Source: Cristatella mucedo (lineage: Eukaryota; Bryozoa; Phylactolaemata; Cristatellidae). Taken from it: a stretch of DNA of 64,000 bases. Under the pieces are notes generated by a model that saw only the letters and a program-made list of their open reading frames with translations, searched no databases and was not told the DNA's origin. Below are positions 1-64,000 of this stretch, one piece after another. The position numbers and the translations under genes are program-made. Every line of letters starts with the position of its first letter. Position 1 is the first letter of the stretch. The stretch is from positions 371,501-435,500 of the forward strand of contig WPIO01000039.1 in assembly GCA_009760855.2 (NCBI GenBank), read 5' to 3'.

Positions 1-111
1 ATAAACGAACGCAGGAGTCTACGCGTCCCAGTCTCCCTTCGCACCGACTCACTGAAGCACAGCCAATCAAATGACCACTAATCGAGGTCAAGGTTATCCA
101 TTAGCGCAGCA

Positions 112-625
112 ATGGATGTGGGTCCGCGCATGACTGATCTCAAGCAGGTGATAGAATGTCCCATTTGTATGGATACGTTTACATCGCCAAAAGCTCTGTT
201 CTGTGCGCATAGTTTATGTGGACCTTGCACGATTGATTATGTCAAGTTGCACCGTTTCAAAGACTCAATCGCCTGCCCTGTTTGTCGACAAATCACCCCC
301 TTGCCCTCCCCAGGAGGTGTGGAGGGAGCCGCAAGGTTGCCAGTAAACAGCTTCGTTATCGCAGTAGCTAATATTATCAATCGAACGGAGTGCGAACAGT
401 CACCGTCCATCGGCTCTTCGTCCTTAGCTCGCGCCGCTGGCGTGGCGTCTTGTGCGTGTGGCTCAGCTCTTCCAGTGGAATTCTACTGCGCTACGTGCAC
501 TGGTCTCGTCTGCCAAGAGTGCCAAAAGTCTACTTGCACTCACCATCTATTGGAGCCACTCCAAGATATATCTCGACGTTTGCAAAACAATTTTCCCGAG
601 AGACAACAGAATCAATCCAATGGTG
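112..625 (+). CDS. RING finger/B-box protein, first coding exon (unit 1)
   Basis: The exon encodes 171 residues plus one base. The first ATG is at 112 and a second in-frame ATG at 130. A C3HC4 RING finger is visible with ligands C16, C19, C31, H33, C36, C39, C55 and C58, so E3 ubiquitin ligase activity is the family expectation. It is followed by the motif PSPGG and LPVNSF, also found in the downstream paralogue at 29056. A B-box-like cysteine cluster follows (C114, C116, C126, C129, C134, C137, C142, H144, H145), but the usual C-x2-H pair is not intact. Reading continues past the domain to a strong donor, GTAAGT at 626, which leaves phase 1; without splicing the frame runs to a stop near 678 with unrelated residues. 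The coiled coil usual in TRIM proteins is absent from this exon. The next exon may be 19148-19257, which accepts phase 1. Confidence 0.85.
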
Positions 626-1208
626 GTAAGTCGCTCTGGCTATTCTTGTGGCGGTCATCGTTTTTCATGGGTATGTAGGGCTCACCTGTGTAAAAATGTT
701 GTTTCTCAGTGGAGAGATCAAGACATTTCTGAGAAGTGTCCATTCTTGTAACGCGATAGCGTGTCTTATGGGCTGTGTTTCAAATCCCTAACTGCTTGCA
801 GAGCACCCTCGTTGATAAGAGACCCATAGGTATACGGAGCAATAAGTCTTAAGACGTTAAGTCTTAAGAGGCTAGCTACTTAAATGAAATGTATTTCCTA
901 TCCACGCCCCACGTGAGCTGGTCAGTAATAGTATTTTTTTTAAAGTAGTAAGGCCTAACTCTTCTAGCATATTGTGATCCAGTCATGCCGGTTGCTAAAG
1001 TATTTGCTCTGTCATCCGACTGCAGTTCCTAGTTCCTATGTCATTCCACTACAGTTTGTACTGTCACAGTGAATATTGTGTCTAAATTCTTTATAAAAAC
1101 GACAATGAGCACATGCCATCTTTCGGTAGAAATGTATAGATTGTCGATACTGCATAGCTTGTTGATTTGAGAGGTACGATGCATCAATACAGTGCATGAT
1201 AATCCAGA
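626..1208. other. Intronic sequence without a recognised feature
   Basis: This stretch follows the donor at 626. It is AT-rich and has no convincing coding frame or repeat that I recognise. Confidence 0.4.
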
Positions 1209-1475
1209 CAATTGATAATAATAATAATAATACATTTGATATAGCCCCCTCAGAGAACTCAATCTTTTTCTAGGCACTTTACATTTGCTGCAAAGGAAGC
1301 ACTATCGAATAGTTAGTTAGCGGTAGCATGCTAAATGACAGCGAGCATAACATGGTTAGGGGGTGACATGACGGGGGTCAGCATGCACACATGGTTAGTA
1401 GCAGCATGCACAGTGTCAGCACGCATACATTTCAAGTTGGAATGACCAAAGAGAGCCAGTCATACGTGAGATCCA
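1209..1475 (-). mobile_element. LINE family A, 3' end fragment
   Basis: Read on the minus strand this ends in the family A 3' terminus: the stem-loop region, then a run of TTA repeats (AAT repeats on plus, 1216-1233). Upstream on the minus strand is the family's 3' UTR with the recurring motif gcatgcacagtgtcagcac. No open reading frame remains. Confidence 0.7.
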
Positions 1476-1924
1476 TTCGATGGAGGAAAAACTCACGTGG
1501 TGCCCACGCCAATGTGCACAGCCTATCATTACTGGTAAAAGTAAACGCTACATCCAGATGATACTTACGATGGCCACCACATTAATAAGGTGCACTCAGC
1601 TATACATTTATTATATTGCTCTGTCCAGCGACACGGGGAAGATTGCTCACGTTTTCCACCACCTCAAGTCAGCAAAACAACTTGCTGCCGACGGTGTCAC
1701 ACGGCAGGCACATTTTACATCAACTAGAAAGCCGGTGGTCACGAGCACAAACTAGAAGCAGTCGCAAACTAGAAGCTCACTTTTTTCACTAGGTCAGCTT
1801 GATCCCGTCGAGGAAGCAAGCTGCACACTTGATGGTGAGTGCTTATATTCTCTGTAGAAAATAAAGGTTTGTAATGTGCAGCAGCCGTTAGTGCTAACTA
1901 TCTCGGGGAGAGATTTTCTCTAAA

Positions 1925-2140
1925 ACCTGGTTGAAGCTTGCTTGCCAGGTTTGAAGTTTGGATTAAGTAATTGGTCTGCCACTACTCGTTCGATTGTCTT
2001 TTATGGGAACGGCAGTAGGGAGGCTGGAGGGGGGTTAGTTAAATTCTCTTGGTCTAGTGTCGACTTCTCGATTAGTGGCCTGACAATAGCATCTTTGAAA
2101 GATGCTGGGACAAAACCTGAGGCTAAGGCCACTATTTGAC
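1925..2140 (-). pseudogene. LINE reverse transcriptase fragment
   Basis: Minus-strand translation gives a stretch resembling FVPASFKDAIVRPL followed by a degenerate version of the region leading to SLLPF. This corresponds to the N-terminal part of the reverse transcriptase in the longer copy at 34690. It is short, interrupted and has no ends. Confidence 0.5.
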
Positions 2141-2339
2141 CGTGCCCTGCCACACCAATCCTGGCCAATCAAGCTCTTTGCCGACCACATTATACTGTAC
2201 TCCTTCAGGATGTTCTACTCGTACTCCAGCTATGCTATCGCCTGTAGCTTTGGTGTGTGTAATAGACACTGCATACCAAGCTCGGCATCGCATAGACTGG
2301 GTATCACCCTGTATACAGAAATGGGAAAGGTGTGCACTA

Positions 2340-3370
2340 TGGAACCCTTGATCACCAATTCACTATTGAGTACCTGTCGTCTCGCCTAGGCATTACTGGC
2401 AGGGGGCTTAGCCTAAGGGTAAGGCACTTGCACTTCACGACGGTCGCGGGTCTGAGTCCTACAGTAGTAGGCAATTCTTTATTGTCCTCTTCGAGCAGGA
2501 TGATAGCCGCTAAGGCTGATCTACCGTCTACTATGTAAATGCAGCTTTACAATAATCGAACCTTCACCGGTACTGTGTTGCAATGGCTCAAGTCGTATCT
2601 CAGTCGGATAATTCCGAGAGTGGTTGTCAGTGGAAAACGATCATACGGCAAGATTTTATGTATGTGGTCCCCAGGGATCCGTTGTAGGTCGACTTCTTTT
2701 CATAGTTTGTGGGCTCCCTCTTGCCGATGTACTCGCCAAGCACAATCTAGGCTTGGCTTTCATTTGTACACAGGCGACTCACGGCTGCACTTCTACTTTG
2801 ATCCTTCACTGCCTTTCAGCATCTCTCATGACTCGCAGCTGCTTAGTATCATGTCCCATGCTGACATTCGCACTTGGATGTCAAAAGGTTTCTAAAACTG
2901 AACGATGGCATTACCAATATACTTATTATGGGCAAACAAAGTTTTACGCAGATATTGGAATGCTTAGCTCACTATATTGCCTCTATCAGCATATTTCGTA
3001 TAGACTGCTCAGAATCTGGGTGTCCTCTTCCAAAATGACTCTTCACTGGATGAGCATGTGAATAGTATGCCTACTTTCACCTACGTAGCAATCCGAAAAT
3101 TTTGGGCTTGCTTAGATAAGGACACCACTGCCAAGTTGGTTCATACATTCGTGACATCTCGACTAGACTTCTTTAACTACCTACTTGCAGGTCATTCTGA
3201 TGTGTAATAAGACGATTGCAGTTGGTGCAAAATCGGCCGCTTGCCGAATCTTTCGTAGCTGTCGCAACAGCCACAGTACACCATTGCTCAACAATCAGCA
3301 CTCGCTACCTGTCAAACAGCAAATCGGCTTCAAGATTATGTCATTCGTCCATATTCTAGGAGAAAGAAGG
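2340..3370 (+). mobile_element. LINE family A, degraded copy split by a SINE
   Basis: Plus-strand fragments follow the order of family A: the region encoding SRLGITG at 2376-2396, then after a SINE (2397-2560) the continuation at about 2565 (T-V-L-Q-W-L-K-S-Y-L-S). The C-terminal part runs on through 3120-3370 (SRLDFF, LPVKQQIGFK). Stops and frameshifts are frequent, so it is dead. Confidence 0.65.
2397..2560 (+). mobile_element. tRNA-derived SINE inside LINE A
   Basis: The block starts with an A-box-like stretch (ttagcctaagggtaaggc), has a B-box-like GGTCTGAGTCC and continues with the common SINE body. It interrupts a LINE A frame at the codons for ITG and the LINE resumes immediately after. 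Short similar sequences on both sides (attactggc and ttcaccggt) could be a decayed target-site duplication. Confidence 0.6.
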
Positions 3371-3979
3371 TAAAGACATATAGCAAACCTCCTACTGACC
3401 GGAGTCCTGTTCAGCTTGCCCAGTCATAAGTTGGAAGCCGAGGCTTCCAGCTGAGTTTTGGCCTAATTAGCAGCAGTGCCCCTCACCTCGGCCGGCCCTG
3501 AAGCCCTGATCGACCGGCTACCCTGGACGACTGCCTGCCACCATCAGCCACTCTCCCACATATTTGAGCCCCACCATCAGCCACTCTCCCACACCATTGA
3601 GCCGTTTATTCAACAGACCACACTTTGCAAATCAATCATTGCTATCGTGAATAGCACTTAAGAGAGGCCATCGTATGCCTCGTTCGTTCTGTGCAACCAT
3701 TCTTACTATCCCCCATTCTTTCCTCGTGTTCAATTTTGTAGGCTTCCATCACCAGCTTCTTCAGGATGCTAGCACCTGATGGTGTCTCCACATGTGCATG
3801 CCTAATGATTCCTTACAGCCTGATAGAATGTGCTCCAATGATCCGACCACAGTACACTTCAAATACGTGTCATCTGTACGTAGTTCACACCAGTTCTGAA
3901 TTGTACGGTTTTGGCAATTGTAACATGCAGCCCGAAGTAAGAGGCCTGCAGGACTGGTTCCATTGCATCCTAGGTCGGC
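3371..3979. other. No gene recognised; short tandem duplication
   Basis: A roughly 33-bp unit containing ccaccatcagccactctccc occurs twice in tandem at 3539-3603. A symmetrical pair of short frames on opposite strands at 3761-3987 shows no recognisable domain, and I do not call it a gene. Confidence 0.4.
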
Positions 3980-4100
3980 CAATGTAATGTATCTCCGTCT
4001 GTAACTCTACAAAGTCATAAAGACCACGTGGGTGTTACGCAGGAGAGTTTTGTATAGCCCACTCACAGCCTAAGCGGCTTTCGGTACGTGTGCTCCGATA
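3980..4100 (-). mobile_element. LINE family B, 3' terminal fragment
   Basis: Plus-strand tgtaatgtatctccgtctg followed by the complement of the B 3' UTR (cagcctaagcggctttcgg) matches the ends of the longer B copies at 6831 and 34690. Only the last 120 bp are present, a typical 5' truncation. Confidence 0.7.
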
Positions 4101-4189
4101 GGTAAAGCCGATTCCCAAGTTGTCCAGCGACCTTGTTGCAACGGGTGCACTGACAATTTGCACGGCATCTTTCTTCCTTAACTTCCCTT

Positions 4190-4275
4190 ACTAATAATAA
4201 TAATGCACTCGATAAAGCGCCCTCAGAGAACTTAATCTGTCTCTAGGCGCTTTACATTTGCTGCATTTGTCTCCT
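4190..4275 (-). mobile_element. LINE family A, 3' stem-loop end
   Basis: A short AAT run is followed by the arm aaagcgcc and its complement ggcgcttt. This is the conserved A 3' end; the fragment is severely 5' truncated. Confidence 0.65.
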
Positions 4276-4397
4276 CCATTACTGCTGCAAGCTTCTTGCC
4301 CCGGAAAAGTCAGCATAGTTCTTCTGTAGTACAAGCCCTAGCCTAGCCTGTCCTGCCGAGATTGCTCTGCCTGATGAGGTCTTTCATTGCCCGGACT

Positions 4398-4530
4398 GGT
4401 TATAATAATAATAATAATAATAATTCACTTGATAAAGTGCCCTCAGAGAACTTAATCTCTCTCTAGGTGCTTTACATTTGCTGTAAAGTGAAATGCAATT
4501 GAATGGTAAGTAAAATCGTGCTTGAAAAAA
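4398..4530 (-). mobile_element. LINE family A, 3' stem-loop end
   Basis: AAT repeats at 4402-4422 precede the stem-loop sequence (aaagtgcc ... ggtgcttt, a compensated pair) and the first part of the 3' UTR. Compared with other copies, both arms carry the matching change G-C to A-T-type pairing, which keeps the stem. Confidence 0.65.
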
Positions 4531-5439
4531 CAAACAAAATGAAAGCTCTTATACAGTAGCTTTGACTCTCCAGTTGCTCCCAATGCCCAGATCGGGGCAT
4601 TGAGGCTTCTGATGATACTGTCCCGAGAATCTGTAAGCATTACCTTTCCTATTAGTTATCCTTTTGTAAGCATTACCGTTACATTTCCTTGCATTCTAAC
4701 CTTTCCAGCTTTGTAGACCTTAACCAGAGATTAGTTGTGAGACATAGTTTTTAAAGATACACACAATTCGTTTGTGTTCAGACTTCTCTGTGTACGTTGC
4801 CACTTTCGAATATGACAGCTTACTTTATGCTCGATTCGCTTCACCGGGCTCAACGGAAAGTCACAAGTCAAGAGGTACCACGATAATCATGAAAGTAGAC
4901 TGAACTTGTAGCAGCACTCTTTATATTTCCCTGGTAGACCCCATGTGTCAATGGCTGGGGGGGAGGGTGAGCCTGCCTGCCTGCTAATCTCTCTCCCACG
5001 AAACATATCAGTCGGAGTTGCCTAGTAACCTCTCTCGAGGTGTTTAACAGAATGTTCACTCACTACTGGTATGTGCCCTTCTCCAACAAAAAACGCGATG
5101 TCTCCACCCTGTGCCTTTCAAAAATCAACGAGCAGCTCTTGCTGAACTTGAAAACCATCTCATACCATGTAAGCAACTCATCCACACACTTCAATGCACC
5201 GCTTACCTGGTCTGTACACGGGAAGTGATTGTGATACCTTCCATGAGCGCCCACTTGATGATGGCAGACTTTGATTCCCCTCAGCTGTGGTTATCCCAGA
5301 GACTACAAGCCAGGCGCTTCTGTATTACGAAGCACCATTTCCATGAAAGCGCTAGTGGTAGTTATGAGATAGCGCAGCTGATGAGAATACCAATTTTTTA
5401 AGGGGCTGCCAAGCAGCAGCAGCAGACTGGCGATAGGTA
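4531..5439. other. Intronic sequence, nothing recognised
   Basis: Several short overlapping frames exist on both strands around 4868-5401, but none shows a domain, a conserved motif or a codon pattern that I can support. Confidence 0.35.
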
Positions 5440-6062
5440 GGCCTCCAAGTTGTCTTACTCAAGCCTGCCAATCTGAATTAGCTTGCCCTCAGGCTTCCTG
5501 TCGAAACGCTGCTCTTTTGACTCGGGTTGATCTGCCGTGTGCTCCTCTGACTGACTTCAAATCCCTCTAAGACCATTACTCCAGTCATTATGCTCCCTAA
5601 GCCTAAGCTTGGAGCTCACTACCCGCCTGCGACACGTCGGCTCCTGATTTGACGAAATTAAAAAAATCGGCTAAAACCTGCCTGTTCAACACTGCCTTTG
5701 CTCTGACAGAATAAAGTGTCCTGCTGGTGAGGTTTGGGGTTAACGAAACTGTGTACGTCTGACTAATGGCAGGGGCAGACATGCTTTTGTACGGCCCCCT
5801 GGTGAGATTATCTTTTATCCTGTGTGCTTTGCTTACCTGTGCATGGTTGAGACCATGTAACTTGCCAGGTGTCCTATTTACTAGTGGCTATGCCTAAGTG
5901 CCTTCTTACGAACCGCTTGCCCGAGCTGGCTACCTGGCTTGCCGTTAATTATTGGTTGTGGCTCCTCTTGCAGAGAGGCTGTAAAACACGTGAATACAGT
6001 TCTCTTAGGGTGCTATAAAAAGACTTACAGCGATTATGATTAGTATTACTATTGTTGTTGTG
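5440..6062 (+). mobile_element. LINE A-like copy, degraded 3' part
   Basis: The plus strand contains degenerate equivalents of the C-terminal LINE region (aagcctgccaatctgaatta, then attaaaaaaatcggctaaaacctgcctgttcaa). It ends with tctcttagggtgctata and a TTA/TTG-rich tail at 6040-6062. All reading frames are closed. Confidence 0.5.
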
Positions 6063-6424
6063 TGAGATAGTGGCTGCTAGTTCCAGAGACCGAGAGCTGT
6101 AGAGCGATTGCTAACCAAAGGCCTTAATGTGAGTGTAGTTGATGCCTAGTAGATTAGTCTAGGGAGAGCATGCAGCATGAGTGGCCGGTCTTCATCACGT
6201 GCTGACTGCCGTCCCAGCAGCGCAGGCAGCAAGGCAGGGTGGTAGCCGAGCTGTGCCCCAAGCCTTTGAAGCTGGAGTGAATTTGAAGCTGTCAGTCGTG
6301 TTCGCTGTGCTACCAGAGCCTCCTGCTTCCTTGCAGGTGAGTGGATACTCTGACGAGAAGTGATTATTGTGCTCCACTTATATTTCAAATTTTCTATTCT
6401 TTACTCGGCAACTGCGGCAGAGAA
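6063..6424. other. Gap between LINE copies
   Basis: Short frames occur on both strands at 6146-6388, with no recognisable domain. A gtgagtgg donor-like string at 6337 has no supporting exon that I can identify. Confidence 0.3.
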
Positions 6425-8640
6425 ATTGAGAGGCACGGTTTCAACATGCTAAACATGGTTAGTGGTAGCACGCAAAGGACAAATCACAAGGACCCACTAA
6501 ATGCTGTGATAAACTGGTGCATTTTAAGCTTTTTTAAATTTTTTCAAGTCAAGGGATGTCATGACGTCTGTTTGGAGTGAGTTCGAGGGTTTGGAAACAT
6601 AGAAACTAAAGGGATGGTCTCCCAAGAATTGATGTTCATACAAGGTATAGCTAAACGATTTCTGTCAAAAAAGCAGGTGGCTCGATGCGTAGCCTGGTGG
6701 GGGGACTACTTCTGATAGGTAGGCTGGAGTCAGAAAATGAAGGGATATAAAAGTGAGTGACAGAACTTTGAAGTCGATGCACTGCTTGATTAGAAGCCCG
6801 TGCAGGTCGGTGAGAAGTGGTGGGACGTGGTAATGTAATGTAATGTAATGTAATGTAATGCAATGTAATGCATCTCCGTCTGTAGCTCCACAAAGTCATA
6901 AAGACCATGTGGGTGTTACGCAGGAGAGTTTTGTATAGTGCACTCACAGCCTAAGCGGCTTTCGGTACGCATTCGGTAGCCAGCAGACTTCGTCTCACGC
7001 AACAAAGAGAAAGTGGGAAGCATAGCAGAGTCAGGAGAGCAGTTGAGGTAGTGAGTAGCATAGAAGTAGCAGCTCAGGACCACTGAAAAGGATGTGCCAT
7101 AATCGGCAGCAGGAGAATAGTTGTTGTTTCGTAAGAATTGTGGAAGCAAGTTCCACAGTCTAGGACCTGCAGAGCTAAAGCTTCTGTCGCCAACTGTCTT
7201 TAAGCGGAGGAATGGGACAGTTGATTTATTGTCCACACAGGACCTGAGGGCACAAACAGGCTGAAACTGATGCAGCAGTTCAGCTAGGTACGAAGGAGCC
7301 AAGCCGTAGTGGGCCTTGTGGGTCAGTGTAAGAACCTTGCTCTGTATCCGTTGGTCAACCGGCATCCATCTTAGCTCTTTAGCAAAGGAGACACGTGCTC
7401 AAACTTCTGGGACTTGAAGACTAGTCTTGCAGCCATATTCATAGTCAGTTGCAGTGGCCTAATCGCTTTTTTGGTACCCCAGCCAATAGGGAATTGCAAT
7501 AATCAAGCCGAGACAGAACTAAGGAGCTAGTTAATTTTTTTTGCAAGCCACTGTGGAAGACAGCTCCTAATCTTGGATAGGGATCGGACGTAATGGCTAG
7601 CTGTAGAGGCAGTCTTCTGAATGAAGCTTTTAAAATTGAGGCAGTTGTTGAAAACGACACCTAAATTTCGAGCACGTGGAACAGCATCACCTATTAAAAG
7701 AGCAAAGCCTTTTAATCCAGCCATATGCTTAGGGTGTCCTATGAGCAGTAGTTCGGTTTTATAGTTTTCGGTTTCGGTCATTTAATTTCAGGAAGCTTAC
7801 TGACATCCAGGATCGAATATCGGCAAGGCAAGGATTCAGTTATCAGTTGCTGCAGCAGATTCCGACGGTTTGAATGACAAACACAACTGAGTATCGTCAG
7901 CATAAAAGTGATATCCTATTCCATGGGCCTTAATCACTTTTCCCAGAGGCTGTGTATAAATGGAGAACAGCAAGGGACCAAGTACAGACCCTTGAGAGAC
8001 TCCACAGGTGACCCTTCTTGTATGTGAGACCTGACCCCCACACGACACGGATTTAACACGACCAGACAAGTACGATTTAAACCACGCCAGTGCTTCGTCT
8101 GCCACACCAATCGTCGTTCTCAGTCGTTCTAGTAGGATATCGTTATCAATGGCATCAAAGAATGTAGGCAGCTGATAGATCTAGCAGGGCTAGGGCAGTG
8201 GCATTCACATCATCGTTGCTCGATATGATGTCATTGCTTACATGGAAGAGAGCAGTTTCTATTGAGTGCTACCGATTGGACCCCGATTTAAATTCTGCCA
8301 GACCGATCGTTGTTCTCAATCGTTCAAGCAGAACATCGTGATCAATGGTGTCGAAGGCAGCAGACAGATCTAGCAGAGCTAGGGCAGTGACATTCCCGTC
8401 GTCATTACCACGTAGACTGTCATTGTTAAAACGGAGGAGAGCAGTTTCAATGGAGTGCTGCCTCTTGAATCCTGATTGAAATGTTTCTGACATTTCATTC
8501 TTTTCAATATGTTCAACCAGCTGCTTAGCAACAATTTTTTCAAGAATCTTTGACAAGAAAGGAAGAAGGGAAACAGGGCTAAATTATGACTCACTTCAAC
8601 TCACAACAGACAAGCCTAGCTGCATAGTTTTGACGTGCTT
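6425..8640 (-). mobile_element. LINE family A copy interrupted by LINE B
   Basis: Minus-strand A sequence (C-terminal region and 3' UTR) occupies 6425-6829 and resumes at about 8594 with the conserved string acagacaagcctagctgca, exactly the sequence expected next in uninterrupted copies such as 13560-13690. The interruption is a B element at 6831-8590. The 6425-6829 part is full of frameshifts, so A is older than B here. Confidence 0.7.
6831..8590 (-). mobile_element. LINE family B copy, 5' truncated, nested in LINE A
   Basis: The minus strand carries B from the reverse transcriptase (fragments with LDLSAAFDTIDHD near 8330-8400 and YADDTQL near 7900) through the C-terminal region to the 3' UTR. 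It ends in a pentanucleotide tail, TAATG repeats on plus at 6831-6860, i.e. CATTA/ATTAC on the element strand. Frames are interrupted several times and the sequence near 8100-8270 partly repeats 8290-8400, so it is a dead, rearranged copy. It supplies the uninterrupted reference for the internal deletion in the 34690 copy. Confidence 0.75.
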
Positions 8641-9257
8641 TTGGGCTTGTGTGTATCAGATGACCTTTTACTGCTGAGCGATGGGGGGCAGTGGTTCAAG
8701 CTGAGTGACACAGAACCGTTGAACTGCCCCGTGCCCCTAGCGATCGGCCTCTTCTTATAGTAGGAGCAGCCGAGCACCGAGAGTTAAGAGCGCTTTACAA
8801 TAGGTTGCCGATACCCTACCGAGCAGTGTCCCTCGTTCGACCAGAGGCCATTTCCATCAGTCGTGGGGATGGAAGGCTACATTTTCGAGATTTGAAGACC
8901 AATCTGTCATCCATGTCGAAGGCAAGTGTGTTCCTACTGAAAACATTGTGAACGATGTAGAATTGCTATTGTTACTGCTGGGAATCTGCTCGTTTACAGA
9001 GCTAACCTGTGCGCCGTGGAGCTCATAATTTAGGAAATCCGAGGGTAAGCGTGTGTGCAAATAGTCTTCTGAATAACTTAAGAAACATTTCGGTGGTTTT
9101 CACACCAAGGTTTGAACATGTGGTGGCCTCACTATTGCATAATCAGTTGCCAACTAAAACCACGGATCTCCACCGAAGCATCTGCAACGAAAATTTGTTT
9201 TAAAAATCCTAGCTTAGTTGTGGAATGGCCTCTGACCCATGCTCGTCAAGTCGAGCA
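8641..9257. other. Intronic sequence, nothing recognised
   Basis: I see no domain, repeat family or splice-supported exon here. Confidence 0.3.
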
Positions 9258-9510
9258 GTGCTGTGAGTAATAATAATAATAATAATACATTCCTCAGATA
9301 AATTATAAATAGATAAATCTCTTTCTATGCACTTTATATATGCTGCAAAGGCAGCATGATCAAATGGTTAGTGGTAGCATGCTCAATGACAGCAAGCATA
9401 ACAAGGTTAGAGGGTGACATGCACGGGGTAGGGGGGGGTCAGCATGCAAATATGGTTAGTGGCAGCATGCGCAGTGTCAGCACACAGGTGTGGGGGGTGG
9501 TGGTGGTGGT
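9258..9510 (-). mobile_element. LINE family A, diverged 3' end
   Basis: AAT repeats at 9270-9289 are followed by a decayed stem-loop (only tttctatgcacttta retained) and the recurring gcatgcgcagtgtcagcac of the A 3' UTR. Confidence 0.6.
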
Positions 9511-11559
9511 AGTGGAAGCAGCTCTCAGTGGATCGTTACAGTAATCCAGAATGCGGCTGGTTGTTTTTGCACCCTGTCCAGTACCACACGTCTTTAAGCA
9601 AAATGTTGGAGCAATGTGTCGCGCCTAGTTTGCAGCTTTCAGCCGGTGCCAACTTTCGCATGAGCTCACCGAACCGCTTTTCTGAGCTGTGCAATCCTTT
9701 TGACCGATATGTCTTGCTATTCTATGTCTGTCGATGTGGCAGCCGTGCTTTCGGTGTGGTTCGTTCGTTGTGGTGTTCAGTGGCTTGGTTTTTGCACTTT
9801 CGAACAGCATTAGTCGGACCCTGCTGAGAAGGTTTGCTGGCTTGTAGATGCACGTTTGCAGTCAGGCTATAAAGCTGGTCACAACCCGGAAGCCCGAGGT
9901 GCTGTTTCTGTGATAGCGTGAGTATAGTGCACCACCACCACCACTCTTCCTCGTTTGAGTCCAGATTATGCAGTTACATCTCTATGGTGCTCTTTTACTG
10001 TCTAATTTATCTTTATAAACTAGTATTGCCAAATCCAGCAGCATGTGACAATCGTTCTTATCATCCTTGTTGGTATTTGCTTCTGCTGCTACAGATTAGA
10101 TTGCGTGTGCGCTTGCCTCTTAACAGGAATTTAGACCTCATCTTTCACTGCCCCAACTTGCCTGTGAGCATGCTGCCGTGGTCGTAGCATAGCCAGGGCC
10201 ACTCCTCGTGCCCCTGCTGTGCTCGTTGCAACTCCTGTCGAGTCTCCTGGGTTTTCTCATCATCATTCGTTGATCATTGCATCTACCTTGCTCTGTAGCT
10301 AGTGGACACGGCACTTTCGTGGCTAGCAGCACTTTCGTAGCTCACAGAATCGTTAGGAACCCAGGCGAGCAAATTGCAGTCACCAAAATTGCATGTAGCT
10401 AGTAAAGCTCAGGCTGGTGAGCCATATGTGTTGAATGCACAAAGGTCTGTCATCTCTTTGGCCTGGGTGCAGGCCGCAGAGATGCAGCTTGTGGCAAGGG
10501 CAGTTGAAACGTGGACAGAGGGAATAACAGCCGTATGCTGCAAGCGTCAGACGAATACACGGTCATTGAAGCACCCCTCGGTGTTTAAGCCTCGTCACTT
10601 TGTTATCGTTGCTTACATTGCAACCTCATTCTCATGTGCAATGCTGGAGTTGAGGGGTAAGTAGCATTAAGGGAAAAGTATCTTTGCATCCGGCGCCAGC
10701 AGCATTCTGGCGAATAGATAGTGTGGCACGCGATGACCAGATGCATCTGATGATCAAGATGCATCAGATGCATTGCGATGGCTAGATGCAGGTATGTATT
10801 GTGTGTATGCTTATTTCCGTGTAGTGAGGCTAAGGTCAGGGCGAAGAGCGTGCAGCAGACCTTTCTCTTCAACTCACCGGAAGCTCTCAGTCATCATGCC
10901 TTTGTCGACTGCTTCCACTGCCTTTGTTGACAATCTGGCGATTTGATCCTTGACTCCCATATTCAATTTCCCACTTTTAACTTTATAAGGGTCCTCGTTT
11001 TCCCTAGACTTGTGTTACTGGCTTGCACGTGTTGAGATTTCAGATTCACAGTCGTTGCTGCAATGACCTTTTCCTTTCTCTCGTGTTGCATTCATTTCCA
11101 CATTGTGCATTCATGCCACTGCTTTAACGTTACGATTCATTCATTGGATGTGTCTAGAGGGGTTTGTCATGGAAGGCTCTGGCTTTTTAAATGCTTTTTC
11201 TGCATGTTGCTTCCAGGCCCCTGAGCCTTGCCAGTGCTCAGCAAGTCGGTCAGCAGCCACGCACCATTTCCTGTGGCACTGATGCTGACCAGCTAGCCAC
11301 CGGCAGGGTAAGCATGTGGCATATGTGATTGGAGGATGTCGGCAGCACTCTGCGTATGCAGTTAGTAGTAGGTTGCAGAAGTGACCAAAAACTGTCGTAC
11401 ACCAGTGATTGACGGCCGGCAATTTTTTTATATTGTAAAAAGAAAAATATGTTTGTGTGTGTGTGTGTGTGCATGCTGCATGCATGCTTATTAAGAACTG
11501 ACAGTGGAGCTGTTTGCATGCACAGCTCTTGAGTTCATTACCCATTGTTGAAATGAGCA
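9511..11559. other. Two kilobases of intron without a recognised gene
   Basis: The stretch contains a palindrome-like string of agatgcatctgatgatcaagatgcatcagatgcat at 10738-10775 (short inverted and direct repeats of gatgcatc) and otherwise only short frames without domains. Confidence 0.35.
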
Positions 11560-12744
11560 TGCAGCAGTTAATAATAACGTGGGATAATAAAAATAGTAAC
11601 AATAGCAGTATTAGGTCGGTTGTAATAGCCTCAAGAGAGTTAAATCTATCCAGTAGCATTTACTGCAAAAGAAACAATAACTGAGGGTTAATAAGATGTG
11701 TGTGTGTTGTCATGCTTACACTAGCATGCTAAAACGTGCAAGAATACACCCAGAGCCACCGGTTAATGGGACCCCTTGTTAGTAGAATGCACTGAATCGT
11801 GGGCAAGTTTGCTTAGGTGCAATGAAAGATATGCAGAATACGTACGTTTTTAGCTGAGACTTGAATGATGTAAAGTCATTGCTGGTGGTGACAGAATCAA
11901 GTTCCTGACTGTCGTTGCATATGAACTGAAAGCGTGATCACCAAACATTTCTATTTAGTACAAGAAACTGCGAGACGAGTGGAAGCTGAGGATCGGGTGG
12001 TAAGAGAGCTCACTGGAAGAGCAAGGTGGTAGTCTGGTGGAAGTCAGTAAGTGACGTGTAAGCCAGAGAGCGGATCTTGAAGTCGGCTCGATGCTTGATA
12101 GGAACAGTGACATTCAAGCATGAGTGTTGAGATATGGCAGCTACACGTTGACGATGAACCGGACGAGCTGCTGAGTTTTGAAACAGTTATGGATGATTAA
12201 GGGAACAGGCCGGTAGTCCTGAATGAAGAGAATTGCAATGATTGCGGCACAGTGTCTCAAACGTGTAAACTAGCTTTGCTGTTGTACACTTGTCTGAGTA
12301 GGCCCTGATTTTGGAAATATTCCTCAGCTGAAAGTAAGCTAACTTAACAGTGAAGGTAATGTGCTCATTCAATGACTAATTGTTTTATAATAGCACCCCC
12401 ATATCACAAGAAAATGTCAGTGGAGAGATGCTAGATGAACCAATTTTGAGGGTGAGGTCTCCTTGTGACACTAGGCTTATGCATAGCTATTATGTTGATC
12501 TTGTCGTCGTTAGGCTTCAGGAAGTCCATCCAAGTTGCAATGTCACGATGCATGCTGCAAGGGGATTAAATGATTCGAGTGCCTAGCGAGTCTCAAAATG
12601 GTCGCAGGATAAGTAGAGCTGAATTTCGTCAGCATAGAAAAGAAAGCCAAAGATCGTGTTTGGTGATGTCACCGGCCGCCTGGGAGATAATAGATAGTGA
12701 AAAGAGTGAGCCCAAGACTGATCCTTGAGGTACCCCATACCCCG
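11560..12744 (-). mobile_element. LINE family A/C copy, diverged
   Basis: The minus-strand order matches family A: degenerate tail (aataataaaaatagtaacaa) at 11580-11600, 3' UTR with the family C signature agccaccggttaa at 11753-11766, then C-terminal coding remnants (11850-12200) and the reverse transcriptase end near 12600-12740 (complement of a YADD-region string, catagaaaagaaagccaaag). Many stops. Confidence 0.55.
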
Positions 12745-13062
12745 TAGGCATCGCCTTCAAGGTTTTGTCGCTCACTTTTACGTTCCTTCATTCCTTGGCT
12801 CCAGCCTACCTATCAGATCCACTGCCCCACCAGGCCAAGCATCATACCACCTGCTTTTCGAAATCCAACTGTTTACCGATACCTCGTACAAACCTCAAAT
12901 CCTTCGGAGACCGTGCATTTAATTCGTATGCTCCTAAAGCCTGGAACTCACTCCCGACTTCAGTCACGACATCGCCTGACTTGACCACATTTAAAAAGAA
13001 CATAAAAGCACTCCTATTTACGACAGCATTAGTGGGTCCCTGTGATTCGTCCTTTATTTGCT
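12745..13062 (+). mobile_element. LINE family A, plus-strand C-terminal fragment
   Basis: It starts abruptly at aaggttttgtcgctcac and encodes LKSFGDRAFNSYAPKAWNSL and DLTTFKKNIKALLF, the C-terminal end of the A polyprotein. It stops where the AAT tail of the neighbouring minus-strand copy begins, so the two are tail to tail and form an inverted repeat. Confidence 0.7.
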
Positions 13063-13067
13063 TATGT

Positions 13068-14473
13068 AATAATAATAATAATAATAATATTGCACTTGAT
13101 AAAGCGCCCTCAGAGAACTTAATCTCTTTCTAGGCGCTTTACATTTGCTGCAAAGTGATACGCAATAGAATAGTAAGTAAAATCATGCTTGAAAAACAAA
13201 CAAAATGAATAACATGGTTAGGGGTGACATGCACTGGGTCAGCATGCAAATGTGGTTAGTGGCAGCATGAACAGTGTCAGCACGCATAAGCACATCGAGG
13301 ACGAATCACAAGGACCCACTAAATGCTGTCCTAAATAGGAATGTTTTTAAGTTTCTTTTAAATGTGGTCAGGTCAGGGGATGTTCTGATGCAGGTCGGGA
13401 GGGAGTTCCAGGCTGTGGGAGCATACGAGCTAAATGCACGGTCTCCAAAGGATTTAAGGTTTGTACGAGGTATTTCTAGACTGTTGGATTCCGAAAAGCG
13501 AGTGGTACGATGCTTTGCCTGATGGGGTAGTATCTCTGAAAGATAGGCTGGAGCCATAGAATGAAGAGACCTAAAAGTGAGCGACAAAACCTTGAAGTCA
13601 ATCCGTTGCTTGACTGGTAACCAGTGCAGGTCGGCGAGAAGTGGAGTAATGTGGCAACTGCGACGCTCACGGCAGACAAGCCTAGCTGCAGAGTTTTGCA
13701 CCAGCTGCAATCGCCTGATCGCACATGCTGGTAGGCCAGTAAGCAGTGAGTTGCAGAAGTCGAGACGAGATGTCACGAATGCATGGACCAACTTGGACGT
13801 GGTATCCTTATCTAAACAAGCCCTAATTTTAGCAATGTTATGAAGCTGAAAATAGGCTGATTTGACTGTGGAGCTGATGTGGTCGTCTAACGAGAGGTCG
13901 CTTTGGAATATGACACCTAGATTTCGAGCTGATGCAACTGGAGATATGCTGGCAGAGCCAATTTTGAAAGTCAGCCTTTCCAATTTCTGAATAACACTAG
14001 GTTTGCCCATAACTAGTAAGTTAGTTTTATCATCGTTTAGTTTTTAGAAAATTTGCTGCCATCCATGATCGGATGTCATCAATGCATGCAGCAAGTGAGT
14101 TGAGAGAATTTGAGGTGCTCGAAGGCTGGGAGGGATCAAAGCAAAGGTACAACTGAGTGTCATCCGCATAGAAGTGAAAGCCTAGATTGTGCTTGGCAAT
14201 CACATCAGCGAGAGGGAGAGTATAGACGGTGAAAAGGACCGGACCTAGCACAGAGCCCTGAGGTACTCCATATTTTAGAGGTACTTCAGATGATCTTTGT
14301 CCATTCACATCAACACTCTGGAGTCTCCCACTGAGATAGGACCTGAACCACTGCAGAGCAGTGCCAGTGATGCCCAGGCGAGATGAGAGGCGCTCTAGAA
14401 GTACTTTGTGATCGATGGTATCAAAAGCTGCCGAAAGATCGAGCAAAACAAGAAGAGACACTCTACCCATGTC
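13068..14473 (-). mobile_element. LINE family A copy, reverse transcriptase plus 3' end
   Basis: This is the best preserved A copy. On the minus strand, 14503-14030 encodes the reverse transcriptase palm with LDLSAAFDTIDHKVLLERL-type and YADDTQLYL motifs. The frame breaks at about 14035-14045, and a second frame (14010-13306) encodes the C-terminal region ending in AWNSLPT and LKTFLFRTAF. The 3' UTR follows, then the stem-loop (13101-13140) and an AAT tail at 13068-13090. The 5' half, including the endonuclease, is absent. RT family: L2/CR1 group, from the palm motifs and non-poly(A) tail. Confidence 0.8.
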
Positions 14474-14700
14474 TATGTGTGCTGACACTGTGCTTGCTGC
14501 CACTAACTACACTTGCATGCTGACCCTGTGCATGTTGTTTATCAAACCTAACTATGTTATTCATGTTGTTTATCAAACATGATACCACTCACCATTCGAT
14601 CGTGTTTCCTTTGCAGCAAATGTAAAGCCCCTAGAAAGAGATTGAGTTCTCTGAGGGCGCTTTGTCATGTGTATTATTATTATTATTATTATTATTATGT
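14474..14700 (+). mobile_element. LINE family A, plus-strand 3' end
   Basis: It begins at gtgtgctgacactgtg, continues through the A 3' UTR and stem-loop (aaagcccctag ... gggcgcttt, 14625-14666) and ends in TTA repeats at 14676-14698. It abuts the 5' end of the minus copy at 13068-14473. Confidence 0.7.
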
Positions 14701-14966
14701 CGTACTGTGGTCTGCAGGCCAGCCTTAGGCAGATACTCACTCTATGCCAAGGATAGGCTGGAAGATGCAGCTTCTGCACTTACTACAATATTGATGCTCG
14801 TTTCAGCTCCCTCCTTTGCAACTTAACTCCCGGCAGTTCGTGTGATGAAGCTGATCCATGATTAATGATTGTTTACTAGTAGCAACTGTCTACTTGCAGT
14901 GGATGATTTGGCATGCATGTGAAAGAATAAGCCGAGATAGTATGCTCATGTTGGTTTTTATATTGC
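14701..14966. other. Spacer between LINE and SINE
   Basis: No supported feature. Confidence 0.3.
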
Positions 14967-15135
14967 CAAAACACTGGCCCATGATAGCCCAGAAGGTAAG
15001 ATGCTCGCTCTTCACGACCGAGGTCGAAGGTTCGAGTCCTACAGTGGGCGTTCCTTTACTGCCAACTGCAATCGATGGGGGATAGCCGCTCTGCTGCTAT
15101 ACAAAAAAGCCTCTAAAACAGCTAATATTCAATTA
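14967..15135 (+). mobile_element. tRNA-derived SINE
   Basis: An A-box-like gatagcccagaaggtaag at 14974 and a B box GGTTCGAGTCC at about 15030 lie 50-55 bp apart, as in tRNA genes. They are followed by the conserved SINE body (gtgggcg ... cctttactgccaactgcaa) and the 3' region ctatacaaaaaagcc ending near ctaatatt. Confidence 0.75.
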
Positions 15136-16620
15136 CTATTTAACCTTGGACCGAAACCGAAGTGTAGTGCATAGGGTTTTTGGCTAAATGTCATTTCTGA
15201 GCAGCGACACGAATAGAACTGTCCCACTCCCGGGCCTTTTGATCCGAGAGCAGGGTGCAATTAGCAGCTTGGCTGCGATCGGCCTATTCAATGCTAGTAC
15301 ACGGCGCACTAACAAATCGAGCTACTTGGAGTGCCGTGATGTGATGGCTTTTTGGTACACTTGCCGCCGTGCAAACGACTGTCTCTATCAGGCGCTCTGT
15401 GTGTGTGCATCTAGCCTGCTTGATCGTTGATTAGGTGTATAAGATCATGTGCCGAGCAGTGCCTGAGTCCAGTGATCATTGACCTGTTGCAGCATGCTCC
15501 TTTCATTGCTAGCAACAGTCTAATACCCCGAGCGTGTGCCTAGTCTGGCAAAGGGTTGACAGTCATAGGGTAGCAGCACCATAGCCAGGATTTTTTTGCT
15601 GGATGGCTAAACCTTGACCTTGAGCATACATAACGTCATGCCATTGCCGGTGATGTCAAGTCATCAGTTTCTCGGGTCACCTGCTAAGCAAGCCGAGCGC
15701 AGAGCGTGCTTCCATCCATCGATGCCCAATTTATTTGAAGCAAGCCAAGTGCAAGTGGTCTTGTAAGCTTCCTCATTTTAGCTATTTTATCGAGAAGCAA
15801 CTGCCAATACTCGCAGTACTTCTGGTCACTTTTATCAAAACAATCCGGTCGTCAACAGGAAACAGAGGCTGTGAGCACTCCATGAGCATCATAAAATAGC
15901 CCATCGAATTCGCACAGCTTGCGTAGCCACACTGCAACGTTGCTTGCACGACCTGCTACAATTAACGCACATACCAACTCTTGTAGACCTGGTTCAAAAG
16001 AGTCTTATTCATTTATTCTTGAAGAGTCTTGCTCGAAAGTGGCCGAGGCCGTCCGGGCTGCCTTGGTGGCTCTGCTCCAAGCCTGGCGGAACCCTCTACT
16101 GGTTATTCGTTCAGTCCCGTGAAATTACTGGTTTTCTTGCATCATCGGCTAAGGGCCACACATGCACATTTAGCCATTCATGGACTGCCATTTGACAAGG
16201 ACTCGGTGGCAGACAGCTCGTGGTTGTTCCCCTTGCTTGCCTGGACCCGAGTCAAGCAGCCGACTCACTTTGGTCGCCAACCACACAGCAGGCGTAATGG
16301 TTGCAAATGGCAGCAAAATTTGCAATTATAAGTTTGCACAGTCACTCGAGCAATACGCCGGGATCCGGTGGGAGCACATGCAGTGACAAGTTAAAGCTGC
16401 GGCTTTATAGAGCTGTGTTGAACACTGGAAGAAAAGTAGTCTTGATATGAGCACCGAATCGGTAATCCAGAAGTTGCGTGATCGCCCCCTTCTTGAAGAA
16501 AATTCTTTTTCAGCATTCAGTCCCCCGCAGGAGCCAGCCTCTGTTCGCTGTGTATTTTGAAATTTAAAACCGAGCCGTCAGCTTCCGGCCGAAGGTACAT
16601 CACCGACAGACCCTTAAACC
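15136..16620. other. Intron of unit 1, no firm gene
   Basis: A frame at 15973-16122 follows an acceptor-like ctcttgtag and would encode a helical, leucine-rich stretch (SKVAEAVRAALVALLQAW) before a stop. It starts with a base in phase 2, which does not fit the phase 1 donor at 626, and no donor precedes its stop, so I do not include it as an exon. Confidence 0.3.
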
Positions 16621-16882
16621 TCTCTAAAAAATAAAACAAAAACGTGTCGCAGCCCCAGTCAGCAGAGTCAAAGGTGTGCAGGCCTCTTTAGCCCGGCCTC
16701 TCCTCACCTTCTCACCTGGGAGGCCGAGGCTGCTGCAAGGCTCGAGGCAATCTTTTGAGCCCCTCTCAAGCCACGTTAGCAGCTCAAGCCTTGCAAGCTT
16801 GGCCGCCCATTACCTCGGCGATCGGGCAACCGGCTTATAGTGGAAGGCTAAAATGGTTGGCTAAAACCTACTACGTACAACT
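16621..16882 (+). repeat. 260-bp dispersed repeat, copy 1
   Basis: The segment from the aaaacgtgtcgcagccccag region to acctactacgtaca is nearly identical to 43708-43970, with only a few mismatches by eye and different flanks. No terminal inverted repeats or tail are evident. The orientation assigned is arbitrary. Confidence 0.8.
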
Positions 16883-17654
16883 TCCCGATTGGCTTCCGGG
16901 ACATCTCGAGCCCTCATGTTCTTCGCCGGAGCCCCTGTGCATAGCCGAGGTTCCCTTTCATGTGTGCCAGACTTTTGGGCAATCCGGACGTGGAAGTCGC
17001 TATACCGTGTTTTTAACATTTGATATCAGGGAATGTTGGATGACTGCTGAGGACCCTTAGCAGCCGTCTTGTGCTAGTCTCATTGCTCGTGACAAAATTG
17101 GTGAATATTATACGTGAAACGTGGATTTCTATATTCGCCAGATTACGGAATTACTGACCACAGTTGATTGTGCTTGATTGCTGAAGTAGCTGCTTCCTCT
17201 GCCGAAAATTGGGCCTGGAAAGAGTAATCACCCTGATGCTTGCAGAACTGCAGTGTACACAACTATTGTGAATTCAGAATGTGTGCTCATTTCAAGGAAT
17301 TCGTGAGGTAGTATTAGCAGCTTATATATTGCAGCATTTCAACATGGAGCCTTGAGCGTGGATTCCCTCAACGGAGAGGTTTTTCGATATCAGAAGCAAA
17401 AAGTTCAAAATATGTAACTAAAATGTCACTGTTAACCAGCAGTCTGTTGAGAACAATGCTGAGAGTGTTACGAGGCTGGAATTTGAGTGCGATAACGAGG
17501 GCAGCAGGATTGAGCATACTACTGTTAATCGAAAACATCACGCCCAGTGACCCCTTCTAGCCAGTGGTAAAGACGCTGTGCAAAGTTTTGAGTCGCCTAG
17601 CAGAGCCCCCATGAACTGAGAACGTATGTGCAGTGCTTGTTGCTTGCCTGTAGA

Positions 17655-17685
17655 TTGAGTGTGTGTATGTGTGTGTGCGTGCGTA

Positions 17686-17717
<32 letters not shown>

Positions 17718-17822
17718 CACGTGTGTCGGTGTGTGTGCACGTGTGCGTGTGCGCGCATGTGTGTTTGCGGGCATGCGGGCGTGTGTGTGCACGTGTTTTT
17801 GCGTGCATGCGGGTGTGTGCAA
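17655..17822. repeat. Imperfect GT/GC-rich microsatellite
   Basis: Alternating purine-pyrimidine GT repeats are interspersed with GC and CA steps (for example gtgcgcgcatgtgtg). Such sequence is prone to Z-DNA. The reading frames through it are trivial. Confidence 0.85.
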
Positions 17823-18349
17823 CTGTTGGATGGGTCCAACTTGAACTTTCTCGTGATTCACCCGTGTAAAGTATGCATGGCTTATACACCGTCAGTCACA
17901 CTTGTCAATGCTTTTTTCTTATAGTAATATGCCAAGTTAACTGGCCTCTGTAGTTGGATGGTATGCCTGCTGCTGAATGCTCAGCCTGTTGCTGTCTACT
18001 GCTCGATGTGTTGCTAGTGACTGCGAAACTTTTGTTGCACTTAGGCCAGCTGGGCGAATGCTGCAAGAGGAACTATCTGCTACCCAATGCATAGCATCCC
18101 CGACTTAGCAGGTAAGAAAAGCCCTGACTGTGGTAACTATCGTTGCCTGCCCTTCATCCACGACAGATCTGAGCCAATGAGCCACGCACTACCTGTCTTG
18201 CTGTGATTGCTACGTTCGTCAATGACTAGAGCGTTGATGTCAATGGTGCCGGTAGTTGCAGCAGCCACCATAAGCTTCTCTTTTGTTGTTCACAATCGAG
18301 CTCACGTAATCAATTTTCTCACATGGCAATACTGACCCTCTTAATTAAA
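17823..18349. other. Intronic sequence, nothing recognised
   Basis: No domain-bearing frame or repeat family noted. Confidence 0.3.
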
Positions 18350-18900
18350 GATAACAAAGATAACAATAATGCGTTCGTGATTCGCCCTGAGATCACTTAA
18401 TCTGTCTCTGCCCACTTCATGTTGGCTGGAAAGGAGGCGTGTGAGGAGCTGATGAGTGACGATGACATGCACCATCGCAGCATGCATCAGAGCACATAGA
18501 GAGGAAGAGTCACATAGGCTCAGCAACTGCTGTGAAGAACTTGCAGATTTTGTCAGCTCTGCTTTAGGCTTTATTAACTCTAGGGATGTATGGTGCCTAT
18601 CGGTAGTGATATACTGGGCTTTGGGTGCAGAGGAGCTGCTCTTCACGGTCTCCGAAGGATTTGGTTAAGGGAAGGATTTTAGGTAGGCTAGAGGACAGCT
18701 AAACGATCGGAGCCAGAGGAGCTGGTGGTACGAGGGGAAGCCCTGGCAGTGAGTGAGGATATCGCCTAGGTAACGACTGTGCCAAGAGAATGACGGGGCA
18801 GACCTACAAGGGATTGACTCTAAACCTTTGAGTCGATGTGCTTTTTAATGGGAAGCCATCAGGCACGCTTGTGTTATGAAACCTTGCTACCAGACAGAGC
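18350..18900 (-). mobile_element. LINE family A, strongly diverged 3' part
   Basis: A degenerate tail (aaagataacaataatgc) and eroded stem-loop start at 18350. Decayed equivalents of the C-terminal coding region follow, up to the complement of the conserved phrase agtcgatgtgctttttaatggg near 18835. No open frame. Confidence 0.45.
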
Positions 18901-18924
18901 TTGAGCATGCTGCTTCGAGATAAT

Positions 18925-19054
18925 GATCACAATAATACAACTTCTGTACAGCGCTCTCGGAGAACTAGATCTATCTATAGGCACTTTACATGCGCTATAA
19001 GGAAGATCGTCAAGGAACCCAATCGGGTTAGCATGGCCTCCACCAGTGTCGGCA
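18925..19054 (-). mobile_element. LINE family A, short 3' end
   Basis: A degenerate ATAAT tail, then gcgctctcggagaact ... ctataggcacttta (stem-loop) and a decayed 3' UTR up to ccagtgtcggcac. It lies less than 100 bp upstream of the proposed exon at 19148. Confidence 0.55.
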
Positions 19055-19147
19055 CTTTCCGGAGCCTTGACAAGTGCGAAGTTTCCGGCATTTCCATTTT
19101 CTTGGCATTCGTTTTATCGATGACACATGCTGGACGTTTGGCTACAG

Positions 19148-19257
19148 ATGAAGGCAGCAAGCTTCTACAAACCGCCGGTGTTTCGGGTACTGATCTGCAG
19201 TCTACAGTGGGTGCAGTGGTTTCGTCGCTACTCTCCTACATCGCTCCACCACCACAG
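19148..19257 (+). CDS. Possible linker exon of unit 1
   Basis: A consensus donor (CAG followed by GTAAGC at 19258) closes a frame that is open upstream and ends with the residues IAPPPQ. An acceptor-like tttggctacag ends at 19147. With that acceptor the exon begins with two bases and ends in phase 0, so it accepts the phase 1 end of the RING exon (112-625) and delivers phase 0 to the MIF4G exon at 21043. It encodes about 36 residues, starting EGSKLLQTAG and ending in a short proline run, with no recognised domain. The donor is convincing, the acceptor less so. A SINE starts about 30 bp downstream. Confidence 0.4.
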
Positions 19258-19285
19258 GTAAGCACAGCGCCGTGTCTGGCGAAAT

Positions 19286-19434
19286 GGGTGAGTTGGTGAT
19301 AAGGCGCTTGCACTTCACACCCCATGAGTTTGAGTCATGCAGCAGGCAGTTTCTGATTGTCCTGGTCGCATGCGTGGTGAAACCCACAGAGGCTCTTCTG
19401 TCGATATATAAATGAGACGGTTGAATCATCCGAC
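19286..19434 (+). mobile_element. tRNA-derived SINE
   Basis: Starts with ttggtgataaggcgcttgc (A-box region), has a degenerate B box (gagtttgagtcatgc) and the SINE 3' body (gaggctcttctgtcgatatataaatgagacggttgaatcatcc). Confidence 0.6.
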
Positions 19435-19559
19435 CTTTACTTTCATTGGAGCAACTGTTTCCTCTGCTTCATTCGATTGCATCCGGCGCTTCAACTGCTG
19501 ATGATGGATCGACAGCTTGCTTTTTTCTACTGCAACAGCAGTGGCAGGAGGAGGGTTCG

Positions 19560-19619
19560 CTTCCCTCCCTCCCCTCCCTCCCTCCCTCCCCTCCCTCCCT
19601 CCCTCCCTCCCTCCCTCCG
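19560..19619. repeat. CCCT/CCT-rich tract
   Basis: About 60 bp of ccctccct-type polypyrimidine on the plus strand. Confidence 0.85.
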
Positions 19620-19954
19620 GTGTTTGGCACTCTACAATCCGGCTGATGGTTCAGCCCAATGTACTCATTTGCAAGTTCTGACACATGTACACACGAGTCC
19701 TCTAGCGCAGTGTGGATCCGTGCCTGTATTCATCAGCAAACAACAGAGGCAAGGCACGACGACTTGGTATGCCCACGCGGCTCCCAGTAAGCATCACCAG
19801 TTGGCCTTTTCTACATTGACCTAGAAAACGAAACTGCTTTAGCATTGCACCTGCCTTGGGCTTAGTTTTGACACTACTTTTCGGGTGTGCATGCACGCAC
19901 TGTATCGTGCGCCTTTGGAATGGCCAGCAGTATTTGCATTTTCTTGAGTGAGCG

Positions 19955-19955
<1 letters not shown>

Positions 19956-19997
<42 letters not shown>

Positions 19998-20009
19998 GTG
20001 TGTGTGTGT

Positions 20010-20101
<92 letters not shown>

Positions 20102-20140
20102 TGTGGGTGTGTGTGTGGGTGGGTGTGTGCGTGTGTGAAG
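19956..20140. repeat. GT dinucleotide microsatellite
   Basis: About 185 bp of GT repeats with a few TTG, GGT and GC interruptions. It lies in the intron upstream of the MIF4G exons. Confidence 0.95.
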
Positions 20141-20377
20141 GTGTCTAAAACGTTCTGGCGTTCACACTGTAATGCCGGCAAGAAAATCTGCCTTTGAGCA
20201 GCATGAGCCCGCTGTCCCAGTAACCACTTGTACGTGTGGTGCTTATTTCGATTAATTTCGAGGGAGCTCGGATTTCGAGGGAGCTCGGTAGTGTGCCTCG
20301 GATCACAATTGGTTGCTCCTCTTTGACAGGTCGTGTGTAGTGGCTGCTAGCTCGATATACCTCCCTGTGCATTATGC

Positions 20378-20720
20378 ATAATAATAGTAATATAAGTCCT
20401 TTGTACGGCATCGTAACAGAATCAAATCTCTATATCCTGGTAGGTTACAGCATGCTGCAAGACCAACCTGCAACCAAGGAGTTATAACATCCACGGTATC
20501 ATCATTAGATAATTAGACCATAATTAGGTCAGCATGCAAAAGCACACTCAGTCTACGAAGTTACTCAGGGCCGCCGGTTGGTTAGTCGGAGCCCTGGTTA
20601 GTAACGTGCACTTGGACTGAATTGCGTACATGGGAGCACGAAAACCACACTGGAACAGAAAAGATGCAGGACCGAATCTCGGGAAAGCTGAGCAGAGGAG
20701 ATGCATCTCTAGCTGACACT
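20378..20720 (-). mobile_element. LINE family C, 3' end fragment
   Basis: A degenerate ATAAT tail at 20378 and a 3' UTR containing ggccgccggttggttagtcgg and cactt...actgaattg. The same signature occurs at 11750 and at 42830-42880 and separates family C from family A. Confidence 0.5.
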
Positions 20721-21042
20721 TAGCATTTTGGAGATACCTGTGTGCGTTTGATCACCTGCTTTTTCTAACTAGCTGCTTTGGTCTGGCGCGTCTGCAGCTG
20801 TGCAATTGCTGAGAGTCGTCGTTTGCCGTTCTCGGCTCGGTTTCTCATGATTAGCAGACTGTCTCTTTCGAATGCGCCGCTCGCACGAGCTGGACTGAAT
20901 AGACTTCGACGCTGTGCAGATCGCTTTGAATATTCGTCTCGTCGTGACTGCGTGCCACTCCCCGAACACTTTGTTCGCGAGCGCTGTCAGGCAGCAGCAG
21001 TAGCAGCAGTAGCGACCAGTCTCGCGTCTTCTTCCGTAGCAG

Positions 21043-24000
21043 CGTGTGTCCATGCACGACTTCCGCTGCTGCCTGTCTGTGCTGGGTTCGCACTGCAATC
21101 AGGCTGCCGTGCAGAAGCGAGCGCTGGCGGCACTGCGAGGCGCCAGCGCTCCCGAGCTGGGTGCGGCCGCCGAGCATCTCGTGGACGAGGCGCTTCGGAG
21201 GCCGAACGTCACTCACCCAATCGTTCAGCTCTGCCGCGCCGTGCTGGAGGTGAGAGCACGGTGGTAAGCTCTGGCCGCCGCTCCTATCGGCTCGGCTCAC
21301 GTGGACTAATCGACTTAGCTTGCTCGTCGTCGTCGTCGTCGTTCTCCTTCTTTGCAGCTCGTGCGCAACGTGGCCGGCCGAGGTCAGCGGGCGGCTGCTG
21401 CTGCCGGAAGCTTCAAGGCCGAGCTCACTTCCGCCTGCTACCATGCGCTCACCTGGCCGCGTGTTGGCTCTGCCGCCGACTGCGCGGCAGGCGATGCCGG
21501 CGCCTCGGGCTGCTGTGGCCACGACGACCGAGGAGGCGTCGAGCGGCAGGGATACGAGCCGCAGCGCCGTCGGCTGTGCTTCGTCGCTCGCCTCGTCGTG
21601 CAGCTGCACGTGGCCGACCTGCTGGTCGCCGGCGACTCGCTGCTGCACGACTGCTTGGCCAGCCTGCTCACTTCGCCGGCCGCGCTCGACTACTCAGCCG
21701 ACGGCAGCGTCGGCAGCGACGACGACCTTGACTGCGCGGCCAGCATCCTGGCCATGCACGGCCGACGGCTCGACCTGCCTCACACGAAGGTGAGGCACAG
21801 CGTGGGCCTGAGCTCTCTGCAGGCGAGCCGTTGCTGCCGTGATGAAGCCGCCTACATCGTGCCTCTTCCCTTATGCTGCTCGGCCAGCTCGCTCAGGGTA
21901 CTTGCTCGGTGTGTCCTTACTTTCTTGGCGTGCTTGCACCTTCTTGGCATGTTTGCACCTTCTTGGCGTGCTTCCAGCACTCGTAGGCAGCACGCGCAGC
22001 CCCCCTGCGACGTACCGGCGCAGGCACGCTGTTCAGGCTGTTCGGCAGGTTTAGACACTGGTGCATGACGTTTGGCTTGGCTAGACTCGCCGGAATTTTG
22101 GCTGAGCATGTCACCTGTCCCATCCAGTACCGACGGGCGATTGGGCAATCACACGCACTCGGCTGTCGCTTGAGATGCCCACTCGGCCATTAAAGTCTGG
22201 TTTAGACCGGTGAGTCTTGCTTCCTACCCGTTTCATACCTACTCGAGCCTTCGGTCTAAACGTCACAAATATGGTGGGGGCAGTCCGAGACTTAGGAAAG
22301 GCTGGACTCACCAGCTACTAACCCGGTTCTTTTCCCTGGCCACTTCTCAGGCAAGACTTTGCAAGTGACCTATTATATAGGCACTGTTTAGGCCATGCCT
22401 ACTGCACTGCTTTGAAAGGAGTAGCAGACGAATTGACCAGCAAACTCATCGATGCATTCCAAGCAAGTCCCTGTTTATGGGACACCCTGAGCTCGGAGTT
22501 CAAAAATCAGATTTTGAGGTGGCTTCTTTTGTGCTGGTTGAGGCAAAGCATAAACAGCAGCAGCCAACTCCAATTTACTGGGACGTGCATCATGGATGGC
22601 CATTTCATATGTCCCTAATGCTCAGTGGGAGGAGTGAGTAGGAAGCAAGACTTGGGGTAAGACTGCCGTCTAAACCTCCTACAAGAAGACCGAAGTAAGA
22701 ATCGATTTGGTTGGAAGCAAAACTCAGTCTATACGAGGCTTTAGTCGCTACCGCCTCGTTGCTGTTTTTTATTTTCTGCCGGCGAACTGACGAACTATTT
22801 CGCGATTGCTCTTGCATCTCAGTTTAGCATCCGACATGGCACTTTATCGTTTGTCTGCGACTGCAAGATCTTACATGGTGGTTCTAAAGTACTGTACATA
22901 ATCTGCCCTCCGTGCGATCGTTTGTCTGCGACTGCAAGATCTTACATGGCGGTTCTAAAGTACTGTACATAATCTGCCCTCCGTGCGACATAATAATAAT
23001 AATAATGTACTTGATAAAGCGCCCTCGGAGAACTTAATCTCTTTCTAGGCGCTTTACATTTGCTGCAAAGGGAAATGCAATTAAATGGTAAGGAAAATCA
23101 TGCTTGAAAAACAAACAAAATGAATAACATGGTTAGGGGTGACATGCACAGGGTCAGCATGCAAATGTGGTTAGTGGCAGCATGCACAGTGTCAGCACGC
23201 ATAAGCACATCAAGGACGAATCACAGGGACCCGCTAAATGCTGTCCTAAATAGGTGTGTTTTTAGATTCCTTTTAAATGTGGTCAGGTCAGGGGATGTTC
23301 TGACGCTGGTCGGGAGGGAGTTCCAGGCTTTGGGAGCATACGAACTAAATGCACGGTCTCCAAAGGATTTGAGGTTTGTACGAGGTATTTCTAGACTGTT
23401 GGATTCCGAAAAGCGGGTGGTACGATGCTTGGCCTGATGGGAGAGTATGTTGGAGAGATAGGCTAGAGCCATAGAATGAAGGGACCTAAAAGTGAGCGAC
23501 AAAACCTTGAAGTCAATCCGTTGCTTGACTGGTAGCCAGTGCAGGTCGGCAAGAAGTGGAGTAATGTGGCAACTGTGACGCTCACGACAGACAAGCCTAG
23601 CTGCTGAGTTTTGCACCAGCTGCAATCGCCTGATCACAAATGCTGGTAGGCCAGTAAGCAGTGAGTTGCAGAAGTCTAGACGAGATGTCACGAATGCATG
23701 GACCAACTTAGACGTGGTATCCTTATCTAAACAAGCCCGAATTTTAGCAATGTTATGAAGCTGAAAATAGGAAGATTTGACCGTGGAGCTAATATGGTCG
23801 TCTAACGAGAGGTCGCTTTGACACCTAGATTTCGAGCTGATTCGACAGAGGATATGCTGGCAGAGCCAATTTTGAGTGTCAGCCTTTCCAATCTCTGAAT
23901 CACACTGGGTTTGCCCATAACTAGTAAGTTAGTTTTGTCATCGTGCAATCTGCAATGTAACTTCGTCCTTGGAGGAGCAGGCAATGTCGATGTAATTGAA

Positions 24001-25738
24001 CGAAGAAGAAAACCATGCATCGCATGTTTTGGTGTGCCGTCGGCATACTTTACTTCCCCAAGCCAGGGCTAAATCAGCTCGATTACAGAAGCTCATCGCT
24101 CTTTCTATAGAATCGTGTTGCACTTTTTATGATCACATGGTTTGGTGGCTCCGTTTGGTTTGGCTGGGTTGATGCTTCATAGTGTCGACTTTTGTAAGCC
24201 GAAGTGGAATAGTACATTTCGACTAATTCTGTATCACGTTTTCTAAGCTGGCTTCAGTTCTGTGGATTGGCTGCATCTAGTGTCTGGCTTAAGCTATTTT
24301 CTAGCTAATCGAGACCAATCGTGGCCTTAATATACTGCATATTGTATATATCTCAAGTTTATTATTCTGTAGCCACTAATGGATGAGCACTTCAAACATA
24401 TCGACCTCGTCAGATGCAATTACTTGACGCCAATAAGAATGCGCCTTCTGCTGGAAGGCCTCGTAGACCTTCGGAATGTAAGTGGTCACGTGGTCTAACA
24501 TTACATCCAGGTTGTTTCCTGGTATGCCAATGATCTATGGCAGTAGTGGTCTCCAATGTCTTTCAGTTTTAAACTGTCTTCATAACAACCGAGAACTGGC
24601 CATGCTGAGGGACATAGAGACGAATCCCAACCTCTGCCTAAATTAGTTGGAACCTTAGTAATATCGGAACGCCGCAGAAGATGTCTGCCTGATACGAGTT
24701 GCTACATGTCACAGCCTGAGATATTTGCTGGATGCGTGCCCTACTAGCTGATTTACGAGCCTCATTTGTATAGTGGCAGAAGAGCCTTAACGGCTATCAC
24801 CATCGCTTGCAGTTGGCAATAAAGGATCGCCCACTGCAGGATTTGTGAACCGACGACCTCAGTCAGTCGTGAAGAGCAAGCACCTTACCTTCTGAGCTAT
24901 CATGGCCCTCACAGCTCACGAGGGGCTTCAATTCACATGAGGTGTTGAGTCTCGGTTAAAATTATATACCTTGAAATGCCCTGCAACTGTATAGAACTTT
25001 TTAAGATGGTTGCATTATTTTTAGGTATACTTGGGATATTAAAATTAAAATTTCAAGGGTCGACAGATTCAACAGCCTCATTTACATAGCAGCAAAAGAG
25101 ACATGGTGGCTGCCATGCTACTAGGAGCTGGCAAAACAGATTGCCTGCTGAATAACTCGAACCTGCCCTGTAGAAGGCTAAGGTGGGAGCGGTGATACAG
25201 GCATTAGGGCATTTAGGAGCTGTATCCAAATCCATAACATGTGATGGTCAAGTTGTGGCAGCAAGCTGAGTACCCAATGTCATCAATTTAAAGCAACTGA
25301 GGCCTTTATGTTACCTGTGTTCAGAGCTCTCTGATGATAATAAATCCAGCTACCTTTCTCTATTATGGCTCCTCATTTGCAAAACAACGTGTGTGGGGGC
25401 AATTTTAGGTCCAGTGGTACTGTCTGCCCACTTGTATTCCTTCATTTGTTAAGGCAAATACATATTCCACGGTGGATAGTGTAGTTTTGGTTGCCTTCTT
25501 GTGACCAACCATTGCTGTGAGCCGAAGTTACTCAACAAGCACTGCGTTGATATGAAAAACATTGGATGCAATTGTGGTATTGGTGCTTTTTTCTATGCAA
25601 TTGCATGTAAGTAAGCGCTGTATGTACAAATGGTCAGTTCGGTGCCTTTGTTTCCATGTTGTGCAATTCGGTTTTCCCGTTCATGTCAAATTTGATTTTG
25701 TTTTACATTTTCAGCGTGCTTGGTATGCCAGAGTATGA
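21043..25738 (+). CDS. MIF4G domain protein, MIF4GD/eIF4G-like (unit 1)
   Basis: Four exons fit: 21043-21249, 21358-21789, 24373-24477 and 25715-25738, all joined in phase 0 by good GT-AG sites. They encode a single MIF4G domain, the helical-repeat fold of eIF4G and MIF4GD that binds translation and histone-mRNA factors. Exon 1 carries EHLVDEALRRP and LCRAVLE; exon 2 has the FKAELTSACYHAL helix, then FVARLVVQLHVADLL, LLHDCLASLL and HGRRLD; exon 3 gives PLMDEHFKHIDLV and ends in LVDLRN; the last exon adds RAWYARV and stop, matching the family's terminal LR-x3-W-x2-R motif. Exon 2 contains a glycine/alanine-rich insertion not usual for the family. If translation starts at the ATG at 21052 the protein has 252 residues, near the MIF4GD length. 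An acceptor at 21042 allows upstream exons. A polyadenylation signal AATAAA lies at 25923-25928. Confidence 0.8.
22846..22987. repeat. 71-bp tandem duplication
   Basis: Two copies of a 71-bp unit starting atcgtttgtctgcgactgca, differing at about one base (catggtgg versus catggcgg). They end where the tail of a LINE A copy starts. Confidence 0.9.
22988..23945 (-). mobile_element. LINE family A copy, C-terminal region and 3' end
   Basis: AAT tail at 22990-23004, a canonical stem-loop (aaagcgccctc ... aggcgcttt, 23016-23055), the 3' UTR, and an open minus-strand frame 23706-23221 ending in AWNSLPTSVRTSPDLTTFKR. A 10-bp-scale deletion near 23820 and the truncation near 23940 show it is dead. It lies in the intron of the MIF4G gene of unit 1. 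Confidence 0.8.
23946..24372. other. Intron, nothing recognised
   Basis: Unique sequence between the LINE and the exon at 24373. Confidence 0.3.
24745..24915 (-). mobile_element. tRNA-derived SINE
   Basis: On the minus strand an A-box-like gatagctcagaaggtaaggt and the GGTT...C B-box region (inserted by two bases here) precede the SINE body and the 3' segment ctatacaaatgaggc. It lies in the last intron of unit 1. Confidence 0.7.
25060..25215 (-). mobile_element. tRNA-derived SINE, diverged
   Basis: The 3' segment (complement of cagattcaacagcctcattt) and a decayed B-box region (ataactcgaacctgccctg) are in the expected order and spacing; the A box is unclear. Confidence 0.45.
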
Positions 25739-28609
25739 GCTATATATCACCTACTATTTGTTTGGACACAACTAGAGTCGTGAGGATCGGCTCCATCGTA
25801 ACGTTCGGGCAGTGCAGGCAGTGGCCAGATTTGTGCAAGCGCGTGCCACCTGCATGAGAAGTGGTTTCACTTCAGTCGCTGTTTGCTCAGCCAACCCAAG
25901 GCTTTCGTTTGTTGCCGATGCTAATAAAGTCCTTTCACTTTGGTTTCTAGCTGTCGCGAGACGTGATTACTGAAGTTCCGATTTACTTCCTACATGAAAA
26001 CGATCGTTTTGCTTTATAGACTCTTGATCTGCCTCGGAAAACATTCGCTGTCTGTGCGAATGGTGCCGCTTTACTTGTGGCGTTGCCCTTGACGTCATTG
26101 CCAAGACTGTATTTAGAGCCCGTGGCATACATGGATAGCCGAGTTCGTCCATGAAAAGATCCGAGCAGTTCAATTGTAAGGCTACCCTCTATGATAGATG
26201 ATAGGTTGTGTGTTTGTGGTCAATACCATCCCGTGAAGGCCACAATGGCCCAATGTGTCAGCTCCAAGCACTTGCAATAATTGTCTCGGTGAGTTGGGTT
26301 GAATCTGTGCAGGTTGATGCAGTCGTATTGCCCATTGTCATCCACTGATGTCCTGTGACCTGTAGGCTTTCAAAACCTTGAAGTGAAGCCGTTAATAGCC
26401 AACTATCACGGGATTGTTTGAGCTGCTACTTCCTTCGGACGACCAGACTTCCAGTGCAAACGTAGTGACTATGGCATCGTTCATTCTACTGCTTGCTGGG
26501 GCTATCTTATTCTCGTGTAACTGTTTCTTTACACCGCCTTGCAAGTTCATGCATAATTGCTATTCGTCATGTTACGAGACATTTTATCGTGCGGCGAGAA
26601 CGTTGCCTTGGCCATGCCTTGATGGACGTCTGCTTGCTGTGAAGCAAACCTCATGTTGCTGACATGCCCATGGATGCCGTGCATGCACAACAATTGCAAT
26701 AATGCTGCCTGACAATGTAATTTCGGTTGGTGAGATGTACTAAAATGCAGGCGTTGATTGGGTCACGTTACCTGCAAATTTCTAGTTGAACAGTAATATG
26801 CTTTTACTGCAGCTGGAATATCCACTAGTCGGTTATGGGTTGGCCAGGAACAAGCTCTTGTAGTGGGCTTTTTTAGCTGCGTTGCAGAAAACCTGCAAGT
26901 CGTAGACAACGGCCGAATAGCTTACTAGTAATGTGATTCTCAGCCTTGCCGGTCAAGCAGGAATGAGCGTGTGTTCGATGAGCTGTATTCATTCGTGGGC
27001 AAGAAACCTGAATCCGGCTGCGGCAAGCCGAGCCAAGGAACCACCGGCAGTTGTCAACAAAAGCTAGTTACATTATATTTTCTCTTGATAAAAAACAGTC
27101 CCTATTAGTGTACAGTCGGGTCCGATACGGCTGGCCCATGAAGTTGGTGCTTTGAGAGCTAAAAGAGCAGTTCAGCCTAACATGATGAATCTGTAGTTGA
27201 AAAAAGGAGCTGCTTTACAGCTAGAACGTATCGAGTGGGTGACCAAGCGAGTAGGTATCACCGGAGACTAGGTGCATCTTACACATTGATGCTGGGAATG
27301 CAAACGCTATCACGATCCAAGCCAGGATTTTGTCACGGATAGCTGCCATGGCCGTCGCTCACAAAAACCTGCTGTTCGTACGACGGCTACCGGGTTAAGG
27401 TGTACGACTTTTTTCTTGTATGTGCTTATGCGCAGATGTCATTTAGTTGGCAATGTGCGGTAATTACATGGGGTTGCAATATTTTTCGGTAGCACTAGCA
27501 CATTTGGTGTGACCTAAATGCAGTTTGTTATTAAGGCAATTTTTTTTTCAGCTGATGGTCCGAGTGTGTGCTGCTGCTAACCTAGGAATGCAAAATGGTT
27601 GACGTGATCCCGTTCTACGAAGCAATGAAGACCAAGCTGGTGATAAGCGAAACTGTATATGCATTTCCTGAAGGTACTGAAAGTTAACGTGGCTTTTGGC
27701 TCGAAATCGGCATCCCATCCTTCATCTACAAAGAGAATAGGAAAGGTCGCAGAGTGAGTCGCAGTCGAGGAATTAAATGGCACGGAGCGAGTGAAAGCTG
27801 GACCGTAGAGTAGAATGTGACAGATACGGTAGAAGGAGAATGAGAAGATGTCATCATTGCACGAGAATTGTGGAGGTGAATTCCTAGTCTTTGACCTGCC
27901 GAACAATTGTTCTCTCACTAAAAGCGTCCACCAAGTGCCCATTTGTTGAAGCACGGGCTCAGGTGTATGTGGGCCGTCGCCTGTGCACCGTTTCATCAAG
28001 CTTCCGGAGTAAGCTACGGAAGTCGCTTTTTCTCTTATATTCCCTCTACCTAGATATCACTCGCTCACTCGGAAGCCTGTGAAACGTGCCTCCGTGCCTA
28101 AATAATAAACCAGATTTTGACGCTGGAGTTCTGGAGATTTGGAGCGGTTAATGAATTGCAGCCTATGGGAAAAGGACTTCACATGTAATAATTAAAGACA
28201 CCTGTACCCTGGGCTGTGCAGTGGTCAGTTGTGCTTCGTGCTTTCACGGGAGTGGCTGTACGCTGTAGCCGGTTCCTGGACGCCTATAGCCCTCGTTGGC
28301 TGTCAAATTGCCTGTTCCAAGCTAAACGCGGACCCATTTGAATACGGCATGTGCTTTTTATCTACTGCCGCGCTCAGCTGCTGTAAGAATGCATGCGCGC
28401 TTTTTGGTGCTGCACCCACGAATCGTAAGCCGCACTTCGCGAGGGCAGCTTCACGGGGCGTCGGCAGCCCTGGCACGGTTACGAGCGCTATGTTTGTTTA
28501 TGGCTTGGGACTTTAGCGGTGGCGAAGTCGAACGGAGCGTCTAAAATATTACCGTCGCACCACTCATCTCGAACTAGGTCATTCGTGCTCAGCCTGAACC
28601 ATCATTCAC
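25739..28609. other. Intergenic region between units 1 and 2
   Basis: It contains the AATAAA at 25923 and then unique sequence. A frame at 26414-26662 has one hydrophobic stretch but no gene support. Minus-strand similarity to the family B C-terminal region around 27690-27900 (gagaattgtgg, tttgacctgcc) suggests an old B fragment. Two acceptor-like sites with short open frames (25953 and about 27552) are noted among rejected items. Confidence 0.4.
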
Positions 28610-28765
28610 CTGGGTCTTAGCCTAGGGGCACGTAAGGGGCTCGCACTTGAAGACCCAGGCAGCGGGTTAGAGTCCTGCGGTAGGCAATTCTTTATAACCC
28701 ACTAAAAACGGGAGTGATGGCCAACATGCATCATCTACTCGCTAGATAAATGATGCTGCTCTATC
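28610..28765 (+). mobile_element. tRNA-derived SINE
   Basis: gtcttagcctaggggcacg (A-box region) and GGGTTAGAGTCC (B box) are 50 bp apart, followed by the shared tgcggtaggcaattcttta body. The 3' end is diverged. It lies about 290 bp upstream of the ATG at 29056. Confidence 0.6.
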
Positions 28766-29055
28766 AGGTGGTCTTTTTTCTCTACTCGCGAGCAAGGCCG
28801 AGGCCGGAAGCAACAGCTCTGTGTACGTTAATTAAAATACTGAAGCAAAATGGTGTTAATTTGCTACTTTCCGTGAGATAAATTTCTCAAGATAAATTGC
28901 CGAAACGGGAAAAGACGCAGCTCGTGAATTCGTGTCCGCTGACAAAGAAAGAAGTTAGTGCAAACTGCCTCGCTGGCCACGTCCCTCAAACCCAGGCGAG
29001 CACTTCCGGTAGTTAGGGCATTCCCCACCCGATCGCGCGTCGGCGGCCCGCCGCC

Positions 29056-30071
29056 ATGGAGGTCTTGCAGCCAATTTTCGAATGTCCCATTTGCCTCGAG
29101 AGACTGAAAGACCCGAAGGTCCTGAGCTGTTTCCACAGCCTGTGCAGTCTGTGCGTACAAAAGTACGCAGCCTCCAACGCCTTCGAGAGCCGAATGCTGT
29201 GCCCGACGTGCAGACAAGTGACGACCATCCCAGAGCCGGGCGGAGCGGCCGGCGTTGCAAACCTGCCTGTCAACAGCTACCTGGTCGCTTTGATGGACGC
29301 GGCGGCGAAGGTGCTCGAGCCAGCTAATAGAGCAACGTCTTCGCCGTCCCGGACGTCGTCGGACGCTGCCCAGCGCGGCGGCGACAGCAGCAGCAGCTTT
29401 GCGGGAAACGAAGTGGGCAAATGTTGCGGCCGCCACTCGTCCGAGGCCGTGCAGCTGTACTGCGCGTCGTGCGCGTGTCTGATATGCGTCCAGTGCGTGC
29501 TGACCACCTGCAAGCAGCACGACCACAAGTCGATCGCGAGCGCAGCCGGCGGTGCTCGCAGCTCGCTCACGCAGCTGGCGTCGCGGGCCGGCACGTACGT
29601 GGGCCGCGCCGCCAGAGCTGGCAGCGACGCCGAGACGTACCGCGCCGACATGCGAGAGCATACGGCGGCCTGCCTGCGCTCGCTCGAACAGCGCAGGGCC
29701 GGCGCACACGCCGCCCTGCAGTCGGCCTACGACGGCGCCGTGCGTAACGTACAGAGACGCGCGGTCGCCTGGGAAGCGAAGGCCGACGAGTTCGCGGAGA
29801 GCGTCGACCGGTCGCAGAGCGAATGCCAGAGGCAGCTCATCGAGGTCGGCGAGCTGATCTCGCACCGGTCCGACATCGCCGTCGTCGCCAGCTTTGCAGC
29901 AGCAGAGAGGCGGCTGGGCGACCTGCTGGCGTCGCCGTGGCTTCGCAAGGCCGCTCTCGCGAAAGAGAAGTTTGTGTTCAGCAGCGGCAGCGACTTTTTA
30001 GCGCAGCTAAAGAAGTATTTCTACGTGAGCTCCGCAGAAGAGCTGGGCACCGAGCTCAAGCTGCTGCCAAG
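29056..30071 (+). CDS. RING finger/B-box/helical protein, first exon (unit 2)
   Basis: The start has a strong Kozak context (gccgccATGG). It encodes a C3HC4 RING (C10, C13, C25, H27, C30, C33, C49, C52), the shared linker PEPGG and LPVNSY, a serine-rich spacer (94-115) and a B-box type 2 (about 123-157; C124, H127, C136, C139, C144, C147, H155, H157). A long alanine/glutamate/arginine-rich helical stretch follows (about 170-330), probably a coiled coil. This is a TRIM-like layout; a ubiquitin E3 role is a family inference. The frame reaches a TAA at 30073-30075, giving 339 residues, but that TAA lies inside a consensus splice donor (AAG then GTAAGC at 30072). If spliced, the exon ends in phase 2, which matches the exon at 34127. 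High GC contrasts with the flanks. Confidence 0.88.
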
Positions 30072-31020
30072 GTAAGCGACGACGTCAATGGGCCGCCGCA
30101 ATATCGGGGGGGGGGCGTGCCCTGGGAGCAGCCGCGAAGAGCTAGCTATCGATACTGCTCGCGTCGGCGTGCCACGGCAGCTCGGCTCGCTGTGGCAGCC
30201 ACAATGTTTGGTGGGCTGCCGCTCCCCGTGAGCAGCACCGAAGAGCTAGCCACACGACGAGCGGTCGACCAGGCGAACGTGGGACACGTGACTCGAGTTG
30301 GCCTGATTGTGATTGTTCCCCATGCCGCAGAACAGAACAGAACAGAACAGAAGTGCTGGGAAACGATTTCCATTTAGTCGACGATGCTTGTATTCTCGTT
30401 AGTAAGTCCCGCGTGCCAACTTCGGTGTTGCATTGCCGAGTTTATCTTAGATTACCAACAGCTTAAGTGCTAGCAACCTGTGTGCAACGAAGCGAATGCA
30501 TGTATTTTAGCTTGGAGACTAGTTAAAGACTAAAAGTTAGCGTCTAAGATGTGAGAGAAAGCTGAAGATGATAATGATCAACGTAATCTGGGGTGCACAT
30601 ACGTGAGTCCTATTATGCTGTATAGTAAGTTTTGCAGGGACCCTCCATGTGGACATCTGCCTATACCAGTGTCCAAGTATATGCTTTGACGATTCCTGAC
30701 TTAAAATCAATATTAACCAGGAGAGCTTCAAAGGACTGTTAACTTCAATGTGTCTGAATAGCATAACTGACTGCAGTTTTCATAGAAAAACTATGGTTTC
30801 CTGCTGCCATTGTGGATGGACAAGTCTATCAGAGCGATTGATCCAAAATAAAAGAAGGCCGAGGGAGAGAATATGCGAGTAACTATCTCAGATGAGAGCT
30901 AAAAAAGCAAACAATAGAGGAAGCCACTCATCGGTGCTCTTCCAAAGCTCAACAGAATAGTTGCATGCAACAAAACTCGAAAATATGAATAGACCAAGAA
31001 GAAGCCTACGAGCATCATAG
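30072..31020. other. Intron or 3' flank of the RING exon
   Basis: GC-rich to about 30350, then AT-rich. Includes a G8 run at about 30106 and four to five AACAG repeats at 30331-30352. No exon recognised. Confidence 0.35.
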
Positions 31021-31024
31021 GCTC

Positions 31025-31465
31025 AAGCTGGTTTGATCCAGTGGTTAAGGTGCTCGCCCGACCAAGGTCTGGCAGAATAAATCAAATAAAATAAATCCTA
31101 GCTGACTAAACAGCTTTTTTGTATAGTGACAGAAGAGCCTTTACGGCTATCACCACCGCTTGCAGTGGCGATAAGGGATCGCCCACCGCAGGAATCGAAC
31201 CCACAACCTCGGGACTGTGGTCGTGAAAGCAACCACATTACCTAGTGTGCCATCACGGCTCACCAGGCAGAGGTCGTGGGCTCGAGCTCCGAGGCACATG
31301 TGAAGCACCTTAATAAAGATTAAGTTCTCTTGGGGCGCTATACAAATAAATATATATATAAAACTTAATAAGCATCTCACTGATTACAAAGCTAACTACA
31401 GAAATAAACTGATGTTAAGGTGTGAGCTCTTCACGACCCAAGTCGTGGGTTTGAGTACTTGACTG
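31025..31465. mobile_element. Cluster of tRNA-derived SINE sequences
   Basis: A complete minus-strand SINE lies at 31090-31265: A box TGGCACACTAGG, B box GGTTCGATTCC on the element strand, and 3' segment ctatacaaaaaagctg. It is flanked by plus-strand 5' pieces at 31025-31078 (ccagtggttaaggtgctcgcc) and 31405-31460 (ttaaggtgtgagctcttcacgac ... gtgggtttgagt). Between them, 31265-31345 joins a B-box-like gtgggctcgagctcc to gattaagttctcttggggcgc, the A-type LINE 3' end. Confidence 0.65.
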
Positions 31466-31549
31466 ACACTAGGTAATGCTAGACTAGCTGAAATTCAGCG
31501 TTGCTTTCAATATGCACCATAAGTTCCCCCTTGATGTTCACCGGCGTAA

Positions 31550-31650
31550 GATAGTAGTAATATAGTAATAATGACAATATAGCACCCAAGGAGAAAAAAA
31601 TCTCTAGGCACTTCACATGGGTTGGTTAGAAAGCATATCAAGTGACAAAT
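31550..31650 (-). mobile_element. LINE A/C-type 3' end
   Basis: A degenerate AATAAT tail, then tagcacccaaggagaa ... tctctaggcacttcacatg; strongly truncated. Confidence 0.45.
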
Positions 31651-31694
31651 GGTAGTAAAAGGCAATTTTCAGTATTCCCAAGTGCATAAAGTCT

Positions 31695-32990
31695 TGTCTG
31701 GGCAGCACTGGCACTGCTCTGCAATAGTTCAGGTCCTATCTCAGTGGAAGACTCCAGAGTATTGACTTGAGTGGACAAAGGTCATCCGAGGCATCTCTGA
31801 AATGTGGGGCACCTTAAGGTACCATGCCTGGCCCGGTTTATTTCATGGTTTATACCCTCCCTCTTGCCGATGCGATTGCCAAGCACAATCTAGGCTTTTA
31901 CTACTTCTATGTGGATGACACTCAGCTTTACCTTTGCTTTGAACCCTCCCAGCCCCCAGCACATCAAATTATCTCAACTCTCTTGCTGCATACATTGATG
32001 GCATCCGCACATGGATGGCAGCAAACTTTCCTAAATTAAATGATAAAAACTAGCTTACTAGTTATGGGCAAACCAAGTGTATTTCAGAAATTGGAAAGGC
32101 TAATGCTCAAAATTGGCTCTGCCAGCATATCTCCTGCTGAATCTGCTCGAAATCTAGGTGTCATGTTCCAAAGTGACCTTTCGTTAGACGACCACATCAG
32201 CTCCACGATCAAGTCTGCCTACATTCAGCTACATAACGTTGCTAAAACTTGGGCTTGTTTAGATAGAGACACCGAATCCAAGTAGGTCCATGCATTTGTG
32301 ACATCCCGTCTTGACTTCTGTAACTCACTGCTTGCTGGCCTACCGGCATGTGTAATCAGGCACTTACAGCTGTTGCAAAACTGCAGCTAGGCTTGTCTGT
32401 CGTGAACGGTGCAGTTGCCACATCACACAACTTCTTGCCGACCTGCACTGCCTACCAGTCAAGCAAGAGATCCACTTCAAGGTTTTGTCGCTCACTTGTA
32501 GGTCCCTTCATCCTTTGGCTCCAGCCTTCCTATCAGATCTACTCCCCCATTAGGCCAAGCATCGTACCACCCGCTTTTCAGAATCTAACTGTTTACCTAT
32601 ACCTTGTACAAACCTCAAACCCTTTGGAGACTGTGCCTTTAGTTCGTATGCTCCCAAAGTCTGGAACTAACTGCCGACTTGCATCACGACATCCCCTGAC
32701 TTGACCACATTTAAAAAGAAATCAAAGCCCACCTATTTATGAGAGCATTTAGTGGGTCCCTGTGATTCGTCATGTATGTTCTTATGCGTGCTGACACTAT
32801 TATATGCTTCCACTAACCACACTTGCATGCTGACCCTGTGCATGTAACCCATAACCGTGTTATTCTTTTTGTTTATCTAGCATATCACTCACCTGTCGAT
32901 CGTGTTTTCTATGCAGCAAATGTAAAGCCCCTAGAAAGGAGATTGAGTTCACTGAGGGCGCTTTATCAAATATTGTTATTGTTATTAGAA
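31695..32990 (+). mobile_element. LINE family A copy, plus strand
   Basis: Starts within the reverse transcriptase (gcactggcactgctctgcaat) and runs through VDDTQLYL at about 31912-31940 (the catalytic YADD is VDD here), the C-terminal region and 3' UTR. The stem-loop follows at 32928-32970 and a TTATTG tail to 32990. Frameshifts at about 32040 and 32285. Lies between the RING exon and the MIF4G exons of unit 2. Confidence 0.75.
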
Positions 32991-33296
32991 AGGACAATTC
33001 AAACGGATGCAGCAAAGGCTGTGGGGAGAAGCTGGGTTTTAGCTTTCTTTAGAATGTCAACACGTGAGGGGATGTCGAAGTTCCAGTCGGCAGTGAGCAT
33101 CTGGCATTGCAAGCATGGGAACTAAGCAATGTTAATGCTGAGGCTAAAAGTAGCCGCTCGTTGAAGCCGATGGACGGCCTGCACTCCAGAGTGTGCCGAT
33201 GCCGAATGTGCATGCATTCGTGGATCGGCGTGGGCGCAAGCAAGCATGCACGCTCGTACATGTGCTCGTGTATTGGATGGTGGAGCGGTGGTATTC

Positions 33297-34025
33297 GTTT
33301 GCTTAGACAGAGATACTACATAGAAATTGGTCCGTTCATTTGTGACATCCTGTCTTGTCTTCTGTAGCTCGCTGCTTGCTGGTCTACCGGCTTGTTCAAT
33401 CAGTCGCTTACAGTTGGTGCAAAACTCTGCAGCTAGGCTTATCTGTCGTGAGCTTCGCAGTTGCCACATCGCAACACTTCTCGCCGACCTGCACTGGCTC
33501 CCAGTCAAGCAGCGCATCGGCTTCAATGTTCTGTCACTCACTTTTAGGTCCCTTCATTCTTTAGCCTCAGCCTACCTATCAGACCTGCTCCCCAACAAGG
33601 CTAAATGTCGTACCACCTGCTTTTTATAATCTAATCGTTTAGCTACACCTCGCACGATCTTCAAATCCTTTGGAGACCGTGCCTTTAGTTCCTATGCTCC
33701 TGAAGTCTGGGCCTCACTTCTGACTGGCATTACGACATCCTCTTGATTTGATTACATTTAAAAAGAAGCTAAAAACATCTATTTATCTCAGCGTTTAGTG
33801 GGTCCATATGATTCATCCTTTGTGTGCTTATGGGTGCTGACACTGCATGCTGCCATTAACCATATTTGCATGCTGACCTTGTGAATGTCACCTCTAACCA
33901 TGTTCTGTTTTTTGTCATTGCACATGCTGTCACTAACCATTCGACCAGGCTTCCTTTGCAGTAAATGTAAAATGCCTAGAAAGAGATTAGGTTCTTTTAG
34001 GGTGCAATGCAACTGTATTATAACT
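33297..34025 (+). mobile_element. LINE family A copy, plus strand
   Basis: Begins with cttagacagagatactacat, encodes the C-terminal region (LPVKQRIGFNVLSLTFRSLHS) and ends with an eroded stem-loop (aaaatgcctag ... agggtgcaat) near 33970-34012. The 5' end is truncated. The stretch 32991-33296 between this and the previous copy is of mixed, unclear origin. Confidence 0.7.
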
Positions 34026-34126
34026 ACTAATATTTAAAAATGTGCAGTTTAGGGATGTTTCTGTCGGGTATTTGTTGCCTTGTCCTGCACAAGGGGCTTA
34101 GCCATCACTGGTCTCGATTGTTTTAG

Positions 34127-37100
34127 TGCTGAAGGTGCTGCAGAGCCAGCCGATTTGTCGAGAGCTTCGATTGCACCTGTTGAGGTCGGCAAGATTCAGA
34201 ATCAAAAGCAAGCCGAATCTTTGGCTAGCTCTAATGTAAGCGGTCTTACCCGAGCTGCTACTTCTCCGGCCACTTATGCGTCATGCCTCGGTCCACGCAC
34301 CGTTGCACGAGGTGTTTGTTGCATGTGTCATGCGATCCTTCTGCGGCTGCATCGAGTTGTATTCCTCACCACTTGTCCACAAGCCTACTTTAAACGACCG
34401 CAAAGCCCAGGCAGCCCCCTTTGCAGCCAGCGCTTTGTTTCCAGTGTTTGATCAGTGGTGACTTGCAGCTGCTGCCATTTGGGATGGGGTAGAGTATCTA
34501 CGGCCTGTCGTGTGCCGTCCTGTTCTGAGTTTTTTAACCTGTTTGGCCATGCCGATGACTGACAAAAAGGTAAAAAGAAAAAACAAGGAAAGATTAAAAG
34601 ATAGGCTGATTCGGCGGTCTCATTTATGTAGCAGCAGCAGAGCCTTCTGCAGGCCACCATTGCTGCAGGCTCATTTCTTGAATGTCTGGAGACTTTTGGT
34701 TTGGCCCAACACGTTAATCATAGCACCCACGTCGGTGGCCACATTCTAGATCTCGTGATCACTAAGGATGTCCTCCCCACTGACATTGTGGTGTGCCCAC
34801 TGACACTCTCTGATCATTGTTCGGTCTCGTTTACTGTTCCTGCTACCTCGTACGTACAGGGCAATGTCGAATTTGCCAAACGACGTAACTTACAAAGCAT
34901 TGACATGGACAAGTTTTTGAAATCCGTTTGTGATGCAGGCCTTCTTGATCTGCATTCAGACTCGACCGGCAGCCTCGATACCCTCACTGATGCGATGAAC
35001 ATGACACTCAGGAGTGCTCTTGACAAGCATGCTCCCGTTCGCTCTATCCGTGTTCAAATTCGTCGAGATTCCTTTCAATTTACAAAAAAACTCCTTAAGA
35101 TGTGCCGTGTTAAGCGCAGGCTGGAACGTCGTTTCAAGAAATCGGGGTCTGAGGCAGACCTAGTCAATTTTAAAGTCTTCCTTCGAGTTTACACCCGAAA
35201 GCTTAAAAAAGCCAGGGCTTCTTTTTTCATTAGAAAACTGAATTCCTGCCAGTCGGACACTAAACAGATTTATAAGACAGTAAACCATTTACTGGCCAAT
35301 GCTGTGAGGTCTGACTCCCCAGATATTAAGGGCTTAGCCGAAAAGTTTGTAGCCTTTACTGAAAAAATTGTGCACATTCGTGCCTCCATTAAGCCCCCTC
35401 CGACCAAAGCAATCGCCGTTCCTCAACCTGTGACCTTTCTTAAAAGGTTCTCCGATGTTTCTGCCTGTGATGTCGCTGCCTTAATAAGGTCTAGCAAAAA
35501 GAGCTCGTCTCCTGAAGACCCTATACCTTCATCTCTGTGGTCTTCACTTGCAGACCAACTTAGCCCTGCCATAACCAAGATTTTTAATGCTTCTTTGGGA
35601 AAAGGGGTCGTCCCCAAGTCCTTCAAATCGGCAATCGTTAGACCCATTCTTAAAAAGCCTGGATTGGACACAGAGGTCCTAGCAAACTATCGTCCAGTTT
35701 CCCTTCTTCCGTTCTTATCAAAGATTCTTGAAAAAAATGTTGCTAAGCAGCTAGTTGAACATATTGAAAATAATGGAATGTCAGAAACATTTCAATCAGG
35801 GTTCAAGAGGCAGCACTCTACTGAAACTGCTCTCCTCCGTGTTAACAATGACATTCTACGTGGCAACGACGACGGGAATGCCACTGCCCTAGCTCTGCTA
35901 GATCTGTCTGCTGCCTTCGACACCATTGATCACGAAGTTCTGCTTGAACGACTGAGAACAACGATCGGTCTGGCAGACGAAGCACTGGCGTGGTTTAAAT
36001 CATACTTGTCTGATCGTGTTCAATCCGTGTCGTGTGGGGGTCAGGTCTCAGACATGAGAAGGGTCACCTGTGGAGTCCCTCAAGGGTCTGTGCTCGGTCC
36101 CTTGCTGTTCTCCATTTATACACAATCTCTGGGAAAAGTGATTAAGGCCCATGGAATAGGATATCACTTCTATGCTGACGATACTCAGTTGTATTTGTCA
36201 TTTAAACCGTCGGAATTAGCTGCAGCAACTGAGAAACTGAATGCTTGCCTTGCGATATTCGATCCTGGATGTCGGAAAACTTCCTGAAATTAAATGACGA
36301 TAAAACCGAACTGCTGCTCATAGGACACCCTAAGCGTGTGGCTGGATTAAAAGGCTTTGCTGTTCTAATAGGTGATGCTATTGTGCGACCTTCAACACGT
36401 GCTCGCAATCTAGGTGTCGTGTTCGACAGCTGCCTCAATTTCAAAAGCTTCATTCAGAAGACTGCCTCTACAGCTAGTCATCACAGCCGACTATGGCAAA
36501 TCTTTTTCAGCTGTCCTGAACTGCTACTTCTATGCTACTCACTACCTCAACTGCTCTCCTGACTCTGCTATGCTTCCCACTTTCTCTTTGTTGCGTGAGA
36601 CGAAGTCTGTTGGCTACCGAATGCGTACCGAAAGCCGCTTAGGCTGTGAGTGCGCTATACAAAACTCTCCTGCGTAACACGCACATGGTATTTATGACTT
36701 TGTGGAGTTACTGACGGAGATACATAACAGCCTATCACCATGTTTGTAGGTTTATAGTCCTGCCAGCTGTAGGATCGCCTACCGCAGGACTCGAACTCTC
36801 GATCGTGATCGTGAGTTTCGATTTCCTGGGCTGAGACCCGTAGCAGTGCTGCTGTGCGTTTTAGATTTCGACATACCCGGAAGCGAGGCAGTCACTCTCG
36901 TACCAGTCTACGGTGCCGAAAGCGCCATTTCAGTCTTTCTCTTATCCGGGCATGCCGGCACCGACGACGGTTGTCAACCCCTATACAGCACTGAATCTGC
37001 CTCAGCCAGCCATGCTGTCCTATCCGGGTCCGTTTGTCTATCCCGTGCCGACACCTCGAATGCCGCAGCCGCCGGTACCGGGCACGATGGCCGTGGGCAC

Positions 37101-38830
37101 AACGAAGCATTCACCATCGCCTGCCGCAGCCGTCCCCGGTGGCCCTCAAGCTTCCGGCTCCGGAAATACGAGAAGTGCTGCAGCCAGCGGAGGCACAGCA
37201 GCCCACCTCAGCCCAGGTGAGCCCAGCAGCGAGCAAGCAGGCACACACGTGCGCTGTCAGCTGTCGTACTGCTGCAGCTTGCCGCTAGGGCCGACCGCTA
37301 AGCTGCCACACTAGACAGCTCTTCGGAAGCAGACTTTCTGCCGAAGCCGCCGCCCCATGTCTGGCACGTGACTTTGGGCTCATGCCGGCCAGCGTTTGGC
37401 TGTCGAACCTGTAGGCTTTATGTTTGCTCGGCATGAATCCCGTTTTTGCTGCTCTCATTTTCGGCAAACAGCTTTGCTCGTGTGGCTCTGTCGTTTGGCG
37501 ACCGATGTCGACTGCTAGCATTAGCAGCTTTCCTGCATTGACTTGCATTGTGTTTGTGGCGTGATCTCAACGCGAATGGGCCGTGATAGAGCTAAGGTGC
37601 TTGCTCTTCATGAGCGAGGTCGTTGGTTGGAATCATGCAGTGTGGGCGATCCTTTATTGGCAACTGCAAGCGGTGGCAATAACTGTTAAGGCGCCTCCTC
37701 CGCTATACAAATGAGGCTGTTAAATCAGCCAATATTTATTTATTTAACGATGTCTGTACGTGAGCTGTCACTGCTAGGAGCAGCACGAGGCTTTACTTGT
37801 CTCCGAGCAGAGCCGCACGAGCTGCTGTCGAGCAGTAGTGCTGTGATGAAGCAGGGCGCACCAGCTTTGCTGCATCGCTGTGCCTGCAGGCGGGTTGCTC
37901 GGCTCTTGGCGACCAGTTGGCCAGCTCGCTCGCCCAAGTTGCCGCAAAGGAAGGCGCGTGGATGTGGCTGCAGATTTTATGGGATCGGGTATCTTGTCTC
38001 AGCTGGGCTTTTGGTTGTCACACTGTTGCTGAAGGACTTTCGTAGGGTTACTCACCTCGAGGGCATGTTGACCTTTCCTTGAGTATCGCCGATTGTCAGG
38101 TGGAGGAGGAGGAGGACCTCATCACTTCTCTGCGACTGCCTCGTGCAACAGGGTGGCCCTACAGGCCGCCTGTCCTGTGTGATTTAGTGCCAAAAGGGTG
38201 CATGCCCCTGATCACCAGGATCGGCCTTCCGGATGGGACACTTGATTTGACCCCTCTTGTGCCACTGTCTCGTGCAGACACTGCACCACTCCACCCTTGA
38301 TCCATCGAATTTCGCTGAGCGATTTTCTTTAATTGGTGAAAATCGAGAGACACACACACCACGTCCTCCTACTTCTCCTCTTCCTCCTGCTCCTTCTCCG
38401 AATTCTCCTTCTCTTCCGAATCCTCTTTTTCCTCCACATCCTCTGCCTCCACATCCTATCTTGGTTGTCCAACCCCCCACCATCCCCTCTGCCAGAGTGC
38501 GTGCCCACTCTAAGAGAGCAATTACGATCGAATGGCTGCACACCTTTCTAGCATCTCCCTGTTTTCCGATGCCAAGTGGATGCTTCGTACTGTTAATTGG
38601 TTGTTTCGGCTCGCATAGCACGTCAGCGACTCCAGTGATACCTAGGCTGTATTCTCATCTCCTTTCATTCTCTCTCAGGCACGCCATCCGTTCGGAGTTC
38701 AGGATCTCCTTCGCCATCTGCCAGTTCTGTTGTGCAAGTCACGCAGAAGCTCAGCAAGGTCGGCTGTGTGCGGCCCCAAGTGCGGCCCAAGCTGTTCGGC
38801 GGTCTTTGAGCAAGGCTCGTTTGCAACACT

Positions 38831-38865
<35 letters not shown>

Positions 38866-40242
38866 ATGCTTTTGCGACTCCCTCATTTAATTCGGCCACT
38901 CCTTGGTCGTCGGTGCTGCCAGTCGGCCACGCTCAGCGGCAGGCTCGTATTTTTCAGAAAGCCGCGAAGAAGGCCGTCAAAGGCCACCTCGCGGGACTGA
39001 CCGAAGATGGCAACGTCACTGCAGCTGCTGACGTCGCCGGTTCCGCCATCCTGACGTACCTGGGCGATGCCCAGTACGATAGCAAAGCACTAGAGGCCGT
39101 GGTCGGACTGTTGTTCGACGAGGCTTGCGCTCGGCCAGAGGTTTCTCGAAGTCTTGCTCGCGTCAGCTTGATCCTGAACAAGGTGCTCGCCCGCTTGCGG
39201 CAGCCCAGCCGCTGTCTGCGCTGTCGCTGGACGCGCTGCTAATGCCATCACCACTGGTGCTAGAGGGCTGAGTTGCCTGTTAGATAATGCTCAGCGTTCT
39301 GACAACCAAGATAAGCTACCTCCAGAGGCACCCGACCGACAGCAGCGCTGCAAGAAGTCCTGTCGGAGGCCACAGGATCGCGGCCTCTTGCCGCCTTCGC
39401 ATCTAGTGATAACCGATCTCACTCCGATTTCAGCTTCCTGCTGCTGCCAATTGCAAGCTGCCAGGCAAGACGATTACATACAAAAGGATTCTCCAGGATC
39501 GAATCAAGCTCGAGCTCGATCTGAAGGCTGCCGGCACCGCCTCCAGTGCCAGCGTCGCTGCGCACAAGATCCTGATTCACAAGGTGCAGTTCGTCGTCCA
39601 CCTGTTCGATGTGGGCGAGGTCAATGAGTGGGTGCTGCACGACTGCATCATCCGCTGTCTGAAGGAGGAGAGCGTCGACGAGTGTCTAGAGTACGGCTGC
39701 GGGCTTCTCGCTCACTATGGCCGCCGGCTGGACACCCAAAGCGGCCTGGTGTGTGAGGCGTGCGCCCCCTTGCCTCGGCCGCCAGCCTGCAATTGCGCCC
39801 GGGCTCGCCTGCACTCGTGCCTCGATGCCAATGGAGTCGCTCTGCTGTTTGCGAAAGCCTTTCACTTGCTGTGTGAGGACCTCGTGCTCGAATGGAAGAC
39901 GAGCTGCCGTTTTCCATTCCAGCCTCGTATGAACCAACATTTTAACCAGATCAACCGAATTATTGCGCTGCCGAATATGTCGCCAGGCCTGGTGACGATG
40001 TTTCAGGATATACTGAAGTCTGTAAGTGCCGAGCAACCCAGCGTGCTGCTTTGGTGGTATTAGAGCTGACGGGTCAGCCTGCAAATTGTTTCTAAGAACT
40101 CCTTACACCGGGCCACGAAAAGTAGCCGGCAGTCTTTCCTGTGAAAGTTGATTGTGTCGTCTTCCCCCACCGACCAATGTGAAATATACACTGTTGTTTA
40201 ATTCTTGTACGACTGTTGTGTTGTGTGCGTGCATGTGAGGAC

Positions 40243-40333
<91 letters not shown>

Positions 40334-41101
40334 GAGGAACACACATTGCAACCGTAGATAATGGGATCGGAGCACGGTAGGACGGTCACCTTAAACTGAT
40401 TTGGCAGCATGCTTGTATACGGTATCAGCTCGTCTACGGGTTGCTTCGAGGCTTACCAGAGTGAAAACAAACGTTGCAAAGCAGAGCTCTCGGGTTTGCC
40501 TTAGCATTTAGTGCAAAAGCCTCCGAGCCTGAGACTCCTGCTATCGCATGCGTGCTGGGGTGGTATAGAGACAATGGCGCTCTCCTCTAGTGGGGAAGAC
40601 GTGTAGAACTTTGCTAGAGACCATCTGAGTGTGCATCTCGGTTACAGAGCCGTGCATGTTACCTGCTTGCCAGTCCAGCTCGGCTCGCTTTCATCACTGA
40701 CTTATCGACGTGAGTGTTTCAGTCACTCCGGCTAGGTAGCCGATGGCGCAAGCCGACGGTTGCTTTTGCTAGTTGCTAGCCTAGCAGCCCCAGTTGGAAA
40801 CCAGTCGGCAGCAGCTGAGAGTCTTGCCTAGTGGAATGACCCTAAGCAGCCATGCCATGCTTCAAGAGTGGGACTGCTGGCATAAGCTGTATGCAGCCAA
40901 ATTTTGACCCTGATCTTAACGTTGCAGTAGCTTTAGCAGTTGGTCCGTTCACCGTTTATTTAATCTCTTTGTTCACTGCATGCCCTGTGTCTTGAATTTG
41001 AAAGAGAAAAACGTTCAACCACTATAACGCTGCTTATTTCGTTGTTGTAGAGGAAACCTGCCAAGAAGGCACCAAGTGGAGACGATCAGTGCGTCATCTA
41101 G
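34127..41101 (+). CDS. eIF4G-like MIF4G protein with proline-rich linker (unit 2)
   Basis: Seven exons fit: 34127-34235, 36865-37216, 38679-38758, 38958-39182, 39434-39748, 39923-40021 and 41051-41101, with compatible phases throughout. The first exon starts inside a codon and has no in-frame ATG, so coding sequence must lie upstream; the donor at 30072 has the right phase. The second is proline/serine-rich (MPAPTTVVNPYTALNLPQPA). The MIF4G domain spans the last four: KAAKKAVKGHLAGLTEDG, a middle helix TYKRILQDRIKLEL, then FVVHLFDVGEVNEWVLHDC and HYGRRLD, then PRMNQHFNQINRII and MFQDILKS, then RKPAKKAPSGDDQCVI and stop. HDC, GRRLD and RM-x2-HFNQ match eIF4G, pointing to a role in translation or mRNA handling. 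The donors at 38759 (GTCGGC) and 39183 (GTGCTC) are weak. The eIF4G C-terminal domains are absent. Confidence 0.75.
34600..34685 (-). mobile_element. tRNA-derived SINE, 3' fragment
   Basis: Complement of ctgattcggcggtctcattt ... agcagcagcagagccttctgc matches the SINE 3' segment. Truncated where LINE B begins. Confidence 0.4.
34690..36718 (+). mobile_element. LINE family B copy with long open RT frame
   Basis: A 528-residue frame (34701-36287) starts in the last part of the endonuclease domain (SDH at residues 37-39). It contains the linker and the reverse transcriptase: IVRPILKKPG, then LLDLSAAFDTIDHE (residues 400-412), GVPQGSVLGPLLF and the catalytic YADD (491-494). It breaks at about 36257, where the copy at 6831-8590 has one more C, and the C-terminal region continues in another frame from 36245. 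Compared with that copy, about 480 bp are missing at 36481. The 3' UTR ends in gagatacata at 36718. Group: L2/CR1-like non-LTR element. It is intronic to unit 2. Confidence 0.85.
36722..36840 (-). mobile_element. tRNA-derived SINE, diverged
   Basis: Complement contains the B-box-type GAGTTCGAGTCC and the gcggtaggcgatcc body. The 3' end merges with the end of LINE B. It ends 24 bp before the exon at 36865. Confidence 0.55.
37575..37740 (+). mobile_element. tRNA-derived SINE
   Basis: GTGATAGAGCTAAGG (A box), gttggttggaatcatgc (B-box region), the body gtgggcgatcctttattggcaactgcaagcggtggcaat, and a 3' segment ctatacaaatgaggctgttaaatcagc, followed by an ATTT repeat tail at 37726-37745. It lies in an intron of unit 2. 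Confidence 0.8.
38365..38470. repeat. Polypyrimidine CTC/CTT-rich tract
   Basis: Plus strand is nearly all C and T with scattered A. One frame reads as proline-serine repeats, but no splice sites define an exon, and the phases of 37216 and 38679 fit each other directly. Confidence 0.7.
38836..38865. repeat. CT dinucleotide tract
   Basis: About 15 CT repeats in the intron between 38758 and 38958. Confidence 0.9.
40243..40330. repeat. GA dinucleotide tract
   Basis: About 44 GA repeats with one AAA interruption, a pure purine-pyrimidine mirror repeat able to form triplex DNA. It lies in the last intron of unit 2. Confidence 0.95.
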
Positions 41102-42178
41102 TATTGCAGCATAAATTGAGTCCAATTCTTTCATTTACTTCTTATTTTCTCGCAGCTGGTCTAGTATAATCTGCACGTCGAACTTGAATGGACCTGCACA
41201 TTCCTTGCAGTGAGGGTTCTGATTTAGCCGTGCTCAAACTCTTCCCCCCACACACGTCTCACGATGATCGTGCTTTGCAGACGTTAAAATTTCGACTCAG
41301 CATGCCCTGGTTGTTGCCTATGCTTGCTGTTATACAAGAGCAACATTCACTTACTTATCGAATGCAAGATCGTATTGCCACTGCGTTTCTCACCTTCAAT
41401 CTTGCCTCTGTATGTTGAACCTCTTATGTAACCCTGCTGTTTGGATTTTGTAGCACCAGCATGTTTGCACCGATTTGTGACGACTTTACAGCTTGCTTGA
41501 ATGTGGCTGTGTGAGTGGGTCATCACATTGCCTGATGAAAGCCGTCTGATTGTCTTGCATCGACTGCTTAATCATATTTTCTCTGCTAATATAAGACACG
41601 GTTTTCACCATATGAGCAAGTCCTTGATGTGTTTAGCCTGCTCAATGTTAAGTCCTGTTGCTTGTCGGACAATGTTCTCGGGGACCGGATTTATTCATTA
41701 CTACCCACAAAGTGGCATGCCTGGCTGCTATATTGACTGGCCTACACCATCCGACATGTCCATTGGCTGGCCTACGAGGACGACTGCAGATCACGCAAAT
41801 CTTTCTTAGCGAAGGTTCAGCACAGCTTCTATACAAGCATTGTCCAATCACTGATACATAATTAAAAAAATATTAATGTCGACCATCTACCACTTGCGCT
41901 TGGCACCTGACCTAGTGATTGTTGTGGCAATCTATGGCACCTGACCTAGTGATTGTTGTGGCAATCTATGGCACGTGACCTAGTGATTGTTGTGGCAATC
42001 TACCGGATCGCTTCTTCAGCTTCCTTGTCAGCAAGATAAATAAGATCAGTGAGTCCATCCCCGTGGTAACGTCCCCACCAGACTCCTCTTCCTTAGTTAT
42101 ATCCCGACCGGACTCCTCTCCCTCAAGCTTTAATGCTCAGATGTGATTGGCTATATCCATCAATTGAATAAAAGAAAT
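41102..42178. other. 3' flank of unit 2
   Basis: No gene recognised. It includes a CATAAA at 41110 and three 34-bp tandem copies (41902-42003). Confidence 0.4.
41902..42003. repeat. 34-bp tandem repeat, three copies
   Basis: The unit begins ggcacctgacctagtgattg; the third copy has one substitution (cacgtgacc). Confidence 0.9.
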
Positions 42179-42352
42179 ACTAGCTGATTTCACAGCCTCT
42201 TTTGCATAGTGACATAAGAGCCTTGATGGCTTTTACCACCGCTTGCAGTGGCAATAAGGCATTGCCCACCGCAGGATTTGAACCCACGACCTCGGTACGG
42301 AGGTCGTTAAAAGCAACCGGCTTACCTAGTGCGCCATCAAGGCTCACCATGC
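42179..42352 (-). mobile_element. tRNA-derived SINE
   Basis: Complete on the minus strand: A box TGGCGCACTAGG, B box GGTTCAAATCC, body, and 3' segment ctatgcaaaagaggctg ending cagctagtattt. A good example from which to define the family. Confidence 0.85.
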
Positions 42353-42650
42353 ATGCATACCGATGCCCTTCCTTCTTGATGTCGTTCCACTGATTTCTTA
42401 AGCTTAGTGTGCGAATTGAACGTCAGGCTCGTTCTCTCAATACCTTAGACTGGATGCTAGACCACACCTGGGTCTGTGGTCTGCTGTGCTGTCCCTTCAG
42501 GATGCAACTACAGCACTTGCTTGCGATCTCAGCCTAGAACCGAAGGCAAGGGCCACACTTCACAAAGAGCCACTGTCTGGCTGTTAATCGGTGCTATCTA
42601 TGGCTCAACAGGTAATATCCTTCTGGCCTTGACCCCAGAAACCTCGGAGT

Positions 42651-42900
42651 AATAATAATAATGCACCTAGTGTACAGCGACCTAAGAAAATAAATCTCTA
42701 TCCGGGCGTTTTACAACTCGAAAGACAATCAATGACAGAGGGTTAGTGACATGCACGGTATCTTGCATGCCGAAGCGTACAAGTATCATGCTTAGGCCAG
42801 CATGCTATAGCAAACCAAACGTGAAGACACTCGTGGCCACCGGTTAGGTTAGTTGGCCCTCTGGCTAGTCACATGTACTGAATCGTGCACATAAGTCCAT
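42651..42900 (-). mobile_element. LINE family C, 3' end
   Basis: AATAAT tail, then gcgacctaagaaaataaatc ... ccgggcgttttac (family stem-loop, diverged) and the signature gtggccaccggttaggttag. Confidence 0.55.
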
Positions 42901-43707
42901 GCAAAGTATTACCGGAACAAAAACCAGACAACTTCACCGGGTTAGAGCCAAAGCTGGTAGGAATCGCTTACTATCTCTGGATACCATTGCTTACCATACA
43001 AGATTACTTTTGCCATTTCAGCATAACCACATAAAGTGGTCAGCTGCAAGCTCGTCCGACTTGGGTGTAAGAAGCAAATGATACATTCCTGCACTCTCTT
43101 TTCGGTAAAGGTCTTGTTGGTCTTCTTGATACACCTCTGCTGCTTAGACTGCTCGTTACCATATGCTCACCGAAAGCCTCTTGCCCCTTTCGGTGAGCAA
43201 TTGAAGCTCCAGCTTAACAAGTCAATTACGGTTTTGTGGAGTTTAAGACCGGGCATGCACCGTGGCTTAATTGAGTCGTGGGCAGTGCTTCATTGCACAC
43301 TTAATGAAGTGAGCCACGAGGCATCTCCGATCACACGTCACTATAATGAGCAACGTCTGTGATGGGTAAACAGTAAGCAGATTCGACTTATGACTCAGGC
43401 ATGTTCGTGTGTACTTGGTGGCGCGAGAACAGGCTCGACGGTCGAGTACGATGCGAAGTGGACAGCTACCTCAAGTTTTGTTCTGAAATGTTGAAATGTT
43501 TCACCTGGCACTTTCTCTGCAAGAGTAATGGATTGGTGGTGAGCTAATACCTTAGTAAGAAATTCGCTGCCGTCCAGAGAGAAAGCGCTTTGCCTTTGTC
43601 GCTCGCTGGTCTGAGCCAGGCGACTGAGGTAGAATACTAAATCCGTTGGCTTGGCAGTTCGACCGCACAAGCAGAAGCCAGCAATTCGCTCTGCATTACT
43701 TTTACCT
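42901..43707. other. No firm gene
   Basis: A minus-strand frame (43670-43395) encodes 91 residues of mixed composition without a domain that I recognise; it may be chance. Nothing else is supported. Confidence 0.3.
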
Positions 43708-43970
43708 CTCTGAAAAAGTAAAACGAAAACGTGTCGCAGCCCCAGTCAGCAGAGTCAAAGGTGTGCAGGCCTCTTTAGCCCGGCCTCTCCTCGCCTTCTC
43801 ACCTGGGAGCCCGAGGCTGCTGCAAGGCTCGAGGCAATCTTTTGAGCCCCTCTCAAGCCACGTTAGCAGCTCAAGCCTTGCAAGCTTGGCCGCCCATTAC
43901 CTCGGCGATCGGGCAACCGGCTTATAGTGGAAGGCTAAAATGGTTGGCCTAAAACCTACTACGTACAGCT
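43708..43970 (+). repeat. 260-bp dispersed repeat, copy 2
   Basis: Nearly identical to 16621-16882 (differences include cctcgcc for cctcacc and ggagccc for ggaggcc). Flanks differ, so this is a copied segment and not part of a larger duplication. Confidence 0.8.
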
Positions 43971-44217
43971 CCTTAGTCGATCGCTCCTTAGTCGATCGCA
44001 ACATTGATGACTGCAAACACCGCGACTGCTCAATTCACAGTATACCTTCGTTAGCCTCTGCGTCTGCATCCTAGGCATTGGTGGTAGTCTCCGCAATATA
44101 TACCGATCGTTATTATATATGCTGGTATTACTCTATCACTGGCGGTTGCACCTGCAAATGCTGCCAAGAAACTCCTGGACATCTACATACTCCATAACTG
44201 CATGCAGTTTTTTTTTT

Positions 44218-44392
44218 ATAAAAGGTTAGCTGATTTAACAGCGTCATTTGCATAGCAGCAGAAGAGCCTGAACAGCTAATATTACCGTTTGCAGTGGACA
44301 ATAAAGGATCACCCACTGCCGAACTCGAGCCCATGACATGGGTAGTTAAGCAAGATCACTTCACCTCTTGGGCGAAGACCCGAGGGCAATGA
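44218..44392 (-). mobile_element. tRNA-derived SINE
   Basis: On the minus strand, A-box-like gcccaagaggtgaagtgatc, B box GGGCTCGAGTTCG, body and 3' segment ctatgcaaatgacgctgttaaatcagc with an oligo-A tail (T run at 44211-44219 on plus). Confidence 0.7.
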
Positions 44393-44769
44393 ATGTACCC
44401 AAACACCAGAAAGAACCACTGGGAGCCCCAACAATTTCTATGATCTTTTCACGTGGGGCAGCACTTATTGCCACGAAACTTTCCACAGAATTTTCTGAGC
44501 TTATTGAGAAACTGTTCGGAGCAGCTTTCTTTGTCCTAATCTGCGTCCCGGAGAATTGTTTACACTCGATAATCTTATTAATTTGTACTTCGCCGAGGAT
44601 ATCAGCTTACACCTTCGCCATCGACAGCAGTGGGAAGACATGTTGGAGTTACTTGAAAGCTGTCGTCTAGAGCCGCGACACACATTGTTCGGTAAAGCCT
44701 AATCTGACATGCAGCGTGGAGTCAGCACCGGCCGTGGGTCTACCGGCAGCATTAACTTGATGTTGTTTC

Positions 44770-45760
44770 CCCTACTGAGAACTCTGTCCAAATAACAATG
44801 GGTAACCGGCTTATCCTCGTGAAAAATTACGGGAAATTTCAACGTTGCATTACAATATGGCCTGAGCGTCCACTGACCTAGTGGTCAGCCCAGCCTAGCT
44901 GGTGAGCCCGGCCAACTGCTGTCAGGCAAGGACTCCACACCACGACCTGGTTCGTGAAGTGCTCGAATCTTACCTTTAGTCTCTTTCTGCTTTTGACCAA
45001 GTTCTAAGCGAGGCGTTTGCTGAGCTGTGACAGCACGCAGCTCGCGGGCTCCTTCTTCAGTCTCTTCCTGTCGTAGAGTTTGACGTTGTGACCTTCTGTT
45101 CAGTTCTGGCAGCAGCAGCAGGGCATTTGCTTGCTTTCTCTCGCTTGTTTTTCTCGTTATTGTCTGCGGTAGATGCGCATACATTCAGCACGCTCAAATT
45201 ATATTTCCAATTTATTGCAATGAAAATTTGCCGGTCCACAAGTTCGGGCGAAAACTGCAGGTTTAAACGGAAAGAAGCTTGCACCCATGAAAATCAAAAA
45301 ACTTCCAACGTTGCTTTGAAAGGCTGGCCTGAGTGCCCACTAACCTAGCTGGTAAGCCAGCCCCACCGACTGCCAAGCTTAAAGCTCATTTCCATCAGCG
45401 CCGGGTAGCAAATCACAATTTAGTTGCATGTTTGGAACGCACGGACATGTTGGGCATATATAATTTATATTTGCTATACGGTATGCCCCCCTCCCCCCCC
45501 CCTATAGAATCACTGGCAGATTCTATGCTTGTCCAGTGCCAGCCGAAGCACGACTTCCGGTCGGTCCCACCCACCCTTGGAATTTTCCAAAACGACAACT
45601 CAACTGGTCCAAGCAGAAGCTGAGGAGCACCGGCAACCCAGTCGTCACTTCGGTCGACAGCAAAGATGGTCGTAGGGCAGAGAGCCCAAGCTGCTGGGGT
45701 GCCAAGGCAAACTGTTTTAAGTGCATAGTCATGTAAAGTTCTAGCATTTCAATGTTCCAA
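44770..45760 (+). repeat. About 900-bp dispersed repeat E, copy without insertion
   Basis: Similar in order to 52095-53045: ctcgtgaaaaattacgg, the tRNA-like start gcctgagcgtccactgacc, tcagtctcttcctg, attttgccggtccac... and the end aagttctagcatttcaat. A further partial copy of its start lies inside at 45318-45365 (gcctgagtgcccactaacc). No protein domain seen. Confidence 0.65.
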
Positions 45761-45763
45761 TTT

Positions 45764-46530
45764 ATAATAATAATACACTTGATATATCGCCCTCGGAGAA
45801 CTCAATCTCTTTCTAGCTTTACACTTGCTGCAAAGGAAACGCGATCGAATGGTGAGTGGTATCATGTTTGATAAACAGCATGAATAACATAGTTAGGTGT
45901 GACATGCAAAGGGTCAGCATGCAAGTATGGTTAGTGGCAGCATGCACAGTGTCAGCACTCATAAGCACATGATTGATAATGATTAATCACAGGGACTCAC
46001 TAAATGCTGTCATCAATAGGTACGTTTTTTAAGTTCTTTTTAAATGTGGTCAAGTCAGGGGATGTCGTGATGCAAGTCGGTAGTGAGTTCCAGTTCCAGG
46101 CTTTGGGAGCATACGAACTAAAGGCACGGTCTCCAAAGGATTTGAGGTTTGTTCGAGTAATCGGTAGACTGTTGGATTCCGAAAAGAGGGTGGTACGATG
46201 CTTGGCCTAGTGGAGGGAGTAGATCTGATAGGTAGGCAGAAGCCAAAGAATGAAGTGACCTAAAAGTGAGCGACAAAACCTTGAAGTCGATCCGTTGTTG
46301 ACTGGTAGCCAGTGCAGGTCGGCGAGAAGTGGTGTGATGTGGCAACTGCAACGCTCACGACAGACAAGCCTAGCTGCAGTGTTTTGCACAAGCTGTAAGC
46401 GCCTGATTGCACATGCCGGTAGGCCAGCAAGCAGTAAGTTACAGAAGTCAAGACTGGATGTCACAAATACATCGACCAACTTAGATCTGGTATCCTTATC
46501 TAAACAAGCCAGAATTTCAACAATGAGAGG
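45764..46530 (-). mobile_element. LINE family A copy
   Basis: AAT tail at 45764-45775, stem-loop with a shortened 5' arm, 3' UTR, and C-terminal coding region to about 46530 with one small frameshift near 46295. It is truncated at ccagaatttcaacaatgaga. Confidence 0.75.
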
Positions 46531-46589
46531 GCATGTTACGCCAATTATGCAAATTAGCTAATTATAGCTACTTTTTTATTTTTTTTACA

Positions 46590-47345
46590 GATTGTTACAC
46601 TGGAGAAATGAGAGCCAAGAAGTTTGCTTTCTCAAGAATTTGGCGAGAACCGACTGACCACTCAAGCAACTGCTACTTCTGCATGGTGCACCCTTCTTAT
46701 TGTCGATCTGGCAAGAGTGTGCCTCCCATTATGTATCCACACATTCCTACATGCATTCCCCTGTACCTCACTGCCCCGAGCTCCTGTGCCAAACTCTCCG
46801 GAGAGGAATCTGCCAGCTCCAGGAGAGAGTAGCAAGATCAGATATCGAGGACGATATTTTACAGATCCAGATTCAAATTCCACATATGCTGCCGAGGAGA
46901 TATAATAACTCCATATTTACTAACCCAGAAAAACCTCAACGATCTTATTATAGAATGCTCCAGTGTTGAGCTTCCAACATCTATGCTCAAGGAGTGGAGC
47001 TTGTTGGATAAAAATGTGAAAGCAAAGGACCGAAGAAAGCGTTCCAAACTTGTATCCAACTTGGGAAGATTGGCTGTCATTCTGCAAGGATATGGTCGGT
47101 CTAGTCGAGGCTAATGGAATCACATGTAACTCGAATGATTGGCAACTATTCATAGACAGTTTATCCAGGAGCTTCAAAGTCCACTGTCTCATAACGAGAA
47201 CAACTACCCGTTTCTTCATATGGTTCACTCTGTGTACCTCAAAGAGCACTAAACCAGTGTCCAGTTGTTGCTGAGTGCCTTGAAGTATGGCGACCGCGAC
47301 TGAGAGGTCATTGGAAACTTCAAAATGTTGTCATTCCTGATGGGC
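46590..47345 (+). pseudogene. Broken copy of a multicopy invertebrate protein family
   Basis: Frame 46590-46760 encodes the signature FSRIWREPTDHSSNCYFC and MVHPS, followed by MYPHIPT. Shifted frames then give PVPHCPEL (46760-46790), DPDSNSTYAAEE (about 46868-46903), LKEWSLLDKNV (46984-47015), FCKDMVGLVEANGITCNSND and WQLFIDSLSRSFK (47077-47180), and NFKMLSFLMGG (47310-47345). The order matches an uncharacterised protein family that I recognise as many near-identical predicted proteins in invertebrate genomes, usually considered mobile. At least four frameshifts break it. It is flanked by LINE A and LINE B fragments. Function unknown; the paired cysteines suggest a zinc site. Confidence 0.6.
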
Positions 47346-47384
47346 GGTTTAACAAAGTTTCTTAATCCGTGGTGTTGCAATGCG

Positions 47385-48140
47385 ATCATCGAAAGCTAGA
47401 AATTTAGGCGTCGACTTTGATGACTTTGACACTAGAAAGTTTCATTCACAAGACGGCCTTTACAGCTTGCTTTAGGACTACTTACCACGGTGACTGGCTA
47501 AAGATCTTACTTGCACCCTAGTTCAAACAACAGTAATTCAACATTGGCAGGACTAGCGGAAAAAGCCATTGAGCCTTTTCAGTTGATGGTTATCGTTGCA
47601 AGGCTGGTTCATAAATTCAAGGAATGCAGTCACGTGCGTATTTCGCTCAAGGAGTTTCGATGGCTTACAGTTGATCAACCGATACAGAGCAATCTGCCTC
47701 TGACCTACCACGGATCGTGTCCCTTGTACCTAACAGAAGTGCTGCACCACTTTCAGCCTCCTCGTGCCCGCAGGTCCCCTTGGGACGATAAATTAGCTAT
47801 TTCCTTCTTTCAGTTAAAAAACCGTTGATGACAAGCTTTTCCTCTACAGGTCCTAGACTCTGGAGCTCACTACCACAATTCTTACGCAATGGCATCTTCT
47901 CTCCTGCTGCCGACTATGGTGCATCCTTTCCAGCCAGCATGCACTCTGCTACTTCCATGCTACTCACTTCCTCGACCGGCTTCCCCAACCTCGGCTATGC
48001 CTCCTATTTGTGGAGTGAGATGAAGCCTGCTGGCTTGCGTGTGGCACACCAAAAGCTGCTTATCCTTTGAATGTGTTACCGAAAACTGTCGAGTGTAACA
48101 CCCACCTAGCTTATGCAGCTTTAAAGAGTCTCGTATGGAG
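47385..48140 (+). mobile_element. LINE family B, degraded plus-strand copy
   Basis: C-terminal region recognisable from the ARNLGVDF-like start to AEVLHHFQPPRARR and TGPRLWSSLPQFLRN at 47840-47890, then the B 3' UTR, much decayed. Several stops. It lies downstream of the stop of the methyltransferase gene. Confidence 0.65.
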
Positions 48141-48496
48141 ATAAATAACTGTGCTAGACAGAATATGTGACACGAGCGAGACACATTATTGGCCAAAGAC
48201 ACGCCGCCATTAACCAAAATTTCTATTCGTCTGGCACACGGCGGCACACTTGCAGTGGCAAGTCAATCAAACGACAAGACTTCATTTGTTAACCTAAGAT
48301 CGAGTGACAAGATCGGCGGACAAATGCCACCGTGGCTACATGCGAGCAGCCATTGCCAAGCCAGGCATTGCACAACTCACGAGGGGCGCATGTGGCTAGC
48401 ATCAGCCAGCGAGGAGGAGCAGCAGCAGCACGGCCACACCGTGGCGTGGCCGCCATCGAGAGCAGATGGCGACGCGCTATGTCGGCGATAAAGCTT

Positions 48497-50351
48497 TCAT
48501 TCGCCGGAGGCCACGCCGGCTTTGCCCGACCGAAAACAGTCGACGGCAGCGCGCACGAGCGCGATGCGCTCGGCTGATGCCCCACAGCAGCCGCCCACGA
48601 CGGCAGCGCCCAGGTCAAGCCACGAGTGGATGAGCGATGGTGTCATGGAGAAGGCTGCAGCCAGCTGCTCACCGCCGCTGATGCCGCACCAGTCGGGGTA
48701 GGCGATGAGCCCTTTCGCAGACACCTGGCCGAGGCTGCTAAGCAGCGGGCCCACGGCCGACGGAGATACGCAGTTGACGCCGACGAGCAGGATCTGATCG
48801 CTGGACGCAGCACGCGCAGCCGCATCGCGCAGCGGCTCCCCGTGAGCCGTGTGCTCGGCGTCCTGCAATGCGATGTATCTCCGTCCATAACTCCACAAAG
48901 ACTGTGTTTGGGTGTCATGCAGGAGAGTTTTGTGTTGCGCACTCGCAGCCTAAGCTGCTTTCGGTACGCATTCGGTAGCCAACAGACTTTGTCTCACGCA
49001 ACAAAGAGAAAGTGGGAAGCATAGCAGAGTCAGGAGAGCAGTTGCAGTAGTGAGGAGAGCATGGAAGTAGCAGCTCAGGACCGCTGAAAAAGATGTGCCC
49101 TAGTCGGCAGTTGGAGAGTAGATGTCGTTGCGTAAGAATTGTGGAAGCGAGTTCCACAGTCTAGGACCTGCAGAGCTAAAGCTTCTGTCGCCAACGGTCT
49201 TTAAGCAAAGGAGGAATGGAACAGCTAATTTATTGTCCACACAGGACCTGAGGGCGCGAACAGGCTGAAACTGGTGCAGCAGTTCAGCTAGGTACGAAGG
49301 AGCCAAGCCGTGGCATGCCTGTGGGTCAGCGTAAGAATTTTGCTCTGTATCAATTCATCAATGGTAGCCATCCTAGCTCTTTTAGCAAAGGAGACACGCT
49401 GTCAAACCTCTGGGATTTGCAAACTAGCCTTGCAGCCACATTCATAGTCAGCTGAATGACCTTGTGGCCTTTTTCGGTAGCCTAGCCAAAAGGAAATTAC
49501 AATAATCTAGCCAAGATAGAACTAAGGAGCATTTCACATTTTCCCATCCACTCCACCTTCATATACGTACCATTGCAAATAATTTGGACCTACTTAGACA
49601 AGGATATCACAGCCAAGCTAGTCTATGCATTTGTGATATCCCGTCTCGACTTCTGTAACTCACTAATAATAATAATAATAATACTAGCTGATTCAACAGC
49701 CTCTTTTATATAGCGACAAAAGAGCCGTTAAGGCTGTCACCACCGCTTGCAGCGGCGATAAAGAATCACCCACCGCAGGATTCGAACCCACGACCTCGGG
49801 GCCGAGGTCGTGAAAAGCAACCACCTTACCTAGTGAGCAGTGATGGCTCACTACTTGCAGGTCTACCAGCCAATGCAACCAGCCTCTAAAAGTAAGTGAA
49901 AAACTCTGCAGCCGGGCTTGTCTGTCGTGAGCATTGTAACTGCTAAATTACACCATTTATCACCGCCCTGCACTTGCTCCCCAGCAACCAGCGCATCAAA
50001 TTTAAGGTTCTGCTACATTTTCTTTGCCCCAGCCTGCCTATTGGAAATATTTCCTAATCAGGCTTTGAATTGTACAACCTACTCTTCTGATTGATGACTC
50101 AAGCCGTTTAGCTGGGCCTCTAATCACCCTTAAGATCCTTTGGAGATCATGCCATCAGCTCCTAGTAAACCAAAGTCTGGAACTCATTCCCTTCTGACGT
50201 GACAAAATCCTCCCCCCCCCCGACTGGGCGACATTCAAAAGGAAACTAAAAACCCACCTGTTCTTCACAGCATTTGCAGGGTCCATGTGTTCATTATGCA
50301 TGCTGACACTGTGCATGTTATCTATCGCTCACCAATCGACATGATTCCTCA

Positions 50352-50391
<40 letters not shown>

Positions 50392-53300
50392 CATATATAT
50401 TTATATATATTTATTTATTTATATATTTTTTATATATTTATTTATTTATTTATTTTTATATTAGCAGGACTTCAGGGCAGTTAATTTTTAAAGTTTTGAG
50501 AGCAATTCCCCAAAGAGTCCTGTGTCTCACCACCCCATTGCATGACTGAACGTGTCAGTCAGCAACAGTTCGTGCAGTGTTTGGTAGACACAGTTTTAAA
50601 ACTTTTGCTTCGATGACAATGACAATATACTGTATTGTTTGCAGTTGCGATAACAGTATATAATAATGTTTGCTATGACAATATAAATATACTTACTGTT
50701 AGCTTTGAAAATTGACAATACAATAACAATAGTATTGTTCCAAGGCCTGATCGCACAAGATGAAGCGATACGACTTTTCACTTTCTTTTCGTTACAAGAA
50801 TCTGTAGCCTACAACCGCAACACTAGCCCACTCGAGGTTCTCGCGAGCCTGCGTTCGTGAGATGAGTGACAAGCATAGATTCCTCCTCGATGCTGCCCCT
50901 CCTTCCTCGCTGCTGCTCCGCACTTAGCGCAACCATTAACAGCATAGCTCAGCACTACAGCAAAATCGAAATGTACCGCCTTGCCATCAGTCAGATTTGA
51001 CTAATGTCAACAGTGAACTGAGTGATGTTGCACTGCTCACCTCTAGGCAGACCAGATAAAAACCCTGGTCCTCCACTAAGCTCCGTGCCAGGCTCGGCAA
51101 CTATGGCAGCCCGCGCAGGCCTTTTTCTTCCGGGAATCGCTGACGCACAGCCGCTTCAGCTAGCGAGTGGCCACGTGTAGCAGCAATGCCACCGAGCCAG
51201 GCCGAATGCAACACGGCGGAAACGTTTCGCAAGCAGCAGCAGCGGCAGTTGCGATGCTCGGCGTCGCCTCTGCCCCCACACCCACCTTGCAACAGAACGA
51301 CATCCACGCCCTCGCCGAAGGGAACTCGCGCAGCAGCTTGACAAGAGCGTCGGCCTCCTTCTGAGCCGGTATGGTCTCGAAGGCGAGGACGTCGACGCCG
51401 CCTTTGAGTAGGGCCTCGACGCGCGGCCTGTGCCAGTCGACCAGCTGGTCCTCGGTCATTGCGTCCACGTAGTTACCGTGATACTCGGAGCGGTCGCACA
51501 AGCACGCGCCATACGGTCCCACGGCTCCGGCGATGAGAACGGGCCTCGCTGCACAATGGGCATCGCTGCACAAAGCACGGGCGCACAAATGCCTCAACCG
51601 AGACGTGCCTGACGCGGAGCGCGTGCACAGAGTAGGGTGACAGGCCGTGGGCTTTGCCGAACGAGCAAAAAAGGCGAGCAACGGAAGTGCAATCGAACGG
51701 GCGGTGGTGGTCAGGAACGGAAGCTGCCTAAACGCTGCACAGCTGGCAGCATTGGAGAAAGATGAGCGGCAGAATTCCAACCGGGCACACGCGTCGGCGC
51801 ACACTTCTTTGCTCAGCACTTCTCTCGTCAAGGCAGACATGAACGTTACAAGAAGACAGGATACAGACACGCCCGAGTTTCAAGACACTTAAGGAGAAAC
51901 AGAAAAGGTTTTTCTGCAGGACGCATTCACTCGGGTGACAATACGCTGAGAAACCCACCGCAGACCTACATTCGAAAAAACTTCAGGGTGGTAACAAGCG
52001 AGTGCAGCCGCTTCTAGTAGCTACAAGTTGAACGGCAAGATATCGTATGGACAGCAGCACTTAGCACCTGGGACGTCAGAGCTCTCGTCTCTTAAAATAA
52101 CCACTAAACTTATGCTTGTGCTGGTGAAAAATCACGGAAAATTTGTTTCACTGTTCCATTACAATGCAGGCCTGAATGTCCACTGACGTGGTGGTAAGCC
52201 CAGCCTTGGCGGTGAGCCCGGCCTACTGTCGGGCAAGGACTCCATTCCACGACTTGGGTCGTGATGTGCTCGAATCGTACCTTCGGTCTCTTTCTGTTTT
52301 TGACCTTGTCATAAGTGAGAAGTTCACTGGCTGAGCTGTGACATCATGAAAGTCCTGAACGTATGCTTATGTGTGTTGACACTGTTGCATGCTGCCACTA
52401 ACTGCACTTGCATGCTGACCCAGCGCATGTCACGCCTAACCATGTTATTCAGGTTGTTTATCAAGCACGATACCACTCACAACTCGATCGAGTTTCCTTG
52501 TACAGCGCCTAGACAGAGATTGAGCTTTCTGAGGGTGCTTTATCAAGTGTATTATTGTTATTATTATTGTTGTTCTTCAGTCTCTTCCTGTAGTAGAGTT
52601 TGCCGTATGCGAGTTTCTGTTGACCGTCGGCACTATGGCACTGAGCGGCTTCGTTGCTGGTTTATCTCGTTAAGGTCATCCATAAGTAAGCTTATATTCT
52701 GCTTCCTTATATTCTATTCCCAACTCAGTGTAGTGAAAATTTACCGGTCCACAGTGGTGGGCAAAAACTACAGCCACGTGAAGAAGATTATGCACGCCTG
52801 TCGCTTATCAAGGGCAGGCGCAGCACGACTTCCGATCGGTCATGCTCATGCTGGTAGCTCTCCATTAAGCCAACTAAGCATAAGTCCAAGCAAAAGCTGG
52901 GCAGCGCTGCCAATCGCAAATTCGAGCGACAACAAAGGGGATAGTAGTGCAGAGAGCTCAAGCTCATCGAATGCCATAACTGCCCTTTGAACAACCCTAT
53001 ACGTTGTTTATTGTCTGTGAAGTTCTAGCATTTCAATATTACTTCCAACTACGAGAAGTGCATGTTGCAGCTAGATATGCAAATCAGCATATTATCTCCA
53101 ACTTTTTACACTCATTATTGCATTGCCATATGACTATAAATACAACCAATATATCTATCTATCTATCTAAGGACTCTTGTACTCGTGACATCAGTAATTG
53201 TGCCGGACTGACGAATCAACTAGCCTAGCTTATTATAGGAGTAGGCAAGTGGCATGGCTCCAGCCGTGCAGACGGCAAAGTCCCTTCTTGGAGAGGTCAT

Positions 53301-53581
53301 CCTTAAACCCATGTCAGGGGAGATTACGTTAGCATCCCACCTAAGTGCCTAGAAAGAGATTGAGTTCTCTGATGGTACTACATCAAACGTATTATTGTTA
53401 TTATTGTCATTATTACATCTGTGTAGCACAGGAAACTCATTCATGACACACAGGAACCTGTTGTCCCAATGATAGCTCACATGACAAGAAATGCTCCGAG
53501 CACAAAGGATGGCAAAACATGTAGCTGCATTTGGGGGGAGGGATCGGTCTCGGCTCGGCTCCGATAGTGGCGGTGTTAATA

Positions 53582-53621
<40 letters not shown>

Positions 53622-56600
53622 AAAAAGATACTGTTTAGAAACCATTACCAAATGATTGGTGGTAACATCTGCAAGCAGCAGGCACAGTGTAAGCATGCAT
53701 ATGCACACAAAGGACGACTCACAAAGGCTCACCTGTTGCTGTATGCAACATAACCACCTGGCTACAGCAACATAACCACCTGGCTACAGCTTGGATAGAT
53801 CTCAAGAGAAGAGACCGTGAGTGGATAGAGATCCATTGGCTAGATGACCTCATAAACTCCACAGTCAAGTCTGAAAACTTTCAACTACATAACATTCCAA
53901 AATTCGGGTATGCTTAGATCAGAGTACCACGGCCAGGTTATTACACAGATGGATCTGGGAGGAGAGAGTTACAAAAGTATTGACATGCTTTCACAGATAT
54001 ATGGACTAGGATGGAGCTAAACTAAGCAGCTAGGCCTGTCTGTCGTGGGAATCTGAACTGCCACGTTACATCAATCCACTTCTCTCTGACCTGCAATTGC
54101 TGACTATCAACAGGCATTCTCCCATTCAAGGTCAAGTCACAAGCATTTAAGTCCCTCAATATCTCCCCGAGGCTTATGTATCTGAAATATTTAGTCCTCA
54201 GGCCTCCCTCGCGTCAAACCAACTTCCCCTCGGACTCGAGTCGTTTAGCTGTGCCTTTAAACAACATCAAATCCTTTGAAGACTGCCCTGTGCCTCTAAA
54301 GCCATCAACTTGCTATCGACTGACACCACGATATCCCCTGACTTCACGACATTAAAAGCAAAACTAGAAACATGCTCCTCAAAGCACATGCTTCATCCAC
54401 GTGAATCGTCTTAGATTGGCTGGTTTAACAGCCTCATTTGTATAGCAGCAGAAGGGTATTAACGGCTATCACCATCGCTTGCAGTGGGTAATAAAAGGAT
54501 CCCCACTGCTGGGCTCGAACTCACGACCTGATGATGATGTGATGTACCTCCATCTGTAACTCCCCAAAGCCATAAAGTCTATGTGGGTGTTAAGCAGGAG
54601 AGTTGTGTATAGCGCACTCACAGCCTAAGCGGCTTTCGGTACGCATTCGGTAGCCAACAGACTTCATCTCACGCAACAAAGAGAAAGTGGGAAGCATAGC
54701 AGAGTCCGAGAGAGCAGTTGAGGTAGTGAGTAGCATGGAAGTAGCAGCTCAGGACTGCTGAAAAGGATGACCCTTAGTCGGCAGCAGGAGGGTAGTTGTC
54801 GTTGCGTAAGAATTGTGAAAGCGAGTCCCACAGTCTAGGACCTGCAGAGCAGAGCTTAAGCGTCTGTCGCCAAAAGTCTTTAAGCAGAGGAATGGAACAG
54901 CTCATCTGGGCTGTAACCAGAACCTTATCCTTAGGCTAAGACCCAGGAGCTATCCTTCGTGTGCTTACGTCTGCTGCAAATGTCCATGTCATTATTAACC
55001 ACTGCCTGAAATGTTTTTTCCCCCAGGCTACTTAAAGTGCTAATGCAGAAATTAAGTTATTACTAGGCTCGCTAAAAATGCTGCTATTATTTGCATAAGG
55101 TAGCAGCAACTCGTCCTGGCGTGGATGCCAATTTTCTAAAGTTGGCATACTGGTCGTAAGAGCAGCATAGACCAGCATGCCTGGCTATTCGTCCGGCTTC
55201 CGGCAGTATTTCCATTTGTATGCCACTGATGCAAGATATGAGCAATATAGTGAGAGATATGATATGAGACATAGCAATATGAGATATAGCATGATATGAC
55301 ACACCACTAGTTTCCTAGTCAGGTGGTGCAGTCTCGCAGGCCCTCCTAATACACAAACGAAATACTCCAAGTCAACCTTGCTAAATTGGTCCCACATCTG
55401 TGGTGATCCCTTGCCTGCAGCCACAGAAATGGAGGGGGGTCCAGATAAGCGAGTCGGCCGAGTGGCGTAAGCTAAAGATGTAGTATCCAAATTGCATTGC
55501 TAAATTTGAATGAAGCACTGAATAATAATAGACCTTGAGTACAGATTTTTCACAAGCTTTCTCAAGCTTTCGCTCTTGTATTTCATGCAGACGTTAAACT
55601 AGCTAGCTCAACTTCCAGCTAGTTGAACGTCGGTAGAAACCCGGACGCTGACTGGTTGAAGGCTTAGTCAAAGGATCAAACCTATCCAGAACGTAGGCAA
55701 GCGTATAGTTGCATTCCACCAATGAAGGCAGGTTGGTCTAAGGACTGCAAAACGGGGGGGGGGGGGAATGTTTTTCTTCCGGACAGCATCAATATCCAGG
55801 GTCTTAATGTGACGATTCACGGAGGATTTTTAATACAAATGCATCGCCAAGGTGTGAGACCACATAACTTGTTTTAGAGCATTGTTTCAAAACCCACTTG
55901 TGCAATTATGCACTTTTAATGTCCTGCTGCAATAGAAATGCTCTCCTGTCGGTTGGTTCTATTGCCAGAAATTCTCTAAAAAAGAAGCAAAATCGCGAGT
56001 AAAAACCCTGCACAGAATGTTATATAAATTTAATAACCAACCAAGAGACTGGCACAAATTTGATTGAGCAGCTAAGCAAATAAACTTCGGTGGCGTCTGC
56101 ACTAAAAGTGGCCAAACATCCTCGTACAGTGTCGGCCCAACTCTACTCCACATACTTAGTCGGACAGGCCCGAGTCACCTGTTGTGGTACAAAGCTGTTT
56201 CCGAAGACTGCTTGGCGTATTTATTTTTAGCATTTAATAACCATTAGGCACTTCGTCTACCGAGGGTAGAGAACGCTTGCCAGTCAGCTGCTCGGCCTGT
56301 GACAGAGGCTGCTGGCCTTCGGATAGCTCTATCGCTACAACATTCACATTTTTTAGAAAGGCTTCCTTCCGCTTAGGTTTTCATTCACTCGACTTTTCCG
56401 CGAGCATTCAACGAGTTCACGCCTTCGGCCCCTAGCCACCCAATCCGGATGCGCGTTAACAATGTCCGACTAGCGAACGAAAGGCCTCGGGTGCCGGCGC
56501 AGGGCGCTCGTCCGGACCCGTACAGGAAACGGGCGTCCGTCCGAAGCCGGACGAGCAGCCACTGCCTTTGTATTTACTATCCGCGGGAAGCGAGGTCAAC

Positions 56601-57131
56601 CAATCCGCTCAGCGTTGTACAGAAGTGGTTATAGAGTTACGACACAGCCAGGTTAGTCGCAGCGCCGCCAGGCGACGACGAGCGCCCGACGTCGCCGCTG
56701 ACAGCCGCACCTTCGGCGAGTCGCAGCTTTCGACGACGAGCGCGAGAGGTAACAGCGGTGCAGGCACGGCCAGCACTCTACTCCTACCTGAGCACATCGC
56801 TTAGCGCCTCCTGCGTCTTTTGGGTCCTGAGAAAGTCCTCGGCTACTCCTCTCGCCAAACTTGCAGCGGAGGCGATTATCTCGAGCGCCTTTTCATTCGA
56901 GACTCCGAATTGTTTGCACATACCGGCCACTGAGGATTGGTAAGTGTTCGTCTCAATTATATTAGCGCCAGCCTGTAGAAAGTGCAAGTGAACATTCCCG
57001 ACGACATCCGGATGTGTGTAAACCATTCCTGAACCCCACAAAGGGTCGCCTCGAATAAAAGCTGGATGTCTGGTGAGTTCTACGCCCATACCACCGTCAA
57101 GCACCAAAACAGTATCAGATGGGAAGACCAT
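48497..57131 (-). CDS. Homocysteine S-methyltransferase
   Basis: Three minus-strand exons join in frame: 57131-56788, 51565-51286 and 48862-48497, giving 329 residues, a usual length for single-domain methyltransferases of the MmuM/BHMT class. They make methionine from homocysteine with a methyl donor such as S-methylmethionine or betaine. Visible motifs: LDGGMGVEL (residues 11-19), AGANIIETNTY (54-64), AGAVGPYGA (127-135), FETIP (177-181), VGVNC (235-239) and VGGCCG (297-302). C239, C300 and C301 are the expected zinc ligands. Donors are CAG-GTAGGA and AAG-GTGGGT; acceptors are TTGTGCAG (51566) and CATTGCAG (48863). Junction phases are 2 and 0. GPYGA and the absence of BHMT-specific features suggest the MmuM-like branch. 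No disruption is seen, so it should be functional. Retroelements occupy both introns (5.2 and 2.4 kb). Confidence 0.9.
48871..49535 (-). mobile_element. LINE family B, intronic, against a splice acceptor
   Basis: Minus-strand C-terminal region (APSYLAELLHQFQPV, GPRLWNSLPQFLRN) and 3' UTR with the cagcctaagctgctttcgg string; the tail gacggagatacatcgcattg runs directly into the acceptor of methyltransferase exon 3. 5' truncated near 49535. Confidence 0.75.
49555..50340 (+). mobile_element. LINE family A copy, split by a SINE
   Basis: Plus-strand A sequence (gatatcacagccaagctagtc ... ttctgtaactcacta) stops at 49671 and resumes at about 49860 (ctcactacttgcaggtctacc), continuing to the AWNSFP region and 3' UTR. 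An AT tract follows. Decayed. Confidence 0.7.
49672..49862 (-). mobile_element. tRNA-derived SINE with target-site duplication
   Basis: Minus-strand SINE with A box (actaggtaaggtggtt region), B box GGTTCGAATCC, body, and a TTA repeat tail (AAT on plus, 49669-49683). The host LINE sequence ctcacta is found on both sides. Its tail repeat is the same as that of LINE A. Confidence 0.85.
50357..50462. repeat. AT and ATTT microsatellite
   Basis: AT repeats to 50400, then TTTATA and TTTA repeats to about 50462. Confidence 0.9.
50463..51285. other. Methyltransferase intron 2, unique part
   Basis: No recognised repeats or exons between the microsatellite and exon 2. Confidence 0.35.
51566..52090. 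other. Methyltransferase intron 1, part next to exon 2
   Basis: The minus-strand frame of exon 2 stays open upstream to about 51870, but these residues do not match the family and the acceptor at 51566 fits exon 1 exactly, so I treat it as intron. Confidence 0.5.
52095..53045 (+). repeat. Dispersed repeat E, copy with LINE insertion
   Basis: Matches 44770-45760 in order on both sides of a 220-bp LINE A 3' end (52350-52572). Ends with aagttctagcatttcaatat. Confidence 0.65.
52350..52572 (+). mobile_element. LINE family A 3' end inserted in repeat E
   Basis: Begins at cgtatgcttatgtgtgttgac, has the stem-loop region (agcgcctagacagagattgag ... gagggtgcttt) and a TTATTATTG tail at 52551-52572. 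The uninterrupted E copy has no such segment between ctgagctgtgaca and cttcagtctcttcctg. Confidence 0.75.
53335..53412 (+). mobile_element. LINE family A 3' end
   Basis: Stem-loop (aagtgcctagaaagagattgag ... gatggtacta) and a TTATTG tail only. Confidence 0.55.
53577..53745 (-). mobile_element. AAT tail and LINE A 3' UTR remnant
   Basis: About 13 AAT repeats (53577-53620), then a decayed 3' UTR with ggtggtaacatctgcaa and cagtgtaagcatgca. The stem-loop appears deleted. A 23-bp duplication (gcaacataaccacctggctaca) follows at 53744-53788. Confidence 0.55.
53850..54408 (+). mobile_element. LINE family A, degraded
   Basis: ctccacagtcaagtctgaaaa, aactacataacattcc, then gctaggcctgtctgtcgtg and catttaagtccctcaat correspond in order to the A C-terminal region. 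No open frame. Confidence 0.55.
54412..54534 (-). mobile_element. tRNA-derived SINE, 5' truncated by LINE B
   Basis: 3' segment, body and B box (complement of ctgggctcgaactcacgacct) are present; it stops at 54534, where the tail of LINE B begins. Confidence 0.65.
54535..54910 (-). mobile_element. LINE family B, 3' end
   Basis: TGATG-type tail at 54535-54546, then the B 3' UTR and C-terminal region up to aatggaacagctcatctggg. Diverges near 54905. Confidence 0.75.
54911..56787. other. Methyltransferase intron 1, unique part
   Basis: Mostly unique. It contains a G10-11 run at about 55757, an isolated AATAATAATAG at 55523 and a GC-rich stretch at 56440-56780 next to exon 1, which could be a promoter-proximal CpG-rich region. 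No exon is supported. Confidence 0.35.
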
Positions 57132-57335
57132 GACGCGAAACGAAAGCTAGCCACGAGGTCACGCCTGATCGTATATCTATGTAGCGTAACTGTCTCGCTC
57201 TCGGCCAATTAGTTTCTTCCAATGGCGTAGGCGCGTTCCGACTTCCTTCCATCTATCATTTCCGTTTCCGCTTGGTTAAGGAGATTCTTGTGTGTGCTTG
57301 CTAGTTCCCTGTAATCCGTGTAATACGCGGGGAAG
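57132..57335. promoter_or_regulatory. Candidate bidirectional promoter
   Basis: About 200 bp separate the methyltransferase ATG (minus) from an ATG on the plus strand at 57336. Two CCAAT strings occur within 20 bp (around 57205-57222), with no clear TATA box. This arrangement is typical of divergent housekeeping promoters. The function is inferred. Confidence 0.4.
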
Positions 57336-57418
57336 ATGGAAATTGCGGTGGATCTTGGTAGTGCAGCTGCTTTGAAAATTGGTTTCGCTAAACGTGCTAA
57401 AAAGATGTGTGTGCTTCC
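57336..57418 (+). CDS. Possible first exon of a divergent gene
   Basis: ATG followed by 27 codons (begins MEIAVDLGSAAALK, rich in A and K) up to a donor GTAAGC at 57419. Without splicing it stops at once at TAA within that donor. A phase-matched exon (starts with one base after ttgttgcag) is at 59808-59928 and would add LGKKTRNFPGLSDESPVD and a stop at 59926-59928. I do not recognise the product. The 349-bp array would lie in the intron. Confidence 0.25.
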
Positions 57419-57489
57419 GTAAGCAGCATTGTGGATGCAGAGCGATATTGCCGGCGGCTCAGTTGGCTATGAACGGCTTTCCTCGTGTG

Positions 57490-59565
57490 GTGTCGCTTAA
57501 GCCGCGTGGAGTTAAGCGACCACCGTCGTCGTTTCGCTGACGCCTGCAACTAAATGATTCAAGTCGCCCAGGCAATGACTCCGGTTGCTGCTTTGGTACG
57601 TTCAACTAGTTGGCTGCTTTCGCACTTGCTGCTGCGATGATGAGAACTCCTGTCCAGTTCTGCTACTGATTTTGCCTTGACGACACAATGACATCCGAGT
57701 GGCCACTTGTGTCGCTAGCAATTGCGCAGTTGTGCACCCTGGACTCACGGTGTGCTTTGCTTGCAGGTTAATTATGCCCGAGGCTTCGTAAATTTGAGGC
57801 TTTTGATCGACAGATTTCTGTGGCTTTCCGCCGGGTTGGGCCTCAAGCCGCGTCGAGTTGAGCGGCCACCCTCGTCGTTTCGCTGATGCCTGTGACCAAC
57901 GAACAAATCAAGTAGCCTGCTCAGTGACCGGCTTCCATTTTGGTACCTATAACTAGTTAGCTGCTTTTTTGCACTTACTGCTGCGATGATGAGAACTCCT
58001 GTCCAGTTCTGCTACTGATTTTGCCTTGACGACACAATGACATCCGAGTGGCCACTTGTGTCGCTAGCAATTGCGCAGTTGTGCACCCTGGACTCACGGT
58101 GTGCTTTGCTTGCAGGTTAATTATGCCCGAGGCTTCGTAAATTTGAGGCTTTTGATCGACAGATTTCTGTGGCTTTCCGCCGGGTTGGGCCTCAAGCCGC
58201 GTCGAGTTGAGCGGCCACCCTCGTCGTTTCGCTGATGCCTGTGACCAACGAACAAATCAAGTAGCCTGCTCAGTGACCGGCTTCCATTTTGGTACCTATA
58301 ACTAGTTAGCTGCTTTTTTGCACTTACTGCTGCGATGATGAGAACTCCTGTCCAGTTCTGCTACTGATTTTGCCTTGACGACACAATGACATCTGAGTGG
58401 CCGCTTGTGTCGCTAGCAATTGCGCAGTTGTGCACCCTGGACTTACGGTGTGCTTTGCTTGCAGGTTAATTATGCCCGAGGCTTCGTAAATTTGAGGCTT
58501 TTGATCGACAGATTTCTGTGGCTTTCCGCCGGGTTGGGCCTCAAGCCGCGTCGAGTTGAGCGGCCACCCTCGTCGTTTCGCTGATGCCTGTGACCAACGA
58601 ACAAATCAAGTAGCCTGCTCAGTGACCGGCTTCCATTTTGGTACCTATAACTAGTTAGCTGCTTTTTTGCACTTACTGCTGCGATGATGAGAACTCCTGT
58701 CCAGTTCTGCTACTGATTTTGCCTTGACGACACAATGACATCCGAGTGGCCACTTGTGTCGCTAGCAATTGCGCAGTTGTGCACCCAGAACTTACGGTGT
58801 GCTTTGCTTGCAGGTTAATTATGCCCGAGGCTTCGTAAATTTGAGGCTTTTGATCGACAGATTTCTGTGGCTTTCCGCCGGGTTGGGCCTCAAGCCGCGT
58901 CGAGTTGAGCGGCCACCCTCGTCGTTTCGCTGGTGCCTGTGACCAATGAACAAATCAAGTAGCCTGCTCAGTGACCGCCTGCCATTTTGGTACATATAAC
59001 TAGTTAGCTGCTTTTTCGAACTTGGTGCTGCGATGATGAGAACTCCTGTCCAGTTCTGCTACTGATTTTGCCTTGACGACACAATGACATCTGAGTGGCC
59101 GCTTGTGTCGCTAGCAATTGCGCAGTTGTGCACCCTGGACTTACGGTGTGCTTTGCTTGCAGGTTAATTATGCCCGAGGCTTCGTAAATTTGAGGCTTTT
59201 GATCGACAGATTTCTGTGGCTTTCTGCCGGGTTGGGCCTCAAGCCGCGTCGAGTTGAGCGGCCACCCTCGTCGTTTCGCTGATGCCTGTGACCAACGAAC
59301 AAATCAAGTAGCCTGCTCAGTGACCGGCTTCCATTTTGGTACCTATAATTAGTTAGCTGCTTTTTTGCACTTGCTGCTGCGATGATGATAACTCCTGTCC
59401 AGTTCTGCTACTGATTTTGCCTTGACGACACAATGACATCTGAGTGGCCGCTTGTGTCGCTAGCAATTGCACCGTTGTGCACCCAGGACTTACGGTGTGC
59501 TTTGCTTGCAGGTTGATGGCCGAGTCTTCGAATATTGGAGGCTTTTGATCGACACATTTATTCGA
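57490..59565. repeat. 349-bp tandem repeat, about six copies
   Basis: The marker tgagaactcc occurs at 57641, 57990, 58339, 58688 and 59037, with tgataactcc at 59386, an exact 349-bp period. The inner units are almost identical; the first and last are diverged at the outer edges. Each unit includes a pyrimidine-rich tgctttgcttgcag, which looks like a splice acceptor, but has no long open frame. Substitutions (ccgagtggccac versus ctgagtggccgc) are shared between non-adjacent units, pointing to exchange within the array. Confidence 0.95.
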
Positions 59566-60499
59566 CCTTATAAGTCCTCGCTTGCCTGATCGATATGACC
59601 CCAGTGAGATAGAGGGCTAGAAAACAAAATAGGTGAGAAAAATACTTCGCACGTGTTGCTAAAACGTATAAGACCACTGTCGAGAACTACATTCCAGTTC
59701 TGCTTCTGATGTCGTTTAAGAGCTATCTCACTGAGCTACAGTCCCTAGCAGATGTCGACGTTTACCGTGGGAATTGGTTCTATTTGTAAGCTGCTGGTTT
59801 GTTGCAGGTTGGGGAAAAAGACAAGAAACTTCCCGGGCCTGTCTGACGAAAGCCCAGTGGATAAGCTGCATTGGGTGATAAGAATACCCATTGCCTCAAT
59901 TAATTGTGATTTGTGCTTGCTTCGATGATGTTTATTAAATGTTGGTACTTACTGCCTTGAAGCTGTTTGATCCTTGGTTAAACCCCATAGAATGACTGAA
60001 GAGATGTCGGCAGGCAGAAGTGGCTGAGCAGGTGTTATCCAGTAGCCATCCTGTTAAGCACATTCGCATGTGCTGCAGAAGAGGAAATGGAGAAGCCTGA
60101 CATAAGCTGCTTCCTAGAGCAGGACATACAGCACCTCCTGTAATTCAGCCGATCCAGCAGAAATACAAGTATTTATTGTAACAACATATTTTGTGCTTAA
60201 ATCCCACCTCCCAAGCTATGTGACTATCCTGTCGTTGACCTTAACAAACTGGCTTAAGAAATCATGGTGCTAGGTAGCTATGCCGAATTCGTACATGCTT
60301 GGCAGTAGTCTCAAAATAGGAATAAATCAGGTTGGGTTTATTCTGAAGTGTATAATCAGGCGCTGAATATCAAATTTTAGATCACATCTTGAAGTTGCTT
60401 CCTTTCAATTTGACAGCTCATTGGCCTCCATAGCTTTTTCTACATACTTTGACTAGAGCTCTAAACTACTAGCTTGAAAACAAAGTACTAAAGCCGATT
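59566..60499. other. Flank of the 349-bp array
   Basis: Holds the possible exon 59808-59928. Nothing else recognised. Confidence 0.3.
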
Positions 60500-60960
60500 G
60501 TTTAAAAAGGCTACCCCATTCAGACCGCTGGGTCTTAATAGTGTGATGGCGATGCTATCAGGCTAGGCATTATTCGATTTGCCCTTTTAACTCGTTAGCT
60601 GTTCCTCAAACCAATCTTAATCCTTGCCGTGAGACCGAGCCTTTAGCTCGTATGCTCCCAATGCCAGGATCTAACTCCCGACTGTCGTCACGAGGTCATA
60701 GGAACCACCTAGTTCCTTATTGAATTTGCTGGTTTATTGTGGATTGCCTTTTGTGTGATAATACTCACTAGCATTAACAGAGTATTTAAGTAACTAAGAA
60801 GAGATCCTATTCTCAATGGGTACTATACAAATGAGATAGATTTTAAGTCGCTTAGGCTGTGATTGCACCATACTCAACTCTCCTGCTTAACACCAACATA
60901 GTCATTATGGCTTTGTGGATACAAAATTGGACGAACAGACTCAAAGACGGAGATACAAAA
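60500..60960 (+). mobile_element. Remnants of LINE A and LINE B
   Basis: 60590-60700 resembles the A C-terminal region (gagcctttagctcgtatgctccc), and 60845-60960 resembles the B 3' end (agtcgcttaggctgtgattg ... aactctcctgcttaacacc). Both old. Confidence 0.45.
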
Positions 60961-61034
60961 TTGCATTACCATTATTGGTGGAATGGGTAACATCACATGC
61001 GATTATTATTTACATTATCGAGCTATGAAGTTTC

Positions 61035-61150
61035 CAAATAACGTCATGGGTCTCCTGGCCTGCAGTCGGCAATAAAGTATTACTTACAGCAGCCAACGAC
61101 CTGCGTCATGAAGTGCAAGCACCTTACAGACTAAGCACTATTGTGCATAT
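61035..61150 (-). mobile_element. tRNA-derived SINE, degraded
   Basis: Complement of ggcaataaagtattactta ... acgacctgcgtcatgaagtgcaagcacctta fits the SINE B-box-to-A-box region. Confidence 0.4.
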
Positions 61151-61639
61151 GTCCTTTATTTGCACATGCATTAATTGCCGTCTAAGAATAGCTGTCCTCT
61201 TTATGACACCCTGCCACGACTATTATTGTTCATGTGCTATCTATTGCTCATTATTTCTGGTGCCAAAATAGTGAATCTTAGACGGTGATCGGACGTGCAC
61301 TGTCCTTAGTTTACTACTGCCACGAGCCGTTTACTCACCACGGCGTCGTGTGAAACGTCGTTTAAGGTCATGAAATAGGCAATAATTTATGTCAGCTTCC
61401 AGGTTCCAGCGTTATACAGCAGATATGCAAATCTTAACTCAAATGACTCAATTAAGGCTTAATAAGAGTTACAATGTGTAGATGGTACGAAATTGAAGTC
61501 GCGTTTGTCTCACCTACGGTACGAATGGCAGACGAGATCGCTCATCGTCTGCCTAGTATGGCTTTGAAGTTATTTGTCGCATTAACGTGGCATACGAAAA
61601 AAGGCCCAACCAACCTTGCAAATACACGCAGTTCTTGTG

Positions 61640-61855
61640 CAACGCCAACTACTCTCCTACTGCCGACTATGTCAAATCCTTTTCAGTGGTCCTGAGCTGC
61701 TACTTCCATGCTACTCACTACCTCAACTGCTCTCTGCGACTCTGTTATGCTTCCCACTACCTCTTTGTTACGTGAGACGAAGTCTGTTGGCTACCGAAAG
61801 CCGCTTGGGCTGTGAGTGTGCTATACAAAACTCTCCTGGTCTTTATGACTGAAGT
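61640..61855 (+). mobile_element. LINE family B, 3' end
   Basis: tactgccgactatgtcaaatcc, the string ctcactacctcaactgctctc, and ccgcttgggctgtgagtgtg follow the B 3' region, ending after aactctcctgg. Confidence 0.65.
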
Positions 61856-61872
61856 TACAAAAGGAAATATAT

Positions 61873-62345
61873 TGTAATAGTAATATATTTGTATAGCGCC
61901 CTCGGAGAACTTACTCTTCCTAGGCACTTTACATATGCTGTAAAGGATGCACGATCAAATGGTTAGTGGTAACATGCACAATGTCAGTGCATGAGCACAC
62001 AAAAGAACCAAATACGAGGACCCACCGAATGTTAAGAAAAACACGTTTTTAAATTCTTTTTAAATGTCGTGACGTCAGTCGAGAGTGAGTCCTAGGCTTC
62101 GGGAGCATAAAGGCACTATCTCCATAAAGGATCTGAGGCTAGTTCGAGTGGTACAGCTAAGCGATTTGATTCAAAAAAAGCTGGAGGTAAGAACCTAGCC
62201 TCGTTGGGTCGAATTTCTAATAGGAAGGCCAGAGGCAGAACGAAGTGAGTGACAGAACCTTTAAGTCGATTTGCTACTCGATTGGGAGCCAGTGCAGGTG
62301 CCTAGCTGCAGAATTATGTACCAACTGTAAGGGTCTGATTGCACA
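61873..62345 (-). mobile_element. LINE family A, degraded
   Basis: ATAGTAATAT tail, stem-loop region gcgccctcggagaactta ... aggcacttta, 3' UTR and C-terminal remnants up to accaactgtaagggtctgat. Confidence 0.6.
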
Positions 62346-63305
62346 GGCAGTGCATAATGCTCTTAGCTATTAATCGGATGTCAACGGCTTTTACTAACCG
62401 TTCACCGAAAATGACGAGGATTTGTATGTTACCTCATTTAATTTCTCTCAAGTTGGACGGTGATTGCATGCTCCTTTTTGTTACAAAAGTACCATCATGT
62501 GTCATCATGTTAGATCCAGAAAGCCACATGAAATCCAATCCGGTCTTAGCCGCGGCTGCAACCTTGATATTCATGGTGAGCCCACTCTAGAATAACCATG
62601 CACTAGACTCATAAACTGCCTTTAGTAGCATGCAGTTAGCAATTACTTAAGAAGGAATCAGGGGACTGCGATTTCCAAAGCTGCATCTTGTGGGGCCATA
62701 TATCGAGAAAGGCTAATTAAAATGTGCGATAATAATAAGGGACTTGAACCCAGCTTTGAGCCCACTCTGCGATAATCTCGGGGTAGTAGTGTCATAAAAG
62801 ACGGTCATTATTCTTTCACTAAGCAAGAAATAGCAATCCTGACGCTCTCTATCCACACTTTTGACGGTGTTCGATAAGCTATCGTTGTGAACCCCTGCAT
62901 TGCCATTTTCTGCACGAGAAATATCTAGGGTTCAAGTGTCGGCTCTCATTAATGACGGCCCTATGTCACTTAGTTAATATTTCGGAAGGACAGCAGCTGG
63001 ACAGTTTTGGTAGTTAATCACCTTTCACCTTTAGTAGATCACCTTTGTTCTGCACTTCGCACACGTGGTCTCTCTCTTATCCGTACAATTTGAGACAGCA
63101 GAAATTTCTGGTCGAGCACTGAGACACTTTCAATGTGACCTATAAGATATCAACTGAAATGATGGTTAGTCGTGAGCAAGGCTGCACGGGATATATTTCT
63201 TCGATGGTGCGAATCTGGCGATCAACAACGGTGTTTTACAATGACTGAACTCGTCGATCCAAATTAGCACGTTGCCGGTAAAGGCTTGTAAGGTCATTCA
63301 GATCG
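62346..63305. other. No recognised feature
   Basis: AT-rich unique sequence without supported genes or repeats. Confidence 0.35.
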
Positions 63306-63319
63306 GTGTATGATGATGC

Positions 63320-63619
63320 ATGGCAGCTCACCAAACAAGAGGCAAGCAATGCCGAAAGAGACAAAGCAATACCGAAAGCTCTGCTACGAGCAGCCTGGTT
63401 GGAACCGCAGACACGTTGGACGCTTGCTTATACTTTTGCCTGGAAGTCCAGGTTCGACCATCAAGACGCAGTCCTTTCCTCGCAGTTAGAAAAGCACTGC
63501 AACAGCTCATGCAGCCTGACCTTGCCACAAGTGATCTTGTGCACGTGTTCGGCAGGTTGGACCAGCTCCATATGGTCTCGCATGCGCACATATACAGTGC
63601 TTTATTAAAGTTAACGTAA
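63320..63619 (+). other. Unassigned open frame, possible exon
   Basis: A 99-residue frame ends with a helical, well-balanced C-terminus (QQLMQPDLATSDLVHVFGRL ... HIYSALLKLT). I do not recognise it. Its N-terminal part overlaps another frame of similar length and is probably not coding. An acceptor-like ctggaagtccag precedes 63450. It could be the end of a gene or chance. Confidence 0.2.
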
Positions 63620-63691
63620 AAGAACGAGTTCCTACAGAGCATCGTCATACACACACACATATATATAGCATTTGTTCCTTGCGAAATGCAT

Positions 63692-63746
63692 GCACATTCA
63701 CTGACACAAAGTCCGGTATTGCTCACTGACACAAAGTCCGGTATTG
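63692..63746. repeat. 25-bp tandem duplication
   Basis: Two copies of ctcactgacacaaagtccgg plus tattg-type end; the first begins within cattcactgacac. Confidence 0.7.
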
Positions 63747-64000
63747 CGAGCCAATGCTGAGCAAACAACCAAAGCCCCGAGGCAAAATCTGTAGCAGATC
63801 TCACTTGTTGGCCTCACAGAACCGCCCTGTAAAGAATGCTCACTGCTATGAGGCAGCACATGATTCGCTACATTTTTTGCTGGCCAGCGACACCGTTGGC
63901 ATCGAACACGTTTCGATGTGAGCTGAGCTCAGGAAAAGCGCCCATTCCAGATCGGCCAAAGAATAAGTTACGACGATGCTGCACCGACTCACTCGTTGAG

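Follow-up and report, generated by a model that had tools for sequence, protein, structure and literature searches.

Two stretches of one Cristatella mucedo contig each carry a RING/B-box exon followed, on the same strand, by a MIF4G domain, which raises the question of whether each pair is spliced into a single protein or belongs to two neighboring genes. RING/B-box proteins are ubiquitin ligases, and MIF4G domains are translation scaffolds. The window, i.e., the whole stretch of DNA that was analyzed, spans 64,000 nt (GCA_009760855.2, contig WPIO01000039.1, positions 371,501 to 435,500 of the forward strand). Our main reading, to which we assign a probability of about 0.48, is that two TRIM-type exons and truncated eIF4G paralogues form a duplicated block in which unit 2 is spliced as one protein; unit 1 could be another such gene or a pair of genes. 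Taken unit by unit, a RING-MIF4G fusion has roughly an even chance in unit 2 and is rather unlikely in unit 1. The exons are as follows (a slash marks the exon-intron junction):

112-625, + strand: unit 1 RING and degenerate B-box exon (R1); PF00097, 27.8 bits; donor GTG/GTAAGT, ending in phase 1
19148-19257, + strand: unit 1 proposed linker exon, or the 3′ part of an independent first exon; phase 1 to 0
21043-21249, + strand: unit 1 MIF4G exon a; phase-0 5′ boundary no more than one residue from the C6/C663 intron position
21358-21789, + strand: unit 1 MIF4G exon b; Pfam MIF4G, 32.6 bits for the joined chain
24373-24477, + strand: unit 1 MIF4G exon c; within the alignment to eIF4G2 (4iul)
25715-25738, + strand: unit 1 terminal exon; carries the stop
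29056-30071, + strand: unit 2 RING, B-box, and following region (R2); PF00097, 31.7 bits; start context GCCGCCATGG; ends AAG/GTAAGC in phase 2
34127-34235, + strand: unit 2 proposed linker exon; phase 2 to 0; no in-frame ATG
36865-37216, + strand: unit 2 Pro/Ser/Tyr-rich exon; frame open from the exon's first base
38679-38758, + strand: unit 2 Ser-rich exon; weak donor
38958-39182, + strand: unit 2 MIF4G exon a; phase-0 5′ boundary no more than one residue from the C6/C663 intron position; weak donor
39434-39748, + strand: unit 2 MIF4G exon b; joined MIF4G chain matches eIF4GII (1hu3), E 2.2e-17
39923-40021, + strand: unit 2 MIF4G exon c; from the chain reconstruction, joined MIF4G chain compared with eIF4GII
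41051-41101, + strand: unit 2 terminal exon; carries the stop

When these exons are joined, each is open and in phase and each chain ends at a stop codon, giving 463 residues in unit 1 and 748 residues in unit 2. The reconstruction thereby reproduces the two same-strand units of the initial annotation in their ends, phases, and lengths (the inner exon edges of both chains are our choice, and the resulting lengths equal those claimed earlier), and on re-reading, the unit 2 linker, which is its first MIF4G-side exon, again lacks an in-frame ATG. We take the Pro/Ser/Tyr-rich exon of unit 2 to resemble the N-terminal region of eIF4G.

Judged by their sequences, R1 and R2 are exons of TRIM type. 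Both PF00097 matches lie above the Pfam cut-off of 21 bits, the eight zinc-ligand positions of the RING are kept in both units, and the hmmscan matches of the two exons include RING families but lack a plain U-box family. The B-box half of the original RING/B-box call fares less well: PF00643 reaches 20.6 bits in unit 2, below its cut-off of 24.1, and is absent from the unit 1 matches at an E of 1 or better, R1 having a Cys-rich stretch with one changed ligand position, Gly where unit 2 has His. TRIM-NHL-like paralogues in the same genome (at C111 and C222) align with R1 and R2 over the RING and the last B-box. R2, like these paralogues, also covers the region following the B-box, which aligns weakly to them where a coiled coil is expected, whereas R1 lacks that region, and neither exon has the first B-box or the NHL-like C-terminal part. 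R2 ends at about the point where the paralogue L032 continues into its NHL-like C-terminal part. Three queries found no NHL or coiled-coil piece in 626-21042 or 30072-36864, and the Pfam matches of 10 open frames, nine of them located in the R1-to-linker interval of unit 1 and the tenth in a later intron, all fall below cut-off.

The MIF4G parts are predicted to be truncated eIF4G paralogues that have kept eIF4G-type phase-0 introns. Against the Pfam cut-off of 30.8 bits, unit 1 lies above (32.6 bits) and unit 2 just below (29.1 bits); the best eIF4G structure matches are eIF4G2 for unit 1 (4iul, E 3.5e-9) and eIF4GII for unit 2 (1hu3), and the domain matches of both units are well beyond chance. 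Identity is 22.4% between the two MIF4G parts and 18.9 to 26.3% to the three eIF4G-type genes of the same genome that were compared. Two phase-0 introns, one following helix 2 and one following the DKAK position, each fall at the identical place in units 1 and 2 and in two of the genome's eIF4G-type genes, C6 and C663; a third, preceding helix 1, is shifted outward by one residue in both units relative to C6 and C663, and that after DLR is placed as in C663 in unit 1 and lies earlier by two residues in unit 2. In our reading of these offsets, some of them read on one side of the intron only, two positions are identical and two lie within 1 to 2 residues when compared with C663, with three positions readable in C6. 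The domain calls and this affinity to the genome's own eIF4G-type genes bear out those parts of the earlier proposal of an E3 ligase on an eIF4G-type scaffold. Because of the eIF4G-type intron positions, in each unit the first MIF4G exon is probably an internal one that would need an upstream exon; a first exon starting at ATG 21052 in unit 1 is unlikely, as the exon begins no more than one residue from an eIF4G intron position. The eIF4E-binding motif pattern, YxxxxL-hydrophobic, has no match in the unit 2 chain, nor do MA3 or W2 in the seven downstream + strand frames scanned for unit 2, and no RING was found near four other MIF4G loci (about 20 kb each).

Whether the RING exons supply the upstream exons is judged in part from their donors. 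Those of R1 and R2 rank in the top 0.41% and 0.15%, respectively, of the 3950 GTs in the window, and score 9.6 and 10.9 versus at most 7.7 in six single-frame RING paralogues; across 20 loci, donors of R1 strength occur near 47 of 1384 ends of open frames (at least 60 codons), and donors of R2 strength near 12. Strong donors at the ends of both RING exons count against the leading alternative, which holds that there are four genes, a TRIM-like RING/B-box gene and a short eIF4G-like gene having been duplicated together as a block, with the RING genes splicing to short terminal exons or self-terminating and the MIF4G genes having their own promoters. We consider this alternative possible at somewhat less than even odds. 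In keeping with it, the R2 frame is able to self-terminate at an in-frame TAA that overlaps its donor (30073-30075), and there are candidate terminal exons able to end the RING genes (10 for R2 and 47 for R1).

The initial annotation regarded the phase fits as merely suggestive, and we agree: they do not go well beyond chance and are weak evidence for the RING-MIF4G joins because other linker exons also fit (12 of 107 candidates for unit 2, 43 of 328 for unit 1). The unit 2 linker is the second of its 12 phase-fitting candidates, the first of which sits in a LINE-like open frame, and at the scores of the originally proposed exons, candidates cover 7 of the 9 phase combinations for unit 2 and 8 of the 9 for unit 1. 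The unit 1 linker has a donor in the top 0.05% and an acceptor only in the top 13.9%. By eye, the two linkers show no likeness, and neither was scored as coding by a codon model that had been trained on GC-rich RING genes and was dropped because even the R1 exon scored negative.

For unit 2, no candidate first exon with a donor score of at least 7 fits the linker, and two such candidates, with imperfect start context, fit exon 3. That MIF4G-2 lacks a good start at this threshold argues against four genes, although a real alternative start may be missed because the threshold exceeds three of the six internal MIF4G-side donors; translation might also begin at a Met within exon 3. Repeats make up at least 61% of the interval between R2 and the linker, which leaves no more than about 1.6 kb for a gene end and a new promoter. 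With almost no alternative start at the donor threshold, the single RING-MIF4G protein first proposed is plausible for unit 2, if unproven.

For unit 1, the same proposal is doubtful. Joining R1 to the linker would require an 18.5 kb intron, and MIF4G-1 could be its own gene because the linker's reading frame extends upstream without a stop as far as an ATG at 19033 in good context (A-3/G+4), a start that would give an independent MIF4G protein of 330 residues (MIF4G, 33.9 bits). Moreover, 30 candidate first exons fit MIF4G-1, five of them with full start context. Weighing slightly the other way, the extension 19033-19147 is less coding-like in its codon-position GC (0.44, 0.53, and 0.55 over 38 codons) than 19148-19257 (0.67, 0.53, and 0.47 over 36 codons), which is a weak sign. 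The CpG value of 1.05 in the 500 bases before MIF4G-1 looked raised, but CpG was dropped as a promoter sign because the background is too variable (75th percentile of 1.18 among 152 stretches of 500 bases).

As to the tandem duplication claimed for the pair, the MIF4G tree pairs the two units with a support of 96, but on long branches, and the RING tree (supports of 37 and 30) does not pair R1 with R2. Both units likely descended from one block duplication; the alternating order would follow just as well from duplication of a block of two separate genes. The roughly 8000 candidates scored per chain include no fused homologue, which also favors four genes: at an E of 0.001, the 748-residue chain has no protein database match among the 7991 best candidates scored, and the 463-residue chain none among 7996. 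Ordinary TRIM proteins are likewise absent from the results of both searches, and we suspect that few animal proteins were reachable in that database. Finally, that the units are decaying fragments, fast-evolving or dying copies of TRIM and eIF4G genes with no functional product, is improbable, since all 14 of 14 exons in the two chains are open and both RINGs keep their eight zinc-ligand positions, despite the low MIF4G identities, the two weak unit 2 donors (GTCGGC for exon 4, GTGCTC for exon 5), the sub-cut-off MIF4G-2, and the degenerate R1 B-box.

Returning to a spliced RING-MIF4G protein, we put slightly short of even odds on unit 2, and perhaps unit 1, being an animal RING/B-box E3 in which the MIF4G of a truncated eIF4G paralogue replaced the TRIM C-terminal domain before tandem duplication. 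The pair of units would most likely have arisen by tandem duplication of one block, each truncated paralogue having kept MIF4G (the first HEAT) as its sole domain, and the unit 2 product would run from RING and B-box through a probable coiled coil and a Pro/Ser-rich linker to MIF4G. The analysis shows the exons with their domain homology and eIF4G-type introns, the strong donors of the RING exons, and the lack of an eIF4E-binding pattern match in the unit 2 chain; we infer the RING-to-MIF4G splice, expression, ligase activity, and all binding partners. In the inferred mechanism, the RING would recruit a charged E2, the coiled coil would dimerize the protein, and MIF4G would dock on eIF4A or other eIF4F partners, or compete with eIF4G for them, thereby placing ubiquitin-ligase activity at translation initiation complexes. 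If so, a scaffold domain of translation initiation would direct an animal E3 ligase, giving a connection between ubiquitination and eIF4F that can be tested; otherwise, the locus is an ordinary neighborhood in which a TRIM-like gene was duplicated along with a short paralogue of eIF4G.

Compared with known systems, both units have MIF4G homology and phase-0 intron positions in common with eIF4G1/3 and eIF4G2 (DAP5); unlike these, their chains stop straight after MIF4G, and that of unit 2 has no eIF4E-binding pattern match. A literature search for RING, B-box, and MIF4G together gave no match, and the titles and abstract beginnings covered point to no animal RING/B-box-MIF4G protein. Extended to E3 domains in general, however, the earlier statement that such a family is undescribed needs correcting: in the text available from PMC6489225, Arabidopsis PUB57 and PUB58, of the class IX U-box proteins, combine a U-box with MIF4G in one protein, and the class is called Arabidopsis-specific. 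The proposed fusion would parallel these proteins in joining an E3-type domain to MIF4G, with another E3 fold and the reverse domain order: as that text describes them, PUB57 and PUB58 have a U-box and carry MIF4G in the N-terminal region, whereas the Cristatella units have a zinc RING/B-box and their chains carry MIF4G at the C-terminal end (PMC6489225).

The arrangement of RING and MIF4G exons in the window is real and unusual; the chance that the two are fused in one gene is about even in unit 2 and lower in unit 1. The exon ends, phases, and lengths behind the initial annotation's tandem pair of possible RING/B-box-MIF4G genes were all rebuilt as described:

Unit 1: RING exon R1, 112-625; proposed linker exon, 19148-19257; MIF4G exons to a stop at 25736-25738; 463 residues if joined
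Unit 2: RING exon R2, 29056-30071; proposed linker exon, 34127-34235; MIF4G exons to a stop at 41099-41101; 748 residues if joined

The RING domain scores above its cut-off in both units, and the MIF4G domain exceeds its own in unit 1 but falls slightly under it in unit 2. The MIF4G part of unit 1 matches eIF4G2 (3.5e-9), and that of unit 2 matches eIF4GII (2.2e-17).

Genome searches covered a 572-Mb, 688-contig eukaryotic assembly, in which the window occupies 371501-435500 of contig C331; judging by its genes, we take it to come from an animal. A MIF4G family search returned eight matches on five contigs, which, on our reading of their motifs, would be eIF4G (C6), eIF4G2 (C409), eIF4G-like (C663), UPF2 (C550), and CWC22 (C665); the window's own exons were absent, so the search overlooks divergent copies. 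At C663, the MIF4G match is near full-length (84 bits on joined pieces); this locus (L026, ~6760-9485) holds a divergent eIF4G-like gene, which the genome has in addition to its eIF4G and eIF4G2 genes. Scans of ~20 kb at four of these five loci (C409, C550, C663, and C665), each reaching only ~7-14 kb upstream, detected no RING. Both units, C6, and C663 have phase-0 introns in common (residue offsets by our own reading): one after helix 2 and one after the DKAK position coincide in all four, and one before helix 1 lies one residue further out in the two units; a fourth, after DLR, coincides between unit 1 and C663, lies two residues earlier in unit 2, is unreadable in C6, and is missing from C409. 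Because of their intron position, the first MIF4G exons of both units are probably internal, a point in favour of a join to the RING exons. A five-sequence tree groups the two units against the others (support, 96; long branches), whereas pairwise scores place unit 1 closest to C409 and unit 2 closest to C6.

With R2 as the query, the assembly yielded 11 matches: R2 itself, R1, and nine more, eight of which were examined with 10 kb around each. The top two of these eight (C111 and C222) are each a long single open frame; C222 contains an NHL repeat (Pfam), across which C111 aligns. R1 and R2 are reciprocal best tblastn matches (37% over 155 residues; window plus 20 other loci), and both lack the first B-box that these paralogues possess. 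In the RING alone, R2 and C222 share 51% identity, and R1 and R2 are unpaired in a small RING tree (supports, 37 and 30).

Splice donors speak for joining: scored with generic splice matrices, the ends of R1 and R2 reach 9.6 and 10.9, levels found near 47 and 12, respectively, of 1,384 ends of open frames (at least 60 codons, in 20 loci, most surely not genes). Donors of six long RING frames, the shorter loci L035 and L038 being left out, reach at most 7.7. Three queries brought up no NHL or coiled-coil segment in either interval between the RING exon and the MIF4G-side exons; repeats, counted against the window and 22 other loci only, occupy 35% of the R1-to-linker and 61% of the R2-to-linker interval. 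In unit 2, no candidate first exon with a donor score of at least 7 fits the linker, and two imperfect ones fit exon 3. Reverse-transcriptase pieces of LINE type, identified by eye, are frequent in the window, whose other features include:

6916-8583, LINE-type reverse-transcriptase fragment (by eye)
12729-14506, LINE-type reverse-transcriptase fragment (by eye)
34632-36562, LINE-type reverse-transcriptase fragment, including a 551-codon open frame (by eye)
56784-57146, minus strand, partial homocysteine S-methyltransferase gene (PF02574, E 8e-21)
57592-59559, tandem array, 349-base unit, 5.7 copies, 96% matches

Exon-like frames at ~51.2 and 48.6 kb appear by eye to belong to the same methyltransferase gene, and the minus strand of the array carries five near-identical open frames of 93 to 101 codons.

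Against joining counts the free choice of linker exon: 43 of 328 candidates fit the phase in unit 1 and 12 of 107 in unit 2 (those originally chosen being the sixth and second), and, at their scores, candidates exist for eight and seven of the nine phase combinations, respectively. Terminal-exon options that would let the RING genes stand separate number 47 for R1 and 10 for R2. An independent MIF4G start, which the initial annotation held would refute fusion, may exist in unit 1, since the linker frame is open upstream as far as an ATG at 19033 in good context, and 30 candidates for a first exon are compatible with it, 5 of which have the full start context. Codon statistics and CpG content are too weak to discriminate between joined and separate genes.

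If RING and MIF4G are fused, the RING would be expected to recruit the E2; the target would come from the MIF4G domain, which would dock on eIF4A or related partners. The eIF4E-binding pattern finds no match in the unit 2 chain, which would thus probably not bind eIF4E in the manner of eIF4G. An animal RING/B-box-MIF4G protein is not evident in the portions of the literature consulted. As described in PMC6489225, Arabidopsis PUB57 and PUB58 combine a U-box with a MIF4G domain that lies in their N-terminal region; on that account, the combination of an E3 domain with MIF4G is, in principle, not new.
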